Shown here one piece after another: positions 1 to 64,000 of a stretch of 64,000 nt of DNA. The position numbers and the translations under genes were made by a program. The notes beneath the pieces were generated by a model. The model was not told the origin of the DNA and searched no databases. It was given only the letters and a program-made list of their open reading frames with translations. Origin of the DNA: Trinickia fusca (GTDB lineage: Bacteria > Pseudomonadota > Gammaproteobacteria > Burkholderiales > Burkholderiaceae); contig NZ_RBZV01000001.1 of the NCBI RefSeq assembly GCF_003628145.1, forward strand, positions 963,558 to 1,027,557, in the 5' to 3' direction. Within the stretch, counting starts at the first letter, position 1; the number at the start of each line of letters is the position of its first letter.

Positions 1-67
1 CAGTGACTTTTTTACCGATATCCGGCCCCGGCGACTTCGCCTGGGCATGCCGACGGCGGACGTGACG

Positions 68-346
68 TCACTTGCCGAGCCGCACCCGCAGTTCGCGCGC
101 GGTTTCGAGGAGCCCCTCGTAGCCGGCGCGGCTGTGCTCGGGTAAATCGGGATCGCCGACGAGCGCGCCGAGCGTCTCGATGAGGCTGTACAGAATCCCC
201 TTCGCGGCGCTGACCGCGATATTGCCGGACGACAGCAGCGTATCGACGTGATTGAGCGCGGCGTCCAGATCCTCGAGTTGTTCGGGTTCGGACTCGCGCT
301 TGGTGGACGCATCTTCGGTGGGCTTGTCTGACGGATCGGGCGTCAT
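68..346 (-). CDS. Small hypothetical acidic protein, 92 aa
   Basis: I do not recognise this family. The N-terminal third is rich in Asp, Glu, Pro, Ser and Thr and looks disordered. From about residue 25 it becomes helical and amphipathic (LEDLDAALNHVDTLLSSG, then an Ala/Leu-rich stretch) and ends in a basic helix. There is no signal peptide and no membrane segment. An AGGGGA ribosome-binding site precedes the ATG. It stands alone, divergent from the lipoprotein gene downstream in coordinates. Codon use matches the neighbours, so it is probably real, but no function can be assigned. Confidence 0.6.
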   Translation of the reverse strand: MTPDPSDKPTEDASTKRESEPEQLEDLDAALNHVDTLLSSGNIAVSAAKGILYSLIETLGALVGDPDLPEHSRAGYEGLLETARELRVRLGK

Positions 347-568
347 GGCGTCATTCCCCTACGTTCGCTCGGGCCGCGTGCCGTCGTGAGTCGTGGCGGT
401 ACGCATGGCCCCGGTACGTTTTTATATACCTGCGGCTTGCCCGCGTCCACTACCCGGCTAACACCGCGCCCGGCTTACGTTGCGAATGTGCTTTCTTTTG
501 GGGGCGCCGATTTTTCGCCCAAGCCCGTCTAGGATTGTCAGTAGCACGCCAGCGGTTGGGAGTCGCAG

Positions 569-2260
569 ATGAAACCACCCCTTCGGATGAAAAGCGCTTA
601 CGCGCTCCCCATGCTTATCGCCGTCTTCATCGGTTGCGGTGGCGGCGGTGGCAGCATTTCGATTTCTTCCGGCTCTGGTTCGGGGCTCGGAAGCGGTTCA
701 GGCTCGGGGTCTGGCTCCGGCTCGGGAAGCGGCTCACCGGGGTCACCGTCCGTCGATGTTCTGACTTATCACAACGACATCGCGCGTACCGGTCAGCAAC
801 GGGTGGAAACGACGCTCACGCCCGCCAATGTGAACGCCACGACGTTCGGCAAGATCGGCTTCGATGCCGTCGACGGCAAGGTCGATGGCGAGCCGCTTTA
901 TTTGTCTGCCGTGTCGATCGCCGGGGGCAACCACAACGTGCTGGTTGTCGTGACGGAGCACGCGAGCGTCTATGCGTTCGATGCCGACAATGGCGGGCTG
1001 ATTTGGCAGGTTTCCACGCTAGGCAACAATGAAACGCCGAGTGACAACAGGAACTGCACCCAGATCACACCTGAAATCGGCATCACGTCAACGCCCGTCA
1101 TCGACCGATCGCGGGGACCGCATGGCACGATCTACGTGGTCGGGATGTCGAAGGACAGCTCGGGCGGCTATCACCAGCGCATCCATGCGCTCGATATCAC
1201 GACCGGCTCCGAGCTGTTCGGCAGCCCGACGGAAGTCACCGCGTCGTTCCCCGGTAACGGCCCGAACAGTGCTGGCGGCGTCGTGACGTTCAATCCGGCG
1301 CAGTATGCGGAGCGCCAGTCGCTGCTGGAGCTCAATGGCAAGATTTATACGGGCTGGACGTCCCACTGCGACCTGGCCCCCTACAACGGCTGGGTGATCG
1401 TGTATAGCGCCGACACGCTCACGCAGACGAACGTGCTGAACCTGACGCCGAACGGCACGGAAGGGTCGATCTGGATGAGTGGAACCGGCATGGCATCGGA
1501 CGGCCAGTCCATCTACTTTCTCGACGCGAACGGTACGTTCGACACGACGCTGGACGCGAATGGCTTCCCATCGCTCGGCGACTTCGGCAATGCATTCATC
1601 AAGCTCGGAACGACGAACGGGCTCACGGTCTCTGACTACTTCAGCGTGTCGAATACGGTGGCCGAATCGCAAGCGGACGAAGATCTCGGCTCAGGCGGAG
1701 CACTGGTGCTGCCGGACTTCACCGACGCGGCCGGCGGCATTCATCATCTTGCGGTCGGCGCGGGAAAGGATGCGAACATCTACGTCGTGAACCGCGACGC
1801 GATGGGCAAATTCAATCCAAACGCGAACGACATCTACCAGGAGATCAGCGGCCAGCTCGGCGGGAGCGTGTTCGGGATGCCTGCCTACTTCAACAACACA
1901 ATTTACTTTGGGGCGGTAGGCGACAACATCAAAGCGTTCGGCGTTGTGCAGGCAAGGGTGTCGACGGTCCCGGCCAGCAAGTCTCCCGAGACGTTCGTTT
2001 ACCCAGGAGCGACACCCAGCGTGTCGGCCAATGGCACATCGAATGGGATTGTGTGGGCAGCGCAGAACGGCACCATCGCGGGACTCTATGCGTACGACGC
2101 GACGAATCTCGCGCATGAGCTCTACAACAGCAATCAGGCGCCGAACGGTCGAGATCAATTCGGCATGGGCAACAAGTTCATCACGCCGATGATCGCGAAC
2201 GGAAAGGTCTATGTGGGGACCACGAATGGTGTGGCGGTGTTTGGGCTGTTAGGCCCCTAG
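569..2260 (+). CDS. Predicted lipoprotein with PQQ-like beta-propeller repeats
   Basis: A 563-aa exported protein. A short basic N-terminus and hydrophobic segment (ALPMLIAVFIGC) end in a lipobox-like FIGC, so lipidation at that Cys is likely. Residues about 25-58 are a poly-Gly/Ser linker with alternating GS units. The remainder resembles PQQ-repeat or BamB-type beta-propellers: repeated VYAFDADNGGLIW-like and IYVVNRDAMGKF-like blades spaced along residues 60-560. Such domains are usually periplasmic or surface-exposed. No quinoprotein dehydrogenase catalytic Asp context was identified, so an enzymatic role is not claimed. The start is supported by GGGAG six bases upstream. The neighbours give no functional context. 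Confidence 0.75.
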   Translation: MKPPLRMKSAYALPMLIAVFIGCGGGGGSISISSGSGSGLGSGSGSGSGSGSGSGSPGSPSVDVLTYHNDIARTGQQRVETTLTPANVNATTFGKIGFDAVDGKVDGEPLYLSAVSIAGGNHNVLVVVTEHASVYAFDADNGGLIWQVSTLGNNETPSDNRNCTQITPEIGITSTPVIDRSRGPHGTIYVVGMSKDSSGGYHQRIHALDITTGSELFGSPTEVTASFPGNGPNSAGGVVTFNPAQYAERQSLLELNGKIYTGWTSHCDLAPYNGWVIVYSADTLTQTNVLNLTPNGTEGSIWMSGTGMASDGQSIYFLDANGTFDTTLDANGFPSLGDFGNAFIKLGTTNGLTVSDYFSVSNTVAESQADEDLGSGGALVLPDFTDAAGGIHHLAVGAGKDANIYVVNRDAMGKFNPNANDIYQEISGQLGGSVFGMPAYFNNTIYFGAVGDNIKAFGVVQARVSTVPASKSPETFVYPGATPSVSANGTSNGIVWAAQNGTIAGLYAYDATNLAHELYNSNQAPNGRDQFGMGNKFITPMIANGKVYVGTTNGVAVFGLLGP

Positions 2261-2338
2261 TAGTGCCCGGTGGCAGGCAAAAAGGGAATGCCGACTGCGA
2301 ATGTGGCCTATCCAGATCGAGACGTCGACGATGATCAT
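2249..2338 (-). pseudogene. Truncated vapC toxin remnant (PIN domain start)
   Basis: Directly downstream of the VapB-like antitoxin, and sharing an ATGA overlap with its stop codon, is a 29-codon frame beginning MIIVDVSIWIGHIRS. This matches the canonical start of VapC PIN-domain ribonucleases (M-I-L-V-D-T-S-V-W-I), including the first catalytic Asp at position 5. The frame loses VapC character after about residue 16 and stops inside the 3' end of the lipoprotein gene. A normal VapC is about 130 residues, so over 75% is missing, including the other acidic active-site residues. It cannot encode an active toxin. I infer a deletion that joined the lipoprotein gene 3' end to vapC. Confidence 0.7.
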
Positions 2339-2532
2339 TCCGCGTCAGGCCTCCGGCGTGGGATGTCCTCCATACCCCGGTTACTGCCGCCGAGCGCCGC
2401 AAGACGGCGTGCCGCCTCACGTTGGATCAAGGCTTTAAGTGCTTCTCTGACGAGCGCCGATTTCTCGTTCAAACCCGTATAGACCTGCGCCTTCGCCAGC
2501 AAGTCGTCGTCTATAACGAGTGTCGTGCGCAT
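2335..2532 (-). CDS. vapB: VapB-family type II antitoxin (partner toxin truncated)
   Basis: A 65-aa protein, MRTTLVIDDDLLAKAQVYTG at the start, then NEKSALVREALKALI and a C-terminal RRR tail. This is typical of the VapB/DUF2191 ribbon-helix-helix antitoxins: N-terminal DNA-binding beta strand and helix pair, C-terminal toxin-binding tail. The start is placed at MRTT, eight codons inside the longest frame, because the family begins there. A GGAGGT-like site lies upstream. Family members bind their own promoter and inhibit VapC. Here the overlapping vapC is only a stub, so this is an orphan antitoxin that may act on a VapC elsewhere. Confidence 0.8.
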   Translation of the reverse strand: MRTTLVIDDDLLAKAQVYTGLNEKSALVREALKALIQREAARRLAALGGSNRGMEDIPRRRPDAE

Positions 2533-2804
2533 CTTGACCTCCGTTGAATGGGGCATGAATTATCGCATCGACTGACGCACAAATTGATGCCCGGCAGCCT
2601 CCGCGAACACTACCAAGACCGAGGCTTTTTCCCAATCGTCGACGCACGACGAATTTGCGTACCATTCCATCGTGGCGGCGTATATTGGTGCCAGACGCAA
2701 CCGTCCATTCAATCCATACCTGCGGCCAGACGCGCTCTCCTCGCAAGACTGCGCGGGCAGAAACGCAAGTCTCGCGATCTCTCGCATCGACTACAGGAGC
2801 AAGC

Positions 2805-4337
2805 GTGCCGAGTCGTCCCCCGACCGCCTTGTGGGCCCAACAGTTCCGGCGGTCGTCGGCATCCAAGGCAAGTCTGCAGGATCAGATCCGGCAGATGCTC
2901 GTGGCCGCGATCCTCGACGGCCAGTTGCCGCCCGACGCCGCGCTGCCGTCGAGCCGTGAACTCGCCGATCAGTTGGGCGTCGCCCGCAACACGGTCGTGC
3001 TTGCCTACCAAATGCTCGTCGAAGAAGGCTATCTGATCTCGCGCGAACGTAGCGGACACTTCGTGAACGCAGCGATGCTCGGAGGCCGGCCTTGCCTCGA
3101 CGCCGCTCCGTCCGTGGCGTCCGCGTCCGCCGACGCAGACGCACCGGGCCGACCCATCTGGCAACAGCGCATCGCGCGCCCGCCGTCGCAGCAGCGCAAT
3201 ATCGTGAAGCCCGCGAATTGGCAGCACTACGAATTTCCCTTCATCTATGGCCAGTTCGACCAGTCGCTGTTTCCCATCAACGACTGGCGAGAGTGCTGCA
3301 TGAAAGCCCTGTCGGTCATGGAGATCCGCAACTGGGCACCTGACCTGATCGAGCGTGACGACGAATCGCTGATCCAGCAGATCCGCACGCGCGTGCTGCC
3401 GCGGCGTGGCGTCTTCGCGATGCCCGACGAAATCATCATCACGAACGGCTGCCAGCAGGCGTTGTACCTGATTGCCGACCTGCTCTGCGGCGAGGACACG
3501 ACGGTCGGTTTCGAGAATCCAGGCTATCCCGACGCCCGCAACATCTTCGAAAACCGCAATGCGCGGCTGCTGCCGCTGCCGGTCGACAGCAACGGGATTG
3601 CACCCGATGCGCTCCGCGATTCGCTCGCGCGCTGCGACTACGTGTATGTGACGCCGAGCCACCAGTGCCCCACCACCGCGACGATGCCGGTCGAGCGCCG
3701 CCACGCGCTGCTCGATTGCGCCCGGCAGCACGACTTCGTCATCGTCGAGGACGACTACGAGAGCGAGAACACGTTCTCCGGCACGCCGCACCCAGCGCTG
3801 AAAAGCCTCGACACGGCCGATCGCGTGATCTACGTCGGCAGTCTCTCGAAGACCTTCGCGCCTGGCCTGCGGCTCGGCTACGTGGTCGGCCCGCGCGAGC
3901 TGATTCGGGAGCTGCGCGCGCTGCGACGCCTGATGGTGCGGCATCCTGTCGGGTACATCCAGCGCGCGTTCGCGACGTTTCTCGCCCTCGGGCACCACGA
4001 CGCGCTGCTGCGCCGGCTCGCGCACGCGTACCGCGAGCGCTCGCAGGCCCTGATGGCCGCGCTCGATGCGCATCTGCCGGAAGCGCGTTACGTGCCTATC
4101 ACGGGCGGTGCGTCGTCCTGGGTCGAAGGTCCTGAGTGGCTCGACGACACGCGCCTTGCGGCCGACGCGCAGGCGGCCGGCATTCTGATCGAGCCCGGTA
4201 GCGTGTTCTTCATGAACGACGACCAGGACGCACGACGCTATTTCCGTATGGGCTTCTCGGCCATTGCACTGGATCGGATCGAGCCCGGCGTGCGTGCGCT
4301 CGCGCAATGCGTGCGCGCGCAGCAGCCCACTGCCTGA
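2805..4337 (+). CDS. MocR/TauR-type GntR regulator with aminotransferase domain
   Basis: A 510-aa PLP-binding transcription factor. The start is GTG at 2805, preceded at five bases by AGGAG (2795-2799); the longer upstream frame has no site and no family similarity. Residues about 20-88 form a GntR winged helix (SSRELADQLGVARNTVVLAY). Residues 130-505 are a fold-type I aminotransferase-like domain, with the PLP lysine at 349 in GSLSKTFAPGLRLGY. MocR proteins sense amino compounds or PLP; TauR of this family controls taurine genes in other proteobacteria. It sits convergent with soeC, 15 bp apart, at the island edge. Control of taurine or sulfonate genes is inference; vitamin B6 control (PdxR) is the alternative. 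Confidence 0.82.
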   Translation: MPSRPPTALWAQQFRRSSASKASLQDQIRQMLVAAILDGQLPPDAALPSSRELADQLGVARNTVVLAYQMLVEEGYLISRERSGHFVNAAMLGGRPCLDAAPSVASASADADAPGRPIWQQRIARPPSQQRNIVKPANWQHYEFPFIYGQFDQSLFPINDWRECCMKALSVMEIRNWAPDLIERDDESLIQQIRTRVLPRRGVFAMPDEIIITNGCQQALYLIADLLCGEDTTVGFENPGYPDARNIFENRNARLLPLPVDSNGIAPDALRDSLARCDYVYVTPSHQCPTTATMPVERRHALLDCARQHDFVIVEDDYESENTFSGTPHPALKSLDTADRVIYVGSLSKTFAPGLRLGYVVGPRELIRELRALRRLMVRHPVGYIQRAFATFLALGHHDALLRRLAHAYRERSQALMAALDAHLPEARYVPITGGASSWVEGPEWLDDTRLAADAQAAGILIEPGSVFFMNDDQDARRYFRMGFSAIALDRIEPGVRALAQCVRAQQPTA

Positions 4338-4352
4338 CGCACGGCCCACCCG

Positions 4353-5300
4353 TCAAGACGCGCGCTGGTAGTAAAGGTTTTGCGGATGCCGCGCATCCGC
4401 GAAGAAGAACCAGCGCTCCGCGACAAGGCCCGCATACTGGATCACGAACGCAGCGCCGAGTACGACAGCGACAGCCGTCGACATCTGCGCGAGCGCGCCC
4501 GCGCCCGTCAGCACGAATGGCACCGCGAACGCGGCGACCAGGAAGCCGACCTTGACCATCCGCACCGTGCCGCTGCTCTGCCCGTGAAAGAACTCGCGCG
4601 TGTTGAACGCGCTCGCCGTGAAGCCACGCGACTTCTGCTCAACCTTCGCGTCGCGAATGCCGGTCGCGCTCTGCACGGTCGACTTCGGCACGAGTCGCGC
4701 GTTGCGCTTGAGCGATGCGACACGCGTCGCGCAGCCCGCGAGCGTCAAGACACATGCCCACGGTGCGACCAAGCCGACGAGCGAGGGCGCGAGCCACGCT
4801 GCGCACGCGGTTGCAAGGGTGCACCCGGACGCGCAGCCGAGCAGCACGAAGTTCACAAGCGTGAGCGGGCTCGCCCATTCCTGCAGGAAGCGCAGGCACG
4901 CGTAGATCATCGCGGTGCAGACGAACAGTGCGACGCTCGCCGCCGCACCGAGTACGCCGATCGCGAGCGTGCCGCCGAACCCGACCCAATGCGCGATGCC
5001 GTACCCAAACGCGAGCGACAGGAACACGGGCAGCGCGATGCATTCACGCGACAGCCACGAGGTGCGCCACATCGCGATGGCACGCCATGCGCGCTCCGGA
5101 TGCCCGAGATGGAAGAACGACGCGAACAGGCCGAGCGTGCCGAGCGTGACCGTCAACGCGGCGCCGACGATATAGAACGCCGACGGAATGTCGGTGCTCG
5201 TTGCCCGTGCAACCGCTTCGATCGCCACGAGCGTAAGCAGCAGGCCCTGCGCGGTCCCGCAGAGCGTGGTGAGAAAAATGACTGAGAAAGCGGGCCGCAT
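4353..5300 (-). CDS. soeC: SoeC-like DmsC-family membrane anchor of sulfite dehydrogenase
   Basis: A 315-aa integral membrane protein of the DmsC/NrfD-like anchor type with about eight hydrophobic segments. The diagnostic stretch HLGHPERAWRAI followed by WRTSWLSREC lies near residues 82-106. These anchors pass electrons from the iron-sulfur subunit to quinone. It is last in the soeA-soeB-soeC order, 43 bp after soeB, with GGGAG before its ATG. SoeABC is the cytoplasm-facing, quinone-linked sulfite dehydrogenase described in purple sulfur bacteria and in marine taurine degraders. The assignment rests on the three-gene architecture plus the neighbouring xsc. DMSO or polysulfide reductase anchors are close relatives. 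Confidence 0.75.
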   Translation of the reverse strand: MRPAFSVIFLTTLCGTAQGLLLTLVAIEAVARATSTDIPSAFYIVGAALTVTLGTLGLFASFFHLGHPERAWRAIAMWRTSWLSRECIALPVFLSLAFGYGIAHWVGFGGTLAIGVLGAAASVALFVCTAMIYACLRFLQEWASPLTLVNFVLLGCASGCTLATACAAWLAPSLVGLVAPWACVLTLAGCATRVASLKRNARLVPKSTVQSATGIRDAKVEQKSRGFTASAFNTREFFHGQSSGTVRMVKVGFLVAAFAVPFVLTGAGALAQMSTAVAVVLGAAFVIQYAGLVAERWFFFADARHPQNLYYQRAS

Positions 5301-5343
5301 GGAAACTCCCTCGATGCCGATGGATTGATGTGAACCGCCCGAT

Positions 5344-6084
5344 TCATCGCCGCACGGCCATTGCCGCGAGATCGATCTCGCCGCGTTCGTAGCGCGCTTC
5401 GAGCGAATCGTCCGCCGCTGACGACGTGCTCCCGCACCCGCCGCCCTTCCCGCAGCCGCACGACGGCTCGGTCTTCACGCGTGGCAGATAGTGGTTCGAC
5501 GGCTTCGTGTCCCACTCCGGCATCAACTGATACCCCCCGCGCTCGCGAATCGCGCGCGACACCTCCGACTCCGGATCGTGAATGTCGCCGAAGAGCCGCG
5601 CAGACGTCGGGCACGCGAGCACGCAAGCCGGCTTGCGATCGCGCTCGGGCAGTGCGTCGTTGTAGATCCGGTCCGCACAGAGCGTGCACTTCGTCATCTC
5701 TTTGCGGCCTTCGTCCAGCTCCCGCGCGCCGTACGGGCACGCCCACGCGCAATACTTGCAGCCGATGCACTTGTCGTAGTCGACGAGCACGATCCCGTCC
5801 GACTTGCGCTTGTAGCTCGCACCGGTCGGGCAGACCGGCACGCACGGCGGATCTTCGCAGTGCAGACAGGATTTCGGGAAGTGGATCGTGTCGGTCAGGG
5901 GAAACACGCCCGCCTCGTACGTCTGCACGCGATTGAAGAACGTGCCCGACGGATCGTCGTCGTACGGTCGGATGTCCGTGAGGCTGCCTGCCTCACCGGA
6001 CGTGTTCCACTCCTTGCAGCTCGTCACGCAGGCATGGCAGCCGACGCAGACGTTCAAGTCGATGACGAGGGCCATTTGGGTCAT
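5344..6084 (-). CDS. soeB: SoeB-like four-cluster ferredoxin subunit
   Basis: A 246-aa electron-transfer protein of the DmsB/NrfC type. Four cysteine clusters are visible: CVGCHACVTSC (residues 13-23), CLHCEDPPCVPVCP (about 66-79), CIGCKYCAWACP (about 99-110) and CTLCADRI with a later ACVLACP (about 127-160). They should bind four [4Fe-4S] clusters bridging the molybdopterin subunit and the membrane anchor. The C-terminus carries an extra Gly/Cys-rich stretch (CGCGKGGGCG). It overlaps soeA by 4 bp (ATGA), so the two are translationally coupled. It has no Tat signal, consistent with a cytoplasm-facing complex. Confidence 0.82.
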   Translation of the reverse strand: MTQMALVIDLNVCVGCHACVTSCKEWNTSGEAGSLTDIRPYDDDPSGTFFNRVQTYEAGVFPLTDTIHFPKSCLHCEDPPCVPVCPTGASYKRKSDGIVLVDYDKCIGCKYCAWACPYGARELDEGRKEMTKCTLCADRIYNDALPERDRKPACVLACPTSARLFGDIHDPESEVSRAIRERGGYQLMPEWDTKPSNHYLPRVKTEPSCGCGKGGGCGSTSSAADDSLEARYERGEIDLAAMAVRR

Positions 6085-9035
6085 GTTACGGTTCCTCCCT
6101 CAGAGTCCTTCTGGGTCGCATCGGACGCGAACGCGCGCCGCAACCGTGCCGCGAACTCACCCTTGCCCGCGAAGTACGCCTGCACGCGCTGCAGCACATT
6201 CGTCGAGCCGGGCAGCGGTTGCATCGGCGCGAACTGCGGCAGCGTCGTCGTCGCATCGGCCTCGGCCGGATAGACCCGCACGCGCACGTCGTACCAGCCG
6301 GCCTGGCCCGTGATCGGATCGGAATTCGAGATCCGCTCGCCGGCTCGCATGTCGCTCGGCAACTCGTCGGTGATCACATGATTCAGCAGAAAGCCGCGCT
6401 GCGACTCACCCGCGCCCGGCCCCAGGTTCCATGCGCCGGCGGCCTTGCCGATCGCGTTCCAGGTCCACACCGTGCCCGGCTCGACCGCCTCGCTGTAGCG
6501 CGCGCGGCAACGCACCTTGCCCCACGGCGATTCGACGTAGATCCACCCGCCGTCGTCGATGCCCTCTGCTGCTGCCATTGCGGGATTCACGAACAGATGG
6601 TTCTCGCCGTGAATCTGCCGCAGCCAGGCGTTCTGCGAATCCCATGAGTGATACATCGCCATCGGCCGCTGCGTGATCGCCGCGAGGGGATAACGATCGA
6701 GATCGGTTGCATCGCGCTCGAGCGGCGGATACCAGAACGGCAACGGATCGAAGTAGCGCGCGATGCGCGCGCGCAGGTGATCGGGCGGCTGCCGTCCTTT
6801 CGTCTTGCCCTGCGCAGCGAGACGGAAAGTCTGCATGACTTCCGAATAGAGCTGGATGACGATCGGCACGCCGTACTTACGCATCCCGTTCTCGACCGCC
6901 CATTCCATGTACGGGCCGTTGAAGTTGCGCATGTACTGCAACGACTCCGGGAGCCGGTGGTGATAGACGCAGTTGTTCTTCGCATACTGCTCCCACTGCT
7001 TCGGATTCGGCTCGCCGATGACGGCCTTCGTCCCGTCCGTGCCGCGCCAGCCAATCAGAAAGCCCGTGCCCGAATCAGGCGCGGTCTGGAAGTTGATGAC
7101 GAAGTCGGGATAATCGCGGAACTTGCGCTTGCCGTCCGGCGTCGTGAACGCCGGAAACTTGAGCCGGCTGGCGAGCTCGATCAACACCTCCTGGAACGGC
7201 TTGCATTCGCCCGTCGGCGGCACCACCGGCACGCGCACCGAATCGACGGGACCGTCGAATTCGGAGATCGGGCGGTCGAGCACCGACATCACGTCATGGC
7301 GTTCGAGATAGGTCGTGTCGGGCAGGATCAGATCGGCAAACGCGGTCATCTCCGATTCGAACGCGTCGCAAACGACGAGAAACGGGATCTTGTATTCGCC
7401 GTCCGCTCGCTTGTCGACGAGCATGTTGCGGACTTCCGTCGTGTTCATCGACGAATTCCATGCCATGTTCGCCATGAAGATCAGTAGCGTGTCGATGGGA
7501 TACGGATCGCCCCGCCACGCATTCGTGATCACCGAATGCATGAGCCCATGCACCGCGAGCGGATATTCCCACGAGAAGGCCTTGTCGATGCGCGCAGGCG
7601 AACCGTCGTCGTGCACGAACAGATCCTCAGGCTTGGCAGGCCAGCCAAGCGGGCCAGTCGCGAGCGGCGTGTTCGGCTTGATCGACGCCGGATCGCTCGG
7701 CGGCTTGGCCGACGGCGGTGCCGCCCGCGGGTACGGCGCCTTGTGACGGAAGCCGCCCGGACGATCGATCGTGCCGAGCAGCGACATCAGCACCGCCATC
7801 GCGCGAATCGTCTGGAAGCCGTTCGAGTGCGCGGCCAGTCCGCGCATTGCATGGAACGCGATCGGCGCGCCTTCCACCGTGTCGTGCGTCTTGCCCCACG
7901 AATCGGTCCACTGAATCGGCAGCGCGATCCGCTGCTCGCGCGCGACGGCCGCCATCTCGCGCGCGATGCGCCGAATCGTGTCGGCCGCGATACCGGAGAT
8001 CTCCGCCGCCCACTCCGGCGTGCAAGGCGCAACCTGCTCGCGCAGCAGCGTGAACGACGGCGCGACCGGCGTGCCGTCCTCGAGCGTGTAGCGGCCGTCG
8101 AGCGCGGGCTCCGCGCCGTCCGTGTGATGCAGCACCGCACGGTTAGTGCGCGCGTCCCACCAGAGATGATTCTGCGGGTACAGTGCGTTGACTTCAGGCG
8201 CATCGGGATCGCGGACGAAAAGGCCGAACGTGTCGCGTTCCTCGCGCAAATCGACGAGCTCGCCCGCATTCGTGAATCGCTCGACGAATGCGCGATCGTA
8301 GGCATCGAGCTCGATCAGCTCGCGAATCAATGCCATGAACAGCGCGCCATCCGTGCCGGGGCGAATCGGAATCCATTCGTCGGCAATCGCCGCATAGCCG
8401 GTGCGCACGGGATTGATCGCAATGAAGCGCCCTCCCGCCCGCTTGAACTTCGACAATGCGATCTTCAGCGGATTCGAGTGATGATCCTCGGCTGTGCCGA
8501 TCATGAAGAACAGCTTCGCGTGGTCGAGATCGGGGCCGCCGAACTCCCAGAACGAGCCACCGATCGTATAGATCATGCCGGCCGCCATGTTCGCCGAGCA
8601 GAACCCGCCATGCGCAGCGTAATTGGGCGTACCGAACTGCTTCGCGAACAGACCCGTCAGCGCTTGCATCTGATCGCGGCCGGTGAAGAGCGCGAACTGT
8701 TTCGGATCGGTCGCACGCAGATGCGCGAGGCGCTTCTCGAGCGTCGCGAAGGCGACGTCCCACGACACGGGCTCGAACTGCGCGTCGCCGCGCGCCGCGC
8801 CGCGCTTGCGCATCAGCGGCCGCGTGAGACGCGCCGGCGAGTACTGCTTCATGATCCCCGACGAGCCTTTCGCACAGATCACGCCCTGGTTCAGCGGATG
8901 GTCCGGATTGCCGTCGATGTAGCGAATCTCGCCGTCGCGCAGGTGCACGCGAATCCCACAGCGGCACGCGCACATGTAGCACGTCGTGGTCTTGACCTCG
9001 AGCTTCTCGTTCTGCGTGCGCGCGTGATGGTCCAT
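6081..9035 (-). CDS. soeA: SoeA-like molybdopterin oxidoreductase, probable sulfite dehydrogenase
   Basis: A 984-aa catalytic subunit of the DMSO-reductase molybdoenzyme family, starting at MDHHART behind AAGGAGGAAGG; the longer frame lacks a site. Cys19, 22, 26 (CYMCACRC) and Cys54 (VICAKG) should ligate an N-terminal [4Fe-4S] cluster. Cys146 in HGGFCSANM is a good candidate molybdenum ligand. The C-terminal beta-barrel domain binds the second pterin dinucleotide. There is no Tat signal peptide, which fits SoeA and argues against periplasmic thiosulfate or DMSO reductases. Predicted reaction: sulfite to sulfate, with quinone reduced through SoeB and SoeC. It would detoxify and harvest electrons from the sulfite that Xsc releases. 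Function is inferred from context. Confidence 0.8.
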   Translation of the reverse strand: MDHHARTQNEKLEVKTTTCYMCACRCGIRVHLRDGEIRYIDGNPDHPLNQGVICAKGSSGIMKQYSPARLTRPLMRKRGAARGDAQFEPVSWDVAFATLEKRLAHLRATDPKQFALFTGRDQMQALTGLFAKQFGTPNYAAHGGFCSANMAAGMIYTIGGSFWEFGGPDLDHAKLFFMIGTAEDHHSNPLKIALSKFKRAGGRFIAINPVRTGYAAIADEWIPIRPGTDGALFMALIRELIELDAYDRAFVERFTNAGELVDLREERDTFGLFVRDPDAPEVNALYPQNHLWWDARTNRAVLHHTDGAEPALDGRYTLEDGTPVAPSFTLLREQVAPCTPEWAAEISGIAADTIRRIAREMAAVAREQRIALPIQWTDSWGKTHDTVEGAPIAFHAMRGLAAHSNGFQTIRAMAVLMSLLGTIDRPGGFRHKAPYPRAAPPSAKPPSDPASIKPNTPLATGPLGWPAKPEDLFVHDDGSPARIDKAFSWEYPLAVHGLMHSVITNAWRGDPYPIDTLLIFMANMAWNSSMNTTEVRNMLVDKRADGEYKIPFLVVCDAFESEMTAFADLILPDTTYLERHDVMSVLDRPISEFDGPVDSVRVPVVPPTGECKPFQEVLIELASRLKFPAFTTPDGKRKFRDYPDFVINFQTAPDSGTGFLIGWRGTDGTKAVIGEPNPKQWEQYAKNNCVYHHRLPESLQYMRNFNGPYMEWAVENGMRKYGVPIVIQLYSEVMQTFRLAAQGKTKGRQPPDHLRARIARYFDPLPFWYPPLERDATDLDRYPLAAITQRPMAMYHSWDSQNAWLRQIHGENHLFVNPAMAAAEGIDDGGWIYVESPWGKVRCRARYSEAVEPGTVWTWNAIGKAAGAWNLGPGAGESQRGFLLNHVITDELPSDMRAGERISNSDPITGQAGWYDVRVRVYPAEADATTTLPQFAPMQPLPGSTNVLQRVQAYFAGKGEFAARLRRAFASDATQKDSEGGTVT

Positions 9036-9103
9036 CGTCCTTCCTCCTTCACGGATAGCGGCCCCCGAACCTCGACGAGGAAGGGGCCGGCAATTCGGCA
9101 TCA

Positions 9104-9176
9104 CTTATGCTACGTGCGGCAGGAGCCGACAAAAAGTCGCTTTCCATGATCGAAACTATCGGCCCGCCAGATAGTT
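9104..9176 (-). promoter_or_regulatory. Putative soeABC promoter with upstream inverted repeat
   Basis: On the minus strand a TTGTCG box (9127-9132) and a CATAAG box (9104-9109) are separated by 17 bp, about 70 bp before the soeA start. Just upstream lies the inverted repeat AACTATC (9154-9160) and GATAGTT (9170-9176) with a 9-bp spacer. Its place upstream of weak -35 and -10 boxes suits an activator such as the MocR protein. Which regulator binds is not shown by the sequence. Confidence 0.4.
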
Positions 9177-9196
9177 CAATGCAGCTAGTCACCCAG

Positions 9197-10612
9197 TCAG
9201 GGCCTTTCGTCGTGCCTGAAGTACTGGAGATAAAGCATGCGCTGTCCGATCCGACGGAACGGTGCGAACAGATGGCCCGGCAGCGGGCTCGTGAAGATCG
9301 GCAGCGTCTGATGCGCGCCCTTTCCCGCGATGCGCTCGGCCAGCCGCCGCCCCGCTTGCTGCGAGTACGACACGCCGTTGCCGCCATATCCGAGCGCGTA
9401 GAACACCGATTGTTTCGGATCAGGCTGACAAACCCGCGGCATCATGTCGTGGCTCACGTCCACCCACCCCCACCACGAGTAATCGATCGGCACGCCGCGC
9501 AGCGCTGGGAACTTGCGCGCCATGCCCTCCTTCAGCAAGTCCAGGTGGCGCGGATTCGGCGCGTCATGACCTGTGATCGCGCTGCGGCTGCCGATCTGCA
9601 GGCGGCGGTCAGGCAGGAAGCGATAGTAGAAACGCAGCGTCCGCGTGTCGGTCAGCACCTGCGTCGTGCGGAAGTTGCACGCGCCGATCTCCTCGTCGGT
9701 GAGCACACGCGTGACCATCGAATTCGACAGGATCGGCATCACCTTGCTGCGCAGCGACGGATGCAACGTCTGCGCCGTATAGGCACCGGTCGCGATGCCG
9801 ACCGCCCGCGCGCGGACGATGCCCCCTGGCGTACGCAGATGATGCACGCCGTTGATCGTCTCCCACCCGATCACGGGGCTGCTCGTATGAACTCGGGCAC
9901 CGGCCGCGCGTGCGAGACGCAGATAGCCGAACGCGAGCTTCAACGCGTGAATGCCGATGCCTTCCGGCTCGTGCAGTGCCCCGGCCGCCTCGTGGTCGTT
10001 CAGGAATTCACGACGGAAGGTCTCCGCGCTAAGCAGTTCGGAGGGATAGCCGAACACATCCTTCCAGACCTTCGCCTCGGCGGCGAGCTTCGCCATGATG
10101 CGAGGACGATGCGCAATCAGGAAGTGGCCGCCCGGCTGCGGGTCGCAATCGATCTCGGCCACGAACGACTTGAAGTGATTGAAGCCTTCGAGGATCTCTT
10201 CGTGCATCTTCAGCGCGACGTCCTTGCCCCAGCGGTCGATCCATTGCGAGCGCGAGAGGCGCCCCGACGCGTTCTGCCCCTGCCCACCGTTGCGGCTGCT
10301 GCAGCCCCAACTCGTGCGATTCGCCTCGAGGACGACGGCCTTGATGCCGTGCTCGCGCGCGAGGCATAGCGCCGTGGCGAGTCCCGTATAGCCCGCACCG
10401 ATGATCGCGACGTCGACGTCGATGTCCTTCGTGATGGGACCGTCGTCGGGCGGCGGGCTGCCGGCGGTCGCAACCCAGTACGTCGGCGCGTAGTCCTTGC
10501 CCTGTCCGGGGCCGGGGGAGACGAGCGGATCGTAAGTCGGATCGTAACGCGTGTCGGCCGACGCACCCGTGATCAAGCCGCCCGCCACTCGATCGACAGA
10601 GCTGTATCCCAT
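9197..10612 (-). CDS. FAD-dependent amine oxidoreductase (DadA/PuuB type), candidate taurine dehydrogenase
   Basis: A 471-aa D-amino-acid-oxidase-fold flavoprotein. The ADP-binding motif DVAIIGAGYTGLATALCLA lies at about residues 46-64. It is followed by SSRNGGQGQNASGR, which contacts FAD in gamma-glutamylputrescine oxidase and sarcosine oxidase relatives. The C-terminal ALGYGGNGVSYSQQAG is the second flavin motif. The start is ATG at 10612, eight bases after AGGAG. Members deaminate small amines. Beside xsc, soeABC and tauABC-type genes the likely substrate is taurine, or an N-methyl derivative, giving sulfoacetaldehyde, as TauY does in Paracoccus. No TauX-like small subunit was seen. Other amines remain possible. 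Confidence 0.7.
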   Translation of the reverse strand: MGYSSVDRVAGGLITGASADTRYDPTYDPLVSPGPGQGKDYAPTYWVATAGSPPPDDGPITKDIDVDVAIIGAGYTGLATALCLAREHGIKAVVLEANRTSWGCSSRNGGQGQNASGRLSRSQWIDRWGKDVALKMHEEILEGFNHFKSFVAEIDCDPQPGGHFLIAHRPRIMAKLAAEAKVWKDVFGYPSELLSAETFRREFLNDHEAAGALHEPEGIGIHALKLAFGYLRLARAAGARVHTSSPVIGWETINGVHHLRTPGGIVRARAVGIATGAYTAQTLHPSLRSKVMPILSNSMVTRVLTDEEIGACNFRTTQVLTDTRTLRFYYRFLPDRRLQIGSRSAITGHDAPNPRHLDLLKEGMARKFPALRGVPIDYSWWGWVDVSHDMMPRVCQPDPKQSVFYALGYGGNGVSYSQQAGRRLAERIAGKGAHQTLPIFTSPLPGHLFAPFRRIGQRMLYLQYFRHDERP

Positions 10613-10778
10613 GATTAGCACTCCTATGCGGCAATCTGTTGAAGAAAGTTTAGGTAGGCCAATTTCACTCAGGTAGAACCAGTGGCACGAATTCGCTTGG
10701 ACCAGCGCGTTAGCGCGTTGCGGGGGTAGTCAATGTGGCACAAAATGGTTCATTTCCAGCGCCCCCCCGAGGAAAGAC
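10613..10778. promoter_or_regulatory. Divergent intergenic region with GTGGCAC direct repeats
   Basis: This 166-bp gap separates the FAD oxidoreductase (minus) from the IclR gene (plus). It contains GTGGCAC twice, at 10682-10688 and 10735-10741, each followed by an AT-richer run. TTCATTTCCA (10749-10758) resembles the TCATTCCA repeats in front of xsc. These are candidate operators for the local IclR or MocR regulators. No convincing -35/-10 pair was found. Confidence 0.3.
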
Positions 10779-11591
10779 ATGCCCGCCCCCACCCCTGCGC
10801 CGCCCGATGCCGCGCCCGCCGACGACGCGCGCGTGCTGCGCGCGCTGGCCGTGCTCGAAGCGCTGGCCTCGGCGGGACAGCCCTGCACGCTGTCGCAGCT
10901 GTCCGTGCGCTTGCACATTCCCAAAGCCACGCTGCTGCGGCTGATCGAATCACTGGAAGCGCGTGGCTACGTGATGCACCTGCCGGACTCGCGCGGCCAT
11001 GATCGCGGCATCGCACTCGGCCCGCGCGCGGCACAGTTCGCACTGGCGACACTCGGGAACAATACGTTCACGCGCGCATGCCGGTCAGTGCTGCGCGCGC
11101 TCGCCGACGTGCTCGGCGAAACCTGCAATCTCACCGCGCTCGACAATGACACGGTGCTGTACGTGGAGCGTGTGGAAACGACCGAGCCATTGCGGCTCGA
11201 GATGCGGCCCGGCATGCGCGTGCCGCTGCATTGCACCGCCAGCGGCAAGCTGTTTCTGTCGCAGATGACGATACTCGAGCGCAACGCGCTGCTCGCCCAA
11301 CTGACGCTCAAGAAAATGACCCACCGGACCCTGACCGATCCGCAACTGCTCGCAGCCGAACTGGACCGCCTCGGGAGACGCGGTGTCGGTATCGACAACG
11401 AGGAATTCGTGCGAGGAATGGTGGCCGTGGCGGTGCCGGTCAGAGCGGCCGCCGACGGGCACGTGCTCGCGTCGCTGGCCGTGCATGCGCCGACTGCACG
11501 CGCCACGCTCGATGACCTGCTAAAGGCGGTCCCGCAGATGAAGGAAGCCGCAAGCCGCCTGGCGCCGCTCCTGCACATGAACGACGCCTAG
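10779..11591 (+). CDS. IclR-family transcriptional regulator
   Basis: A 270-aa IclR protein. The N-terminal winged helix spans residues about 18-80 (LSQLSVRLHIPKATLLRLIESL). The effector-binding domain follows, with the family landmarks GETCNLTALDNDTVLYVERVE (near 112-132), VPLHCTASGKLFL and RGVGIDNEEFVRGMVAVAVPV. The ATG follows GAGGAAAG. It is divergent from the FAD oxidoreductase and convergent with tauB, 40 bp apart. It is a probable local regulator of the sulfonate genes, with a small acid or aldehyde as effector. It is a clear paralogue of the second IclR gene at 27924, and shares its GETCNLT and LHC-ASGKL motifs. Confidence 0.85.
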   Translation: MPAPTPAPPDAAPADDARVLRALAVLEALASAGQPCTLSQLSVRLHIPKATLLRLIESLEARGYVMHLPDSRGHDRGIALGPRAAQFALATLGNNTFTRACRSVLRALADVLGETCNLTALDNDTVLYVERVETTEPLRLEMRPGMRVPLHCTASGKLFLSQMTILERNALLAQLTLKKMTHRTLTDPQLLAAELDRLGRRGVGIDNEEFVRGMVAVAVPVRAAADGHVLASLAVHAPTARATLDDLLKAVPQMKEAASRLAPLLHMNDA

Positions 11592-11631
11592 TCGCTGCTG
11601 GACGAAGCGGGCGACGAGGTCGCGCGTTCGT

Positions 11632-12369
11632 TCAATGCGCGAGGATGTCCATCGCGCGTTTTTTCAGCTCCAGGAAATGCGGCTCGAATGCGACATCCGG
11701 CGTTCGCGGCCGATCGAGCTCGATCGGTACGTCGAGCGCGACCCGTCCCGGTCGCGCCGAGAGCACGACAAGACGCGTACCGAGAAAGATCGCTTCGTCG
11801 ATGTCATGCGTGATGAACACGATGGTGCAGTGCAATTGATCCCACAGCGCCGTCAGGAAAGTCTGCATGGCGCTGCGGGTTTGCGCGTCCAATGCACCGA
11901 AGGGCTCGTCCATCAGCAATACCTTGGGCTTCATGACGAGCGCACGAGCGATCGCCACGCGCTGCTGCATGCCCCCTGACAGCTCGTAGGGCTTGTGTCG
12001 CGCGAAGGACTCCAGGCCGATCGTGTGCAGGATTTCAGCCGAGGCCTGTCGACGCTTCGCCTTGGGCACCGCATGCAGCGAAAGACCGAACTCGATGTTG
12101 TCTTCCACGCTGAGCCACGGAAACAGCCCGGCCTGCTGGAACACCACGACGCGGTCTGCGCCGGGCTGATCCTTGACCTCGCCGTCGACGTAAATGTTGC
12201 CCCGGCTCGGCGTTTCCAGACCAGCCAGCAGGTGCAGCAAGGTGGTCTTGCCGCAGCCGGAGGCCCCGAGCACGGTGACGAACTCACCGCCCTGGAACTG
12301 CAGGTTGATGTTTTCGAGCGCGGCGATGGCGCCGAAGGTCTTGTACAGGGAATCGATGACGATATTCAA
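11632..12369 (-). CDS. tauB: Taurine/sulfonate-type ABC transporter ATPase
   Basis: A 245-aa ABC ATPase of the nitrate/sulfonate/taurine class. Walker A GASGCGKT is at residues 35-42. The Q-loop FQQAGLFPW follows, then the signature LSGGMQQR near 135, Walker B VLLMDEP near 155, and the switch His in ITHDIDEA. It powers uptake through the permease and periplasmic protein encoded just upstream (28-bp gap). The gene is last in a tauC-tauA-tauB order. The substrate cannot be read from the ATPase; taurine or isethionate is inferred from xsc and the oxidoreductases nearby. SsuB (alkanesulfonate) is the main alternative. Confidence 0.8.
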   Translation of the reverse strand: MNIVIDSLYKTFGAIAALENINLQFQGGEFVTVLGASGCGKTTLLHLLAGLETPSRGNIYVDGEVKDQPGADRVVVFQQAGLFPWLSVEDNIEFGLSLHAVPKAKRRQASAEILHTIGLESFARHKPYELSGGMQQRVAIARALVMKPKVLLMDEPFGALDAQTRSAMQTFLTALWDQLHCTIVFITHDIDEAIFLGTRLVVLSARPGRVALDVPIELDRPRTPDVAFEPHFLELKKRAMDILAH

Positions 12370-12397
12370 GTTCGTCTCCTGCTAGGCGAGTAAGCCC

Positions 12398-13417
12398 TCA
12401 ATGGGCAAGCGATTTCGAATACTGCGGCGCGACGTTGGTGTCGAAGCTCGCCGGCACTGACGAAATACGCCCGATCGAGTTCAGCACCTTGGCGGTATTG
12501 ACCAAGGTTTCGTAGGTCGCCGAGGTTTTCACGCCCGCGTCGATGCCCATGACTTTCGGCGTAGTCTGATCGGCACCGGAAAACAGCTCGTAGCCGGCCA
12601 ACTCGCTTTGCGCGACGGGCACGGTGACGCCCGTCTCGCGCGCCATCTCGGCCAGCGCCTTGTCGCGCTCCTTCAGCGTCATCTGATAGCCCTGATCAAG
12701 GGCGGTGACGAAGCCGCGGACCAGATCCGGATGGGCCTTCGCCCAGTCGGCATTGGCGATGCAGACGTTGTAGCTCGAAGCGCCTCGCGGCAGATCGCCG
12801 TCCGTCTTGATCGCCTTGCCGCCGGCCGTGCGCAGCGCACTGAATACCGGATCCCAGACGATTGCCGCGTCGATCGCGCCGGTCACCCAGGAGGTGCGCA
12901 TCTGCGGGGGAGCCATGTTGATTTGGGTCACCGACGCGTACGGCACATGCGCCTCGGCGAGAAAGGTCGCCAATTCGAAAGAAGCCTGCGAGCCGGCGAC
13001 GATCGCGATCTTCTTGCCTTGCAGACCGGACACGTCGTGGATGCCGCTCTCGGGCTTGACCACGATGCCGGCCGCATTCGTGTAGCGTTCCTGGTTGTAC
13101 ACGATGGTCATCGGCAAGCCCTGCGCGATGGCGGTAACGAGCGGCGGAATGCCGATGCCGCACATGAACGTCAGGCTGTTCGACGCCAGCGCGCTCATCG
13201 CCGCCGGGCCGGAACTGAACAGCTTGTACTGGACGTCGGCGTTCATCTGATGTTCGAACAAATGCTCGGCCATCGACACCATGTACGGATCGGCGCCGTT
13301 GTCCTCGTACCCGACGATGACTTCAGGCTTGCTCTCGGCATGGGCCGCTCCGGCGATGAAGCAGCCGGCGACCAGCAGAACCGCAGTCACGGTTTGGACC
13401 CTTTGCGTCTTGTTCAT
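12398..13417 (-). CDS. tauA: Periplasmic sulfonate/taurine-binding protein
   Basis: A 339-aa solute-binding protein of the NMT1/TauA/SsuA class. The start MNKTQRV follows AGGAG at a good distance; the longer frame adds 13 residues before the signal. A Sec signal runs to AHA (residues about 1-27), with cleavage before ESKPEVIVGY. Family features include the TFMCGIGIPPLVTAIAQG segment that lines the ligand cleft and AAIVWDPVFSALRTAGGKAI. It delivers ligand to the TauC permease and lies between tauC and tauB with 25- and 28-bp gaps. The ligand is probably a C2 sulfonate, by context only. Confidence 0.8.
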   Translation of the reverse strand: MNKTQRVQTVTAVLLVAGCFIAGAAHAESKPEVIVGYEDNGADPYMVSMAEHLFEHQMNADVQYKLFSSGPAAMSALASNSLTFMCGIGIPPLVTAIAQGLPMTIVYNQERYTNAAGIVVKPESGIHDVSGLQGKKIAIVAGSQASFELATFLAEAHVPYASVTQINMAPPQMRTSWVTGAIDAAIVWDPVFSALRTAGGKAIKTDGDLPRGASSYNVCIANADWAKAHPDLVRGFVTALDQGYQMTLKERDKALAEMARETGVTVPVAQSELAGYELFSGADQTTPKVMGIDAGVKTSATYETLVNTAKVLNSIGRISSVPASFDTNVAPQYSKSLAH

Positions 13418-13442
13418 TTCTCGTCTCCTGCGACAGTTCGAT

Positions 13443-14297
13443 TCAGTTATGCCCACGCCAGGGCACGACCAAATTCTCGATCTTGCGAATCACCAGCTCC
13501 ATCCCATAGCCGATGAGCCCAATGATGACGATGCCCACGATCACGACGCCGACCTGCAGCGCTTGTCCGGCGAACTGCACGAGCCACCCCAGCCCACTGC
13601 TGGCTGCGATCAGTTCGGCTGCGACCAGGCAAGTCCAGGCGACGCCGATCCCCACCCGCATCGCGGTGAAGATCTCCGGCAGCGCCGAAGGCAACACGAT
13701 CTTGCGGAAGATTTGTGCGTTGCTCGCGCCCAGGGTGCGAGCCACCGCGATACGCAGCCCCGGTGTGCTCTTGACCCCCGACATGGTCCCGATGATGATG
13801 ACCGGGATGGTGCCGACCAGGATCAGGATGGCTTTGGGCAATTCCCCGATGCCGAACCACACCACGAGAAGCGGGATGTAGGCGAGCGGCGGAACCGGAC
13901 GGACGAACTGCAGCAAGGGGTCGATGATGTCGAACACGACCTTGTTGCGTGACATCAGCAGGCCGATTGGAACGCCGATCAAGACCGCGCCGACAAAGCC
14001 GATGGCGATGCGAAAGCAGCTGATCAAGATGTCGCTGATCAACGACTGCCCGCCGTATCCGCTGCGCAGGATTTCGACGAAGGATTGCCACACGGCCACG
14101 GGCGAAGGCAGCGCAAACGAAGGGAAGATCCCCGCCATCGACACCGCCTGCCACAGCAAGACGGTGATCAGCAGTACGGCCGCGGTCAACCAGTAAGAAT
14201 TCATGCCTGCGCGGGCGAGGAACTGCTTGATCCTCGGCGCGCTCGGCGACGCCAAGGGACGTTTGATCGACTTGCCATGCTCGTGTAGGGCTCTCAC
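13443..14297 (-). CDS. tauC: Taurine/sulfonate-type ABC transporter permease
   Basis: A 284-aa inner-membrane permease (BPD_transp_1 domain) with about six hydrophobic segments. The EAA loop that contacts the ATPase is visible as RTLGASNAQIFRKIVLP, near residues 190-206. The start is GTG at 14297 with GGAG six bases upstream. It is first in the operon, preceding the binding protein and ATPase; the common order in tau and ssu operons is A-B-C. A 635-bp leader separates it from the divergent NTF2-like gene. Substrate by inference: taurine or another short sulfonate. Confidence 0.8.
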   Translation of the reverse strand: MRALHEHGKSIKRPLASPSAPRIKQFLARAGMNSYWLTAAVLLITVLLWQAVSMAGIFPSFALPSPVAVWQSFVEILRSGYGGQSLISDILISCFRIAIGFVGAVLIGVPIGLLMSRNKVVFDIIDPLLQFVRPVPPLAYIPLLVVWFGIGELPKAILILVGTIPVIIIGTMSGVKSTPGLRIAVARTLGASNAQIFRKIVLPSALPEIFTAMRVGIGVAWTCLVAAELIAASSGLGWLVQFAGQALQVGVVIVGIVIIGLIGYGMELVIRKIENLVVPWRGHN

Positions 14298-14478
14298 TGC
14301 CGTCTCCTCAAGTTCCAGTTCCTATGGGAACGTCACACCGAATCCTCTTCGTCATGCAATCCGTGCGCCAACACGTCGATGACGCAGGCCGTTTATTGCT
14401 CGTACAACCAACCGAAGATAGCCATGGACAGAGAGCGGCCTGAGGCCGCTGATCGGTAGCCAGGAGCCCGTTTTGCTT

Positions 14479-14498
14479 CTGACTGAAAGTATAGTCAG
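14479..14498 (-). promoter_or_regulatory. Possible tauCAB promoter with -10 inside an inverted repeat
   Basis: On the minus strand TATACT (14488-14493) is a near-consensus -10 box. It lies within the inverted repeat CTGACT (14479-14484) and AGTCAG (14493-14498). No good -35 is seen, which fits an activator-dependent promoter. It would give a leader of about 185 nt before the tauC GTG. Elsewhere in the gap, GTTCC-TATG-GGAAC (14318-14331) is another small inverted repeat. No gene was found between 14298 and 14800. Confidence 0.35.
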
Positions 14499-14806
14499 CG
14501 TCGACGAAACGGATTTCGGTCTCTCGAGGAGCACGCACCTGCAAGCTCGCCCGTTTGACCAAGCATCGGCAAACAATAAGGCAGCGGGTAGTACCAGGCG
14601 AAAGGATCCGATGGGTCCAGCCTCGAGATCGTCGATTCGGACTGCTTGTGTTTCATGGACAGTTTCATGGACGACGTGAGTCCGAGCGGCGGTGCCCCGT
14701 GCGGCTGGCTTTTTCGCTGGCCCAAGCGAAACCTCTGAACTGGCGCTACCCCCGGAAACCCGCGCCCGCTAACGTGTCGATACCAGGTGCTGCATCGTGC
14801 AATGCC

Positions 14807-14915
14807 GGAGTAAGTGCTCTGCATAAGAGCGCCGAACAACTCCCAGTAAGCGCTAAAGCGCCAACTGGGAATACTTCGGCATGGGACCAGAGTAAGCGCT
14901 GAAGCGCTAACTCTG
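14807..14915 (+). repeat. Three tandem hairpins sharing an AGTAAG(C/T)GCT core
   Basis: Three consecutive imperfect palindromes lie in the 126 bp before the NTF2-like start codon. Hairpin 1 (14807-14843) has outer arms GGAGT/ACTCC and inner arms GTGCTCT/AGAGCGC around a GCATA loop. Hairpin 2 (14841-14870) has TCCCAGT/ACTGGGA and GCGC/GCGC around TAAA. Hairpin 3 (14888-14915) has CAGAGT/ACTCTG and GCGC/GCGC around TGAA. The inner core is constant while the outer arms change with compensating bases. This argues for a folded RNA or a repeat family with kept secondary structure. The last hairpin ends only five bases before the ribosome-binding site CAGGAG. Confidence 0.7.
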
Positions 14916-14932
14916 ATCGACAGGAGACACGT

Positions 14933-15337
14933 ATGACCAACATGCCCCTCGCCTCTTCCGCCATCACGGCCGACACGCTCGCCGCGTTTTCCGACGCATT
15001 CAACCGCCATGACCTGGATGCACTAATGGGCTTCATGACCGAGGACTGCATGTTCGACGCGGCCGCCGGGCTTGATGTCCACGGCACGCGTTTCGTCGGC
15101 CGCGACGCCGTTCGCGCAGCGTTCGAAGCCGTGTTCAAAAGCTTTCCCGATGCGCACTGGGGCCATGGCCGGCACTACGTCGCCGGCGAACGCGGCGTCT
15201 CCGAGTGGGTATTCACCGGCACGCACACCGAAGGCTGGCGCATCGAAGCCGAAGGCTGCGACCTGTTCGAGTTCCGCGACGGGCTCATCGCCGTCAAGCG
15301 CGCGTTCCGCAAAGACCGCCCGAAGCAGCCGGCGTAA
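14933..15337 (+). CDS. NTF2-like (SnoaL/ketosteroid isomerase fold) protein
   Basis: A 134-aa protein with the compact SnoaL-like alpha+beta cone: N-terminal helices (FSDAFNRHDLDALMGFMTEDC), then VGRDAVRAAFEAVFKSFPDAHWG and a beta-rich C-terminal half ending in a basic KRAFRKDRPKQPA tail. There is no signal peptide. CAGGAG precedes the ATG. It lies between the tauCAB leader and xsc, 165 bp before xsc, and has its own hairpin-rich leader. Members of the fold bind or isomerise small molecules, but nothing here gives a substrate. A role linked to sulfoacetaldehyde or taurine is only suggested by position. Confidence 0.75.
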   Translation: MTNMPLASSAITADTLAAFSDAFNRHDLDALMGFMTEDCMFDAAAGLDVHGTRFVGRDAVRAAFEAVFKSFPDAHWGHGRHYVAGERGVSEWVFTGTHTEGWRIEAEGCDLFEFRDGLIAVKRAFRKDRPKQPA

Positions 15338-15387
15338 CAGGCCGCGCGCGCAGCGTCGCGTACCCCGCGCGGGCATTTTGAAACGAA

Positions 15388-15476
15388 TCATTCCATTTCA
15401 TTCCAAATCTCTCATCGATAGAGGGAATGGCTTGACCCGAGTTCGACAGTCAATAGTATTTGGAACAACCCATTCC
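15388..15476 (+). promoter_or_regulatory. xsc promoter with CATTCC operator repeats
   Basis: A TTGACC box (15432-15437) and a TAGTAT box (15454-15459) with 16 bp between them form a plausible sigma-70 promoter about 40 bp before the xsc start. Around it are TCATTCCA at 15388-15395 and 15398-15405, a direct repeat with a 10-bp period. GGAATGG (15424-15430) and CCATTCC (15470-15476) form an inverted pair flanking the promoter. The helical phasing and the flanking pair suggest binding of a dimeric regulator such as the neighbouring IclR or MocR proteins. Confidence 0.5.
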
Positions 15477-15502
15477 GTTAGATGATGTCCCGGAGACAAC
15501 CC

Positions 15503-17320
15503 ATGAGCGACCATTCCACTTCCCAGCGCCCCTCGGCCAGCGGTCCGCAAGACATGACGCCGTCCGAAGCCTTCGTCGAGACCCTCGCGGCCAATGGCGT
15601 CACCGACATGTTCGGCATCATGGGCTCCGCGTTCATGGACGCGATGGACATCTTCGCGCCCGCGGGTATCCGCCTCATCCCGGTCGTGCATGAACAAGGC
15701 GCAGGCCATATGGCCGATGGCTATGCGCGCGTGTCGGGCCGCCACGGCGTCGTGATCGGCCAGAATGGCCCCGGCATCAGCAACTGCGTCACCGCGATCG
15801 CAGCCGCGTATTGGGCCCACAGCCCGGTCGTGATCGTCACGCCCGAGGCGGGCACGATGGGCATCGGTCTCGGCGGCTTCCAGGAAGCGAACCAGTTGCC
15901 GATGTTCCAGGAATTCACGAAGTACCAGGGCCACGTCACGCACCCGGCGCGGATGGCCGAATTCACCGCGCGCTGCTTCGATCGCGCGCAGGCCGAGATG
16001 GGCCCGACCCAGCTCAACATCCCGCGCGACTACTTCTACGGCAAGATCAAGGTCGAGATTCCGCAGCCGCGCAAGCTCGATCGTGGCGCCGGTGGCGAGC
16101 AAAGCCTGGACGACGCAGCCGAACTCATCGCTCAGGCGAAATTCCCGGTGATCATCTCGGGCGGTGGCGTCGTGATGGCCGATGCCATCGAGGAGTGCAA
16201 GGCGCTTGCCGAACGCCTCGGCGCACCGGTCGTCAACAGCTACCTGCACAACGACTCGTTTCCGGCCAACCATCCGTTATGGTGCGGCCCGCTCGGCTAC
16301 CAAGGCTCGAAGGCCGGGATGAAGCTCCTCTCGCGCGCAGACGTCGTCATTGCGCTCGGCTCGCGCCTCGGGCCGTTCGGCACGCTGCCGCAGCACGGCA
16401 TGGACTACTGGCCGAAAGACGCCAAGATCATCCAGATCGACGCCGACCACAAGATGCTCGGCCTCGTGAAGAAAATCTCGGTCGGCATCTGCGGCGACGC
16501 GAAAGCCTCGGCGATCGCGCTCACGCAGCGTCTCGCCAACCGCACGCTCGCCTGCGACGCGACGCGCAACGAACGGGGCGACCAGATCGCGAACGAGAAG
16601 GCAACCTGGGAAAAAGAACTCGACCAATGGACGCACGAGCTCGACGCGTATAGCCTCGACATGATCGAGGAGCAGAAACACGAACGCACGTTCAGCGGCG
16701 GCCGTTACCTGCATCCGCGCCAAGTGCTGCGCGAGCTCGAGAAGGCGATGCCGGAAGACGTCATGGTGTCGACCGACATCGGCAACATCAACTCGGTCGC
16801 GAACAGCTACCTGCGCTTCAACAAGCCGCGCAGCTTCTTCGCGGCAATGAGCTGGGGCAACTGCGGCTACGCGTTCCCGACGATCATCGGCGCGAAGGTC
16901 GCGGCGCCGCATCGCCCAGCCGTGTCGTATGCGGGTGACGGCGCGTGGGGGATGAGCCTCATGGAAACGATGACTTGCGTGCGCCACAACATCCCCGTCA
17001 CGGCCGTCGTGTTCCACAATCGGCAATGGGGGGCTGAGAAGAAGAACCAGGTCGACTTCTACAACCGCCGCTTCGTGGCGGGCGAGCTCGATAACCAGAG
17101 CTTCGCGGCGATCGCACGCGCGATGGGTGCCGAAGGCATCGTCGTCGACAAGCTGGAGGACGTCGGTCCCGCGCTCAAGCGTGCGATCGACATGCAGATG
17201 AACGAAGGCAAGACGACGATCATCGAAATCATGTGTACACGGGAGCTCGGCGATCCGTTCCGGCGCGATGCGCTGTCCAAGCCCGTGCGCCTGCTCGATA
17301 AGTACAAGGATTACGTCTGA
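15503..17320 (+). CDS. xsc: Sulfoacetaldehyde acetyltransferase
   Basis: A 605-aa thiamine-diphosphate enzyme that converts sulfoacetaldehyde and phosphate to acetyl phosphate and sulfite, in the cytoplasm. The start ATG at 15503 follows CGGAG; the longer frame adds seven residues. The N-terminal Pyr domain has the catalytic Glu in VVHEQGAGHMADGYARVSG (near residue 60). A central domain follows (residues about 190-330). The C-terminal PP domain holds the ThDP/Mg motif GDGAWGMSLMETMTC ending in N of FHNRQWGAEK (near 475-510). Xsc-specific features include GIMGSAFMDAMDIFAPAGIR and YLRFNKPRSFFAAMSWGNCG. It is the hub enzyme of the island; pta follows after 132 bp. Confidence 0.96.
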   Translation: MSDHSTSQRPSASGPQDMTPSEAFVETLAANGVTDMFGIMGSAFMDAMDIFAPAGIRLIPVVHEQGAGHMADGYARVSGRHGVVIGQNGPGISNCVTAIAAAYWAHSPVVIVTPEAGTMGIGLGGFQEANQLPMFQEFTKYQGHVTHPARMAEFTARCFDRAQAEMGPTQLNIPRDYFYGKIKVEIPQPRKLDRGAGGEQSLDDAAELIAQAKFPVIISGGGVVMADAIEECKALAERLGAPVVNSYLHNDSFPANHPLWCGPLGYQGSKAGMKLLSRADVVIALGSRLGPFGTLPQHGMDYWPKDAKIIQIDADHKMLGLVKKISVGICGDAKASAIALTQRLANRTLACDATRNERGDQIANEKATWEKELDQWTHELDAYSLDMIEEQKHERTFSGGRYLHPRQVLRELEKAMPEDVMVSTDIGNINSVANSYLRFNKPRSFFAAMSWGNCGYAFPTIIGAKVAAPHRPAVSYAGDGAWGMSLMETMTCVRHNIPVTAVVFHNRQWGAEKKNQVDFYNRRFVAGELDNQSFAAIARAMGAEGIVVDKLEDVGPALKRAIDMQMNEGKTTIIEIMCTRELGDPFRRDALSKPVRLLDKYKDYV

Positions 17321-17327
17321 GCGTTCT

Positions 17328-17365
17328 GCGGCCGCGAGCCTGTGCGTTGCGGGCTCGCGGGCCGC
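17328..17365 (+). terminator. GC-rich hairpin between xsc and pta
   Basis: GCGGCCGCGAGCC (17328-17340) pairs with GGCTCGCGGGCCGC (17352-17365) with one bulged base and an 11-base loop, starting 8 bases after the xsc stop. There is no T-run, so it is not a classical intrinsic terminator. It could stabilise the xsc 3' end or lower pta expression relative to xsc. Confidence 0.45.
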
Positions 17366-17452
17366 CGGTCGGCCGAACCAGCGGATTGCTCTGCTGCCTT
17401 CGGCCGCCCTTCATCTGCGGACGCCCCCGTCCCGTTGCGAGCCCATCACGCC

Positions 17453-18472
17453 ATGAAACCCCTGAACCGCATCGTCGAAGCCGCACGCACCTCGCCGACG
17501 CGCATCGTGCTCTGCGAGGCCGAAGATCCACGCGTGCTGGCCGCCGCCGTGCGTGCGAGCCGCGAGGACGTTGCGCGCATCGTGCTGGTCGGCAACCCGG
17601 ACGCGATCGGCGCGGCCGCCCGGCAGGAAGCGCTCGCGCTCGACGAGATCGCACTGGTCGACCCGGCCACGTCCGCGTGGCGTGCGCCGTTCGTCGACGA
17701 GCTCGTCGCGCTACGCGGCAGCAAAGGTATGACGCGCGAGCTCGCGCAAGCCGAAGTGCTCAAGCCGCTCGTGTTCGCCGACTTGATGGTGCGCCTCGGC
17801 CACGCGGACGGCTCCGTAGCGGGCGCCATTCACACGACCGCCGATGTCGTGCGCACGGCGATCCAACTGATCGGTCTCGAGCCATCGTTCAAGCTCGTGT
17901 CGAGCTTCTTCCTGATGATGCTTTGCGAGCCGTTCCACCACTACAAGGGCGGACTGATCTTCTCGGACTGCGCGCTCGTCGTCGATCCCGACGCGACCCA
18001 GCTTGCCGAGATCGCGATGGCCGCCGCCGACAGCGCGCGCAGCCTCCTGATGGAGGAGCCGCGCGTGGCCATGCTGTCATTCTCGACGAGCCATAGCGCG
18101 CATCACGCGCACGTCGACAAAGTGATCGACGCGACGCAGCGGGTGAAGTCATTGCGCCCCGGCCTCGCGATCGACGGCGACGTACAGCTCGACGCAGCGA
18201 TCGTTGCAGAGATCGCCGAACGCAAGATCGAGCACTCGCAGGTGGGGGGGCACGCGAATGTGCTCGTCTTCCCGAACCTCGACGCGGGCAATATCGGCTA
18301 CAAGCTCGCTGAACGCATCGGCGGTGCGAAGGCGATCGGGCCCATGCTGCAGGGCCTCAACCGCCCCGCCAACGACCTGTCACGCGGCTGCAGCGCCGAA
18401 GATATTTATTACGTGATCGCCGTGACGGCGGTCCAGGCACAAGCGGCACGCCAACGCGCGACGCCCCGCTAG
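17453..18472 (+). CDS. pta: Phosphate acetyltransferase
   Basis: A 339-aa enzyme of the short Pta class (PTA_PTB domain only), converting acetyl phosphate and CoA to acetyl-CoA. The start MKPLNRIVEA at 17453 matches the family; the longer frame is low-complexity. Landmarks are RIVLCEAEDPRVL near the N-terminus, GMTRELAQAEVLKPLVFADLMVRLGHADGSVAGA (residues 84-118) and the C-terminal NVLVFPNLDAGNIGYKLAERIGG. In bacteria that dissimilate sulfonates, Pta normally sits next to xsc and completes the conversion of the C2 carbon to acetyl-CoA. It is convergent with the VWA gene, 13 bp away. Confidence 0.93.
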   Translation: MKPLNRIVEAARTSPTRIVLCEAEDPRVLAAAVRASREDVARIVLVGNPDAIGAAARQEALALDEIALVDPATSAWRAPFVDELVALRGSKGMTRELAQAEVLKPLVFADLMVRLGHADGSVAGAIHTTADVVRTAIQLIGLEPSFKLVSSFFLMMLCEPFHHYKGGLIFSDCALVVDPDATQLAEIAMAAADSARSLLMEEPRVAMLSFSTSHSAHHAHVDKVIDATQRVKSLRPGLAIDGDVQLDAAIVAEIAERKIEHSQVGGHANVLVFPNLDAGNIGYKLAERIGGAKAIGPMLQGLNRPANDLSRGCSAEDIYYVIAVTAVQAQAARQRATPR

Positions 18473-18485
18473 CCCCCTAACGCCC

Positions 18486-20213
18486 CTACCGCCGCGCCCC
18501 GATCCACCGAGCAAGCGCCACGAACCGCGCCATGTCGAGGGGCGCAGCTGGATCGAGCGCCACGCAATGCCGGTAATACGGGCTCAGATCGAGCCCGACG
18601 CCGAGTCCGATCACGTCCACGTCGCGCAGCATCTCGTGCCGTGCGACCACATCCTTCAGATGGTTGTCGAGATAAAACGCGTCGTTGGCTTGCGCGGTCG
18701 CCGCATCCATCGGGCTGCCGTCCGAGATCACGACGAGGATGCGTCGCGCTTGCGCGCACGCGGCCAGCCGCGTACATGCCCATTCGACGGCCTCGCCGTC
18801 CACACCCTCTCGAAACAGATCTGCCTTGAAGAGCGCGGCGATCTCGGCACGTGTGCGCCGCCAGGTCTCGTCGGCACCCTTGAACACCCAATGACAGATC
18901 TCGTTCAGGCGCCCCGGATGCGGCGGCCGTCCGCGCGCAAGCCACTCGAGCCGCGCGCGGCCGCCATTGCACACCCCCGTCGTAAAGCCGAGCACCTCGG
19001 TCGCCAGCCCGGCCTGCTCGCTCGCGCGCACGAGGGTGTCGACCAGCATCGCGACGGGTTCGATATGCGCTTTCATCGACCCCGAGCAGTCGATCAGGAA
19101 GCCGACCACGCAATCGCCGCGCGGCCGCAGCCGCTCTCGCGTGAACACGCGCCGCTCGGCGGGCGAGCTGATGATCTGAGCCAGGCGCCGCCCGTCGATA
19201 CGCCCGTCCTCTTCGCCGAACGACCAGCCGTCTCGCTGCGGCACCGCGAGCTCAGCCTGCAACACGCGCGCGATCCGCGCGACATTGATGCCACGCGCAG
19301 CAATGCGCTCGTCGAGCCGCTCGCGGTACTCGCGCAGCAAGGCCTTGCGCACGAGCGTGCCCGGCCGAATCTCGCGGTCGAACTGCGTCGTATAGGCACG
19401 ATAGCCACGCTCGGCCGCACCCAACACGCGACTATCGCCCGTCTGCGCGCGCGCGGGCTGTGCTTCCTCCGATTCATCGAAGTCGACCCATAGCGAGAAC
19501 GACGTCAAGGCGTCGTCGGGTTCGGACGCGTCGTCGCCAGTTTCGGTAGCGAGCGCGGCACGTGCGTGGTCGAGCATGGCCGCGACGCGACACGCCAACT
19601 CGCGCGCGTCGTGCGCGTAGGCGCGCTGGTCGAGCCGGTGCCGGCGCAGGCCGGCGAGAGGCACGCCGATCGTCGGACCGATGCCGGCGCGCGTGGCCTC
19701 GATCAGGTCTTCGGTCGCTTCGAGCACCGGCCAGCCGGTCACGCGCGACCATACGATCTGCACGACCGTGTAGATGAGCATGCCGAGATGACCATCGGTA
19801 AGCCCCGCGCGGCAGTATGCCCTCGACCACGCTTCGAAGCGGTAGCGCAGGTTGTGCGCAAGGCCATGCATGCCGGGCAACGCCAACGCTTCGCAGCGCA
19901 CCTGCTCGAACAGTTCGAACAACAGGCGCTCGACCGGATCTCCGGGAGACAGTAGCCGATGCAGCGCCGCGTCGGAATGCGTGAGCCGCAATGCAGCGCC
20001 GTCGGCTGCGCCGCGCAGCGAGGCGAAATCATCTTCGTGGGCGTTGCTGCGCAAATGCGGCGCATGCAGCGGTAGCGGCCGCAACTGCCGACACAGGCGG
20101 CCGCCCCGATAATGCAGCGCGGCGTCGCCGGTGAGCGCACGCACGGCCGCCGCGCACAACGCCTCTCGGCGCCGCGCGGCGCACACGGCCTCAGGCGACG
20201 CAGTCACGGGCAC
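18486..20213 (-). CDS. CobT-like VWA-domain protein
   Basis: A 575-aa protein related to the CobT subunit of aerobic cobaltochelatase. The N-terminal half (to about 330) is the helical CobT domain with an acidic insert near 250-275. The C-terminal von Willebrand A domain has the MIDAS motif DCSGS (about residue 380), a Thr in LGFTTG and the ISDGSP Asp. It overlaps the CobS-like ATPase gene by 10 bp, so the two are coupled. No CobN and no cobalamin synthesis gene occurs in this window. AAA+/VWA pairs of this kind also act in metal insertion or enzyme activation (NorQD, CoxDE), and that role here is inference. Confidence 0.75.
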
Positions 20214-21205
20214 AGCGGCGTGCCGCCGCTCGATTCACCGTCCAGCGACGCCCCGAAGAGCTCGACGCCGAAGCAGCGCTGGTAATACTCAGCGACGATC
20301 GGCCGCTCGGACTCGTCGCATTTGTTCAAGAACGTCAGCCGGAATGCGAGCGCGGGATCGCGAAAGATCTGGCAATTCTCGGCCCAGTTGATCACGGTGC
20401 GCGGCGACATCAACGTAGAGAGATCACCGGTGGCGAACCCCTTGCGCGTCAGCGCGGCCATGCTGACCATCGACTCGACGAGCGCGCGGCCCGCCTCGTC
20501 GGCCATGTCGGGCACGCGCGCGAGCACGATGCCCGCCTCCTCCTCGCGCGGCAGATAGTTGAGCGTCGCCACCACGTTCCAGCGATCCATCTGCGCGTGG
20601 TTGAGCATCTGCGTGCCGTGATAGAGGCCGTTGAGATTGCCGAGGCCGACTGTATTCGTCGTCGCGAACAACCGGAAGTACCGATGTGGATGGATCACGC
20701 GGTTCTGATCGAGCAGCGTGAAACTGCCATCGCGCTCCAGAATCCGCTGGATGACGAACATCACGTCGGGACGGCCCGCGTCGTATTCGTCGAAGATCAA
20801 CGCGACCGGGCGCTGCAACGCCCACGGCACGATGCCTTCCTGGAACTCGGTGACCTGACGATCGTCGCGCACGACGATCGCATCCTTGCCGACCAGATCT
20901 AGCCGGCTGATATGACCGTCGAGGTTCACGCGCACGCACGGCCAGTTCAGCCGTGCGGCGACCTGTTCGATGTGCGTCGACTTGCCCGTGCCGTGCAGGC
21001 CCTGAACCATCACGCGCCGGTTGCGCGTGAAACCGGCGAGGATCGCGAGCGTCACCTCCGCGTTGAAGCGGTAGGCCGAATCGACGTCTGGCACGTGGTC
21101 GTCGCCCTCGCTGAACGCCGGGACCATCAGATTGGAGTCGATGCCGAAGTGTTCGCGCACCGACACCATGCGATCCGGCATCTCCTTCGTGAAATCCGTC
21201 GTCAC
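20204..21205 (-). CDS. CobS-like MoxR-type AAA+ ATPase
   Basis: A 333-aa AAA+ ATPase related to CobS. The start is GTG at 21205, behind GAGGAG. The longer frame adds ten residues without a site, and 333 aa equals the usual CobS length. Walker A GLHGTGKS lies at residues 69-76, Walker [10 protein letters not shown] near 130, and sensor-1 [10 protein letters not shown] near 180. The N-terminal [16 protein letters not shown] is CobS-like. It should form a hexamer that works with the downstream VWA partner. Genes for the chelatase large subunit CobN are absent, so cobalt chelation for B12 is not supported by the neighbourhood. The pair may remodel or metallate an island enzyme. Confidence 0.8.
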
Positions 21206-21466
21206 AGCACTCTCCTCACGACCACGCCACCGCAAGCCAACTCAAATCTCGGTACAAATTGTATCGGCTGATTTTCGCCCGCTGATAGGACCAGTGGCCG
21301 GGTTTCGGCTGGTACAGCCGCGTCTTTTGATCCCGAATCGGCACTTTGCGTTTCACTTTCGACCACGCGAACGGGTGTGGGCTTGCGAATGCCCTCGCCA
21401 TCCACGACATTGAAGCGAACAGCATGAAACGCGATGTTTCGCATGGACTGTCGGGAGACGCCTTTC

Positions 21467-23104
21467 ATGGACCTGGAAGTCGACTATCTGATCGTTGGCG
21501 CGGGATCGGCGGGATGCGTGCTGGCCAATCGCTTGAGCGCCGATCCGCTCAATTCGGTCTTGCTGCTAGAAGCGGGCGGCGCTGACACCAATCCCTGGAT
21601 CCACGTGCCGGTCGGCTACTTCAAGACCATGCACGATCCCGAACTCGACTGGTGCTATCGCACCGAGCCGGCCGACAACGTCGCCGGCCGCCGGATCGAT
21701 TGGCCGCGCGGCAAAGTGCTGGGTGGCTCCAGTTCGCTCAACGGCCTCCTCTATGTGCGCGGACAGCGTGAGGACTACGATCGATGGGCAGAACTCGGCA
21801 ATCGTGGCTGGCGCTATGTCGACGTCCTGCCCTACTTCAAGAAATCCGAAGACCAGGAGCGTGGCGCCGACGCTTATCACGGCGTAGGCGGGCCGCTGAA
21901 AGTCTCCGATCTGCGGTTGCGCCGGCCGATCGCCGATCATTTCATCGCGGCCGCGCAGGACCTCGGCATCCCGTTCAATCCCGACTACAACGGCGCCAGC
22001 CAGGAAGGCGTCGGCTACTTCCAGCAAACCGCGTATAAGGGCTTGCGCTGGAGCACCGCGAAGGGCTTTCTGAAGCCGGTGCGCTCGCGCGCTAACCTGC
22101 ACGTCGAGACGCATGCCCAGACCTTGCGCGTGCTCTTCGAAGGCAACGCGGCCATCGGTGTCGAGTACGTGCAGGGCGGCGAGCGCAAGACGGCGCGCGC
22201 GCGTGTTGAGGTCATCCTCGCGTCCGGCACGATCGGCTCGCCGCAACTGCTCCAGCACTCTGGCATCGGCCCCGCGACGCTGCTGCAAAGTGTCGGCGTA
22301 CCCGTGCGCCTCGATCTGCCCGGCGTCGGACGGAATCTGCAGGACCACTTGCAGGTTCGACTCGTGTTCCGCACGCGCGAACGCACGCTCAACGATGAGA
22401 TCAACCATCCGCTTCGCAAAGCGTGGATCGGCATGCAATACGCGCTCTGGCGTACCGGGCCGCTCACGCTGGCCGCGAGCCAGGTCGCCATCTTCACGCG
22501 CTCCAACCCGGACGTCGATCGTCCCGACATCCAGTTCCACATGCAGCCGCTCAGTGCCGACAAGCCCGGCAAAGGCCCCCACCCGTTCTCGGCGTTCACT
22601 TCGTCGGTGTGCCAGCTGCGGCCGTTCAGCCGCGGCAGCATCGAGATCCGCTCGGCCGATCCACTGCAGTATCCGGCCATCCACGCCAACTATTTGTCGG
22701 ACGAGCGCGACCATCCGGTCGTGATCGGCGGGATCAAGGTCGCACGGCGCATCGCCGCCGCGCCCTCGCTCGCGCCGCACATCGTTTCCGAGTTCGTGCC
22801 CGGCGCGCACTATCGAAGCGATGCCGAGCTGCTCGAGGCGGCGCGCCAGTTCAGCCAGTCGATCTATCACCCGGCGGGCACCTGCAAGATGGGCCGCGAT
22901 CGACTCGCGGTCGTCGACGAGCGACTGCGCGTGCACGGCGTCGCGCGGCTGCGCGTAGTCGACGCGTCGATCATGCCGGAGCTCGTCTCGGGCAACACCA
23001 ACGCGCCCGTCATCATGATCGCCGAGAAGGCCGCGGACATGATCCTCGAAGACCGGGCGTCGCGAGCCATATCGAGGTGCGAGCACACCGATGCGGGCAC
23101 GTGA
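21467..23104 (+). CDS. iseJ: GMC flavoprotein dehydrogenase, candidate isethionate dehydrogenase
   Basis: A 545-aa glucose-methanol-choline oxidoreductase. The start [11 protein letters not shown] at 21467 follows GGGAG. The FAD Rossmann motif is [18 protein letters not shown] signature 1 is [18 protein letters not shown] (near 85-102), and signature 2 is [16 protein letters not shown]. The active-site His468 lies in [10 protein letters not shown], with Asn512 in SGNTNAP. Relatives oxidise alcohols to aldehydes; IseJ of Cupriavidus necator oxidises isethionate to sulfoacetaldehyde. Placement between pta/cobST and sauRSTU supports that role, which is inference. Choline dehydrogenase (BetA) is less likely, as no betaine genes are nearby. 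It is convergent with sauU, 111 bp away. Confidence 0.72.
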
Positions 23105-23215
23105 AGCGTGGGCGGGCAAGCGCCAGCAGTCGAGGCGCATGGCGACGAACCGTGTGGACGACGCGGCCGGTCCCATGTGAGTCCGTGAGCCCTTCGCTCG
23201 CACGCCTTGGCCCGC

Positions 23216-24598
23216 TCAACGCCGCCAGTGCAGCGGCCGGCGCAGGGTATGCCGCTCGATCCGCACGGTCGGCACCCTGTCGAGAAACGCGAACGCACCA
23301 CCGTCGCGGGCGCCCTCGCGCCGCTCGCGCTCCTCGTCGGCCTCGACGGTGCGATTCGTGTTGATGAACAGCGCCGCGACGATGCCGAGCGCGAGCAGCC
23401 CGGCCGAGATCGTGAACGGCACGTTATAGCTGCCGGTACGTTCGATCAGGTAGCCGAACACGACCGGCGAAACCATGCCGGCGATACCGAAGCCGGTGTT
23501 CATCATGCCGCCCGCCGTGCCAGCGTACTTGCCTGCGATATCGAGCGGCAGGGTCCAGAGGACCGGATTCGTGATTTCGAGGAAGAAGAACGACCCGGTC
23601 AGCAACCACACCGCCGTCAACGGGTTCGCCACCGAGATCATCGGCACCAGGAACGCGAGCGAGCCGCCCATGCCGACCACCAGCACCGCACAGCGTGCGA
23701 AACGCAGCCGCCCGGTGAGCTTGAAGATCCGGTCCGACACCACCCCGCCGAACGTGTCGCCTACCACGCCAGCGAGCAGCGGTAACGCCGTGAAGAGCGC
23801 GAGCTGCTTGAGGTCGAAGCCGCGTGACTCCTTCAGGTAGGACGGCAGCCAGGTCAGATAAACCCACAGCAGCCAGCCATAGCAGAAGTCGACGAAGGTG
23901 ACGAGCCACATGCGGTGGATCAGCTTGCGCCACGGCGTCGCCGAGCGCTTCGCGCGCTCACAGTCGCCGGCGCGATAGCCGATTTCGGCAGTTTCCTCGG
24001 GCGTGATGCGGCGATTCTGTTCCGGCGAATTCGTGAAGACGAAGAGATAGAGCACCGTCCACGCAAGGCTCGCGATACCGAGCAGGATGAACGCCTGCCG
24101 CCAGCCGCTCGCGACCACCACCGCGAGCACGAGCGGCGGCGTAATGGCGCCGCCGAGGCGCGCGAAGCTGTGCGTGATGCCCTGTGCAAAGCCACGCTCG
24201 CCGACCGGCATCCAGTAGGTAAATGCGCGCGTGGCGGTGGGGAACGCACCGCCCTCGCCGATACCGAGCGCGAAGCGCATGATCACCAGCACGATGACGC
24301 TGCCGGCGAAGCCGGTCCCGAGCGTCGCGGCTCCCCAGATCAGCGAGAGCACCGTCAGCACGAGCTTCGGACCGAACTTGTCCGCTAACCAGCCGCCGAT
24401 GATCTGCATGGCCGCATACGGGTAGGCGAACGCCGAAAACACGAGACCGAGTTGCACGGTCGTCAGCCCCATCTCATGGCGGATCAGCGGTCCCGCGACT
24501 GCAATGTTCACTCGGTCGATGTAAGAGATGAAATACATCAGGCACATGACCGCCAAAATGATGTGGCGCGTCTTCACGCGTTGCGCAAGCTGTTTCAT
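23216..24598 (-). CDS. sauU: MFS transporter, probable sulfoacetate importer
   Basis: A 460-aa major facilitator of the anion:cation symporter family with about 12 membrane segments. The N-terminal motif is [16 protein letters not shown], the loop 2-3 motif [11 protein letters not shown], and [13 protein letters not shown] follows. TAGGAGACA precedes the ATG. The cluster sauS-sauT-sauU on one strand with a divergent IclR gene is the arrangement known from Cupriavidus necator, where SauU carries sulfoacetate. The C-terminal tail is unusually charged ([15 protein letters not shown]). A 78-bp gap separates it from sauT. Substrate assignment is by gene order; other acids are carried by the same family. 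Confidence 0.8.
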
Positions 24599-24676
24599 GC
24601 TGTTGTCTCCTACTGTCCTCTCTTGACGACTGCGATGCCCATGACGGACCGCACGGCGTGACCGGGGCAGCGGGCC

Positions 24677-26266
24677 TCAGCCGGGCGCCGGGGCCACCAG
24701 CTTCAGACGCTGCACCTTGCCCGACGGGCCGCGTGGCAGCTCTTTGACGAAGTGGATTTCCTTCGGCGTTTTGTAGCGGCCCAGCTCGCGCAGGCAGTGG
24801 GCGTACAGCTCCTTCACATTGGGCGTGCCGGCCCAATGCGACTCGCGCGGCACGACGAACGCAACGATCTCCTGCCCGTAGGCGGGATCGGGCACGCCGA
24901 CCGCGGCGGCATCGAGCACGCCCGGATGGCGCAGCAGCGCCTCGTCGATCTCACGCGGCGCGATGTTTTCGCCGCCCTTGATGATCAACTCCTTCGAACG
25001 GCCGTTGATGTAGAAGTAGCCGTCGTCGTCCTGATAACCGAGGTCGCCGGTGCGCAGCCAGCCGTCGGCCGTGAAGGCCTTCTCGGTTTCCTCCGGGCGC
25101 TTGTAATAGCCGCGCATCACCTGATCGCCGCGCAGCACGATTTCGCCGAGGTGATGCGGGGCGCACGCGCGGCCTTCGAGATCGATCACCTTCGCCTCGC
25201 CCCCCGAGGGCAGCCCGATGCTGCCGATGCGCCGCCGAGCCGGATCGTAGGGATTGCTGAACATGGGCGCGGCGGTTTCGGTCATCCCCATCGTCTCGAT
25301 GATGCCGATGCCGAAACGCGCCTCGAACGCGCGGTGATGGTCGCCCGGCAACGCGGCCGACGCGCTACGACAAAACTTCAGTGCCGAGAGGTCCAGGCCG
25401 CCCGGCTCATCGCCGTTGAGCAGGTACGCGATGATGGTGGGCACCACGTTGATCCACGTACAGCCGAAGCGCGCGACGTCGCGCCAGAATGTGCGCGCCG
25501 AAAAGCGCGGCACCATGACGACCGAGCCGACGTGATAGAGCGGCGTGATGAGCGTCACGACCAGCCCGTTGATATGGTAAAGCGGCAGCGACGCGAGCAC
25601 GCGATCCTCGGCGCCGAGCCGATGTTCGATGCTGATGTTGCGCGCGTTCGCGAGCAGGTTGTGGTGGCTCAGCAGCACGCCCTTGGGGGCGCCCGTCGTG
25701 CCGGAGGTGTACATCAACAAGGCGATATCCTTCGCGTCGCCGCTGGCGCTCATCAGGGCTTCGTCGTCCGTGCCGACGCTCGCCGCCTCGGGCGCGTCGG
25801 CGAGCACGGGCAGCTCGGTAGCATCGGGCGCCGTGCGCACGAGGGCGACCTCTCGCATCGTGCCCTGCTCATGTAACTCGGATCGCACCGCGGCTAGCGC
25901 GTCGATCGTTTCGTCGCAGGCAAAAATCATGCGCGTGTCCGAATGTTCGACGATGTAGCGCAGTTGCGACGCCTGGCACAGCAGGTTCAGCGGATGCGCG
26001 ATGAGCCCGCTGTACATCGCGCCGAGTAGCAGCACGGCGGTCTGGGTGCCATTGCCCATGAACACCGAGACGACGTCGCCTGGCCGCAGGCCAGCGGTGC
26101 GAAAGTGCCTTTCGAGCGCGCGGCAGCGCTCACGCAGCATGGCGAAGGTGATCACCGCGCCGGCCGCCGCCTCGTCGCCCTCCGGCGCGGCCAGCAGGAA
26201 CGGCTTGTCGGGATATTGCGCGGCGCGCGCGTCGATCAAGGCGCGCAGAGTCATGGGCGTGCTCAT
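24677..26266 (-). CDS. sauT: Sulfoacetate-CoA ligase
   Basis: A 529-aa acyl-adenylate-forming ligase. Core motifs: the ATP/AMP loop LLMYTSGTTGAPKGV (near residue 187), ETMGMTETAAPMFSNP (A5 region), WLRTGDLGYQDDDGYF, INGRSKELIIKGGENIAP (A8 hinge), and the C-terminal catalytic Lys in LPRGPSGKVQRL. It would convert sulfoacetate, CoA and ATP to sulfoacetyl-CoA with release of AMP, in the cytoplasm. Its start overlaps the sauS stop by 4 bp, so it is coupled to the dehydrogenase that uses its product. The substrate is inferred from this coupling and from the xsc island; the motifs alone would fit many short-chain acids. Confidence 0.83.
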   Translation of the reverse strand: MSTPMTLRALIDARAAQYPDKPFLLAAPEGDEAAAGAVITFAMLRERCRALERHFRTAGLRPGDVVSVFMGNGTQTAVLLLGAMYSGLIAHPLNLLCQASQLRYIVEHSDTRMIFACDETIDALAAVRSELHEQGTMREVALVRTAPDATELPVLADAPEAASVGTDDEALMSASGDAKDIALLMYTSGTTGAPKGVLLSHHNLLANARNISIEHRLGAEDRVLASLPLYHINGLVVTLITPLYHVGSVVMVPRFSARTFWRDVARFGCTWINVVPTIIAYLLNGDEPGGLDLSALKFCRSASAALPGDHHRAFEARFGIGIIETMGMTETAAPMFSNPYDPARRRIGSIGLPSGGEAKVIDLEGRACAPHHLGEIVLRGDQVMRGYYKRPEETEKAFTADGWLRTGDLGYQDDDGYFYINGRSKELIIKGGENIAPREIDEALLRHPGVLDAAAVGVPDPAYGQEIVAFVVPRESHWAGTPNVKELYAHCLRELGRYKTPKEIHFVKELPRGPSGKVQRLKLVAPAPG

Positions 26267-27708
26267 CGGCCGACGCTCCTGAAGTAGTCGCCGAGTAGCT
26301 CGTCGAGCTCCGGCACACGCTCTGCGAGCGCATAGGCGACGCGCGTCACGTTCAGGTATTGGCGAAAGCCGAGATTGCCCGAGAAGTTATTGCGGCCCCA
26401 GGTGCCGCAGCCCATCGACAGCGAGAACGGCAGGCCATTGTCGAAGTTGCCGCCCGTCGCGAGGCAGTGCGCCTGGTTGACGATCACGCGCGCGACCGGC
26501 AACTGCTCGCCCAGCGCGACGGCGAGGTCCATGTGTGCCGTGTGCAGGCCAACCGAGTGGCCCGCGCCCATGTACGCGTAGATATTGCGCACGATGCGTG
26601 TGGCATCGGCGAAATCGCGCGCGCGATAGACCGCGAGCACCGGCGCAAGCTTCTCTCCCGAGAACGGGTGGTCGGCACCGAAGCCGCTTTCCTCGACCAT
26701 CAGGACGCGCGGCTCACGCTCGGCGACGTCGTCGAGGCCAGCCGTCTGCGCAATCCGCGTCGCGGATTTTGCGGTGCAGCGCTCGGAAAGCTTGCCGTCG
26801 TGCCACATCGTCGCCTGCAGTTGTGCCTTCTGCGTCGCATCGAGGAGCACGCTGCCACACCGCTGCAGCTCGCCGAGCATGGCGTCGTAAACCGCGTCCT
26901 CGATCACGACGCTGTTTTCCGACGAGCAACTCGTCGCATTGTCGAAGGTCTTCGACAGCACGATCTTGCGCGCCGCATCGGGCAGATCGGCCGAGCGCTC
27001 GACGATCGACGCGACGTTGCCGGCGCCGACGCCGAAGGCCGGCGTGCCGCTCGTGTAGGCCATGCGCACGTTCGCCTGCGAGCCGGTCGCCACGACCAGA
27101 TCCGCCTCGCGCATCAGCGCGGCAGTCGCGGCCTTGCTGATTGGCGCAGGCAGAATCTGCACGAGCGCGGGATCGAGTCCGGCCTTTTCGAACTGCGCGT
27201 GGATGAAGTCGATCAGCAACGCGCATGACGAATAGCCCTTTGGCGAAGGAGAGACGATCACCGCGTTGCCGCATTTGAGCGCGTTGATGATCTTGTTCGC
27301 GGGCGTCGCCACCGGGTTGGTGGACGGCGTGACCGCAGCCACCACGCCTACTGCGCGTGCGATCTCGACGATGCCGTTTGCCGGGTCGCGTGCGATCACG
27401 CCGCAGGTCGGCCGACCATGCAGATCGCGCAGCAGCCCGAGTGTCTTGCGAAAATTCTTGCGAAACTTGTCGTCGGCGTTGCCAAGCCCGGTATCGCGTA
27501 CCGCCAGCTCGGCGAGTTGGCGATTGCGCGTGGGCTCCATGATCGCCCAAGCGGCAGCGGCGGTAGCCGTGTCGAGCGCCGCCTGGCCGGCGAACTCGAA
27601 TGCGCGCTGCGCCTCGCGTGCGCGCGCAACGAGCGCGGCGACGCGCTGCTTCACCTCCTCTTCTGCTGGCGTGCCGGCGGTTTCGGCTGCTGTGGCCCTG
27701 ATATTCAT
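26263..27708 (-). CDS. sauS: Acylating sulfoacetaldehyde dehydrogenase
   Basis: A 481-aa CoA-acylating aldehyde dehydrogenase (EutE/AdhE-like class). The start is ATG at 27708, eight bases after AGGAG; the GTG three codons earlier overlaps the site. The nucleophile Cys261 lies in NATSCSSENSVV. The NAD-binding region includes AVTPSTNPVATPANKI and GSQANVRMAYTSG. The C-terminal GGNFDNGLPFSLSMGCGTWG is typical of acylating enzymes. Predicted reaction: sulfoacetyl-CoA reduced to sulfoacetaldehyde and CoA with NADPH, feeding Xsc. It is first in the sauSTU operon and divergent from sauR across a strong palindrome. Confidence 0.88.
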   Translation of the reverse strand: MNIRATAAETAGTPAEEEVKQRVAALVARAREAQRAFEFAGQAALDTATAAAAWAIMEPTRNRQLAELAVRDTGLGNADDKFRKNFRKTLGLLRDLHGRPTCGVIARDPANGIVEIARAVGVVAAVTPSTNPVATPANKIINALKCGNAVIVSPSPKGYSSCALLIDFIHAQFEKAGLDPALVQILPAPISKAATAALMREADLVVATGSQANVRMAYTSGTPAFGVGAGNVASIVERSADLPDAARKIVLSKTFDNATSCSSENSVVIEDAVYDAMLGELQRCGSVLLDATQKAQLQATMWHDGKLSERCTAKSATRIAQTAGLDDVAEREPRVLMVEESGFGADHPFSGEKLAPVLAVYRARDFADATRIVRNIYAYMGAGHSVGLHTAHMDLAVALGEQLPVARVIVNQAHCLATGGNFDNGLPFSLSMGCGTWGRNNFSGNLGFRQYLNVTRVAYALAERVPELDELLGDYFRSVGR

Positions 27709-27821
27709 ACGCGGCACTCCTGATCGAAAGCATTGGCGGTACTACCAATCTATTCGTCAGCAGCGGGTTGCGAGTCCCGTTTCTCGGTCATTCTTCGACT
27801 GCATCGGCCAGGGCAACTGAA

Positions 27822-27863
27822 AGCGCAGATTTCGGGACTTTTCGGAGTCCCGAAATCTGCGCT
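27822..27863. promoter_or_regulatory. Perfect 17-bp-arm inverted repeat between sauS and sauR
   Basis: AGCGCAGATTTCGGGAC (27822-27838) is exactly inverted as GTCCCGAAATCTGCGCT (27847-27863), around an 8-bp spacer. It sits in the 215-bp divergent gap, 114 bp from the sauS start and 60 bp from the sauR start. Perfect arms of this length in a divergent regulator gap point to the operator of SauR, controlling both directions. A transcribed hairpin in the sauR leader is the alternative; there is no T-run to make it a terminator. Confidence 0.75.
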
Positions 27864-27923
27864 ATGAGATGCACAATGAAGGCAAAGGCACCTGCGACAC
27901 GGCCGCCATCTTCAGGAGACACG

Positions 27924-28688
27924 ATGTCGACGTCGAATCAATCCAATGCGGCGGCGGTACGAGCGTTTCGTGTGCTGGAAACGCTGGCGGAAGCCGGCCA
28001 CCCTCTATGTTTGATGGATCTCGTGAACACGCTCGGTCTGCCCAAGCAAACCGTGCATCGCATCCTCGTGCAGCTGACTGACGCGTGGCTCGTGACGCGG
28101 GGCGCCGGCGACAAGCTCTACGAGTGTTCGCCCCGCGTGCGGATGTTGGCGGTCAACGTGCTCATGCACGCCGGGCCCGCGGCAGCGCGCCATGTTTTGC
28201 TGGAGCAGCTCGTCGCGAAGATCGGCGAGACGTGCAACCTGACCATGCTGTCCGGCAACGATGTCGTCTACGTGGACCGTGTGGAGACCGAATGGCCGTT
28301 AAGGATGCATCTGCAGGCGGGATCGCATGTGCCGCTGCACTGCTCGGCAAGTGGCAAGCTGTTGGTCAGCTTCCTGCCGAAAGACCGGCGTGAACGCGTA
28401 ATCGAAACGCTGCCGCTGCGGGCCTATTCGGAGCGCACGATTACCGACCGAGAGGTGTTACGTAAGGAGCTTGCGGCAACACGCCGGCGCCGGCTCGCGA
28501 TCAACAACCAGGAGCATTTGCAAGGTTTGATCGCGATCGCGGTGCCGGTGATGCTCGATCGCAATCGGGCCTGCGCGGCGATTGCCGTGCAAGCCCCGGT
28601 CGGGCGCGTGACGCTCGACGACCTGCTCGCGTTCGTGCCCGACCTACGACATGCAGCGGATGAGACTGCGAAGACATTTCGGGAGTGA
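27924..28688 (+). CDS. sauR: IclR-family regulator of the sau operon
   Basis: A 254-aa IclR protein. The start ATG at 27924 follows AGGAGA; the ORF extends 52 codons upstream through the palindrome, which is not coding-like. The winged helix covers residues about 8-75 (LMDLVNTLGLPKQTVHRILVQL). The effector domain has GETCNLTMLSGNDVVYVDRVE, VPLHCSASGKLLV and RRLAINNQEHLQGLIAIAVPV. It is divergent from sauSTU, as in the known sauRSTU arrangement. Likely ligand: sulfoacetate or sulfoacetyl-CoA (inference). It is close in sequence to the IclR protein at 10779, so the two could cross-talk. Confidence 0.87.
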   Translation: MSTSNQSNAAAVRAFRVLETLAEAGHPLCLMDLVNTLGLPKQTVHRILVQLTDAWLVTRGAGDKLYECSPRVRMLAVNVLMHAGPAAARHVLLEQLVAKIGETCNLTMLSGNDVVYVDRVETEWPLRMHLQAGSHVPLHCSASGKLLVSFLPKDRRERVIETLPLRAYSERTITDREVLRKELAATRRRRLAINNQEHLQGLIAIAVPVMLDRNRACAAIAVQAPVGRVTLDDLLAFVPDLRHAADETAKTFRE

Positions 28689-28759
28689 GTAAGGTGCGGC
28701 TGCGGGCTTGGGTGCGCACTCGTCCTGCACGAAATATCGCCTTGGCCCCGAGCACTAGA

Positions 28760-29095
28760 TCAAGCGATTGCGAGCGTCAGATGACCGACTGGCTCGGCGG
28801 TCGGCCGCACCTTGATCTCGATGTCGTAGCCGAGACGATTCAGGCACTCCATCAGCTTGCGTTCAGAGAGATTGGTGAAGTCGCCACGCATCATCCCCGA
28901 CACCTTTGGTTGCGGGATGCCCATGCGTCGGCCGGCCTCTTCTTGGGTCAGTCCGAGACGACGCACGGCGCGGGTAATCTCGATCACTAGGCCTGACTTG
29001 ATCTTGAGCTTCTCGGCATCGCGCAGACCGAGATCGGCGAAGACGTTGCCCGAACTGGTTTCGATCTCGATGCCTTCAATCATGCGCTTTGCCAT
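28760..29095 (-). CDS. HigA-type XRE antitoxin (partner toxin truncated)
   Basis: A 111-aa protein with a C-terminal helix-turn-helix of the HTH_37 type: RRLGLTQEEAGRRMGIPQPKVSG at residues about 46-68, then SERKLMECLNRLGYDIEIKV. The N-terminal part (IEIETSSGNVFADLGLRDAEKLKIKS) is typical of antitoxins paired with Gp49/HigB-like toxins. In these modules the toxin gene comes first and overlaps the antitoxin start, as its remnant does here. The antitoxin appears intact and may still repress its own promoter or act on a related toxin elsewhere. Confidence 0.8.
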   Translation of the reverse strand: MAKRMIEGIEIETSSGNVFADLGLRDAEKLKIKSGLVIEITRAVRRLGLTQEEAGRRMGIPQPKVSGMMRGDFTNLSERKLMECLNRLGYDIEIKVRPTAEPVGHLTLAIA

Positions 29096-29222
29096 GTCGT
29101 AGCTCCTTTGCCAGCGCCTCGGCGACCTTCAGCCTGGCGCGAATGATGTCCATGTCCTCTTTCGGCGTGGCGATCCCGCTCTTGCAACTGGGCGCCCGCT
29201 GGCAGCCAAACGGATGGAAAGG
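29076..29222 (-). pseudogene. Truncated HigB/Gp49-like toxin remnant
   Basis: A 48-codon frame ends inside the antitoxin gene with a 20-bp overlap. Its reading KSGIATPKEDMDIIRARLKV followed by AEALAKEL is the characteristic C-terminus of HigB/RelE-like Gp49 toxins. Upstream the frame is closed by TGA, and only a blurred, possibly frameshifted stretch of toxin-like sequence is seen to about 29270. A full toxin is about 110-120 residues, so more than half is gone, including the N-terminal core. No start codon or ribosome-binding site was found for the remnant. It should be inactive. Confidence 0.6.
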
Positions 29223-29290
29223 TCAAAAAGCTGCACCTCATCCGTGCAGAGAATCCTACTGGCGGACTATACGTCGTGCCCCTAAGGCGT

Positions 29291-29317
29291 AAAAAAACCC
29301 GCCCAAACGGGCGGGTT
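29291..29317 (-). terminator. Intrinsic terminator after guaA
   Basis: Arms CCCGCCC (29298-29304) and GGGCGGG (29309-29315), around a four-base loop and extended by A-T pairs, are followed on the minus strand by seven Us (A29291-29297 on the plus strand). It lies 56 bp beyond the guaA stop and ends the guaBA transcript before the antitoxin region. Confidence 0.85.
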
Positions 29318-29372
29318 CCGAGTCCTACGTCGCCGCGTCACCAACCGGCGAACCGACGCAAAGCCTCCACAA

Positions 29373-30956
29373 TCACTCCCACTCAATCGTCGCAGGCGGC
29401 TTCCCTGAGATGTCGTAAACAACCCGATTGATCCCCCGCACCTCATTAATGATGCGGTTCGACACTTGCCCAAGCAGCTCATGCGGCAGATGCGCCCAAT
29501 GCGCGGTCATGAAGTCGAGCGTCTGCACGGCACGCAGCGCGACGACATATTCATACGTCCGCCCATCCCCCATCACCCCAACGCTCTTGACCGGCAGAAA
29601 CACGGCAAACGCCTGGCTCGTGAGGTCGTACCACGACTTGCCCGTTTCCTTGTCGATCGTGTTGCGCAGCGTCTCGATGAAGATCGCGTCGGCACGGCGC
29701 AGCAGATCCGCAAAGTCGCGACGCACTTCGCCGAGAATCCGCACGCCAAGGCCCGGCCCCGGGAACGGGTGACGATAAACCATGGCATGCGGCAGACCCA
29801 GCTTCACGCCGAGCTCGCGCACTTCGTCCTTGAACAACTCGCGCAGCGGCTCGAGCAGCTTCAGGTTCATCGTCTCGGGCAGGCCACCCACGTTGTGGTG
29901 GCTCTTGATCGTGTGCGTGCCCTTCTTGCCCTTGCCGGCCGATTCGATCACGTCGGGATAGATCGTGCCCTGTGCGAGCCACTTCGCGTCGGTCAGCTTG
30001 GCCGACTCTGCCTGGAACACCTCGACGAACTCGGCGCCGATGATCTTGCGCTTCTGCTCAGGATCGGTCACGCCCGCGAGCTTCGACAGGAACGCCTCGC
30101 TGGCATCGACGTGGATCACGCGCACGCCGAGGTGATCGGCGAACGTCGCCATCACCTGCTCCGCTTCGTTCAGACGCAGCAGGCCGTGGTCGACGAACAC
30201 GCACGTGAGCTGATCGCCGATCGCGCGATGCAGCAGCGCCGCGGCCACCGACGAATCGACCCCGCCCGACAGGCCCAGAATCACGTGCTCACTGCCCACT
30301 TGCTCGCGAATCTTCTCGACTGCCTCGTCGATGTAGTGCCCCATCTCCCAGTCGGCCTTCGCGCCGCAGATCTGCAGTACGAAGCGCTCGAGCATCGCGC
30401 GGCCTTGCACCGTGTGCGTGACTTCCGGGTGCCATTGGATGCCGTAGAAGTGACGCGTTTCGTCGGCCATCGCCGCGATCGGACACGACTCGGTCGACGC
30501 CATCAGCGTGAAGCCTTCCGGCATCTGTGTGACCTTGTCGCCGTGGCTCATCCACACCTTCAACATGCCGTGGCCTTCGGCCGTGTGGAAATCCTCGATG
30601 CCCTCGAGCAGGCTCGTGTGATTGCGCGCACGTACCTCGGCGTAGCCGAACTCGCGCAGGTGGCCGATGTCCACCTTGCCGCCGAGCTGCTCAGCCATCG
30701 TCTGCATGCCGTAGCAAATGCCGAGCACGGGCACGCCCAGCTCGAACACGGCCTGCGGTGCGCGCGGCGTATCGGACTCCGTGACCGAGCTGGGCCCGCC
30801 GGAAAGAATCACGCCCTTCGGCGCGAATTCGCGGATGAATGCGTCGTCGACGTCGTACGGATGGATTTCCGAATAGATATGCGCTTCGCGGACACGGCGC
30901 GCGATCAATTGGGTGACTTGCGAACCGAAGTCGAGAATCAGGATCTTGTCATGCAT
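29373..30956 (-). CDS. guaA: GMP synthase (glutamine-hydrolysing)
   Basis: A 527-aa cytoplasmic enzyme making GMP from XMP, glutamine and ATP, the last step of guanylate synthesis. The start [13 protein letters not shown] at 30956 is chosen over a longer frame. The N-terminal class I glutamine amidotransferase has the nucleophile in [20 protein letters not shown] and the catalytic His/Glu pair in [11 protein letters not shown]. The ATP-pyrophosphatase domain starts with the P-loop [19 protein letters not shown] (near 235). The C-terminal dimerisation domain ends in KPPATIEWE, as usual. It lies 225 bp downstream of guaB on the same strand and ends at an intrinsic terminator. Confidence 0.97.
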
Positions 30957-31181
30957 GGCAGGGGACGGATCGGTAGTGAACGAATACAAAAAGCAGCGCT
31001 CGATGCGCTGCGTGAAATCGACCGGTGGGCAGCGTCATCGAGGCCTTGCCGCGCCACGGCATGCGGACACACTGCGGCGGGATGGTCGGCGTAGCGGCGG
31101 ATGCGTTGCACCTCAGCCATGAAGCGATGAGCCCGCCAGGTAATGCGGCCGATGACATCGGTGTCATCGGCCGATCGCCTG

Positions 31182-32642
31182 TCAGTCCACGTGATAGTTC
31201 GGCGCTTCCTTCGTGATTTGCACGTCGTGCACGTGCGATTCACGCATGCCAGCCGCCGTGATTTGGACGAACTGCGCCTTCTCGTGCATCTCGGCGATCG
31301 TGCGGCAACCGCAGTAGCCCATGCTCGCGCGCACACCGCCGATCAGCTGGAACAGGATCGCGTTGACCGAGCCCTTATAGGCCACGCGGCCTTCGATGCC
31401 TTCCGGCACGAGCTTGTCGATGTTGGCCGAGTTGTCCTGGAAGTAGCGGTCCGCCGCGCCGTCCTTCATCGCGCCGACCGAACCCATGCCGCGGTACGAC
31501 TTGTACTGACGCCCTTGGTAAAGGAACACGTCGCCCGGCGCTTCCTCGGTGCCGGCGAACATGCTGCCCATCATCACGGCATTCGCGCCGGCCGCCAGCG
31601 CCTTGCTGACGTCGCCCGAATAGCGCACGCCACCGTCGGCGATCGCGGGCACGCCCGTGCCCTTCAGCGCTTCCGCGACGTTGGCGATGGCGGTGATCTG
31701 CGGTACGCCGACGCCCGCGACGATACGCGTCGTGCAGATCGAGCCGGGGCCGATGCCGACCTTCACCGCGTCGGCACCATATTCGACGAGCGCGCGTGCT
31801 GCGTCAGCCGTTGCGATGTTGCCGCCGATCACTTCGATGTGCGGGTAATTCGTCTTGACCCAGCGCACGCGCTCGAGCACGCCCTTGCTGTGGCCATGCG
31901 CCGTATCGACGACGATGACGTCGACGCCGGCTTGCGCGAGCAGTTCGACACGCTCTTCGTTGTCAGGGCCGACGCCGACCGCCGCCCCTGCGCGCAGCTT
32001 GCCGTGCTCGTCCTTGCAAGCGTCCGGGTGCTCGGTCTGCTTCGTGATGTCCTTGACGGTCATGAGGCCACGCAGTTCGAACGCGTCGTTGACGACGAGC
32101 ACGCGCTCGAGGCGGTGGCTGTGCATGAGCGCCTTCGCTTCGGCGAGCGGCGTGCCTTCCTTGACCGTCACGAGCCGTTCGCGCGGCGTCATGATCGTGC
32201 GCACGGGTTCATCGAGACGCGTTTCGAAGCGCAGATCGCGGTTCGTCACGATACCGATCAGTTGCGCGCCTTCGACGACGGGGAACCCGGAAATGCCATG
32301 CTGCTGCGACAGCGCGATCACGTCGCGCACTTTCATCTGCGGCGGCACGGTGATCGGATCGCGAACGACACCCGACTCGAAGCGCTTCACCTTCGCGACT
32401 TCGCGGGCCTGCTCGGCCGCCGTCAGGTTCTTGTGAATGATGCCGACGCCGCCTTGCTGCGCCATCGCAATCGCGAGCCGGGCTTCCGTGACCGTGTCCA
32501 TCGCGGCCGACACGAGCGGCATGTTCAAGGCGATGTTGCGGGTCAGGTGGGTCTTGAGGCTGGTGTCGCGCGGCAGAACGTCGGAGAAAGCCGGGACGAG
32601 GAGCACGTCATCGAACGTGAGTGCTTTTTGGATCAGACGCAT
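31182..32642 (-). CDS. guaB: Inosine-5'-monophosphate dehydrogenase
   Basis: A 486-aa enzyme oxidising IMP to XMP with NAD+, the committed step to GMP. The TIM barrel carries the nucleophilic Cys in [21 protein letters not shown] (near 305) and the mobile-flap region [10 protein letters not shown]. Two CBS domains are inserted at residues about 95-205 ([10 protein letters not shown] and [18 protein letters not shown]). It has full family length. It precedes guaA in the usual guaBA order, and a near-consensus promoter lies just upstream. Confidence 0.97.
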
Positions 32643-32668
32643 GGCAAATCCTATAGGCGCAAAAGCGA

Positions 32669-32698
32669 ATTATACGCGATACCTCCCTGCTTTTTCAC
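32669..32698 (-). promoter_or_regulatory. guaB promoter
   Basis: On the minus strand a perfect TATAAT (32669-32674) lies 27 bp before the guaB ATG. A weak -35, GTGAAA (32693-32698), sits 18 bp upstream of it. The leader would be about 20 nt. The rest of the 273-bp gap to the divergent transporter gene shows no other clear element. Confidence 0.6.
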
Positions 32699-32915
32699 TG
32701 TGCGAACAGCAAGTTAGCGAATTTCTTCGAGCCGGATCGGGATCGATTTCGCTTTTCGGTTCGTCTTGCGTTCGATCGTGTTTCGTTTGCCGGGCGCGCG
32801 CGTCGCGAAACGACTGACGATAGCGTCATGCCCCCCAGGTGCAGAATCGAACAAGACGGGCCGTCTGCCAAACGCGTAAGCTGCGCGCCATGAAACTCAT
32901 CGACAGGAGGTCGTC

Positions 32916-33902
32916 ATGCGGCGCGGGGTGATGTACGGAATGATGGCAGGTGCACTCTGGGGCACGGTCTTTCTGGTGCCGCGGCTACTGCCCGATTTCG
33001 CCCCCGGACGGATCGCCGCGGGGCGCTGCATGATGTACGGCCTCGTCTCGCTGGCCGCCGCGCTGCCGATCGCGCGCCGCCTTTGGGCGAAACTCACCCG
33101 TGCCGACCTGGTGGCGCTCGCCAGCCTCGCACTCGTCGGCAATGTCGTCTACTACCTGTTCCTGACCGCGGCCGTGCACCGTGTAGGCATCGGCCCGACT
33201 TCGCTGATCGTCGGCGTGCTGCCCGTCACCGTCACGCTGGCCGGCCGGCGCGATCACGGCGCCGTGCCGCTGCGTCGGCTCGTCTGGCCGCTACTGCTCG
33301 TCGTCGCGGGCATCGTCTGCATCAACGTCGACGTCTTCGCAGGCGGGGCCGGCACGACTGCCGCGGCCGACGGCGTGCTCGGCAAGAGCATCGGCGTCGC
33401 CTGCGCGCTCGGCGCCCTCGCGACCTGGACCTGGTTCGCGGTCGAAAACGCGCGCTTTCTGCACCGCAACGCCCACTTCGACGGCAACGAGTGGTCCGTG
33501 CTGCTCGGCATCGTGACGGGCGCGCTCGGCGCCGGGCTGTGGCTCGCCACGTCCGCGCTGCCGGCGGGCATGGCCGATGCGGCGCCGCAGGCCGACGCAC
33601 GATGGCATGTGTTCTGGCTGCTGAATGTGGGGCTCGCCGTGGGCGCGTCGTGGCTCGGCAACGGCCTCTGGAATGCAGCGTCGAAACGGCTGCCGCTCAC
33701 GCTGTCGGGCCAGATGATCGTCTTCGAAACGCTGTTCGCCCTGCTCTATGGCTTCATCTACGATGCGCGCCTGCCGCGCCCGCTCGAGGCCGCGGCAATC
33801 ATGCTGCTCGTGGCGGGCGTGATGTGGTCGGTGCAGCGCCACAGCGGCGTGCGGATCGAAGCGCCGGCCCTCGATACGAGCACCGGGACACCCGCGCACT
33901 GA
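32916..33902 (+). CDS. DMT-superfamily (EamA) transporter
   Basis: A 328-aa inner-membrane protein with about ten hydrophobic segments in two EamA halves. The N-terminus MRRGVMYGMMAGALWGTVFLVPRLLP shows the usual tryptophan-glycine first helix. GACAGGAGGT precedes the ATG. The family exports amino acids, metabolites or drugs; no substrate can be read from the sequence. It is divergent from guaBA and convergent with rnfH. It appears single and not part of an operon. Confidence 0.8.
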   Translation: MRRGVMYGMMAGALWGTVFLVPRLLPDFAPGRIAAGRCMMYGLVSLAAALPIARRLWAKLTRADLVALASLALVGNVVYYLFLTAAVHRVGIGPTSLIVGVLPVTVTLAGRRDHGAVPLRRLVWPLLLVVAGIVCINVDVFAGGAGTTAAADGVLGKSIGVACALGALATWTWFAVENARFLHRNAHFDGNEWSVLLGIVTGALGAGLWLATSALPAGMADAAPQADARWHVFWLLNVGLAVGASWLGNGLWNAASKRLPLTLSGQMIVFETLFALLYGFIYDARLPRPLEAAAIMLLVAGVMWSVQRHSGVRIEAPALDTSTGTPAH

Positions 33903-33950
33903 CCCGAACGGCGGCGGCACGGTGCACCGAGACCGCACCCCGGCGTCAGC

Positions 33951-34286
33951 CTAGCGGCGCGAGTCCTTGTGCTGCCATCGGCGCCCTTCGACCGATCCCT
34001 CGCGGCGCGTTTTCTGGACCCGGCGCTGACGCGCGAGCTTCGGATCGACGATCAACGGCCGATAGATCTCCACGCGATCGTGGTCCGCCAGCGGCGCCTC
34101 GAGCGGTTGCAGCTTGCCGAACACGCCGACTTTGGCCGTGGTCAGATCGATCTCGGGATGGCGCTCGACGATGCCGCTCGCTTCGATCGCCTGACGCACG
34201 GTCGTGCCTGCCGGCACGCTCAACGCGATCAGCGTCTGCGCACCGGGCAGCGCGTAGCAGACTTCGATGGACAGTTGCGTGTTCAT
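33951..34286 (-). CDS. rnfH: RnfH family protein
   Basis: A 111-aa member of the RnfH/UPF0125 ubiquitin-like-fold family. Typical features are IEVCYALPGAQTLIALSVPAG, then VRQAIEASGIVERHPEIDL, VGVFGKLQPLEAPLADHDRVEIYRPL and a basic C-terminal tail. The biochemical role is unsettled. It overlaps the ratA stop by 4 bp, and rnfH next to ratA and smpB is a widely conserved arrangement in proteobacteria, so co-expression with ratA is expected. Confidence 0.88.
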   Translation of the reverse strand: MNTQLSIEVCYALPGAQTLIALSVPAGTTVRQAIEASGIVERHPEIDLTTAKVGVFGKLQPLEAPLADHDRVEIYRPLIVDPKLARQRRVQKTRREGSVEGRRWQHKDSRR

Positions 34287-34720
34287 GGGCGACCGTAGCG
34301 CTCGTCGGCGCGTTTGACGAACGATTCGACGAAGGTATTGGCGATGTGACTGAATACCGGCCCGATGATCTTCTCGAGGATCACGCTCGAAAATTCGTAG
34401 TGCAGCGCGAATTCGATCTTGCAGGCATCGGTACGCAGCGGCGTGAAACGCCAGAAGCCCGTGAACTTGCGAAACGGGCCGTCGGCGAATTGCATATCGA
34501 TGCGCGTGGGCCGCTCATGCGTGTTGTGCGTGGCGAAGTGCTGCTTGATACCCTTGAAGTTGATGTCGATCCGCGCTTCCATGCCGTGCTCGTCTTGCCG
34601 GCGGACTTCGACGCCCCCGCACCAGGGCAGGAAGTTCGGGTAATCGGCCACGTCGTTGACGAGGTCGAACATGCGTTCCGCAGAGTGACGGATCAATACG
34701 GTTTTCTGGACATCTGCCAT
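34283..34720 (-). CDS. ratA: RatA/Coq10-like START-domain protein
   Basis: A 145-aa SRPBCC/START-fold protein, MADVQKTVLIRHSAERMFDL at the start, then DVADYPNFLPWCGGVEV and GPFRKFTGFWRFTPL. The start at MADVQK (34720) replaces a longer frame that has seven extra residues. Homologues are described as RatA, a ribosome-association toxin in E. coli, and as ubiquinone-binding Coq10-like proteins in mitochondria; which applies here is unknown. It forms a coupled pair with rnfH and is divergent from smpB across a short palindrome. Confidence 0.88.
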   Translation of the reverse strand: MADVQKTVLIRHSAERMFDLVNDVADYPNFLPWCGGVEVRRQDEHGMEARIDINFKGIKQHFATHNTHERPTRIDMQFADGPFRKFTGFWRFTPLRTDACKIEFALHYEFSSVILEKIIGPVFSHIANTFVESFVKRADERYGRP

Positions 34721-34782
34721 AAATTGCACTGCACGCGGCAAAAGTGGGCGAGCATGGCGGGCTCAATCGGCGCCGCTTTGCT

Positions 34783-34798
34783 AAAATCGCGATTTTAA
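34783..34798. promoter_or_regulatory. 16-bp perfect palindrome in the ratA-smpB divergent gap
   Basis: TAAAATCGCGATTTTA (34783-34798) is self-complementary. It lies 22 bp before the smpB start and 63 bp before ratA. It contains a TAAAAT that could serve as a -10 box on either strand. It may be an overlapping divergent promoter or an operator. Confidence 0.5.
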
Positions 34799-34820
34799 AC
34801 GAGTTGGACGCCGTCCATTC

Positions 34821-35267
34821 ATGAGCATCATCGATAACAGAAAAGCATTCTTCGATTACTTCATCGAAGAGCGCTACGAAGCAGGGCTCGTGCTCGAGGG
34901 ATGGGAGGTCAAAGCCCTGCGTGCCGGGCGCGGCCAGATCAAGGAAGGCTACGTCATCATTCGCGACGCCGAGCTCTTTTTGATCGGTGCGCACATCAGC
35001 CCGTTGCCCGAAGCGTCGACGCACGTGACGCCCGACCCTGTCCGCACGCGCAAGCTGCTGCTGCACGCCGAAGAGATCAAGAAACTGATCGGCAAGGTCG
35101 AGCAGCGCGGCTATACGCTCGTGCCGCTGAACTTCCACTACAAGGGCGGCCGCGTCAAATGCGAGGTCGGCCTCGCCAAAGGTAAGAAGCAGCACGACAA
35201 GCGCGAGACCGAGAAGAAGCGCGACTGGGAACGCGAAAAGGCCCGCATCATGCGCACGGCGGGCTGA
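34821..35267 (+). CDS. smpB: SsrA-binding protein SmpB
   Basis: A 148-aa tmRNA-binding protein needed for trans-translation. The start [23 protein letters not shown] is typical, with [19 protein letters not shown] of the OB-fold. The C-terminal [24 protein letters not shown] tail, which enters the ribosome A site and decoding centre, is complete. Family length is normal. No tmRNA gene (ssrA) was recognised nearby. It is convergent with qmcA. Confidence 0.96.
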
Positions 35268-35303
35268 CGGCCCGCCTCCCCTTCGAGCCGCCGCGCGCCC
35301 GCT

Positions 35304-36242
35304 TCAGCGGAGCTCGCCCGCCTGCGCGCTCTTGCCGCGGCTCACGATCGTCAGCGCCGAGGCAATCATGGTGCTGAGGTCCGAGAGATTGCCGGGCACG
35401 ATCAGCGTATTGCCGGTCTTCGCGAGATTTCCGAACGCGTTGACGTACTGCTCTGCCACCTTCAGGTTCACCGCATCCATGCCGCCCGTCGATTGAATTG
35501 CGTTGGCGATCTTCTGGATCGCCTGCGCATTCGCTTCGGCCACGGCCAGAATCGCGGCGGCCTGCCCCTGCGCCTGGTTGATCGCGGCCTGCCGCTCGCC
35601 TTCGGATTTCTGAATGGAGGCCTCGCGCCCGCCTGAGGCGATGTTGATCTGCTCCTGCTTGCGCCCTTCAGACGCCGCGATCAGGGCTCGCTTCTCACGC
35701 TCGGCCGTGATCTGCGCCTGCATCGCATGCAGGATCTCCTTCGGCGGCGTCAGGTCCTTGATCTCGTAACGCAGAACTTTGACGCCCCAATTCGAGGCGG
35801 CCTCGTCGAGCGCCGAGACGACACTCTGATTGATGAGATCACGCTCTTCGAACGTCTTGTCGAGTTCGAGCTTGCCGATCACGGAGCGCAGCGTCGTCTG
35901 CGACAGCTGCGTGATCGCGAAAACGAAGTTGCTCGAGCCGTACGACGCCTTCATCGGGTCCGTCACCTGGAAGTACAGCACGCCGTCGACTTGCAGCTGC
36001 GTGTTGTCGCGCGTGATGCAGATCTGCGCCGGCACATCGAGTGGAATCTCCTTCAGCACGTGACGATAAGCGACGCGATCGACGAACGGCAGCACGATGT
36101 TCAAGCCCGGCGCCAGCGTGGCGTGATAGCGGCCGAAACGTTCGACGACCCACGCATGCTGCTGCGGCACGATCTTGACCGTCTTCGCCGCGATGACGAT
36201 GACGATCACGAGCAGCACTAGCCCGACGATGGACAAATCCAT
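35304..36242 (-). CDS. qmcA: SPFH/stomatin-like protein (QmcA type)
   Basis: A 312-aa membrane-anchored SPFH protein. An N-terminal membrane helix (VGLVLLVIVIVIAAKTV) is followed by the stomatin domain (VVERFGRYHATLAPGLNIVLPFVD). An Ala/Glu-rich coiled coil covers residues about 185-260 (ITAEREKRALIAASEGRKQ). It probably scaffolds membrane microdomains and supports protease control. The upstream nfeD gene, only 4 bp away, is the classic partner of these slipins. Confidence 0.9.
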   Translation of the reverse strand: MDLSIVGLVLLVIVIVIAAKTVKIVPQQHAWVVERFGRYHATLAPGLNIVLPFVDRVAYRHVLKEIPLDVPAQICITRDNTQLQVDGVLYFQVTDPMKASYGSSNFVFAITQLSQTTLRSVIGKLELDKTFEERDLINQSVVSALDEAASNWGVKVLRYEIKDLTPPKEILHAMQAQITAEREKRALIAASEGRKQEQINIASGGREASIQKSEGERQAAINQAQGQAAAILAVAEANAQAIQKIANAIQSTGGMDAVNLKVAEQYVNAFGNLAKTGNTLIVPGNLSDLSTMIASALTIVSRGKSAQAGELR

Positions 36243-36246
36243 GAGT

Positions 36247-36726
36247 TCACTCCTTTGTTGTTGACAGCGGATGATGAGCGCGGCTTGACGCCGGTGGCCT
36301 CTTGTCGGCCAGAATGAGACAGCTGCCGCGCACGGCCGCGACTTCGTAGACGCGCGCGTCTTCGTGCGCGTCCGGTGCCAGCTCGACGTCCCATTGGGCG
36401 CCGCGATACGGCACGCGCGCGCGGCGCTCGTGCCATGTGGTCACCTCGAGCACCGCGCCGACATCGAGGTTGACGTCGGGATTCGACGTCGCGTCGCGCC
36501 GCTGCCTGCGCTGGCCCCAGCGCGAACGGCGCAGCGCGATCACGGCGACGAGCGCGATCAGCGCGGCCCACGCGTACTGCGCGGCGGCGCTCGCGCCGGC
36601 GAGGTGCGCGATCGCCCCCGCGATAAAGCCGAGCGCGATCATGAGCAGGTAAAACGTGCCCGTCAGCAGCTCGGCCACGATCAGCGCGCCCGCGCCGACC
36701 CACCAGAAAAAGTCGCTCGGCCCCAT
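36247..36726 (-). CDS. NfeD-family membrane protein
   Basis: A 159-aa short NfeD (class 1b). N-terminal membrane segments (FFWWVGAGALIVAELLTGTFYLLMIALGFIAG; AWAALIALVAVIALRR) are followed by a soluble OB-fold (LDVGAVLEVTTWHERRARVPYRGAQWDVELAPDA). It partners the SPFH protein directly downstream; a two-gene operon is clear from the 4-bp spacing. The last residues (PPASSRAHHPLSTTKE) lie outside the fold. The precise role is unknown; membrane quality control is inferred from the family. Confidence 0.85.
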   Translation of the reverse strand: MGPSDFFWWVGAGALIVAELLTGTFYLLMIALGFIAGAIAHLAGASAAAQYAWAALIALVAVIALRRSRWGQRRQRRDATSNPDVNLDVGAVLEVTTWHERRARVPYRGAQWDVELAPDAHEDARVYEVAAVRGSCLILADKRPPASSRAHHPLSTTKE

Positions 36727-36740
36727 GATTGGTCTCCTGA

Positions 36741-36770
36741 AAAAAAACGCCCCGGATCTACCGGGGCGTT
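36741..36770 (-). terminator. Intrinsic terminator after ppsA
   Basis: A 10-bp stem, AACGCCCCGG (36746-36755) with CCGGGGCGTT (36761-36770) around ATCTA, is followed on the minus strand by a U-tract (A36741-36747). It lies 40 bp after the ppsA stop and separates ppsA from nfeD-qmcA. Confidence 0.88.
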
Positions 36771-36810
36771 ATAGCACGAAGCCTGATGATTGCTACCAGG
36801 CGTGGCGCGC

Positions 36811-39219
36811 TTAGTTCGCCTTCGTGCCCTTCGCGAGCGCCTGCCACGTTTCGATGACCGTGTCGGGATTCAGCGAAATCGACGCGATGCCTTCGTCCGC
36901 CAGCCACTGCGCGAAGTCAGGGTGATCCGAGGGGCCTTGGCCGCAGATGCCGACGTACTTGTTCAACCGGCGGCACGTTTCGATGGCGCGCTTGAGCAGG
37001 AACTTGACCGCTTCGTCGCGCTCGTCGAAGTCGACGGCGAGCAGCTCCATGCCCGAATCGCGGTCCAGACCCAGCGTGAGCTGCGTCAGGTCGTTCGAGC
37101 CGATCGAGAAGCCGTCGAAGTGCTCGAGGAACTGCTCGGCCAGGATCGCGTTCGACGGCACTTCGCACATCATGATGAGGCGCAGGCCCTTTTCGCCGCG
37201 CTTCAAGCCGAACTTCGCGAGCAGGCCGACGACACGCTCGGCCTGCTTGAGCGTGCGCACGAACGGCACCATGATCTCGACGTTGTCGAGGCCCATGTCT
37301 TCACGCACGCGCTTGAGCGCGAGGCACTCCATCTCGAACGCCTGCGCGAAGTCCTGCGCGATGTAGCGCGAGGCACCGCGGAAGCCGAGCATCGGGTTTT
37401 CCTCGTCCGGCTCGTAGCGCGAACCGCCGATCAGCTTCTTGTACTCGTTCGACTTGAAGTCCGACAGACGCACGATGACGGGACGCGGATAGAACGCCGC
37501 TGCGATCGTGGCGATGCCTTCGGTCAGCTTGTCGACGTAGAACGCGCGCGGCGACGCATGACCGCGTGCGACGCTCTCGACGGCCTTCTTCAGGTCCTGA
37601 TCGATGTTCGGGTACTCGAGGATCGCCTTCGGGTGCACACCGATGTTGTTGTTGATGATGAACTCGAGTCGCGCGAGCCCCACGCCTGCATTCGGCAGTT
37701 GCGAGAAGTCGAACGCGAGCTGCGGGTTGCCGACGTTCATCATGATCTTGACCGGAATCGCCGGCAGTTCGCCGCGTTCGATTTCAGTCACTTCCGTTTC
37801 GAGCAGACCGTCGTAGATCTTGCCTTCGTCGCCCTCGGCACACGACACCGTCACGAGCGCACCGTCCTTCAGCACGTCGGTCGCGTCGCCGCAGCCCACG
37901 ACTGCCGGCACACCGAGCTCGCGCGCGATGATCGCCGCGTGGCAGGTACGGCCGCCGCGGTTCGTGACGATCGCCGCGGCACGCTTCATGACGGGCTCCC
38001 AGTTCGGGTCGGTCATGTCGGCCACGAGCACGTCGCCGGGTTGCACGCGTTCCATCTCGGACGGATCGCGAATCACGCACACACGGCCCGCGCCGATCTT
38101 CTGGCCGATCGCACGGCCCGTGGCGATCACCTGCGACTGGCCCTTGAGCTTGAAGCGCTGCTCGGCCTTGCCCATCGCCTGGCTCTTCACGGTCTCGGGA
38201 CGCGCTTGCAGGATGAAGATCTTGCCGTCGCGGCCGTCCTTGCCCCACTCGATGTCCATCGGACGCTGATAGTGCTTCTCGATGATGACGGCGTATTTCG
38301 CGAGCTCGATCACGTCCTCGTCGGTGATCGAGAAGCGGTTGCGCTGCTCGTGCGGCACGTCGACGGTCTTCACGCGGCCCGGTTCGCCCGGCTTCGTGAA
38401 CTCCATCTTGACGAGCTTCGAGCCGATCGAGCGGCGGATGATCGGGTACTTGCCTTGCGCGAGCGTGGTCTTGAAGACGTAGAACTCGTCCGGATTGACC
38501 GCGCCTTGCACGACGGTCTCGCCGAGGCCATAGCTCGACGTGATGAACACGGCGTCCTTGAAGCCCGATTCGGTGTCGAGCGTGAACATCACGCCGGCCG
38601 CGCCGACGTCCGAACGGACCATGCGCTGCACACCGGCCGACAGCGCGACTTCGGCGTGCGTGAAGCCCTTGTGCACGCGATAGGAGATCGCGCGGTCGTT
38701 GTAGAGCGAGGCGAACACGTGCTTCATGCGATCGAGCACGTCTTCGATGCCGGAGACGTTCAGATACGACTCTTGCTGACCCGCGAACGAGGCGTCAGGC
38801 AAGTCTTCGGCCGTTGCCGACGAGCGTACGGCGAACGAGAGCCCTTCGGGCGAGCTCTTTTCAAGCGTGGCGAAGCTTTCGCGGATTTCGGCCTCGAGGC
38901 GGGCCTGCAGCGGCGCGTCGATGATCCACTGACGGATTTCCTTGCCGGCGGCGGCCAGCGCCTTCACGTCGTCGACATCGAGCGACTCGAGCCGTTCGGC
39001 GATGCGCTCGGTCAGGTTGTTGTGCTTGAGGAAGTCACGGAAAGCGAGCGCCGTCGTGGCAAAACCGGTCGGCACGCGCACGCCTGCCTCAGCCAGCTGG
39101 CTGATCATCTCGCCGAGCGACGCGTTCTTGCCGCCCACGACTTCGACATCGGTCATCCGCAACTGCTCGAACGGCACTACATACGCCTGATCCTTTGCGA
39201 CGTTTGCTGCGTTAGTCAT
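36811..39219 (-). CDS. ppsA: Phosphoenolpyruvate synthase
   Basis: An 802-aa enzyme converting pyruvate and ATP to PEP, AMP and phosphate, for gluconeogenesis. The start [11 protein letters not shown] is at 39219. The N-terminal ATP-grasp domain has [11 protein letters not shown] and [20 protein letters not shown]. The swivelling domain has the catalytic His in [21 protein letters not shown] (near 420). The C-terminal PEP-binding barrel contains [16 protein letters not shown] and the Cys in [16 protein letters not shown]. It is divergent from ppsR, whose product switches the enzyme off and on by phosphorylation. It would also serve growth on acetyl-CoA-forming substrates such as sulfonates. 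Confidence 0.96.
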
Positions 39220-39308
39220 ACAAGCCCCTAAGTGGAAAAAAATTCTCGGCCGTGCATGTGGGCTTGAACGCACGTGGCCCCATTGGAGGCGCTGCGCGCG
39301 TCATGCAC

Positions 39309-39367
39309 AACCTGTTGGAAAAGCAATCGCTTTGCAGTCCCGATTGCAATTGCTTATCCAACAGGTT
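39309..39367. promoter_or_regulatory. Long inverted repeat between ppsA and ppsR
   Basis: A 19-bp arm (39309-39327, beginning AACCTGTTGGA) is inverted at 39349-39367 (ending TCCAACAGGTT) with one mismatch and a 21-bp spacer. Nested inside is GCAATCG (39323-39329) against CGATTGC (39341-39347). It sits in the 287-bp divergent gap, 89 bp from ppsA. It could be an operator for a gluconeogenic regulator or form a hairpin in the ppsR leader. No T-run follows. Confidence 0.65.
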
Positions 39368-39506
39368 CTCGCTATTCTACCGTGCTGCCTCGCCAAATAG
39401 TGGCGACCGCATGAGATTGACGCAGGTTTGTCCGACGCGCGTTGATTGCGCCCGACAAATGCGCCGCCCCGTCCTGCAGCGCCCTGCTGCTTCTGAAGTG
39501 TTTGCG

Positions 39507-40322
39507 ATGCCGCCTACCGTATTCATCGTCTCCGACGGTACCGGGATCACTGCCGAGACCTTCGCGCACTCGATCCTGTCCCAGTTCGATCAGAAATTCC
39601 GCCTCGTCCGCGTACCGTTCGTCGATTCCGCAGACAAGGCCTATGCCACGGTCGAGAAGATCAGCGAAGCGGCCGTGCTCGACGGACGCCGGCCCATCGT
39701 CTTCACGACGCTCGTCGACAGCGCGTCGAATGCCATCGTGAAGAATTCGAATGCGCTCGTGCTCGACATCTTCCAGCGTTTCGTCGAGCCGCTCGAGCAG
39801 GAGCTCGAGATGAAATCCTCGCATGCGGTGGGCCGTGGCCACCAGAACGCCGATACCGAGGAATATAAAACGCGCATCGAGGCCATCAACTTCTCGCTTG
39901 CGCACGACGACGGCCAATCGAACCGCAATCTGGCCGACGCCGATGTCATCCTGATCGGTGTTTCGCGCAGCGGCAAGACGCCGACGAGTCTGTATCTGGC
40001 GATGCAGTACGGCGTGAAGGCCGCCAACTATCCTTTGATTCCCGAGGATTTCGAACGCGGCAAGCTGCCGAGTGCGCTCGCCGCCCATCGCGACAAGCTG
40101 TTCGGCCTCTCGATCGATCCGCAGCGCCTCTCCGAGATCCGCAACGAGCGGCGCCCCGGCAGCAAGTACGCGGCGCCCGAGAATTGCCGCTACGAGATCA
40201 ACGAAGCCGAGGCGATGATGCGGCGCGAAAGCATCAAATGGCTGTCGTCGACCCACAAGTCGATCGAGGAAATCGCCACGACGATCCTGCAGGAAATCAA
40301 GCTCGACCGCCCGACCTACTGA
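39507..40322 (+). CDS. ppsR: PEP synthase regulatory protein (bifunctional kinase/phosphorylase)
   Basis: A 271-aa DUF299 protein that uses ADP to phosphorylate, and Pi to dephosphorylate, the regulatory Thr of PEP synthase. The start is MPPTVFIVSDGTG at 39507; the ORF upstream runs through the inverted repeat and is not coding-like. The nucleotide-binding loop GVSRSGKTPTSLYLAMQYG lies near 152-170, with ANYPLIPEDF following. The C-terminus RRESIKWLSSTHKSIEEIA is typical. Its 3' end overlaps the convergent methyltransferase gene by 7 bp. Confidence 0.94.
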   Translation: MPPTVFIVSDGTGITAETFAHSILSQFDQKFRLVRVPFVDSADKAYATVEKISEAAVLDGRRPIVFTTLVDSASNAIVKNSNALVLDIFQRFVEPLEQELEMKSSHAVGRGHQNADTEEYKTRIEAINFSLAHDDGQSNRNLADADVILIGVSRSGKTPTSLYLAMQYGVKAANYPLIPEDFERGKLPSALAAHRDKLFGLSIDPQRLSEIRNERRPGSKYAAPENCRYEINEAEAMMRRESIKWLSSTHKSIEEIATTILQEIKLDRPTY

Positions 40323-41128
40323 CGGTGCTCGCCTGTGGCTCGCGCGTACCGCGCGCGCTGCTGGCGACACTGCTCGAACAGGCACACGGCCGCCGCGGCG
40401 GCCACGTTCAGCGATTCCATGCCGCCCGGCTGCGGAATCGTCAAGCGATGCGTGACGGCCGCGCGCCAGGCCTCCGACACCCCCGCCCCCTCATTGCCGA
40501 ACACCCACGCCACCGGCCCCGCCAGATCGCAGTCGTAGAGTGCCTCGGCGGCGTGCGAATCGGTGATCGCCACCGGCACATCGAGCCGCTCGATCAGCGT
40601 CTGCGGTTCGACGTCTTCGTGCACCTCGAGCAGGAAATGCGCGCCCATGCCCGAGCGCAGCACCTTCGACGACCACGCGTAGGCCGTACCCGGCGCGCAA
40701 AACACGTGGCGCACGCCAGCCGCCGCCGCGCTGCGCAGGATCGAGCCGACATTGCCGGCATCCTGAACGCCGTCGAGCACGACGCAGCTCGTCTGCACGC
40801 GTGCCGGCATCGGCGCCACGAGCCGTGGCACGACGAACAGCAGCCCCACGCCATTCATGACGTTCGACAGCTGGCCGAACAACGCGTCGGGCAGCGTCAC
40901 GATGCATGCCGGGTCGACACGCGCGACGATCGCCTGTGCTTCGTCGTGCTCGAGCGCGCCATCGGTCACGACGCACGTTTCGGGCTGCCCCGCGACGTCG
41001 AGATAAGCGCTCGTGAGATGGAATCCTTCGAGCAGCGCATGGCCGCTCTTTTTCTGTTGATGCGTCGAGCCGGCCAGCGCTTTTAAGCGTTTGTAGAACG
41101 GATTGTCGCGCGAGGTGATGGCTTTCAC
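40316..41128 (-). CDS. TrmH/SpoU-family rRNA 2'-O-methyltransferase
   Basis: A 270-aa SPOUT methyltransferase. The start is GTG at 41128 (KAITSRDNPFYKRLKALA), where the family begins; the ORF extends 69 low-complexity codons upstream. The N-terminal substrate-binding domain spans residues about 1-95. The SpoU domain has VLDGVQDAGNVGSILRSAAAAG, WVFGNEGAGVSEAW and IPQPGGMESLNVAAAAAV, which form the knotted SAM site. The target nucleotide is unknown; 23S rRNA is likely from the family. It is last in the minus-strand series after rnhB (101-bp gap). Confidence 0.88.
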   Translation of the reverse strand: MKAITSRDNPFYKRLKALAGSTHQQKKSGHALLEGFHLTSAYLDVAGQPETCVVTDGALEHDEAQAIVARVDPACIVTLPDALFGQLSNVMNGVGLLFVVPRLVAPMPARVQTSCVVLDGVQDAGNVGSILRSAAAAGVRHVFCAPGTAYAWSSKVLRSGMGAHFLLEVHEDVEPQTLIERLDVPVAITDSHAAEALYDCDLAGPVAWVFGNEGAGVSEAWRAAVTHRLTIPQPGGMESLNVAAAAAVCLFEQCRQQRARYARATGEHRQ

Positions 41129-41229
41129 GGGTCGGATCAGGCGGTTAGGCGGCAGGCAAGCCGCATCAATCTGGGATCGGGTAAGACGGATCGACGCGCG
41201 CGGCGAGTGGCGCGATCGATATGCCGTCG

Positions 41230-41958
41230 TCAGTTGGCGCCGCCGGTGCCGTCGGCCGCATCGAACGCCGTGCGCATGCCGTGCAGTGCGAACGCCTCGC
41301 GTACCGGCGCGAACGAACGACGATGATGCTCGCACGGGCCGTGCTCGGCCAGTGCGGCCAGATGCTGCCGCGTGCCATAGCCGGCATGCGCGTTAAAGCC
41401 ATAGACGGGGAAACGCTCGTGCAGTTCGACCAGCATGCGATCGCGCGTGACCTTCGCGAGAATCGACGCCGCCGAGATGGCCGGCACGAGCGCATCGCCG
41501 CCGACGATTGCCTCACTGCGGATCGACAGCGGCGGGCACCGGTTGCCGTCGATCCTGGCGAGCGTCGGGGTCACGCCGAGCCCTTCGACGGCGCGCTTCA
41601 TCGCGAGCATCGTCGCATGCAGGATGTTCAGCGAATCGATTTCCTCGACGCTGGCCGAGGCCACGCAATAAGCGATCGAGCACTCGACGATCTTTTCGTA
41701 AAGCGCTTCGCGCTTTTTCGCGCTGAGCGCCTTCGAATCGTCGAGCCCCAGGATGCGACGCCGCGGATCGAGGATCACGGCCGCGGCCACCACGGGCCCG
41801 GCCAGCGGCCCGCGCCCGGCTTCGTCGACGCCGCAGACGATGTCGACCGGCGAGTCGAAATCTAGCTCGACTTGGTCGGCTAGCTCGACCTGCTCGGACA
41901 CGCCTGCCGCCGCTTTTGCCGCTGCGCTGGCGCGACGCGGTTTTTTCGTTGCCGTCAT
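41230..41958 (-). CDS. rnhB: Ribonuclease HII
   Basis: A 242-aa enzyme that removes ribonucleotides from RNA-DNA duplexes. The acidic catalytic set is visible: [17 protein letters not shown] (Asp and Glu near 44-45), [20 protein letters not shown] and [11 protein letters not shown]. The first 35 residues are a basic Ala/Lys-rich extension absent from many homologues. The gene starts inside the lpxB stop (4-bp overlap), continuing the lpxA-lpxB-rnhB order common in proteobacteria. Confidence 0.95.
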
Positions 41959-43124
41959 GAGCGCCCTTTCCCCGCCTCGATGACGCGCGCGACCGCCTCG
42001 GCGGCGCGCTCGGCCGTGTTCTGGCGCAGCGCGTGGTGCATCTGCGTGAACACGTCGGTCAGCGTGCGCCGGTTCGCTTCGTCGTGCAACTGCTTGAGCG
42101 TCGCATCGGCGAGCGCCTCAGGGGTCGCGAAATGCTGCAGGATCTCGGGCACGACAAAGCGCTCCGCGAGGATGTTCGGCAGGCCGACGTAAGGCAGATA
42201 GCCCTGCCGGCGCATGATCTGGCCCGTCAGCCAGGGCACCTTGTACGAGATCACCATCGGCTTCTTCAGCAGCGCCGCTTCGAGCGTGACAGTCCCGCTC
42301 TTGACGAGGACCGCGTCGGACGCCGTCATCGCACGCTGCGCGTCGCCGTCGGTGATCGTCAGCGCAAGACCCGGGTGCGCGTCGACGAGCGGCTGCAGCA
42401 GCGCACGCAACGCCGGTGTCGCCGCCGGCATCACGAAGCGCACACCCGGTTCGCGTTGCTGCATCAGCGCCATCGCGGCGAAGAACGTCGGCCCGATCAG
42501 GCCGATTTCGGAACGCCGGCTGCCTGGCAGGACCGCAATGATGGGACCGCTTGCCGGCAGGCCCAGCGCTGCGCGCGCGGCCCCCATGTCGGGCTCGAGC
42601 GGGATCTCATCGGCCAGCGGATGGCCGACGTAGGTCGCCGGCACGCCGGACTTCTCGAGCAATGCGGTCTCGAACGGAAACACGCACAGCATGTGGTCGA
42701 CGGATTTGACGATCTTCTTGATACGGCCACCGCGCCATGCCCAAATCGACGGGCAGACGAAGTGAATCGTCGGAATGCCGGCCTCGCGCAGCGGCTGTTC
42801 GAGCCCGAAATTGAAATCGGGCGCGTCCACGCCGATGAACGCATGCGGCGGCTCGGCCAGCAACTGACGCTTGAGCTCGCTACGGATGCGCAGGATCTCG
42901 GGGATGTGCTTGAGCGCCTCGACATAGCCGCGCACGGTCAGCTTCTCCATCGGCCAGTGGGCCTCGAAGCCTTGTGCCATCATGCGCGGCCCGCCGATGC
43001 CGTAGTACTGCGTCGACGTGGACAGCTTGCGCGTGAGGCCGCCGAGCAGCGACGCGGCAAGCAGGTCGCCGGACGGCTCGCCCGCGACCATCGCGATACG
43101 CAGCGGACTCGGTTGCAACGCCAT
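41955..43124 (-). CDS. lpxB: Lipid-A-disaccharide synthase
   Basis: A 389-aa peripheral membrane glycosyltransferase (GT19) joining UDP-diacylglucosamine and lipid X. It contains [21 protein letters not shown] at the N-terminus, then [47 protein letters not shown] and [10 protein letters not shown]. It has full length. It lies 2 bp after lpxA and overlaps rnhB by 4 bp. Confidence 0.96.
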
Positions 43125-43126
43125 CG

Positions 43127-43915
43127 TCAGCGGATGATGCCGCGTTGCGACTGCTCGATGAACGCGATGAGCTTGTTCACGGCCTCGTCACCCTCGCCGC
43201 CCGAGGCGGCGAGCTCGCGCAACTGCGTCTTGGCCTCGTCGAGCGACAGGCCATTCTTGTACAGCAGACGATACGCGCTGCGCAGTGCCGAAATGGAGTC
43301 GGGCGAAAAGCCGCGGCGGCGCAGCCCTTCAACGTTGATGCCATGCGGCTCGGCCTTGTTGCCCGCCGCGATGACGAACGGCGGAACGTCCTGCACGAGC
43401 GCCGAGGCGCCGCCGAGCATCGAGTGCTCGCCGATTCGCACGAACTGGTGCACGCCCGACATGCCACCGACGATGGCCCAGTCGCCGATGACCACGTGTC
43501 CTGCCATCTGCGCGTTGCTCGACAGAATCACATGGCTGCCCACGTGACAGTCGTGGCCGATATGCACGTAGGCCATGATCCAGTTGTCATCGCCGAGCGT
43601 CGTCACGCCGCTGTCTTGCACCGTGCCCGTATGGATCGTCGTGAATTCGCGGATCGTGTTGCGATCGCCAATGACGAGCCGCGTCGGCTCGCCCTGATAC
43701 TTCATGTCCTGCGGACGACCACCGACCGACGCGTAATGCCCGATTCGGTTGTCGACGCCGATCGTCGTATGCCCTTCGATCACGCTATGCGAGCCGACCG
43801 TGGTCCGTGCGCCGATCGTCACATTCGCGCCGACGATGGCATAGGGACCGATCTCGACCTCTTCGCCAAGCTGCGCGCCCGGCTCGATGATCGCAGTGGG
43901 ATGAATCCTGCTCAT
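43127..43915 (-). CDS. lpxA: UDP-N-acetylglucosamine acyltransferase
   Basis: A 262-aa left-handed beta-helix enzyme for the first step of lipid A synthesis. Hexapeptide repeats run from residue 3 ([20 protein letters not shown]) to about 185. The catalytic His lies in [20 protein letters not shown], near 123. The C-terminal helical domain includes [21 protein letters not shown]. It follows fabZ by 106 bp and precedes lpxB by 2 bp. Confidence 0.96.
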
Positions 43916-44021
43916 GCGCTTTCGCCCTTCTCTATTGCGTCGTGTTTGCCGCCCGGGCCAGCGCCGGCCGTGTTGCCGGCGCGGCTGGCCCGTCTTCGAT
44001 GTGCGCTGCGCGCGTGAAATG

Positions 44022-44489
44022 TCAGCTCTGCTGCTCGTCCGTTCGCTTGACGGTGCACATGAGGTCCGCTTCGGCCGCCGTGACGCCGTCGACTTCGGCG
44101 CGCGCCTTGAATTTCCAGATGCCGCGCATATAGCGCTCGAACGATACGTTCAGAATCAGCTGATCGCCGGGTTCGACGACACGCTTGAAGCGCGCGCCGT
44201 CGATACCGACGAAGTAATACAGCGTGTTCTCGGCATCATGCGGCTCCTCGGCGAACGTCAGCAGTGCCGCCGTCTGCGCAAGCGCTTCGAGGATCAGCAC
44301 ACCGGGCATGACGGGCCGCTGCGGGAAATGCCCCATGAAGTACGGCTCGTTGATCGACACGTTCTTCAGCGCCTTGATGCTCTTGTGCGGCTCGAGCTCC
44401 AGCACGCGATCCACCAGCAGAATCGGATAGCGATGCGGCAGCAGCTTCAGGATCTTATGGATGTCGAGGTTGATTTTTTCAGTGCTCAT
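44022..44489 (-). CDS. fabZ: 3-hydroxyacyl-ACP dehydratase FabZ
   Basis: A 155-aa hotdog-fold dehydratase. The start [20 protein letters not shown] at 44489 is used; the ORF adds 39 unlike codons upstream. The catalytic pair is visible as His in [14 protein letters not shown] and Glu in [12 protein letters not shown]. The enzyme supplies acyl chains and competes with LpxA for the hydroxyacyl-ACP, which explains its place between lpxD and lpxA. Confidence 0.95.
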
Positions 44490-44619
44490 GGTGTGTCTGC
44501 TCCACGCCTTGCGCGCGCGGATGATAACTGCGGATGCTAAACGCTCGGGCGTTCCTGCTGCTTTGATAGTGGCTTGCGTGGCCGCGCGATGCCCTGCGCC
44601 GCGCACGCGAAGGATCGTG

Positions 44620-45696
44620 TCATTCGCCGCCGCTTGCGCGCTCGGCCACTGTGGCTTCGAGTGCCTTGATGCGCTCGCGCATCTTGTCGAGATGGCGCAC
44701 CAGCGCGGCGCTCTTGTTCCACTCGAGGTGGCTCACCGCGGGAAACGCGCTCGTATACATGCCTGGCTTCAGCAACGACTTCGAGACGCCCGACTTGGCT
44801 GTGACGATCACATGATCGGCCAGCGTCACATGGCCGGCAATACCGACGGCTCCGCCGATCATGCAATGCCGCCCGATTGTCGTACTCCCGGCGATGCCCG
44901 CACATCCGGCAATCACCGTATAGGCACCGACGCGGCAGTTGTGCCCGATCTGCACCTGATTGTCGATCTTCACGCATTCCTCGATGACCGTATCGGCCAT
45001 CGCGCCGCGGTCGATCGTGGTGCTCGCGCCGATTTCGACATCGGGGCCGATCGTCACGCCCCCCACCTGCGGGATCTTGACCCACGTGCCCGTGCGCGCG
45101 TCGCCTTCGCCGACGAAATCGGGTGCGAAGCCGAAGCCGTCCGAGCCGATCACGGCGCCCGAGTGGACGATCGCGCGCGGCCCGATCTTGCAACCGTAAT
45201 AGACGGTCACGTTCGGGTAGAGATGCGCATCCTCTTCGATACGCGTGCCGCGGCCGACCACGACGTTCGCGTCGAGCCGCACGCGCTCGCCGATGACGGC
45301 GCCCGCTTCGATCACGACATGCGGCCCGATGACGGCGCTCGCCGCCACCTGCGCGAGCGGATCGACGATCGCGCTCGGATGCACGCCGGCAGGCGCCTTG
45401 GGCGCGGCCAGGTCGATGAACAGCTGTGCCACGCGCGCGAAATAAGCGTACGGATTCGGTGTGACGATGAAGTTACGCCCCTCGCGCGAACCGAGCTTGG
45501 CGAGATCGGCCGGCGCAATCAGCACCGCACCGGCGCGCGTCGTCTCGACTTGCGAGAGGTACTTCGGATTGGCCAGAAACGCGAGCTGCTGCGCGTTCGC
45601 CTGATCGAGCGGTGCGAGACCGCCGACGCGCACGTTCGCATCGCCCACGATGTCGCCACCGAAACGCTGCGCGAGGTCCTCGAGCGTCAATGCCAT
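44620..45696 (-). CDS. lpxD: UDP-3-O-acylglucosamine N-acyltransferase
   Basis: A 358-aa trimeric hexapeptide-repeat acyltransferase, third step of lipid A synthesis. The N-terminal uridine-binding domain contains [18 protein letters not shown]. The beta-helix spans about 105-300, with the catalytic His region [18 protein letters not shown] near 240. A C-terminal coiled coil follows ([19 protein letters not shown]). It lies 16 bp after skp. Confidence 0.96.
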
Positions 45697-45712
45697 TCGC
45701 TTACTGCTCCGC

Positions 45713-46246
45713 TCAGTTCGTGCCGCCGTTGCTCGTCGCGGCCAGCGCCTTCAGCACCTGATCGGTGATGTCGATACGCGGGCTCACGTAGACCGCCTCC
45801 TGCACGATGAGGTCATAGTGCTGCTGCTCGGCGATCTGCTTGATGACCTTGTTCGCGCGCTCGAGCACCGCGGCAAGCTCTTCGTTGCGGCGCTGATTGA
45901 GGTCTTCGCGGAACTCGCGCTGCTTGCGCTGGAAATCGGTGTCGAGTGCCGACAGGTCACGCTGCTTCTGAGCACGGTCGGAGACCGACATCGTCGTGCC
46001 GTTCTTGTCGAGCTCGTCCGACATCGACTTGAGCTTCTGCGCCATGCCCTGCAGTTCCTTGTCGCGCTTGGCGAACTCGCCCTCGAGCTTCTTTTGCGCG
46101 GATTGCGCGGCAACCGACTCGCGCAGGATGCGATCGGAATTGACTGCCGCGATGCGGGCTTCTTGCGCGTGTGCGATACCGGTGAAAAGCGCGGCGGCCA
46201 GCGCCGTCGCGCACATCACATGTTTCGAAAACGTACCGGTTAGCAA
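45713..46246 (-). CDS. skp: OmpH/Skp periplasmic chaperone
   Basis: A 177-aa chaperone for outer-membrane proteins. The start is TTG at 46246 just after GAGGAAAG; the first ATG is ten codons in and would cut the charged part of the signal. A Sec signal ends at GIAHA (about residue 27). The mature part is a long charged coiled coil (about 45-145), the tentacles of the Skp trimer, with [14 protein letters not shown] at the N-terminal body. It lies directly downstream of bamA. Confidence 0.93.
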
Positions 46247-46286
46247 AATTCTTTCCTCGATACTGTAAGGGCTCGGACGTCGTCGC

Positions 46287-48590
46287 TTAGAACGCCGTGC
46301 CGATCTGGAACTGGAACTTCTGGTACTGGTCGCCAGTGTGCTTCTGGAGCGGGAAGCCCAAGCTCAGCTTGAGCGGCCCGATCGGCGAAATCCAGGCAAG
46401 ACCCATACCATAGCCGTAACGCAGGCCGTTCGCGCCCGTGCTGTTGCCCACGTTGCCCCAGACGTTACCGCCGTCGAAGAACGTGAACACGCGCAACGTC
46501 CGGTCATAGCCGGTACCGGGCAGCGGGAACGTCAGCTCGATGTTGCCGACCACCATCTTCGAGCCGCCGATCGGGTCGTTCGTCGTGGCATCGCGCGGGC
46601 CCAGGGAGCTCGGCTCGTAGCCGCGCACCGACCCGATACCGCCGGCGAAGTAGTTCTTGAAGATCGGGTATGGCTTGTTGCCCACACCGTTGCCGTAGCC
46701 GCCCTGGAAATTCATGCCGAGCACGAAGCCGCGCGCGAACGAATAGTAGTACTGCGCCTGCAAGTCGGCCTTGTAGTACTGCGTGGCGCCGGCCGGCGTG
46801 CCGTACTCGGCATTGGCCTGCGTGTAGTAGCCGCGGCTCGGCACGAGCGCGCTGTCACGCGAGTCGCGCGACCAGCCGATCGTCAGCGGCACGTTGTTCG
46901 ACACGCGGCCGAAGCTGCTCACGTAATCCTTGTAGCTCTGCGGCGTCGACGAATCGACGTCCAGACGGTTCTGCTCAAAGCCCGCGCCGAAGTAGACCGT
47001 GTCCACTTCCGAGAACGGGATGCCGAACTTCAGGTCGCCGCCCGCCGTGATGATGCGGAAGCTCGAGTTGGTCGAGTAGTACAGCGGCTGCGTCGTCCGG
47101 TAATAGACGTCGGTGATGCGCTTGATGCCGTCGACCGTGAAATACGGGTTGATCTGCGTGACCGTCAGCGTGCGATAGCTTCGTGCGGTGTTGACGTTTA
47201 CGGAAAGGCTCGTACCCGAGCCGAACACGTTGTCTTGCGACACGCCGGCCGACAGCACGACCTTGTCGGTCGAGGAGAAACCCGCACCCAGCGTGATCGC
47301 GCCGGTCGGCTTCTCGGCGACCTTGACGTCGACGTCGACCTGGTCGGCCGTGCCTTCGACGGGCACCGTCGTCACGTCGACATCGGTGAAGTAGCCAAGA
47401 CGGTTGATACGGTCCTTCGACAGCGCGAGGCGGCTCGAGTCGAACCACGAGCTCTCGAGCTGACGCATTTCGCGGCGCACGACTTCATCGCGCGTGCGCG
47501 TGTTGCCGACGATGTTGATGCGGCGCACATAGACGCGGCGGCTCGGCTCGACCTGCAGCGTCAGCGCGACCTTGTGGTGCGCCTGATCGATTTCGGGCTG
47601 CGCATTGACGGTCGCGAACGCGTAGCCGTATTCGCCGAGCTTGTCGACGATCGCTTTCGTCGTCGCCTGCAGCTTCTCGGCCGAGAAGCGGTCGCCGGCC
47701 TTGATCTTGACGAGCTTTTGGAGCTCCGGGCCGCGATCGAGCAGATTGCCCGCGAGCTTGATGCCCGAGATCGTGTACGGCTCGCCCTCATGCACCGTCA
47801 GCGTCAGGTACATGTCCTTCTTGTCCGGCGAGATCGACACCTGCGTCGACTCGATGTTGAACTCGAGATAGCCGCGATTCAGATAGTAGGAACGGACGTT
47901 CTCGAGGTCGGTCGTCAGCTTGTCCTTCGAGTACAGATCGTTCTTCGTGTACCACGAGAACCAGTTCGGCGTGGACAGCTGCATCTCGTCGCGCAGCGTG
48001 CTCGTGCTGAACGCCTTGTTGCCGATGAAGTTGACCTGGCGGATCTTCGCGCTCGGGCCTTCGTTCACCGTGAACAGGATCGACACGCGGCTTTGATCGA
48101 CCGGCGTGACGGTCGTCGTCACCTCGGCGGCGTAAAAGCCGCGCGTCAGATATTGGCGCTTGAGTTCCTGTTCGGCGCGATCGACGAGCGATTTGTCGAG
48201 CGGGCGGCCTTGCGACAGGTTCACGCCCTTGAGCGCCTTGTTCAGCGCGTCCTTCTCGAACTCGTGAAGGCCGGAGTAGTCGATCGACGCGATGACGGGG
48301 CGCTCGGCCACCGTCACGATCACGACGTCGCCTTCGGTGGCGATGCGCACGTCGCTGAACAGACCCGTGTCATACAGCGCGCGGATCGCCTCGGACGCCT
48401 TGTCGTCCGTAAACGCATCGCCTCGTTTGATCGGCAGGTAGGCGAACACCGTACCCGGTTCGATCCGCTGCAAACCTTCGATCCGGATGTCTTTCACCAC
48501 GAACGGCGTCGCCGCATGAGCCACCAGGCCCTGCGCGGCCAGCGCCGCGACCGCCACAGTCTTTGGAACAAAGCGATGAGGTTTGAACAA
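46287..48590 (-). CDS. bamA: Outer membrane protein assembly factor BamA
   Basis: A 767-aa outer-membrane insertase. A signal peptide ends at LVAHA (about 26). Five POTRA domains cover about 27-420: FVVKDIRIEGLQRIEPGTVF opens the first, with repeats such as SKIRQVNFIGNKAF-like and RRVYVRRINIVGNTRTRDEV. The 16-strand barrel follows and contains the conserved VRGYEPSSLGPRD loop. It ends in phenylalanine (FQFQIGTAF), the expected C-terminal signal. It lies 73 bp after rseP. Confidence 0.97.
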   Translation of the reverse strand: MFKPHRFVPKTVAVAALAAQGLVAHAATPFVVKDIRIEGLQRIEPGTVFAYLPIKRGDAFTDDKASEAIRALYDTGLFSDVRIATEGDVVIVTVAERPVIASIDYSGLHEFEKDALNKALKGVNLSQGRPLDKSLVDRAEQELKRQYLTRGFYAAEVTTTVTPVDQSRVSILFTVNEGPSAKIRQVNFIGNKAFSTSTLRDEMQLSTPNWFSWYTKNDLYSKDKLTTDLENVRSYYLNRGYLEFNIESTQVSISPDKKDMYLTLTVHEGEPYTISGIKLAGNLLDRGPELQKLVKIKAGDRFSAEKLQATTKAIVDKLGEYGYAFATVNAQPEIDQAHHKVALTLQVEPSRRVYVRRINIVGNTRTRDEVVRREMRQLESSWFDSSRLALSKDRINRLGYFTDVDVTTVPVEGTADQVDVDVKVAEKPTGAITLGAGFSSTDKVVLSAGVSQDNVFGSGTSLSVNVNTARSYRTLTVTQINPYFTVDGIKRITDVYYRTTQPLYYSTNSSFRIITAGGDLKFGIPFSEVDTVYFGAGFEQNRLDVDSSTPQSYKDYVSSFGRVSNNVPLTIGWSRDSRDSALVPSRGYYTQANAEYGTPAGATQYYKADLQAQYYYSFARGFVLGMNFQGGYGNGVGNKPYPIFKNYFAGGIGSVRGYEPSSLGPRDATTNDPIGGSKMVVGNIELTFPLPGTGYDRTLRVFTFFDGGNVWGNVGNSTGANGLRYGYGMGLAWISPIGPLKLSLGFPLQKHTGDQYQKFQFQIGTAF

Positions 48591-48663
48591 CGTGCTTCCC
48601 CAGTGTTTTTAGCTACACTTTGCCGCGGTGGCTGCCGAAACGCGCGAGCCGCCGGAGACAACT

Positions 48664-50031
48664 TTAGAAATGGATTAAACGGGCCAGGTCGTTGAAGAGT
48701 GCGATCGCCGACAAGATGACGATACAAACGAGGCCGGCCCTTTGCAGAACAAGTTGCCAGCGCTCCGACACAGCTTTGCCAGTTGCGGCTTCAACCAAAT
48801 AATATAACAGATGCCCCCCGTCCAATACCGGAATCGGCAATAAGTTCAGCACGCCGAGGCTGATGCTGACGAGCGCGAGGAAGGACAGGAAAGGCGCGAG
48901 ACCGAGCCGCGCGCTCTTGCCGGCGTAGTCGGCGATCGTCACGGGCCCGGACAGATTTTTCAGCGATGCCTGGCCCGTCACCATGCGGCCGAACATGCGC
49001 AGCGAATAGATGGCGATGTCCCACGTGCGATGTGCGCCGCGCGCGACGCTCTCGAGCGGCCCGTAGCGCACGTCGACGGTCGGCACTTGCGTGGACAGGG
49101 CCGCACCAATGCGGCCCACGTTGGCGTCCGTTGCGGTGTCGTGCTGCGCATCGGGCACGACGTCGAGTTCGACGCGCTGGCCGTTGCGCTCGACCTCGAG
49201 CGCGATGGCGCGTCCCGGATGCGCCTTCACATAAGCGATGAAACCGTCGGCGCCGTCGATGCGCGTGCCGTCCACCGCACGCAGCGTATCGCCGGCGGCC
49301 AGCCCGGCCCGCTGCGCCGCACTGCCCGGCTCGAGCGCGACCACCGACAGCGTGCCGCCCTCGCCGAAGCCGAGCTTCGATACCAAATCGTCGTCGACCG
49401 AGCGATCAGGCAAATCATGGAGATCGAGGCGGAAATCGTAGGTGCCACGGCCGTCGTGCGCGCGCAGCATGATGCGCCGATGATCGAACGCCGCATCGAG
49501 CAGCTTCCAGCGCAAGTCCGACCAGGACCGCACCGCTTCGAGATTGCCGCCGCGCTCATCGCCGATGGCGACGACGGTTTCGCCGCCATCGAAGCCCGCA
49601 CGGGCGGCGAGACTCCCCGCTGGCGGCGTCGCGAGCCGCGCGACCGGCTCGGTCACGCCCGTGGCGAAAATTGCCGCAAACAGCACGATCGCCAGCACGA
49701 AATTTGCCAGTGGCCCGGCCAGCACGATCGCGATGCGCTTGGCGACCGACTGGCGATTGAATGCAAAAGGCAAATCCTCGCGCGCGATACCGGGGCCCGG
49801 ATCGCGCTCATCGAGCATCTTGACGTAGCCGCCTAGCGGCAGTGTCGAGATCGTCCATTCGGTGCCGGTCTTCTTCCCGACCCAGCGCACGAGCGGACGA
49901 CCGAAGCCGATCGAAAAGCGCAGCACCTTGACGCCACACAGCCGTGCCACGCCGTAGTGCCCGTATTCGTGCACGACGACCAATACGCCGATCGCGACGA
50001 CGAATGCGACGATTTCGATCAGCAGGTCCAT
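48664..50031 (-). CDS. rseP: Site-2 intramembrane metalloprotease RseP
   Basis: A 455-aa inner-membrane zinc protease that cleaves anti-sigma-E factor and signal peptide remnants. The start MDLLIEIVAFVVAIGVLVVV is at 50031. The zinc motif HEYGH lies at about 22-26 and the second metal site is NLLPIPVLDGGHL near 400. PDZ-type regions lie in the periplasmic part (LEPGSAAQRAGLAAGDTLRA). It lies 7 bp after dxr. Confidence 0.95.
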   Translation of the reverse strand: MDLLIEIVAFVVAIGVLVVVHEYGHYGVARLCGVKVLRFSIGFGRPLVRWVGKKTGTEWTISTLPLGGYVKMLDERDPGPGIAREDLPFAFNRQSVAKRIAIVLAGPLANFVLAIVLFAAIFATGVTEPVARLATPPAGSLAARAGFDGGETVVAIGDERGGNLEAVRSWSDLRWKLLDAAFDHRRIMLRAHDGRGTYDFRLDLHDLPDRSVDDDLVSKLGFGEGGTLSVVALEPGSAAQRAGLAAGDTLRAVDGTRIDGADGFIAYVKAHPGRAIALEVERNGQRVELDVVPDAQHDTATDANVGRIGAALSTQVPTVDVRYGPLESVARGAHRTWDIAIYSLRMFGRMVTGQASLKNLSGPVTIADYAGKSARLGLAPFLSFLALVSISLGVLNLLPIPVLDGGHLLYYLVEAATGKAVSERWQLVLQRAGLVCIVILSAIALFNDLARLIHF

Positions 50032-50038
50032 CGACGTC

Positions 50039-51262
50039 TCACTGTACGGCGCGATCGAGCTGGCCCGTGCCATTGGCCACGTGCGGTGCCCGGGCGTGCG
50101 CGGCAATGTAGTCGTGCGCAGCACGGCGCGCGGCGGCATCGGCCTCGAGCACGTCGTCGAGCCCGCTCGGACGGCGGTTCGGCAACGCATTCAGTACCGC
50201 ATCGACCGTCTGCGCGATGTCCATGAAGCCGATGCGGCGCGCCAGGAAGGCGTCCACGGCTACTTCGTTGGCCGCGTTCAGCGCCGCGCTGGCGATACCG
50301 CCTGCGGCCAGTGCCTGCATGGCGAGCGCGAGGCACGGGAAGCGCGCGTAGTCAGGCTTTTCGAAGCTCAACTGGGCGATGTCGGCCAGATCGAGTTGCG
50401 CCACCCCCGACTCGACGCGATCGGGAAACGCGAGCGCGTGCGCGATCGGCGTGCGCATGTCGGGGTTGCCGAGCTGCGCGAGTACCGAGCCGTCGGCATA
50501 GGAAACCAGCGAATGGATCACGCTTTGCGGATGGATCAGCACCTCGATGCGCTCGCCGGGCAGGCTGAACAACCAGTGGGCTTCGATGACTTCGAGCCCC
50601 TTGTTCATCATCGTGGCCGAGTCGACCGAGATCTTGCGCCCCATCACCCAATTCGGATGCTTGCAGGCTTCGTCGGGCGTCACGTTGACGAGCGTGGCCG
50701 GCTCACGGGTGCGGAACGGACCGCCCGAGGCCGTCAGGATGATCTTCGTCACCCCGCCATGCAGCGCCTCTTCGCGCGGCAGGCATTGGAAGATGGCGTT
50801 GTGCTCGCTGTCGACGGGCAGCAGCGTCGCGCCGTGATCGCGCGCGGCGTCCATGAAGATCGCGCCCGACATCACGAGCGCTTCCTTGTTCGCGAGCAGA
50901 ATGCGCTTGCCCGCCATGGCGGCGGCAAGTGTCGGCGCGAGGCCCGCTGCGCCGACGATCGCGGCGACCACGGTATCGCATTGCGCGCTCTTGGCCACCT
51001 CGACGAGCGCCTGCGGCCCATAGGCGACTTGTGTCGCGCAGCCCGCGGCACGCAGCTGCGTTTCGACGCGGGCCGCCGTGTCGGCATCGCCGACCACCGC
51101 CACCTCGGGCTGGAAGCGCAGACATTGCGCGACGAGCTTCTCGCCGTTGCGGTGCGCCGTCAGCGCGTAGACCGCAAAGCGGTCGGGATGGCGCGCGACG
51201 ACGTCGAGCGTGCTCTCGCCGATCGAGCCGGTCGAGCCGAGCAGAGTCAAATGTTTTTTCAT
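50039..51262 (-). CDS. dxr: 1-deoxy-D-xylulose 5-phosphate reductoisomerase
   Basis: A 407-aa NADPH enzyme of the MEP isoprenoid pathway. The start [22 protein letters not shown] at 51262 gives the N-terminal nucleotide fold. The metal and substrate site is visible in [16 protein letters not shown] and [11 protein letters not shown], with [26 protein letters not shown] following. The C-terminus runs slightly longer than the usual 398 residues. It is coupled with cdsA (10 bp) and rseP (7 bp). Confidence 0.96.
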
Positions 51263-51272
51263 ATCGCTTTCT

Positions 51273-52094
51273 CTAGCCGATGAGCAGCATCGCGAGCGGC
51301 AGCACCGGCAACAATGCGTCGATGCGGTCGAGTACACCACCGTGTCCCGGCAACAGGCCGCTCGAATCCTTCACGCCGGCCTGACGTTTGAGCATCGATT
51401 CGAACAAATCGCCGACGATGCTGAATGCGACTAGCACCGTCAGTACGACGAACGCGCGCAACCAGCCGACCTTCGTGCCGAGCGTTGAAAACAGCGTGGG
51501 CTCGAACAGGTGCGCGGCAATTGCCACGCTGGCGATCACGAGCACGGCCAGCCAGCCGCCGACCGCCCCTTCCCAGGTCTTGCCGGGGCTGATGGCCGGC
51601 GCGAGCTTATGCTTGCCGAACGCCTTGCCCGCAAAGTATGCGCCGATGTCGGCAAGCCAGACCACCAGCAATACGGACAACACAAACGATACGCCCAGCG
51701 TGCGCGCGACGACGAGCGCATGCCAGCACGCGACGAACGCGACCAGGCCGGCGACCGACAAGAACAGCCGCCACGCCCCCTGCGAGAGCACCGGCTTGCG
51801 TAGGAGAACGAACGGGCCGACGAGCACCCAGAACACGGCCGCGGCTTCGAGCAACGGACGCACGGCGCGCCATCCCGTGCCGAGCCGCAGGCTCGCGCCG
51901 AGCGCGAGCGCGGCGAGCACCGCATAGGCCACGGCCCCCACGCCCTCGAATTTGAGCAAGCGCGCCCATTCCCAGGCCGCCAGCACGACAACCAGCGCAA
52001 TCAGTGCGCCAAAAGCACTCACGGGCGCGAACAGCGTCACCGGCAGCAAGACCGCCAGGAGCACCACCGCCGTGACGACACGGGTTTTCAGCAT
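51273..52094 (-). CDS. cdsA: Phosphatidate cytidylyltransferase
   Basis: A 273-aa integral membrane enzyme making CDP-diacylglycerol, with about eight hydrophobic segments. The family signature is near the C-terminus: [19 protein letters not shown] then [19 protein letters not shown]. It overlaps the uppS stop by 7 bp, the usual neighbour pair. Confidence 0.95.
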
Positions 52095-52870
52095 GGAAGG
52101 GAATCGACGTCCTGCGACTGCGGTTCGAGCTGCGCGCTCGTGCGGCCGAAGCGGCGCTCGCGGCGCCCATAGGAGGCGATGGCGTCGGCCAGCGACTGCG
52201 CATCGAAGTCGGGCCAGAACGTTTCAGTAAAATAGAATTCGGTATACGCGAGTTGCCACAGCAGGAAGTTGCTGATGCGCGTATCACCGCCAGTGCGGAT
52301 GAACAGGTCGGGCTCGGGTGCGTAGGACAGCGCCAGGTGCTCGGCAAACGCCTGTTCGTCGATCGCGCCCACTTGTCCGTCGCGCGCGGCCTGCTCGGCA
52401 AGCTTGCGCGCAGCCTGGAGGATGTCCCACCGGCCGCCGTAGTTCGCGGCGATCGTCAACGTAAGACGCGTGTTGCGTGCGGTCTTGGCCTCGGCGCGGC
52501 GGATCAGGTCCTGAATACGCGCATCGAATTGCGACAGATCGCCGACCACGCGCAAGCGGATGCCGTTCGCGTGCAACTTGCCGACTTCGCGCTCGAGCGC
52601 CGTCACGAACAGGCGCATCAGGAACGAAACCTCTTCCATGGGCCGGCGCCAGTTTTCGGAGCTGAACGCGAACAGCGTCAGATATTCGACGCCCGTGCGC
52701 GCGCACGCCTCGACGACGGCACGCACGGCATCGACCCCGCGCGTGTGTCCCGCCACGCGAGGCAAGCGGCGCTGCGTCGCCCAACGGCCATTGCCGTCCA
52801 TGACGATCGCGATGTGCCGCGGGACTGCTGCGACATCAGGTACGCGAACAGTAGAGCTGGAATAAGTCAT
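52088..52870 (-). CDS. uppS: Undecaprenyl diphosphate synthase
   Basis: A 260-aa cis-prenyltransferase making the C55 lipid carrier for peptidoglycan and LPS. The start [17 protein letters not shown] is at 52870. The catalytic Asp sits in [19 protein letters not shown] (near 24), with [14 protein letters not shown] and [22 protein letters not shown] following. A C-terminal tail ([18 protein letters not shown]) extends past the fold. The gap to frr is 64 bp. Confidence 0.95.
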
Positions 52871-52934
52871 GGCCGCGGGGACTGTAACTGCAGGAAAGAA
52901 GTCAGACAAAAGAGCAAATCGGGTCCGAGCAGGC

Positions 52935-53495
52935 TCAGACCGTCATGATCTCGGCTTCTTTCGATTGGACGAGCTTGTCGATCTCGGCAACGAACTTGTC
53001 CGTGAGCTTTTGCACATCATCGGAGCCACGGCGCTCGTCGTCTTCGGAGATGTCCTTCTCCTTCACGAGTTTCTTCAATTGCTCGTTCGCATCGCGACGC
53101 AGGTTGCGCACGGCCACCTTCGCCGTTTCGCCTTCGCTCTTGACGACCTTCGTGAGCTCGCGACGGCGCTCTTCCGTCAGTGCCGGCATCGGCACACGGA
53201 TCTGATCGCCTTGCGTAGCCGGATTCAGGCCCAGATCCGACTCGCGGATCGCCTTCTCGACGACGGCGACCATATTCTTTTCCCACGGTTGCACGCCGAT
53301 CGTACGCGCATCGATGAGCGTCAGGTTGGCAACCTGCGAGATGGGCACGGCCGAGCCGTAGTAGTCGACCTGGATGTGATCGAGCAATCCGGTGTGCGCG
53401 CGGCCCGTGCGGATTTTTGCGAGATCGTTCTTGAACGCGTCGATCGAGCGTTGCATTTTCTGCTCGGCGCCCTTTTTGACGTCTGCCACACTCAT
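52935..53495 (-). CDS. frr: Ribosome recycling factor
   Basis: A 186-aa protein that splits post-termination ribosomes with EF-G. It shows the typical three-helix bundle and beta hinge: [22 protein letters not shown] at the N-terminus, [21 protein letters not shown], then [20 protein letters not shown]. It has full length. It lies between pyrH (95 bp upstream) and uppS, the conserved order. Confidence 0.97.
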
Positions 53496-53590
53496 TTAAA
53501 CCTCCGAACCTTCATGACAGTGTGCCGATCCCACTCCGCGCGGCGCCTAGCCCGCCGCGCGGCGCGCGGAATCGCGCGTCCTGCGAGAGT

Positions 53591-54304
53591 TTACACGTGG
53601 ACGAGCGTACCCTCGTCCTCACCTTGCACGATGCGCTTGAGCGCGCCCGGCTTGACGATCGAGAACACCCGAATCGGCAGCTTCTGGTCACGGCACAGCG
53701 CAAAAGCCGTGGCGTCCATCACCTGCAGATTGCGGCCGATCGCTTCGTCGAAACTGATCGTCGAATAACGCGTCGCTGCGGGATCCTTGTTCGGATCCGC
53801 GGAGTATACGCCGTCGACCTTCGTGGCCTTCAACACGACTTCCGCGCCGATTTCCGAGCCGCGCAGCGCAGCGGCCGTATCGGTCGTGAAGAACGGGTTA
53901 CCCGTGCCGGCCGCGAAGATCACGACCTTGCCTTCCTCGAGCTGACGGATTGCGCGCGGGCGGATGTACGGCTCCACGACCTGGTCCATGCGCAGCGCCG
54001 ACTGCACGCGCGCCTCGATACCGGCATGGCGCATCGCGTCTTGCAGTGCCAGCGCGTTCATCATCGTCGCCAGCATGCCCATGTAGTCGGCCGTCGCGCG
54101 ATCCATGCCAGCCGCGCCGCCAGCCACGCCGCGAAAAATGTTGCCGCCGCCGATCACGACTGCGAGCTGCGTGCCGAGCCTGACGACCTCGGCGATATCG
54201 GCCACCATCCTTTCGATCGTCGCGCGGTTGATGCCGAAAGCATCCTCGCCCATCAAAGCTTCGCCGGAGAGTTTGAGAAGAATGCGTTTATAGGCAGTGG
54301 GCAT
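53591..54304 (-). CDS. pyrH: UMP kinase
   Basis: A 237-aa amino-acid-kinase-fold enzyme phosphorylating UMP. The start [19 protein letters not shown] at 54304 replaces a longer frame. It contains [32 protein letters not shown] and [20 protein letters not shown], which bind the nucleotides. It has full hexameric family length. The 237-bp gap to tsf shows no gene. Confidence 0.96.
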
Positions 54305-54541
54305 AGCGGTATCCGATCGCACCGAATGAGATGACAACAACAATGTGGAACTGTAGGGGTGAAACCCAAGCCGGGGCAAGCGCCGATCACACGCACAAGA
54401 ATCGCCCGACGGACCCAATTGGCCGCTTGCCGGGCGAACGTTTGCGCGTGCTTGAACGGGTTAACCCTCAACCAGCGCGCGAAAGCGCCGGTTCGCGGCG
54501 GGCATCACCCGCCTGCCGCGACGTACGACTTGTTACAACCG

Positions 54542-55423
54542 TTACTGCTGCTTTGCAGCGGCAACTTGCGCCGCCACTTCGGCCGCGAAGTCGTCTTGAC
54601 GCTTCTCGATGCCTTCGCCGACCACGAACATCGTGAACTTCTGCACCGACGCGCCGGCTGCCTTCAGCATCTGCTCGATCGTCTGCTTGTCGTTCTTCAC
54701 GAACGGCTGGTTCAGCAGCGACACTTCCTTCAGGTACTTCTGGACGCTGCCGTCGACCATCTTCGCGACGATTTCGGCCGGCTTGCCCGATTCGGCCGCC
54801 TTTTGCTCGGCGATGCTGCGCTCCTTGGCGATCAGCTCGGCCGGCACGTCGTCAGCCGACAGCGAGACCGGCTTCATCGCGGCGACGTGCATTGCGACGT
54901 CCTTACCGACTTGTTCGTCGGCGCCCGTGTACTCGACGATCACGCCGATGCGCGTGCCGTGCAGGTACGCAGCAATCTTGTTAGCCGTCTCGAAACGCAC
55001 GAAGCGGCGGATCGAGAGGTTTTCGCCGATCTTGCCGACGAGCGCGAGGCGCACCGCGTCGACCGTCCCGCCATCCAGCGACAGCGCCGACAGCGCAGCC
55101 ACGTCGGCCGGGTTCTGCTTGACGACGAGCTCGGCCACTTGCTTGGCGAACCCGTTGAAATCGTCGTTCTTTGCGACGAAGTCGGTTTCGCAGTTCAGTT
55201 CGACGAGCGCGCCGGCGTTGCCGTCGATGAACGATGCGATGATGCCTTCGGCCGTCACACGCGACGCAGCCTTGCTGGCCTTGTTGCCGAGCTTCACGCG
55301 CAGCAGCTCTTCGGCGCGCGCCAGATCGCCGTCAGCTTCGGTCAGCGCCTTCTTGCATTCCATCATCGGCGCGTCGGTCTTCGCGCGCAGTTCTGCAACC
55401 ATGCTTGCGGTAATTGCCGCCAT
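54542..55423 (-). CDS. tsf: Elongation factor Ts
   Basis: A 293-aa nucleotide exchange factor for EF-Tu. The start is the second of two adjacent ATGs ([21 protein letters not shown] at 55423), six bases after GGAG. The UBA-like N-terminus is followed by the core with the [13 protein letters not shown] motif that inserts into EF-Tu, and ADVAAL. It follows rpsB across an intrinsic hairpin that probably sets the expression ratio. Confidence 0.97.
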
Positions 55424-55536
55424 CATTCGCTCCTTGAGTCTGTCTTTCATACGTCGCCCGCTTTCGATGCGAGCGACAGGTATTCGTTCGCGGCGCGCCA
55501 CCGACAGGCCGCACGCCGCGCAAGCGGCCGAAACTT

Positions 55537-55570
55537 AAAAAAAGGGGGCCTACGCAGAGCCCCCTTTTTT
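55537..55570 (-). terminator. Bidirectional hairpin between rpsB and tsf
   Basis: GGGGGC (55544-55549) and GCCCCC (55559-55564) around a 9-base loop are flanked by seven A on one side and six T on the other, so it can terminate in either direction. It lies 18 bp after the rpsB stop. As tsf is normally read through from rpsB, partial termination is likely. Confidence 0.8.
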
Positions 55571-55587
55571 GCCGGCCAAGGGTTGCG

Positions 55588-56340
55588 TTATTGCTCCCCG
55601 TTGACCTCGACGAACTCGTCGCCGTCGTTGCCGCGCACAGCTTGCACGACTTCATTGACTGCGTTCGCACGGCCTTCGAGGATCGCATCAGCCACGCCTT
55701 GCGCGTACAGCGCAACAGCCTTGCTCGCGTCGTCGTTACCCGGGATCACGTAATCCACACCTTCCGGCGAGTGGTTCGTATCGACCACGGCGATGACCGG
55801 CACGCCGAGCTTCTTCGCTTCGGTGACAGCAATCTTGTGGTAACCGACGTCGATGACGAAGATCGCGTCAGGAATGCCGCCCATGTCCTTCACGCCGCCG
55901 ATCGACTTTTGCAGCTTGGCGATTTCGCGTTCGAACAGCAGCGCTTCCTTCTTGCTCATGCGCTCGAGCTCACCTGCCTCGACTGCCGTTTCCATGTCCT
56001 TCAGGCGCTTGATCGATACCTTCAGCGTCTTGAAGTTCGTCAGCATGCCGCCGAGCCAGCGGGCGTTCACGTACGGCATGCCAGCGCGCTGCGCTTCGGC
56101 CGCGATCGTGTCGCGCGATTGACGCTTCGTGCCGACGAAGAGGATCGTGCCGCGGTTCGCTGCCAGTTGACGCGCGTACTTCAGCGCGTCGTTGTACATC
56201 GGCAGCGTCTTTTCGAGGTTGATGATGTGAATCTTGTTGCGATGGCCGAAGATGAACGGGGCCATCTTGGGGTTCCAGAAGCGCGTTTGGTGACCGAAGT
56301 GGACGCCGGCTTCCAGCATCTGACGCATGGTAACTGCCAT
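55588..56340 (-). CDS. rpsB: 30S ribosomal protein S2
   Basis: A 250-aa ribosomal protein. The start is [20 protein letters not shown], with [51 protein letters not shown] and a Glu-rich end. It has normal length. The strong promoter and leader of about 215 nt upstream fit autogenous control, known for rpsB in other bacteria. The rpsB-tsf pair is the standard arrangement. Confidence 0.98.
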
Positions 56341-56561
56341 GAAATTCTCCGCGAGGGTTGGGTCTTAAGCCGGCTGCCGTACCCGCCGCGCCACGCCCGG
56401 GCCTTACCCTTGCGTCACGCGGCCGGCACCCTGGGTGCGCCGGCTTGCGAATCGGCGGCACCAACGGGCGCCGCCGCATCAAGTCGCCTTCTGCTTCTTT
56501 TCATTCGTTCCGCACAAAACGGAAACACAAAATGGAAATTGCCGAAGACGACTAGCCTGAA

Positions 56562-56591
56562 AGTATAGCATGCAGGCATCGCGCCCCTCAA
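56562..56591 (-). promoter_or_regulatory. rpsB promoter with extended -10
   Basis: On the minus strand TTGAGG (56586-56591) is followed after 18 bp by TATACT (56562-56567), preceded by TGC, an extended -10. Transcription would begin near 56555, giving a leader of about 215 nt before rpsB. The 382-bp gap to map (56341-56722) otherwise holds only this leader, which is GC-rich and foldable, and the short map leader. Confidence 0.75.
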
Positions 56592-56722
56592 GCCGGCCGT
56601 GCGATTGCCGCGCTTCGCGCCCCGCATCGGCTGCTTCGTCCCGGCGCGAGGCCCTGCAACGATCTGCCGGCGGGGGCATATGGTGCGATAATCGCGCCAT
56701 CCACGTTTCAGGCCCGCACCCA

Positions 56723-57529
56723 ATGGCTATCACGATCAAAAACGAATCCGACGTCGCGCAAATGCGCGTGGCATGCCGTCTCGCGAGCGAAGTCCTCGAT
56801 TACATCACGCCGTTCGTCCAGGCCGGCGTCACCACGGCCGAGCTCGACCGCCTCTGCCACAACTACATGCTCGACGTGCAGGGCACGGTCCCCGCGCCGC
56901 TCAACTATCAGCCGCCCGGCTATCCGCCGTATCCGAAGGCCACCTGCATTTCGGTCAACGACGTGATCTGTCACGGTATTCCGGGCGAGAAGGTGCTCAA
57001 GAACGGTGATGCGCTGAACATCGACATCACCGTCATCAAAGAGGGCTATTTCGGCGACACGAGCCGCATGTTCATCGTCGGCGAGGGCTCGATTCTCGTC
57101 AAACGGCTCGTCCAAACGACATACGAATGCATGTGGTTCGGCATCGAGCAGGTGCGCCCCGGCGCGCGGCTCGGTGACATCGGCCACGCGATCCAACGAC
57201 ATGCCGAAGCGCAAGGCTACAGCGTCGTGCGCGAATACTGCGGCCACGGCATCGGCACGGTTTTCCACGAAGATCCGCAGATTCTGCACTACGGGCGCCC
57301 CGGCACGGGCCTCGAGTTGCAGGCCGGCATGATCTTCACGATCGAGCCGATGATCAACGCGGGCCGTCGCGAGATCCGCACGATGCCCGATCAATGGACC
57401 GTGAAGACGCGCGATCGCAGCCTCTCGGCGCAGTGGGAACACACCGTGCTCGTCACCGATTCGGGCTTCGACGTGCTCACGCTATCGGCCGGCTCGCCGG
57501 CCCGGCCGACCCTGGCCACCGCCGCATAA
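56723..57529 (+). CDS. map: Methionine aminopeptidase type I
   Basis: A 268-aa metalloprotease removing initiator methionine. The start [21 protein letters not shown] is at 56723. Pita-bread-fold metal ligands are visible: Asp in [20 protein letters not shown], His in [19 protein letters not shown], Glu in [10 protein letters not shown] and Glu in QWEHTVLVT. It is divergent from rpsB and followed by a hairpin terminator and glnD. Confidence 0.96.
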
Positions 57530-57559
57530 GCGCGCAAGCGCACCGTCCGGCTCACCCGT

Positions 57560-57599
57560 CGTGACGGCGTGCGTTTGCGCGCCGTCACGATGTTGTTTT
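57560..57599 (+). terminator. Hairpin terminator after map
   Basis: CGTGACGGCG (57560-57569) pairs perfectly with CGCCGTCACG (57580-57589) around a 10-base loop, followed by the T-rich TGTTGTTTT. It lies 30 bp after the map stop. Its position also argues against a glnD start upstream of 57600. Confidence 0.65.
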
Positions 57600-57641
57600 G
57601 ATCGTCCTGTTCCGACACTGTCTCCGACCGTCGCCACGCCT

Positions 57642-60212
57642 ATGCGCGCCCCCGCCGCCCTGCCCGACCCCATCTCGCTCAAAGCGGACTACCGTCTCGC
57701 CAAGACCGAGCTGCTGGCCCGTTTCAAGGCGGCGAGCAACGTCGATGCTGTGATGCGCGCGCTCTCGCGGGCCACCGACGACGCGCTCAAGCGGGCCTGG
57801 CTCACCTGCGAAATGCCGGCGTCGCTGGCGCTGGTCGCCGTGGGCGGCTACGGCCGAGGCGAGCTCGCGCCGTACTCGGACATCGACATCCTCGTGCTGC
57901 TGCCCGAAACGCTGGCGCCCGCGCTCGAGGCGTGCATCGAGCGCTTCATCGGCATGGCGTGGGATCTCGGGCTCGAGATCGGTAGCAGCGTACGCAGCGT
58001 CGGCCAATGCATCGAAGAGGCCGGCAACGACATCACCGTGCGCACGTCGCTGCTCGAGGCACGACGCATCGTCGGCAGCACCGCGCTGTTCGAACGCTTC
58101 ACGCTGCGCTTTAACGACACGCTCGATGCGCGCGCGTTCTTCCAGGCCAAGATGCTGGAAATGCGGCAGCGCCATGCGAAGTTTCAGGACTCCCCATACA
58201 GCCTCGAGCCCAATGTGAAGGAAAGTCCGGGCGGTCTGCGCGATCTGCAGCTGATCCTCTGGATCGCGCGCGCGGCGGGCTTCGGCAGCAGTTGGCGCGA
58301 ACTGGACGAGCGTGGCCTCATCACCGCGCGCGAAGCGCGCGAACTGCGCCGCAACGAGCAATTCCTGAAGATGCTGCGTGCACGCCTGCACGGCATCGCG
58401 GGACGCCGGCAAGACGTGCTCGTGTTCGATCTGCAAACAGCTGCGGCCGAGAGCTTCGGCTACGAAGCCACGCAAACGCGCCGCGCGAGCGAACAGCTCA
58501 TGCGGCGCTATTACTGGGCAGCCAAGGCTGTCACGCAGCTCACGACGATCCTGATCCAGAACGTCGAGGCACAGCTCTTTCCGCGTACGAGCGGCATCAC
58601 GCGCGTGCTGTCGGAGCGCTTCGTCGAGAAGCAAGGCATGATCGAGATCGCGAGCGACGACGTGTTCGAGCGCACGCCCAGCGCGATCCTCGAAGCCTTC
58701 TTGCTGTACGAGATGACGCAAGGCACCAAAGGGCTCTCGGCGCGTACGCTGCGCGCGTTGTACAACGCGCGCGAGATCATGGACTCGCGCTGGCGGCGCG
58801 ACCCCGAGAACCGACGCCTGTTCATGGAGATCCTCAAGCAGCCGCAAGGCATCACGCATGCGCTGCGCCTCATGAACCAGACCAGCGTGCTCGGGCGCTA
58901 TCTGCTGAACTTCCGGCGCATCGTCGGCCAGATGCAGCACGACCTCTATCACGTCTATACGGTCGATCAGCACATCCTGATGGTGCTGCGTAACCTGCGC
59001 CGCTTCGCGCTGGCCGAGCATGCGCACGAATACCCGTTCTGCAGCCAGCTGATGGCCAACTTCGAGCGCCAATGGGTGCTGTACGTCGCCGCGCTGTTTC
59101 ACGACATCGCCAAGGGCCGCGGCGGCGATCACTCGACGCTCGGCATGGCCGACGCACGGCGCTTTTGTCGTGAACACGGCATCGGCGGCGACGATGCCAC
59201 GCTGATCGTCTGGCTCGTGCAGCATCATCTGACGATGAGCCAGGTCGCGCAAAAACAGGACACGAGCGATCCGGCCGTCATCGAACAGTTCGCCAAGCTC
59301 GTCGACAACGAGCGGCAGCTTACCGCGCTCTACCTGCTGACCGTCGCCGACATCCGCGGCACCAGCCCGAAGGTGTGGAACACCTGGAAAGGCAAGCTGC
59401 TCGAGGATCTGTACCGCACGACGCTCGCCGTGCTGGGCGGTGCGCGCCCCGACGAGCACTCCGAGCTAAAGACGCGCCAGGAGGAAGCCTTGGCGCTGCT
59501 GCGGCTCGAGACGGTCCCCGAGCATGCACACCGTGCACTGTGGGAGCAGCTCGACGTCGGCTACTTCCTGCGCCATGACGCTGCCGACATCGCCTGGCAA
59601 ACACGCGTGCTCTACCGTCACGTGCAAACCGACACGCCGATCGTGCGCGCGCGGCCTTCGCCGATCGGCGAGGCGTTGCAGGTGCTCGTCTATGTGCGCG
59701 ACCGCTCGGACCTGTTCGCGGGCATTTGCGCATACTTCGACCGCAACGGCCTGTCGGTGCTCGATGCGCGCATCAACACAACGCGCCACGGCTACGCGCT
59801 CGACAACTTCATCGTCGCGCACACCGAAGACGACGTGCAATACCGCAACATCGCCAATCTCGTCGAGCAGCAGCTGGCGGCCCGCCTGTCGGCCGATGCG
59901 CCTCTGCCCGAGCCGTCCAAGGGGCGGCTCTCGCGGCTGTCGCGTACGTTCCCTATTACCCCGCGCGTCGACCTTCGAGCCGACGAGCGGGGCCAGTACT
60001 ACATCCTGTCCGTGTCGGCCAACGACCGGCCGGGCCTTCTTTATTCGATCGCGCGTGTGCTGGCGGTGCATCGGGTCGGCGTCCATGCGGCGCGGATCAA
60101 CACCCTCGGCGAACGCGTCGAGGACGTGTTCCTGCTCGATGGACGCGGCCTGTCCGACAACCGTCTGCAAATCCAGCTCGAAACCGAACTGCTGCGCGCG
60201 ATCGCCGTGTGA
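57642..60212 (+). CDS. glnD: Bifunctional uridylyltransferase/uridylyl-removing enzyme GlnD
   Basis: An 856-aa nitrogen sensor that uridylylates PII proteins when glutamine is low and reverses it when high. The start [19 protein letters not shown] at 57642 is favoured over an in-frame ATG at 57561 that lies inside the map terminator. The nucleotidyltransferase motif [19 protein letters not shown] is near 68-86. The HD hydrolase has [14 protein letters not shown] near 490. Two ACT domains for glutamine follow, [17 protein letters not shown] and [19 protein letters not shown], to the C-terminus. Confidence 0.95.
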
Positions 60213-60219
60213 GAATTGA

Positions 60220-61953
60220 ATGCGCGTCAAACTGACAGCCAAACATCCGCGACCGGCCGCGCCGGAACGCGCCCCCGTACGAACCGGCAGCCCGTCGGCC
60301 CGCAAGCCTGTACGTACCGAACGTCCGGCAGACACGCCGCGCCCCGCAGGTGCGTCGGGCGCCGCGCCCAAAGCCAAGGGCGCGCATAGCGCAGCCTCTG
60401 CGCCGCGCGCGCAAGGCGACAAGTTCAAGCGCGATACCGCTGGCAAGCGCCAGGCACCGGCGAATCGTGGCGCCGGCACGCGCACACGCGACGACGAGCG
60501 TGCTCCGCGTGCAGCAGGTGGACGCTTCAGCGAACGCACTGCAACGAGCGCAGGCAAGCCGCGAGGTGAATACGAATCGCGCGGTGAGCGCAAGCCGCGA
60601 GGCGAATACGAGTCGCGCGGCGAGCGCAAGCCGCGAGGCGAATACGAATCGCGCGGTGAGCGTAAGCCGCGCACCGAATACGAGTCGCGCGGCGAGCGCA
60701 AGCCGCGCGCCGAATACGAATCGCGCGGCGACCGCAAGCCGCGTGCCGAATATGAATCGCGCGGCGATCGCAAGCCGCGAGGCGAATACGAGTCGCGCGG
60801 TGAGCGTAAGCCGCGCGCCGAATATGAATCGCGCGGCGATCGCAAGCCGCGAGGCGAATACGAGTCGCGCGGTGAGCGTAAGCCGCGCGCCGAATACGAG
60901 CCGCGCGGCGACCGCAAGCCACGCGCCGAATATGAATCGCGCGGCGACCGCAAGCCGCGAGGCGAATACGAATCGCGCGGTGAGCGTAAGCCACGCGCCG
61001 AATATGAGCCGCGCGGCGACCGCAAGCCACGCGCCGAATACGAATCACGCGGCGACCGTAAGCCACGCGCCGAATACGAGGCACGCGCCGCGCGCGGTCC
61101 CGTCAAGCGCGCGGCGGCCGCGCCGAACGGACGTCCCTCACGTCCCGCCCGCCCGGCGGCGTCGGCCTCGAGTTCGGTTTCGGCGGTCAACGCGGACGGC
61201 ACGATGCGGCTGTCCAAGCGCATGTCCGAATTGAGCCTGTGCTCGCGTCGTGAAGCGGACGAATGGATCGAGAACGGCTGGGTCCGCGTGGACGGCGTGG
61301 TCGTCGATACGCTCGGCGCACGCGTGCGCCCCGAGCAGCGGATCGAGGTGAGTTCCGAAGCGCACGCCTCACAGGCGCGCCAGGTCACGATCCTGTTGCA
61401 CAAGCCCGTCGGCTATGTGTCGGGCCAGGCCGAGGACGGCTATGAGCCGGCCGTGACGCTGATCACGCCGGCCAACCACTGGGAAGGCGATCGCTCGGAT
61501 ACGCGCTTTTCGCCGAGCCACCTGCGCACGCTCGCGCCAGCCGGCCGTCTCGACATCGATTCGACGGGCCTGCTCGTGCTCACGCAGGACGGCCGCATCG
61601 CCAAGCAGCTGATCGGCGAACACTCGGGCGTCGAAAAGGAGTACCTCGTGCGCGTGACGTACGGCGAACTCACGACCGACATCGATCAACACTTCCCGCC
61701 TGAAAAGCTCGCGCTGCTGCGCTTCGGCCTGTCGCTCGACGACGTGCCGCTCAAGGCCGCCAAAGTGAGCTGGCAAAACGGCGAGCAGCTGCGCTTCGTC
61801 CTGCGCGAGGGCAAGAAACGGCAGATTCGCCGCATGTGCGAACTGGTCGGGCTACATGTGGTGGGCCTCAAGCGCGTACGCATGGGCAGCGTCGTGCTCG
61901 GCGCGTTACCGCAAGGCCAGTGGCGCTATCTGCTGCCCAACGAGTCGTTCTAA
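60220..61953 (+). CDS. RsuA/RluB/RluF-family pseudouridine synthase with repeat-rich N-terminus
   Basis: A 577-aa protein. Residues 1-110 are basic and disordered (Arg, Pro, Ala). Residues 116-283 are fourteen 12-residue repeats of the form [G/A]EYESRG[E/D]RKPR. The S4 RNA-binding domain is at about 325-390 (MRLSKRMSELSLCSRREADE). The catalytic domain has the Asp in LAPAGRLDIDSTGLLVLTQDG (near 447) and GKKRQIRRMCELVGLHVVGL. The C-terminus resembles RluF (23S rRNA) more than RsuA, but the target is not certain. The repeat arm likely binds RNA or phase-separates; that is inference. It starts 7 bp after glnD. Confidence 0.88.
   Translation: MRVKLTAKHPRPAAPERAPVRTGSPSARKPVRTERPADTPRPAGASGAAPKAKGAHSAASAPRAQGDKFKRDTAGKRQAPANRGAGTRTRDDERAPRAAGGRFSERTATSAGKPRGEYESRGERKPRGEYESRGERKPRGEYESRGERKPRTEYESRGERKPRAEYESRGDRKPRAEYESRGDRKPRGEYESRGERKPRAEYESRGDRKPRGEYESRGERKPRAEYEPRGDRKPRAEYESRGDRKPRGEYESRGERKPRAEYEPRGDRKPRAEYESRGDRKPRAEYEARAARGPVKRAAAAPNGRPSRPARPAASASSSVSAVNADGTMRLSKRMSELSLCSRREADEWIENGWVRVDGVVVDTLGARVRPEQRIEVSSEAHASQARQVTILLHKPVGYVSGQAEDGYEPAVTLITPANHWEGDRSDTRFSPSHLRTLAPAGRLDIDSTGLLVLTQDGRIAKQLIGEHSGVEKEYLVRVTYGELTTDIDQHFPPEKLALLRFGLSLDDVPLKAAKVSWQNGEQLRFVLREGKKRQIRRMCELVGLHVVGLKRVRMGSVVLGALPQGQWRYLLPNESF
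60565..61068 (+). repeat. Fourteen in-frame 36-bp tandem repeats
   Basis: Fourteen direct repeats of 36 bp (unit GGCGAATACGAATCGCGCGG plus a 16-bp RKPR-coding part) lie head to tail within the pseudouridine synthase gene, and a degenerate fifteenth copy follows. Units vary mainly as Gly/Ala/Thr at position 1, Ser/Pro at 5 and Glu/Asp at 8. The repeats keep all six frames largely open, which produces long spurious frames on both strands. Confidence 0.95.
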
Positions 61954-62000
61954 CGCTTCCATTCCCTTTCTCTCGCCACGCTCACTGAGCACCAAAGCGA

Positions 62001-62025
62001 CGACGCCCGCGGTAAGCGGGCGTCG
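62001..62025. terminator. Hairpin between convergent genes
   Basis: CGACGCCCGC (62001-62010) pairs perfectly with GCGGGCGTCG (62016-62025) around GGTAA. It lies midway between the pseudouridine synthase stop and the def stop. No T-run is present, so it may act as a weak two-way terminator or a 3'-end stabiliser. Confidence 0.5.
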
Positions 62026-62046
62026 CGCGGCGGCCAAGCGTGCCGT

Positions 62047-64000
<1,954 letters not shown>

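Follow-up and report, generated by a model that had tools for sequence, protein, structure and literature searches.

A pair of adjoining genes for a CobS-like AAA+ ATPase and a CobT-like VWA protein is the least expected part of a C2-sulfonate catabolic island in Trinickia fusca. In the model of the whole island that we favor, this pair is, on balance, probably a dedicated helper whose CobS-like motor and CobT-like adaptor would together mature or reactivate a sulfonate-pathway enzyme, in the manner of NorQD and CbbQO. More tentatively, we propose that this cobaltochelatase-derived pair serves C2-sulfonate breakdown in beta- and gamma-proteobacteria as a dedicated activase or metal-loading chaperone, likeliest for one class of the enzyme Xsc. 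What the pair does at each step, which enzyme it serves, and whether a metal is involved are all inferred. Our search of the open literature returned no description of an xsc-linked CobST-like pair.

The island occupies positions 2805-28688 of the window, the 64,000-nucleotide stretch of DNA that was analyzed (Table 1). Profile scans confirmed a complete-looking C2-sulfonate catabolic block and recovered every gene family that the first-pass annotation had named; its left edge, placed at 2805, also proved correct (GTG start, AGGAG at 2795-2799, in frame with a longer ORF from 2655). The island itself is an already known, ordinary kind of gene set for degrading taurine and similar small sulfonates. 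Aerobic breakdown of taurine, isethionate, and sulfoacetate passes through Xsc as its hub, and the proposal that several C2 sulfonates converge on sulfoacetaldehyde still explains the enzymes best; the gene list given with it had omitted both genes of the pair as well as the SnoaL-like ORF for TauX. With substrates of the entry enzymes assigned by homology, TauXY would oxidize taurine, the IseJ-like enzyme would oxidize isethionate, and SauT and SauS would respectively activate and reduce sulfoacetate; each route would lead to sulfoacetaldehyde. Xsc would split this into acetyl phosphate and sulfite, the former being converted to acetyl-CoA by Pta and the latter oxidized by a Soe-type complex. 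Xsc and Pta both score above the cut-offs of their models, the Xsc model being an equivalog. Against solved structures, Xsc matched only BbmA (E 1e-60), TauX gave weak NTF2-like matches, and TauY gave none at E 1e-10.

Table 1. Features of the sulfonate island by position in the window, with the matches that bear on each name.
Feature	Position	Strand	Matches and remarks
tauR-like MocR regulator (GntR + aminotransferase-like domain)	2805..4337	+	PF00392, PF00155
soeC-like membrane anchor	4353..5300	-	PF04976 DmsC, 49.6 bits
soeB-like Fe-S subunit	5344..6084	-	PF13247 Fer4_11
soeA-like molybdopterin subunit	6081..9104	-	PF00384, PF04879, PF01568
tauY, taurine dehydrogenase large subunit (FAD, DAO family)	9197..10621	-	PF01266; 63% identity to S. 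meliloti TauY
IclR-family regulator	10779..11591	+	PF01614, PF09339; adjoins iseJ-like gene in many relatives
tauB-like ABC ATPase	11632..12369	-	PRK11248 254.7 bits, under cut-off 357
tauA/ssuA-like substrate-binding protein	12398..13456	-	TIGR01728 131.5 bits, under cut-off 163.5
tauC-like permease	13443..14297	-	PRK10160 214.9 bits, under cut-off 342
tauX, taurine dehydrogenase small subunit (SnoaL/NTF2-like)	14933..15337	+	PF12680
xsc, sulfoacetaldehyde acetyltransferase	15482..17320	+	TIGR03457 1076.5 bits, cut-off 676.4
pta, phosphate acetyltransferase	17342..18472	+	TIGR00651 349 bits, cut-off 311.2
CobT-like VWA protein with MIDAS motif	18486..20213	-	TIGR01651 288.7 bits, under cut-off 759.05; DxSxS motif
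CobS-like AAA+ ATPase	20204..21235	-	TIGR01650 532.2 bits, under cut-off 558.55; Walker A + B; own clade
iseJ-like GMC dehydrogenase (candidate isethionate dehydrogenase)	21434..23104	+	PF00732, PF05199; PRK02106
sauU-like MFS transporter	23216..24598	-	PF07690
sauT-like CoA ligase (AMP-binding)	24677..26266	-	PF00501; general CoA-ligase match
sauS, acylating sulfoacetaldehyde dehydrogenase	26263..27717	-	NF047625 791.8 bits, cut-off 600
sauR-like IclR regulator	27768..28688	+	PF01614, PF09339

The pair combines a AAA+ protein carrying Walker motifs with an adjoining VWA protein carrying a MIDAS motif, and the former motifs recur in all 67 of the linked CobS rows, the latter in 66 of 68 CobT rows. 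In a draw of 150 genomes from the family, counted without regard to shared descent (as in all our co-occurrence counts and Fisher tests), the CobS-like gene was found in 48 of the 52 genomes with tauY, in 47 of the 51 with xsc, and in none of the 98 without tauY. Within the class portion of the phylum draw, xsc, tauY, and the CobS-like gene occur together in the same six genomes, and in a set of 50 genome handles, two of which (G158 and G460) have identical places and were taken as one genome, the CobS-like gene is present in 47 of 49 and tauY in 48 of 49. One genome, G129, has CobS-like fragments and neither xsc nor tauY.

Physical linkage points the same way. The CobS-like gene lies within 10 kb of xsc or tauY in 46 of the 48 family-draw genomes with it, a distance that does not choose between the two; these genomes are partly those behind our collection of xsc loci, so the two sets overlap and are not independent. 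Across 65 xsc loci, taken from the best 80 of at least 586 by Xsc similarity, the gene upstream of cobS varies. Because the 80 loci were picked by Xsc similarity, adjacency counts from them are biased; the genome draws were not picked by Xsc. The CobS-like gene also follows one class of Xsc: it accompanies this class in 47 of 48 genomes and the other in 0 of 3 in the family draw, and in the order draw the figures are 6 of 7 and 0 of 14, with 7 of these 14 lower-score genomes lacking an identity check of the class. The classes were split at 1000 bits, inside the order only, a threshold that agrees with identity in the 10 lower-score and several higher-score genomes whose loci were compared, and fails in an alpha-proteobacterial genome (G349, 1015.7 bits at 45% identity). 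Three genomes (G142, G628, and G454) have tauY and an Xsc of this class but lack the pair, a lack that in G454 may reflect an assembly gap.

Could the pair simply be the CobS and CobT of an ordinary aerobic cobaltochelatase for B12 synthesis, lying beside xsc by accident? It shares domains and motifs with CobNST, and both proteins match cobaltochelatase models and solved CobS and CobT chains best: the CobT-like protein matches cobaltochelatase chains only, and the CobS-like protein matches these together with Midasin and CbbQ, the CbbQ chains only at E about 1e-6. In addition, T. fusca itself has a CobN above the cut-off on another contig (C34). We nevertheless regard this explanation as very improbable. 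Both proteins fall below their equivalog cut-offs, none of the 150 family-draw genomes exceeds that for CobS, and the N-domain of the CobT-like protein shares only some 22% identity with true CobT. A branch of the CobS tree (100/99) divides 66 linked rows from 20 others, setting the island-linked proteins apart from true CobS; this tree covered sequences of 280-700 aa, which excludes the fragment from G129, and omitted L097, whose genome is that of L120, and on its "true" side CobN was looked for in 5 of the 20 genomes and 3 of 19 alpha rows are under the CobS cut-off. No CobN lies at the island locus and none was matched in 11 of the 17 carriers tested, the six matches including one below the cut-off and that of T. 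fusca. Furthermore, the occurrence of the pair tracks tauY and xsc. With no CobN match in most of the carriers tested, sub-cut-off scores, and a clade of its own, the pair hardly resembles a functional cobaltochelatase. That the pair is a hitch-hiker, or a AAA+/VWA chaperone for general stress, traveling with the cassette and having no specific sulfonate role, is unlikely, although less so. Indeed, one cassette could have spread xsc, pta, tauXY, and the pair jointly, and G142 and G628 have xsc and tauY but not the pair; yet the gene order around the pair is reshuffled while it stays near xsc or tauY, its motifs are intact, and a 2.2 Mb genome (G627) has kept it with xsc although tauXY is some 850 kb distant from both.

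If the pair is a dedicated helper, the likeliest client is the Xsc class found here, which we name tentatively, ahead of TauXY, to which we give a smaller chance, and of something else. That the client is TauXY and not Xsc is, as an explanation in its own right, distinctly unlikely. It would fit the presence of tauY in all 48 family-draw genomes with the CobS-like gene, and in genus g4 six genomes have cobS 19-29 kb from xsc; in five of them the pair is 19-23 kb from xsc and 5 kb from tauY, which keeps linkage from pointing to Xsc alone. However, the pair is missing from all five genomes that combine tauY with the other Xsc class (G498, G528, G551, G138, and G092; hits in the 61-70% identity range, tauY of G092 in two frames), an Acinetobacter plasmid with tauX-tauY gave no CobS match, and the 11 kb tau-xsc locus searched in S. 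meliloti is without CobST. Alpha-proteobacteria of the S. meliloti kind carry CobST elsewhere. Distance-matrix correlations, computed over the 30 of 81 rows in which the length of each of the six proteins fell inside set limits and then over a thinned 15 of those, singled out no client: CobS and CobT correlate at 0.97 and 0.86, and the pair correlates with Pta at 0.88-0.90 and 0.62-0.71, with Xsc at 0.74-0.79 and 0.45-0.50, and with TauY at 0.57-0.58 and 0.57-0.59. Loop 399-407 of the Xsc class found here was considered as a docking site and rejected as a simple answer because Janthinobacterium and an Alcaligenaceae carrier have a shortened form of it and the non-carriers L085 and L088 possess it.

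A role as a dedicated helper would not be without parallel. NorQD and CbbQO are two-gene AAA+ and VWA units tied to the genes of their client enzymes (PMC13036017; PMC9976466; PMC4660213), and the island pair is likewise a two-gene unit of this composition linked to pathway enzyme genes. By sequence, however, it comes from the CobST branch and not from MoxR/CbbQ/NorQ, and its client would be a thiamine-diphosphate or FAD enzyme. To our knowledge, neither Xsc (thiamine-diphosphate) nor TauXY (FAD) has an inserted metal, and ATP-driven maturation or repair is not assumed for either. CobST pairs also occur outside B12 synthesis, in a urease cluster of Pandoraea and in tailed viruses (PMC8651126); like the island pair they stand away from a complete CobNST set, and their partners differ. 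The urease pair is an independent case, because its CobS falls within the true-CobS clade.

Among the entry routes, that for taurine has firmer support than the first-pass annotation had claimed. The DadA-type FAD enzyme that it listed as a candidate taurine dehydrogenase shares 63% identity with S. meliloti TauY, and the small ORF before xsc is 53% identical to the ORF before tauY in that species, in the same gene context: the pSymB locus runs tauR-tauABC-tauX-tauY-xsc-pta, its TauY homologue sitting between tauX and xsc. Deletion of tauY in S. meliloti abolishes growth on taurine (PMC4254191). Since the small ORF is the predicted TauX, taurine would enter via TauXY with no aminotransferase needed; the protein at 2805-4337, despite its aminotransferase-like domain, is a MocR-type regulator. 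This regulator scores 365.7 bits with the NCBIfam PdxR model (cut-off 320) and is 45% identical to the S. meliloti tauR-side ORF. A Rhodobacter-derived TauR operator consensus, allowing up to two mismatches, gave 19 matches in the window against a shuffled mean of 26, and thus no evidence for a TauR-box regulon. The proposed TauABC-type transporter is present as TauBAC-like proteins, all scoring below the TauA, TauB, and TauC equivalog cut-offs.

The remaining parts could be assigned less specifically. The GMC family of the IseJ-like enzyme was confirmed; its best named model is the choline-dehydrogenase subfamily PRK02106 (615.7 bits, cut-off 605), with betA under its cut-off (518 against 732.1) and no IseJ model matched in the profile scan. 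The isethionate branch is a candidate, named from the place of this enzyme next to IclR and xsc genes in relatives. SauS, above its equivalog cut-off, together with gene order suggests a sulfoacetate branch; the rest of the annotated sauRSTU set (SauT, SauU, and SauR) has family-level matches with no specific model for any, and is named by general family and order. At 4353-9104, the molybdopterin, 4Fe-4S, and DmsC-type subunits expected of SoeABC are all present and all under the cut-offs of the named equivalogs matched, and their subunit make-up and context make SoeABC a putative assignment. As previously noted, no TauE/TauZ-type exporter is found among the 20 proteins scanned by profiles.

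The sulfonate clusters of S. meliloti pSymB and Cupriavidus resemble the island in enzymes and hub, with TauXY, Xsc, Pta, SauS, and MocR/IclR regulators recognizable; sauRSTU and iseJ are C2-sulfonate dissimilation genes of Cupriavidus. Unlike known taurine and C2-sulfonate clusters, the island gathers entry routes for taurine, isethionate, and sulfoacetate within a single block of 26 kb, together with a Soe-type set, its tauX and tauY are 4.3 kb apart, and it includes the CobST-like pair. Comparing the block with relatives, a check recommended at the outset, we found the order from SoeA to SauS intact in 4 of the 80 xsc loci (L005-L008), the best 80 of at least 586 relatives by Xsc similarity, and same-genus genomes retain the same edge genes with other flanks; the block is therefore more than chance. 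No tRNA or tmRNA that might be an attachment site was found in the window or in eight same-genus flank stretches, and no RNA family matched at gathering scores within the window.

If the CobST-like pair is indeed such a helper, Xsc (or TauXY) would need ATP-driven maturation or repair, and predictions of taurine use from xsc only would be incomplete wherever one Xsc class or TauXY depends on it. Predictions of B12 synthesis that count these CobS and CobT genes would be wrong, and cobaltochelatase labels beside xsc mistaken. In addition, the sulfonate island would be a genetically simple setting for finding out what role orphan CobST-type AAA+/VWA pairs play.

The first-pass annotation had described a block in which sulfoacetate, isethionate and taurine genes converge on xsc, with soeABC, and ORF calls by codon position together with profile searches bore out its gene list; overlooked in that list were a CobT-like VWA gene and a CobS-like AAA+ ATPase gene in mid-block (table below). 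The block reads tauR-like MocR regulator (+), soeC-soeB-soeA (-), tauY (-), iclR (+), tauB-tauA-like-tauC (-), tauX/xsc/pta (+), cobT-like/cobS-like (-), iseJ-like (+), sauU-sauT-sauS (-) and sauR (+), and is confirmed as an island of known kind. Its G+C lies within the range of the remaining window, and the ten proteins scanned to its right include the core-type GMP synthase, IMP dehydrogenase, PEP-synthase-like protein, LpxB, Omp85 protein and GlnD. VapB-type antitoxin and HTH_37 ORFs lie just beyond its two edges. Upstream of tauX, two alike imperfect inverted repeats read by eye (core AAGCGCT-RAAGCGC) are possibly operator sites or hairpins; an Rfam search gave no match for them.

Coordinates of the features discussed (window positions unless an accession is given)
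Feature	Record	Positions	Strand
C2-sulfonate block	window	2805-28688	
VapB-type antitoxin ORF	window	2335-2556	
Inverted repeat upstream of tauX	window	14842-14869	
Inverted repeat upstream of tauX	window	14889-14914	
xsc	window	15482-17320	+
CobT-like VWA gene	window	18486-20213	-
CobS-like AAA+ gene	window	20204-21235	-
HTH_37 ORF	window	28760-29095	
S. meliloti TauY match	NC_003078	1054264-1055613	
Acinetobacter johnsonii plasmid locus (L136)	NZ_CP083948.1	8718-13850	
Caballeronia sp. NK8 locus (L137)	NZ_AP024327.1	12957-17230	
Pandoraea oxalativorans plasmid locus (L138)	NZ_CP011518.2	3365-10823	

Over residues 26-472 the FAD enzyme of the block (TauY) shares 63% identity with its S. meliloti match. 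Window proteins match an 11 kb S. meliloti stretch in the order tauR, tauA (28%), tauB, tauC, tauX (53%), tauY (63%), xsc (46%) and pta (55%), an order taken from these matches, as the record has no gene table there, and deletion of tauR, tauC or tauY is reported to abolish growth of S. meliloti on taurine (PMC4254191). We therefore read the SnoaL-like ORF before xsc as TauX; the 4.3 kb separating it from tauY holds iclR and tauBAC. TauR regulons are described as holding tauXY, xsc and pta; those of some Rhodobacterales add bisC, hybA and dmsC, genes consistent with the window's Soe-type set; a term search of that article's main text found no word beginning with cob (PMC5320631). A mobilizable plasmid of A. 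johnsonii carries a PLP-type regulator, tauX, tauY and a permease; the 23 kb gene table examined lists no xsc, and a plasmid-only search gave no CobS match. There, tauXY without xsc in that stretch perhaps serves nitrogen use.

Both members of the CobST-like pair match cobaltochelatase models best, each below the cut-off (CobT-like, 288.7 bits against 759.05; CobS-like, 532.2 against 558.55), and the closest CobS-like sequence in the CobS tree is that of Trinickia symbiotica (93% identity), which makes the source genome probably a Trinickia. Walker A and B patterns are present in 67/67 xsc-linked CobS sequences and the MIDAS pattern in 66/68 linked CobT sequences, both misses being two pieces from a single locus (L019). 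For 16 true CobT, mean identity to the window CobT is 22% (N-domain) and 40% (VWA domain); for 25 distant linked CobT the corresponding means are 45% and 55%. To judge from these identities, the adaptor (CobT-like) may have diverged further than the motor (CobS-like), as a change of client would give.

The pair is unlikely to be a working cobaltochelatase, given the lack of a CobN match in most of the carriers tested and its separate side of the CobS tree. CobN was sought in 25 genomes; among the 17 with a CobS-like gene it was over the cut-off in five, below it in one (G064) and not matched in 11, namely genomes G093, G009, G335 and G401 and those of loci L067 (Vibrio), L079 (Shewanella), L068 (Billgrantia), L005 (a MAG), L023 (Pandoraea), L072 (Janthinobacterium) and L057 (Alcaligenaceae). 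In the window's own genome, CobN and the block sit on different contigs, C34 and C1 respectively. In a tree of 86 CobS sequences, a 100/99 branch sets 66 linked sequences apart from 20 others: 19 from outside the window's class, labelled true by score and tree (16/19 over the cut-off), and that of G083, the order draw's sole CobS over the cut-off, whose contig also holds a CobN-like match below the CobN cut-off. All four genomes behind those 19 that were tested for CobN were positive.

A check proposed at first pass was whether the gene set moves together. Within the genus the set keeps together and its place varies: same-genus genomes keep its edges without the guaA/guaB flanks, and nine of 11 in the family draw (window's own included) have cobS-like, xsc and tauY while two (G576, G601) have none. 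Both edges, marked by tauR and sauR, were recovered in G524, G557 and G585, and the tauR edge in G506; the window's guaA/guaB were absent from all eight same-genus flank stretches (about 20 kb each). Among 80 xsc loci, the best 80 of 586 relatives by Xsc similarity, SoeA-to-SauS order is whole in four (L005-L008; three named Trinickia and one Paraburkholderia MAG), with parts shuffled or missing in the rest. The small genomes G627 (L091, L122; about 2.2 Mb) and G064 (L124, L125; about 2.0 Mb) retain xsc, the pair, Soe-type genes and tauXY.

The pair follows the pathway. Among the 150 genomes of the family draw, cobS-like occurs in 48, xsc in 51 and tauY in 52; all 48 have tauY, 0/98 genomes without tauY have cobS-like, and four tauY genomes lack it (G498, G528, G551, G628). 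In G550, which alone has cobS-like and no xsc, the gene sits <250 bases from one end of a contig of 5 kb, and the assembly may therefore have lost xsc. Besides G083, six of 160 genomes in the order draw have a cobS-like match >400 bits, and each of the six also carries xsc and tauY; G129, with cobS-like fragments of 247 and 137 bits, has neither. Within the window's class, the phylum draw (299 genomes) returns the same six genomes holding all three genes at >=65%; outside it, CobS occurs in 83 genomes, including 15/15 with xsc. Across 50 handles, mostly genomes behind xsc loci (one listed twice), cobS-like occurs in 48 (not G142, G454) and tauY in 49 (not G466).

Linkage is close. In the family draw, cobS-like shares the xsc contig in 47/48 and lies <=6 kb from xsc in 41, <=10 kb from tauY in 41 and <=10 kb from either in 46; it is closer to xsc in 37 and to tauY in 10. 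Genome G158, of genus g4, has cobS-like at a distance of 29 kb from xsc. Among the best 80 xsc loci, cobS was seen in 65, with cobT next after it every time, and its upstream gene was IclR (30), xsc (19), iseJ-like (8), tauY (5) or none seen (3). In Caballeronia sp. NK8 a GTP-binding protein, a candidate G3E/COG0523 metallochaperone, and an amidohydrolase adjoin cobT; about ten xsc loci of Caballeronia and Pandoraea contain genes of similar kind. COG523 and COG1574 are described as TauR regulon members (PMC5320631).

Which enzyme the pair would serve was approached through Xsc class. By identity to the window Xsc, 100 sequences fall at >=82% (88), 60-72% (10) and 45-46% (two alpha sequences); window-class Xsc has about nine extra residues (399-407) relative to the 60-72% class. 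When class is approximated, inside the order only, by splitting Xsc matches at 1000 bits, cobS-like occurs in 47/48 genomes above the split versus 0/3 below it in the family draw, and in 6/7 versus 0/14 in the order draw (true CobS of G083 excluded). The pair is missing from 5/5 genomes of the lower class in which tauY is well matched (G498, G528, G551, G138 and G092, the last with tauY in two frames). Together with the Acinetobacter plasmid, this argues against TauXY needing the pair in general and favours the window's Xsc class as client. Evidence against Xsc comes from genus g4, taken to be Cupriavidus since one of its genomes coincides in place with L030: in five g4 genomes cobS-like is 19-23 kb from xsc and 5 kb from tauY. 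The non-carriers G142, G628 and G454 also count against it, as does a distance-matrix test that singles out no client.

Comparable machines are described: NorQD drives metal insertion into nitric oxide reductase (PMC13036017; PMC9976466), and CbbQO, in which CbbO is a VWA adaptor, reactivates Rubisco (PMC4660213); the window pair, known here from its genes, is likewise made of these two kinds of part. Tailed viruses, too, are reported to have CobST and no CobN (PMC8651126). The P. oxalativorans plasmid carries a urease cluster in which a CobS/CobT pair comes directly after ureG; the plasmid's gene table, itself incomplete, lists no ureF. A quick tree of 42 CobS sequences places this CobS among true CobS, with the 21 xsc-linked sequences set apart by a branch of support 100, and the urease case is therefore separate from the xsc-linked pair; here CobST may have been recruited a second time, to a metalloenzyme, which suggests that CobST can be taken up elsewhere. 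Searches of the open literature yielded no description of a CobST-like pair in sulfonate breakdown, and since subscription literature lies outside this scope, absence from print is not established. What is new in the island is the conserved CobST-like pair, whose link with the pathway has good support and whose action there we offer as a hypothesis.
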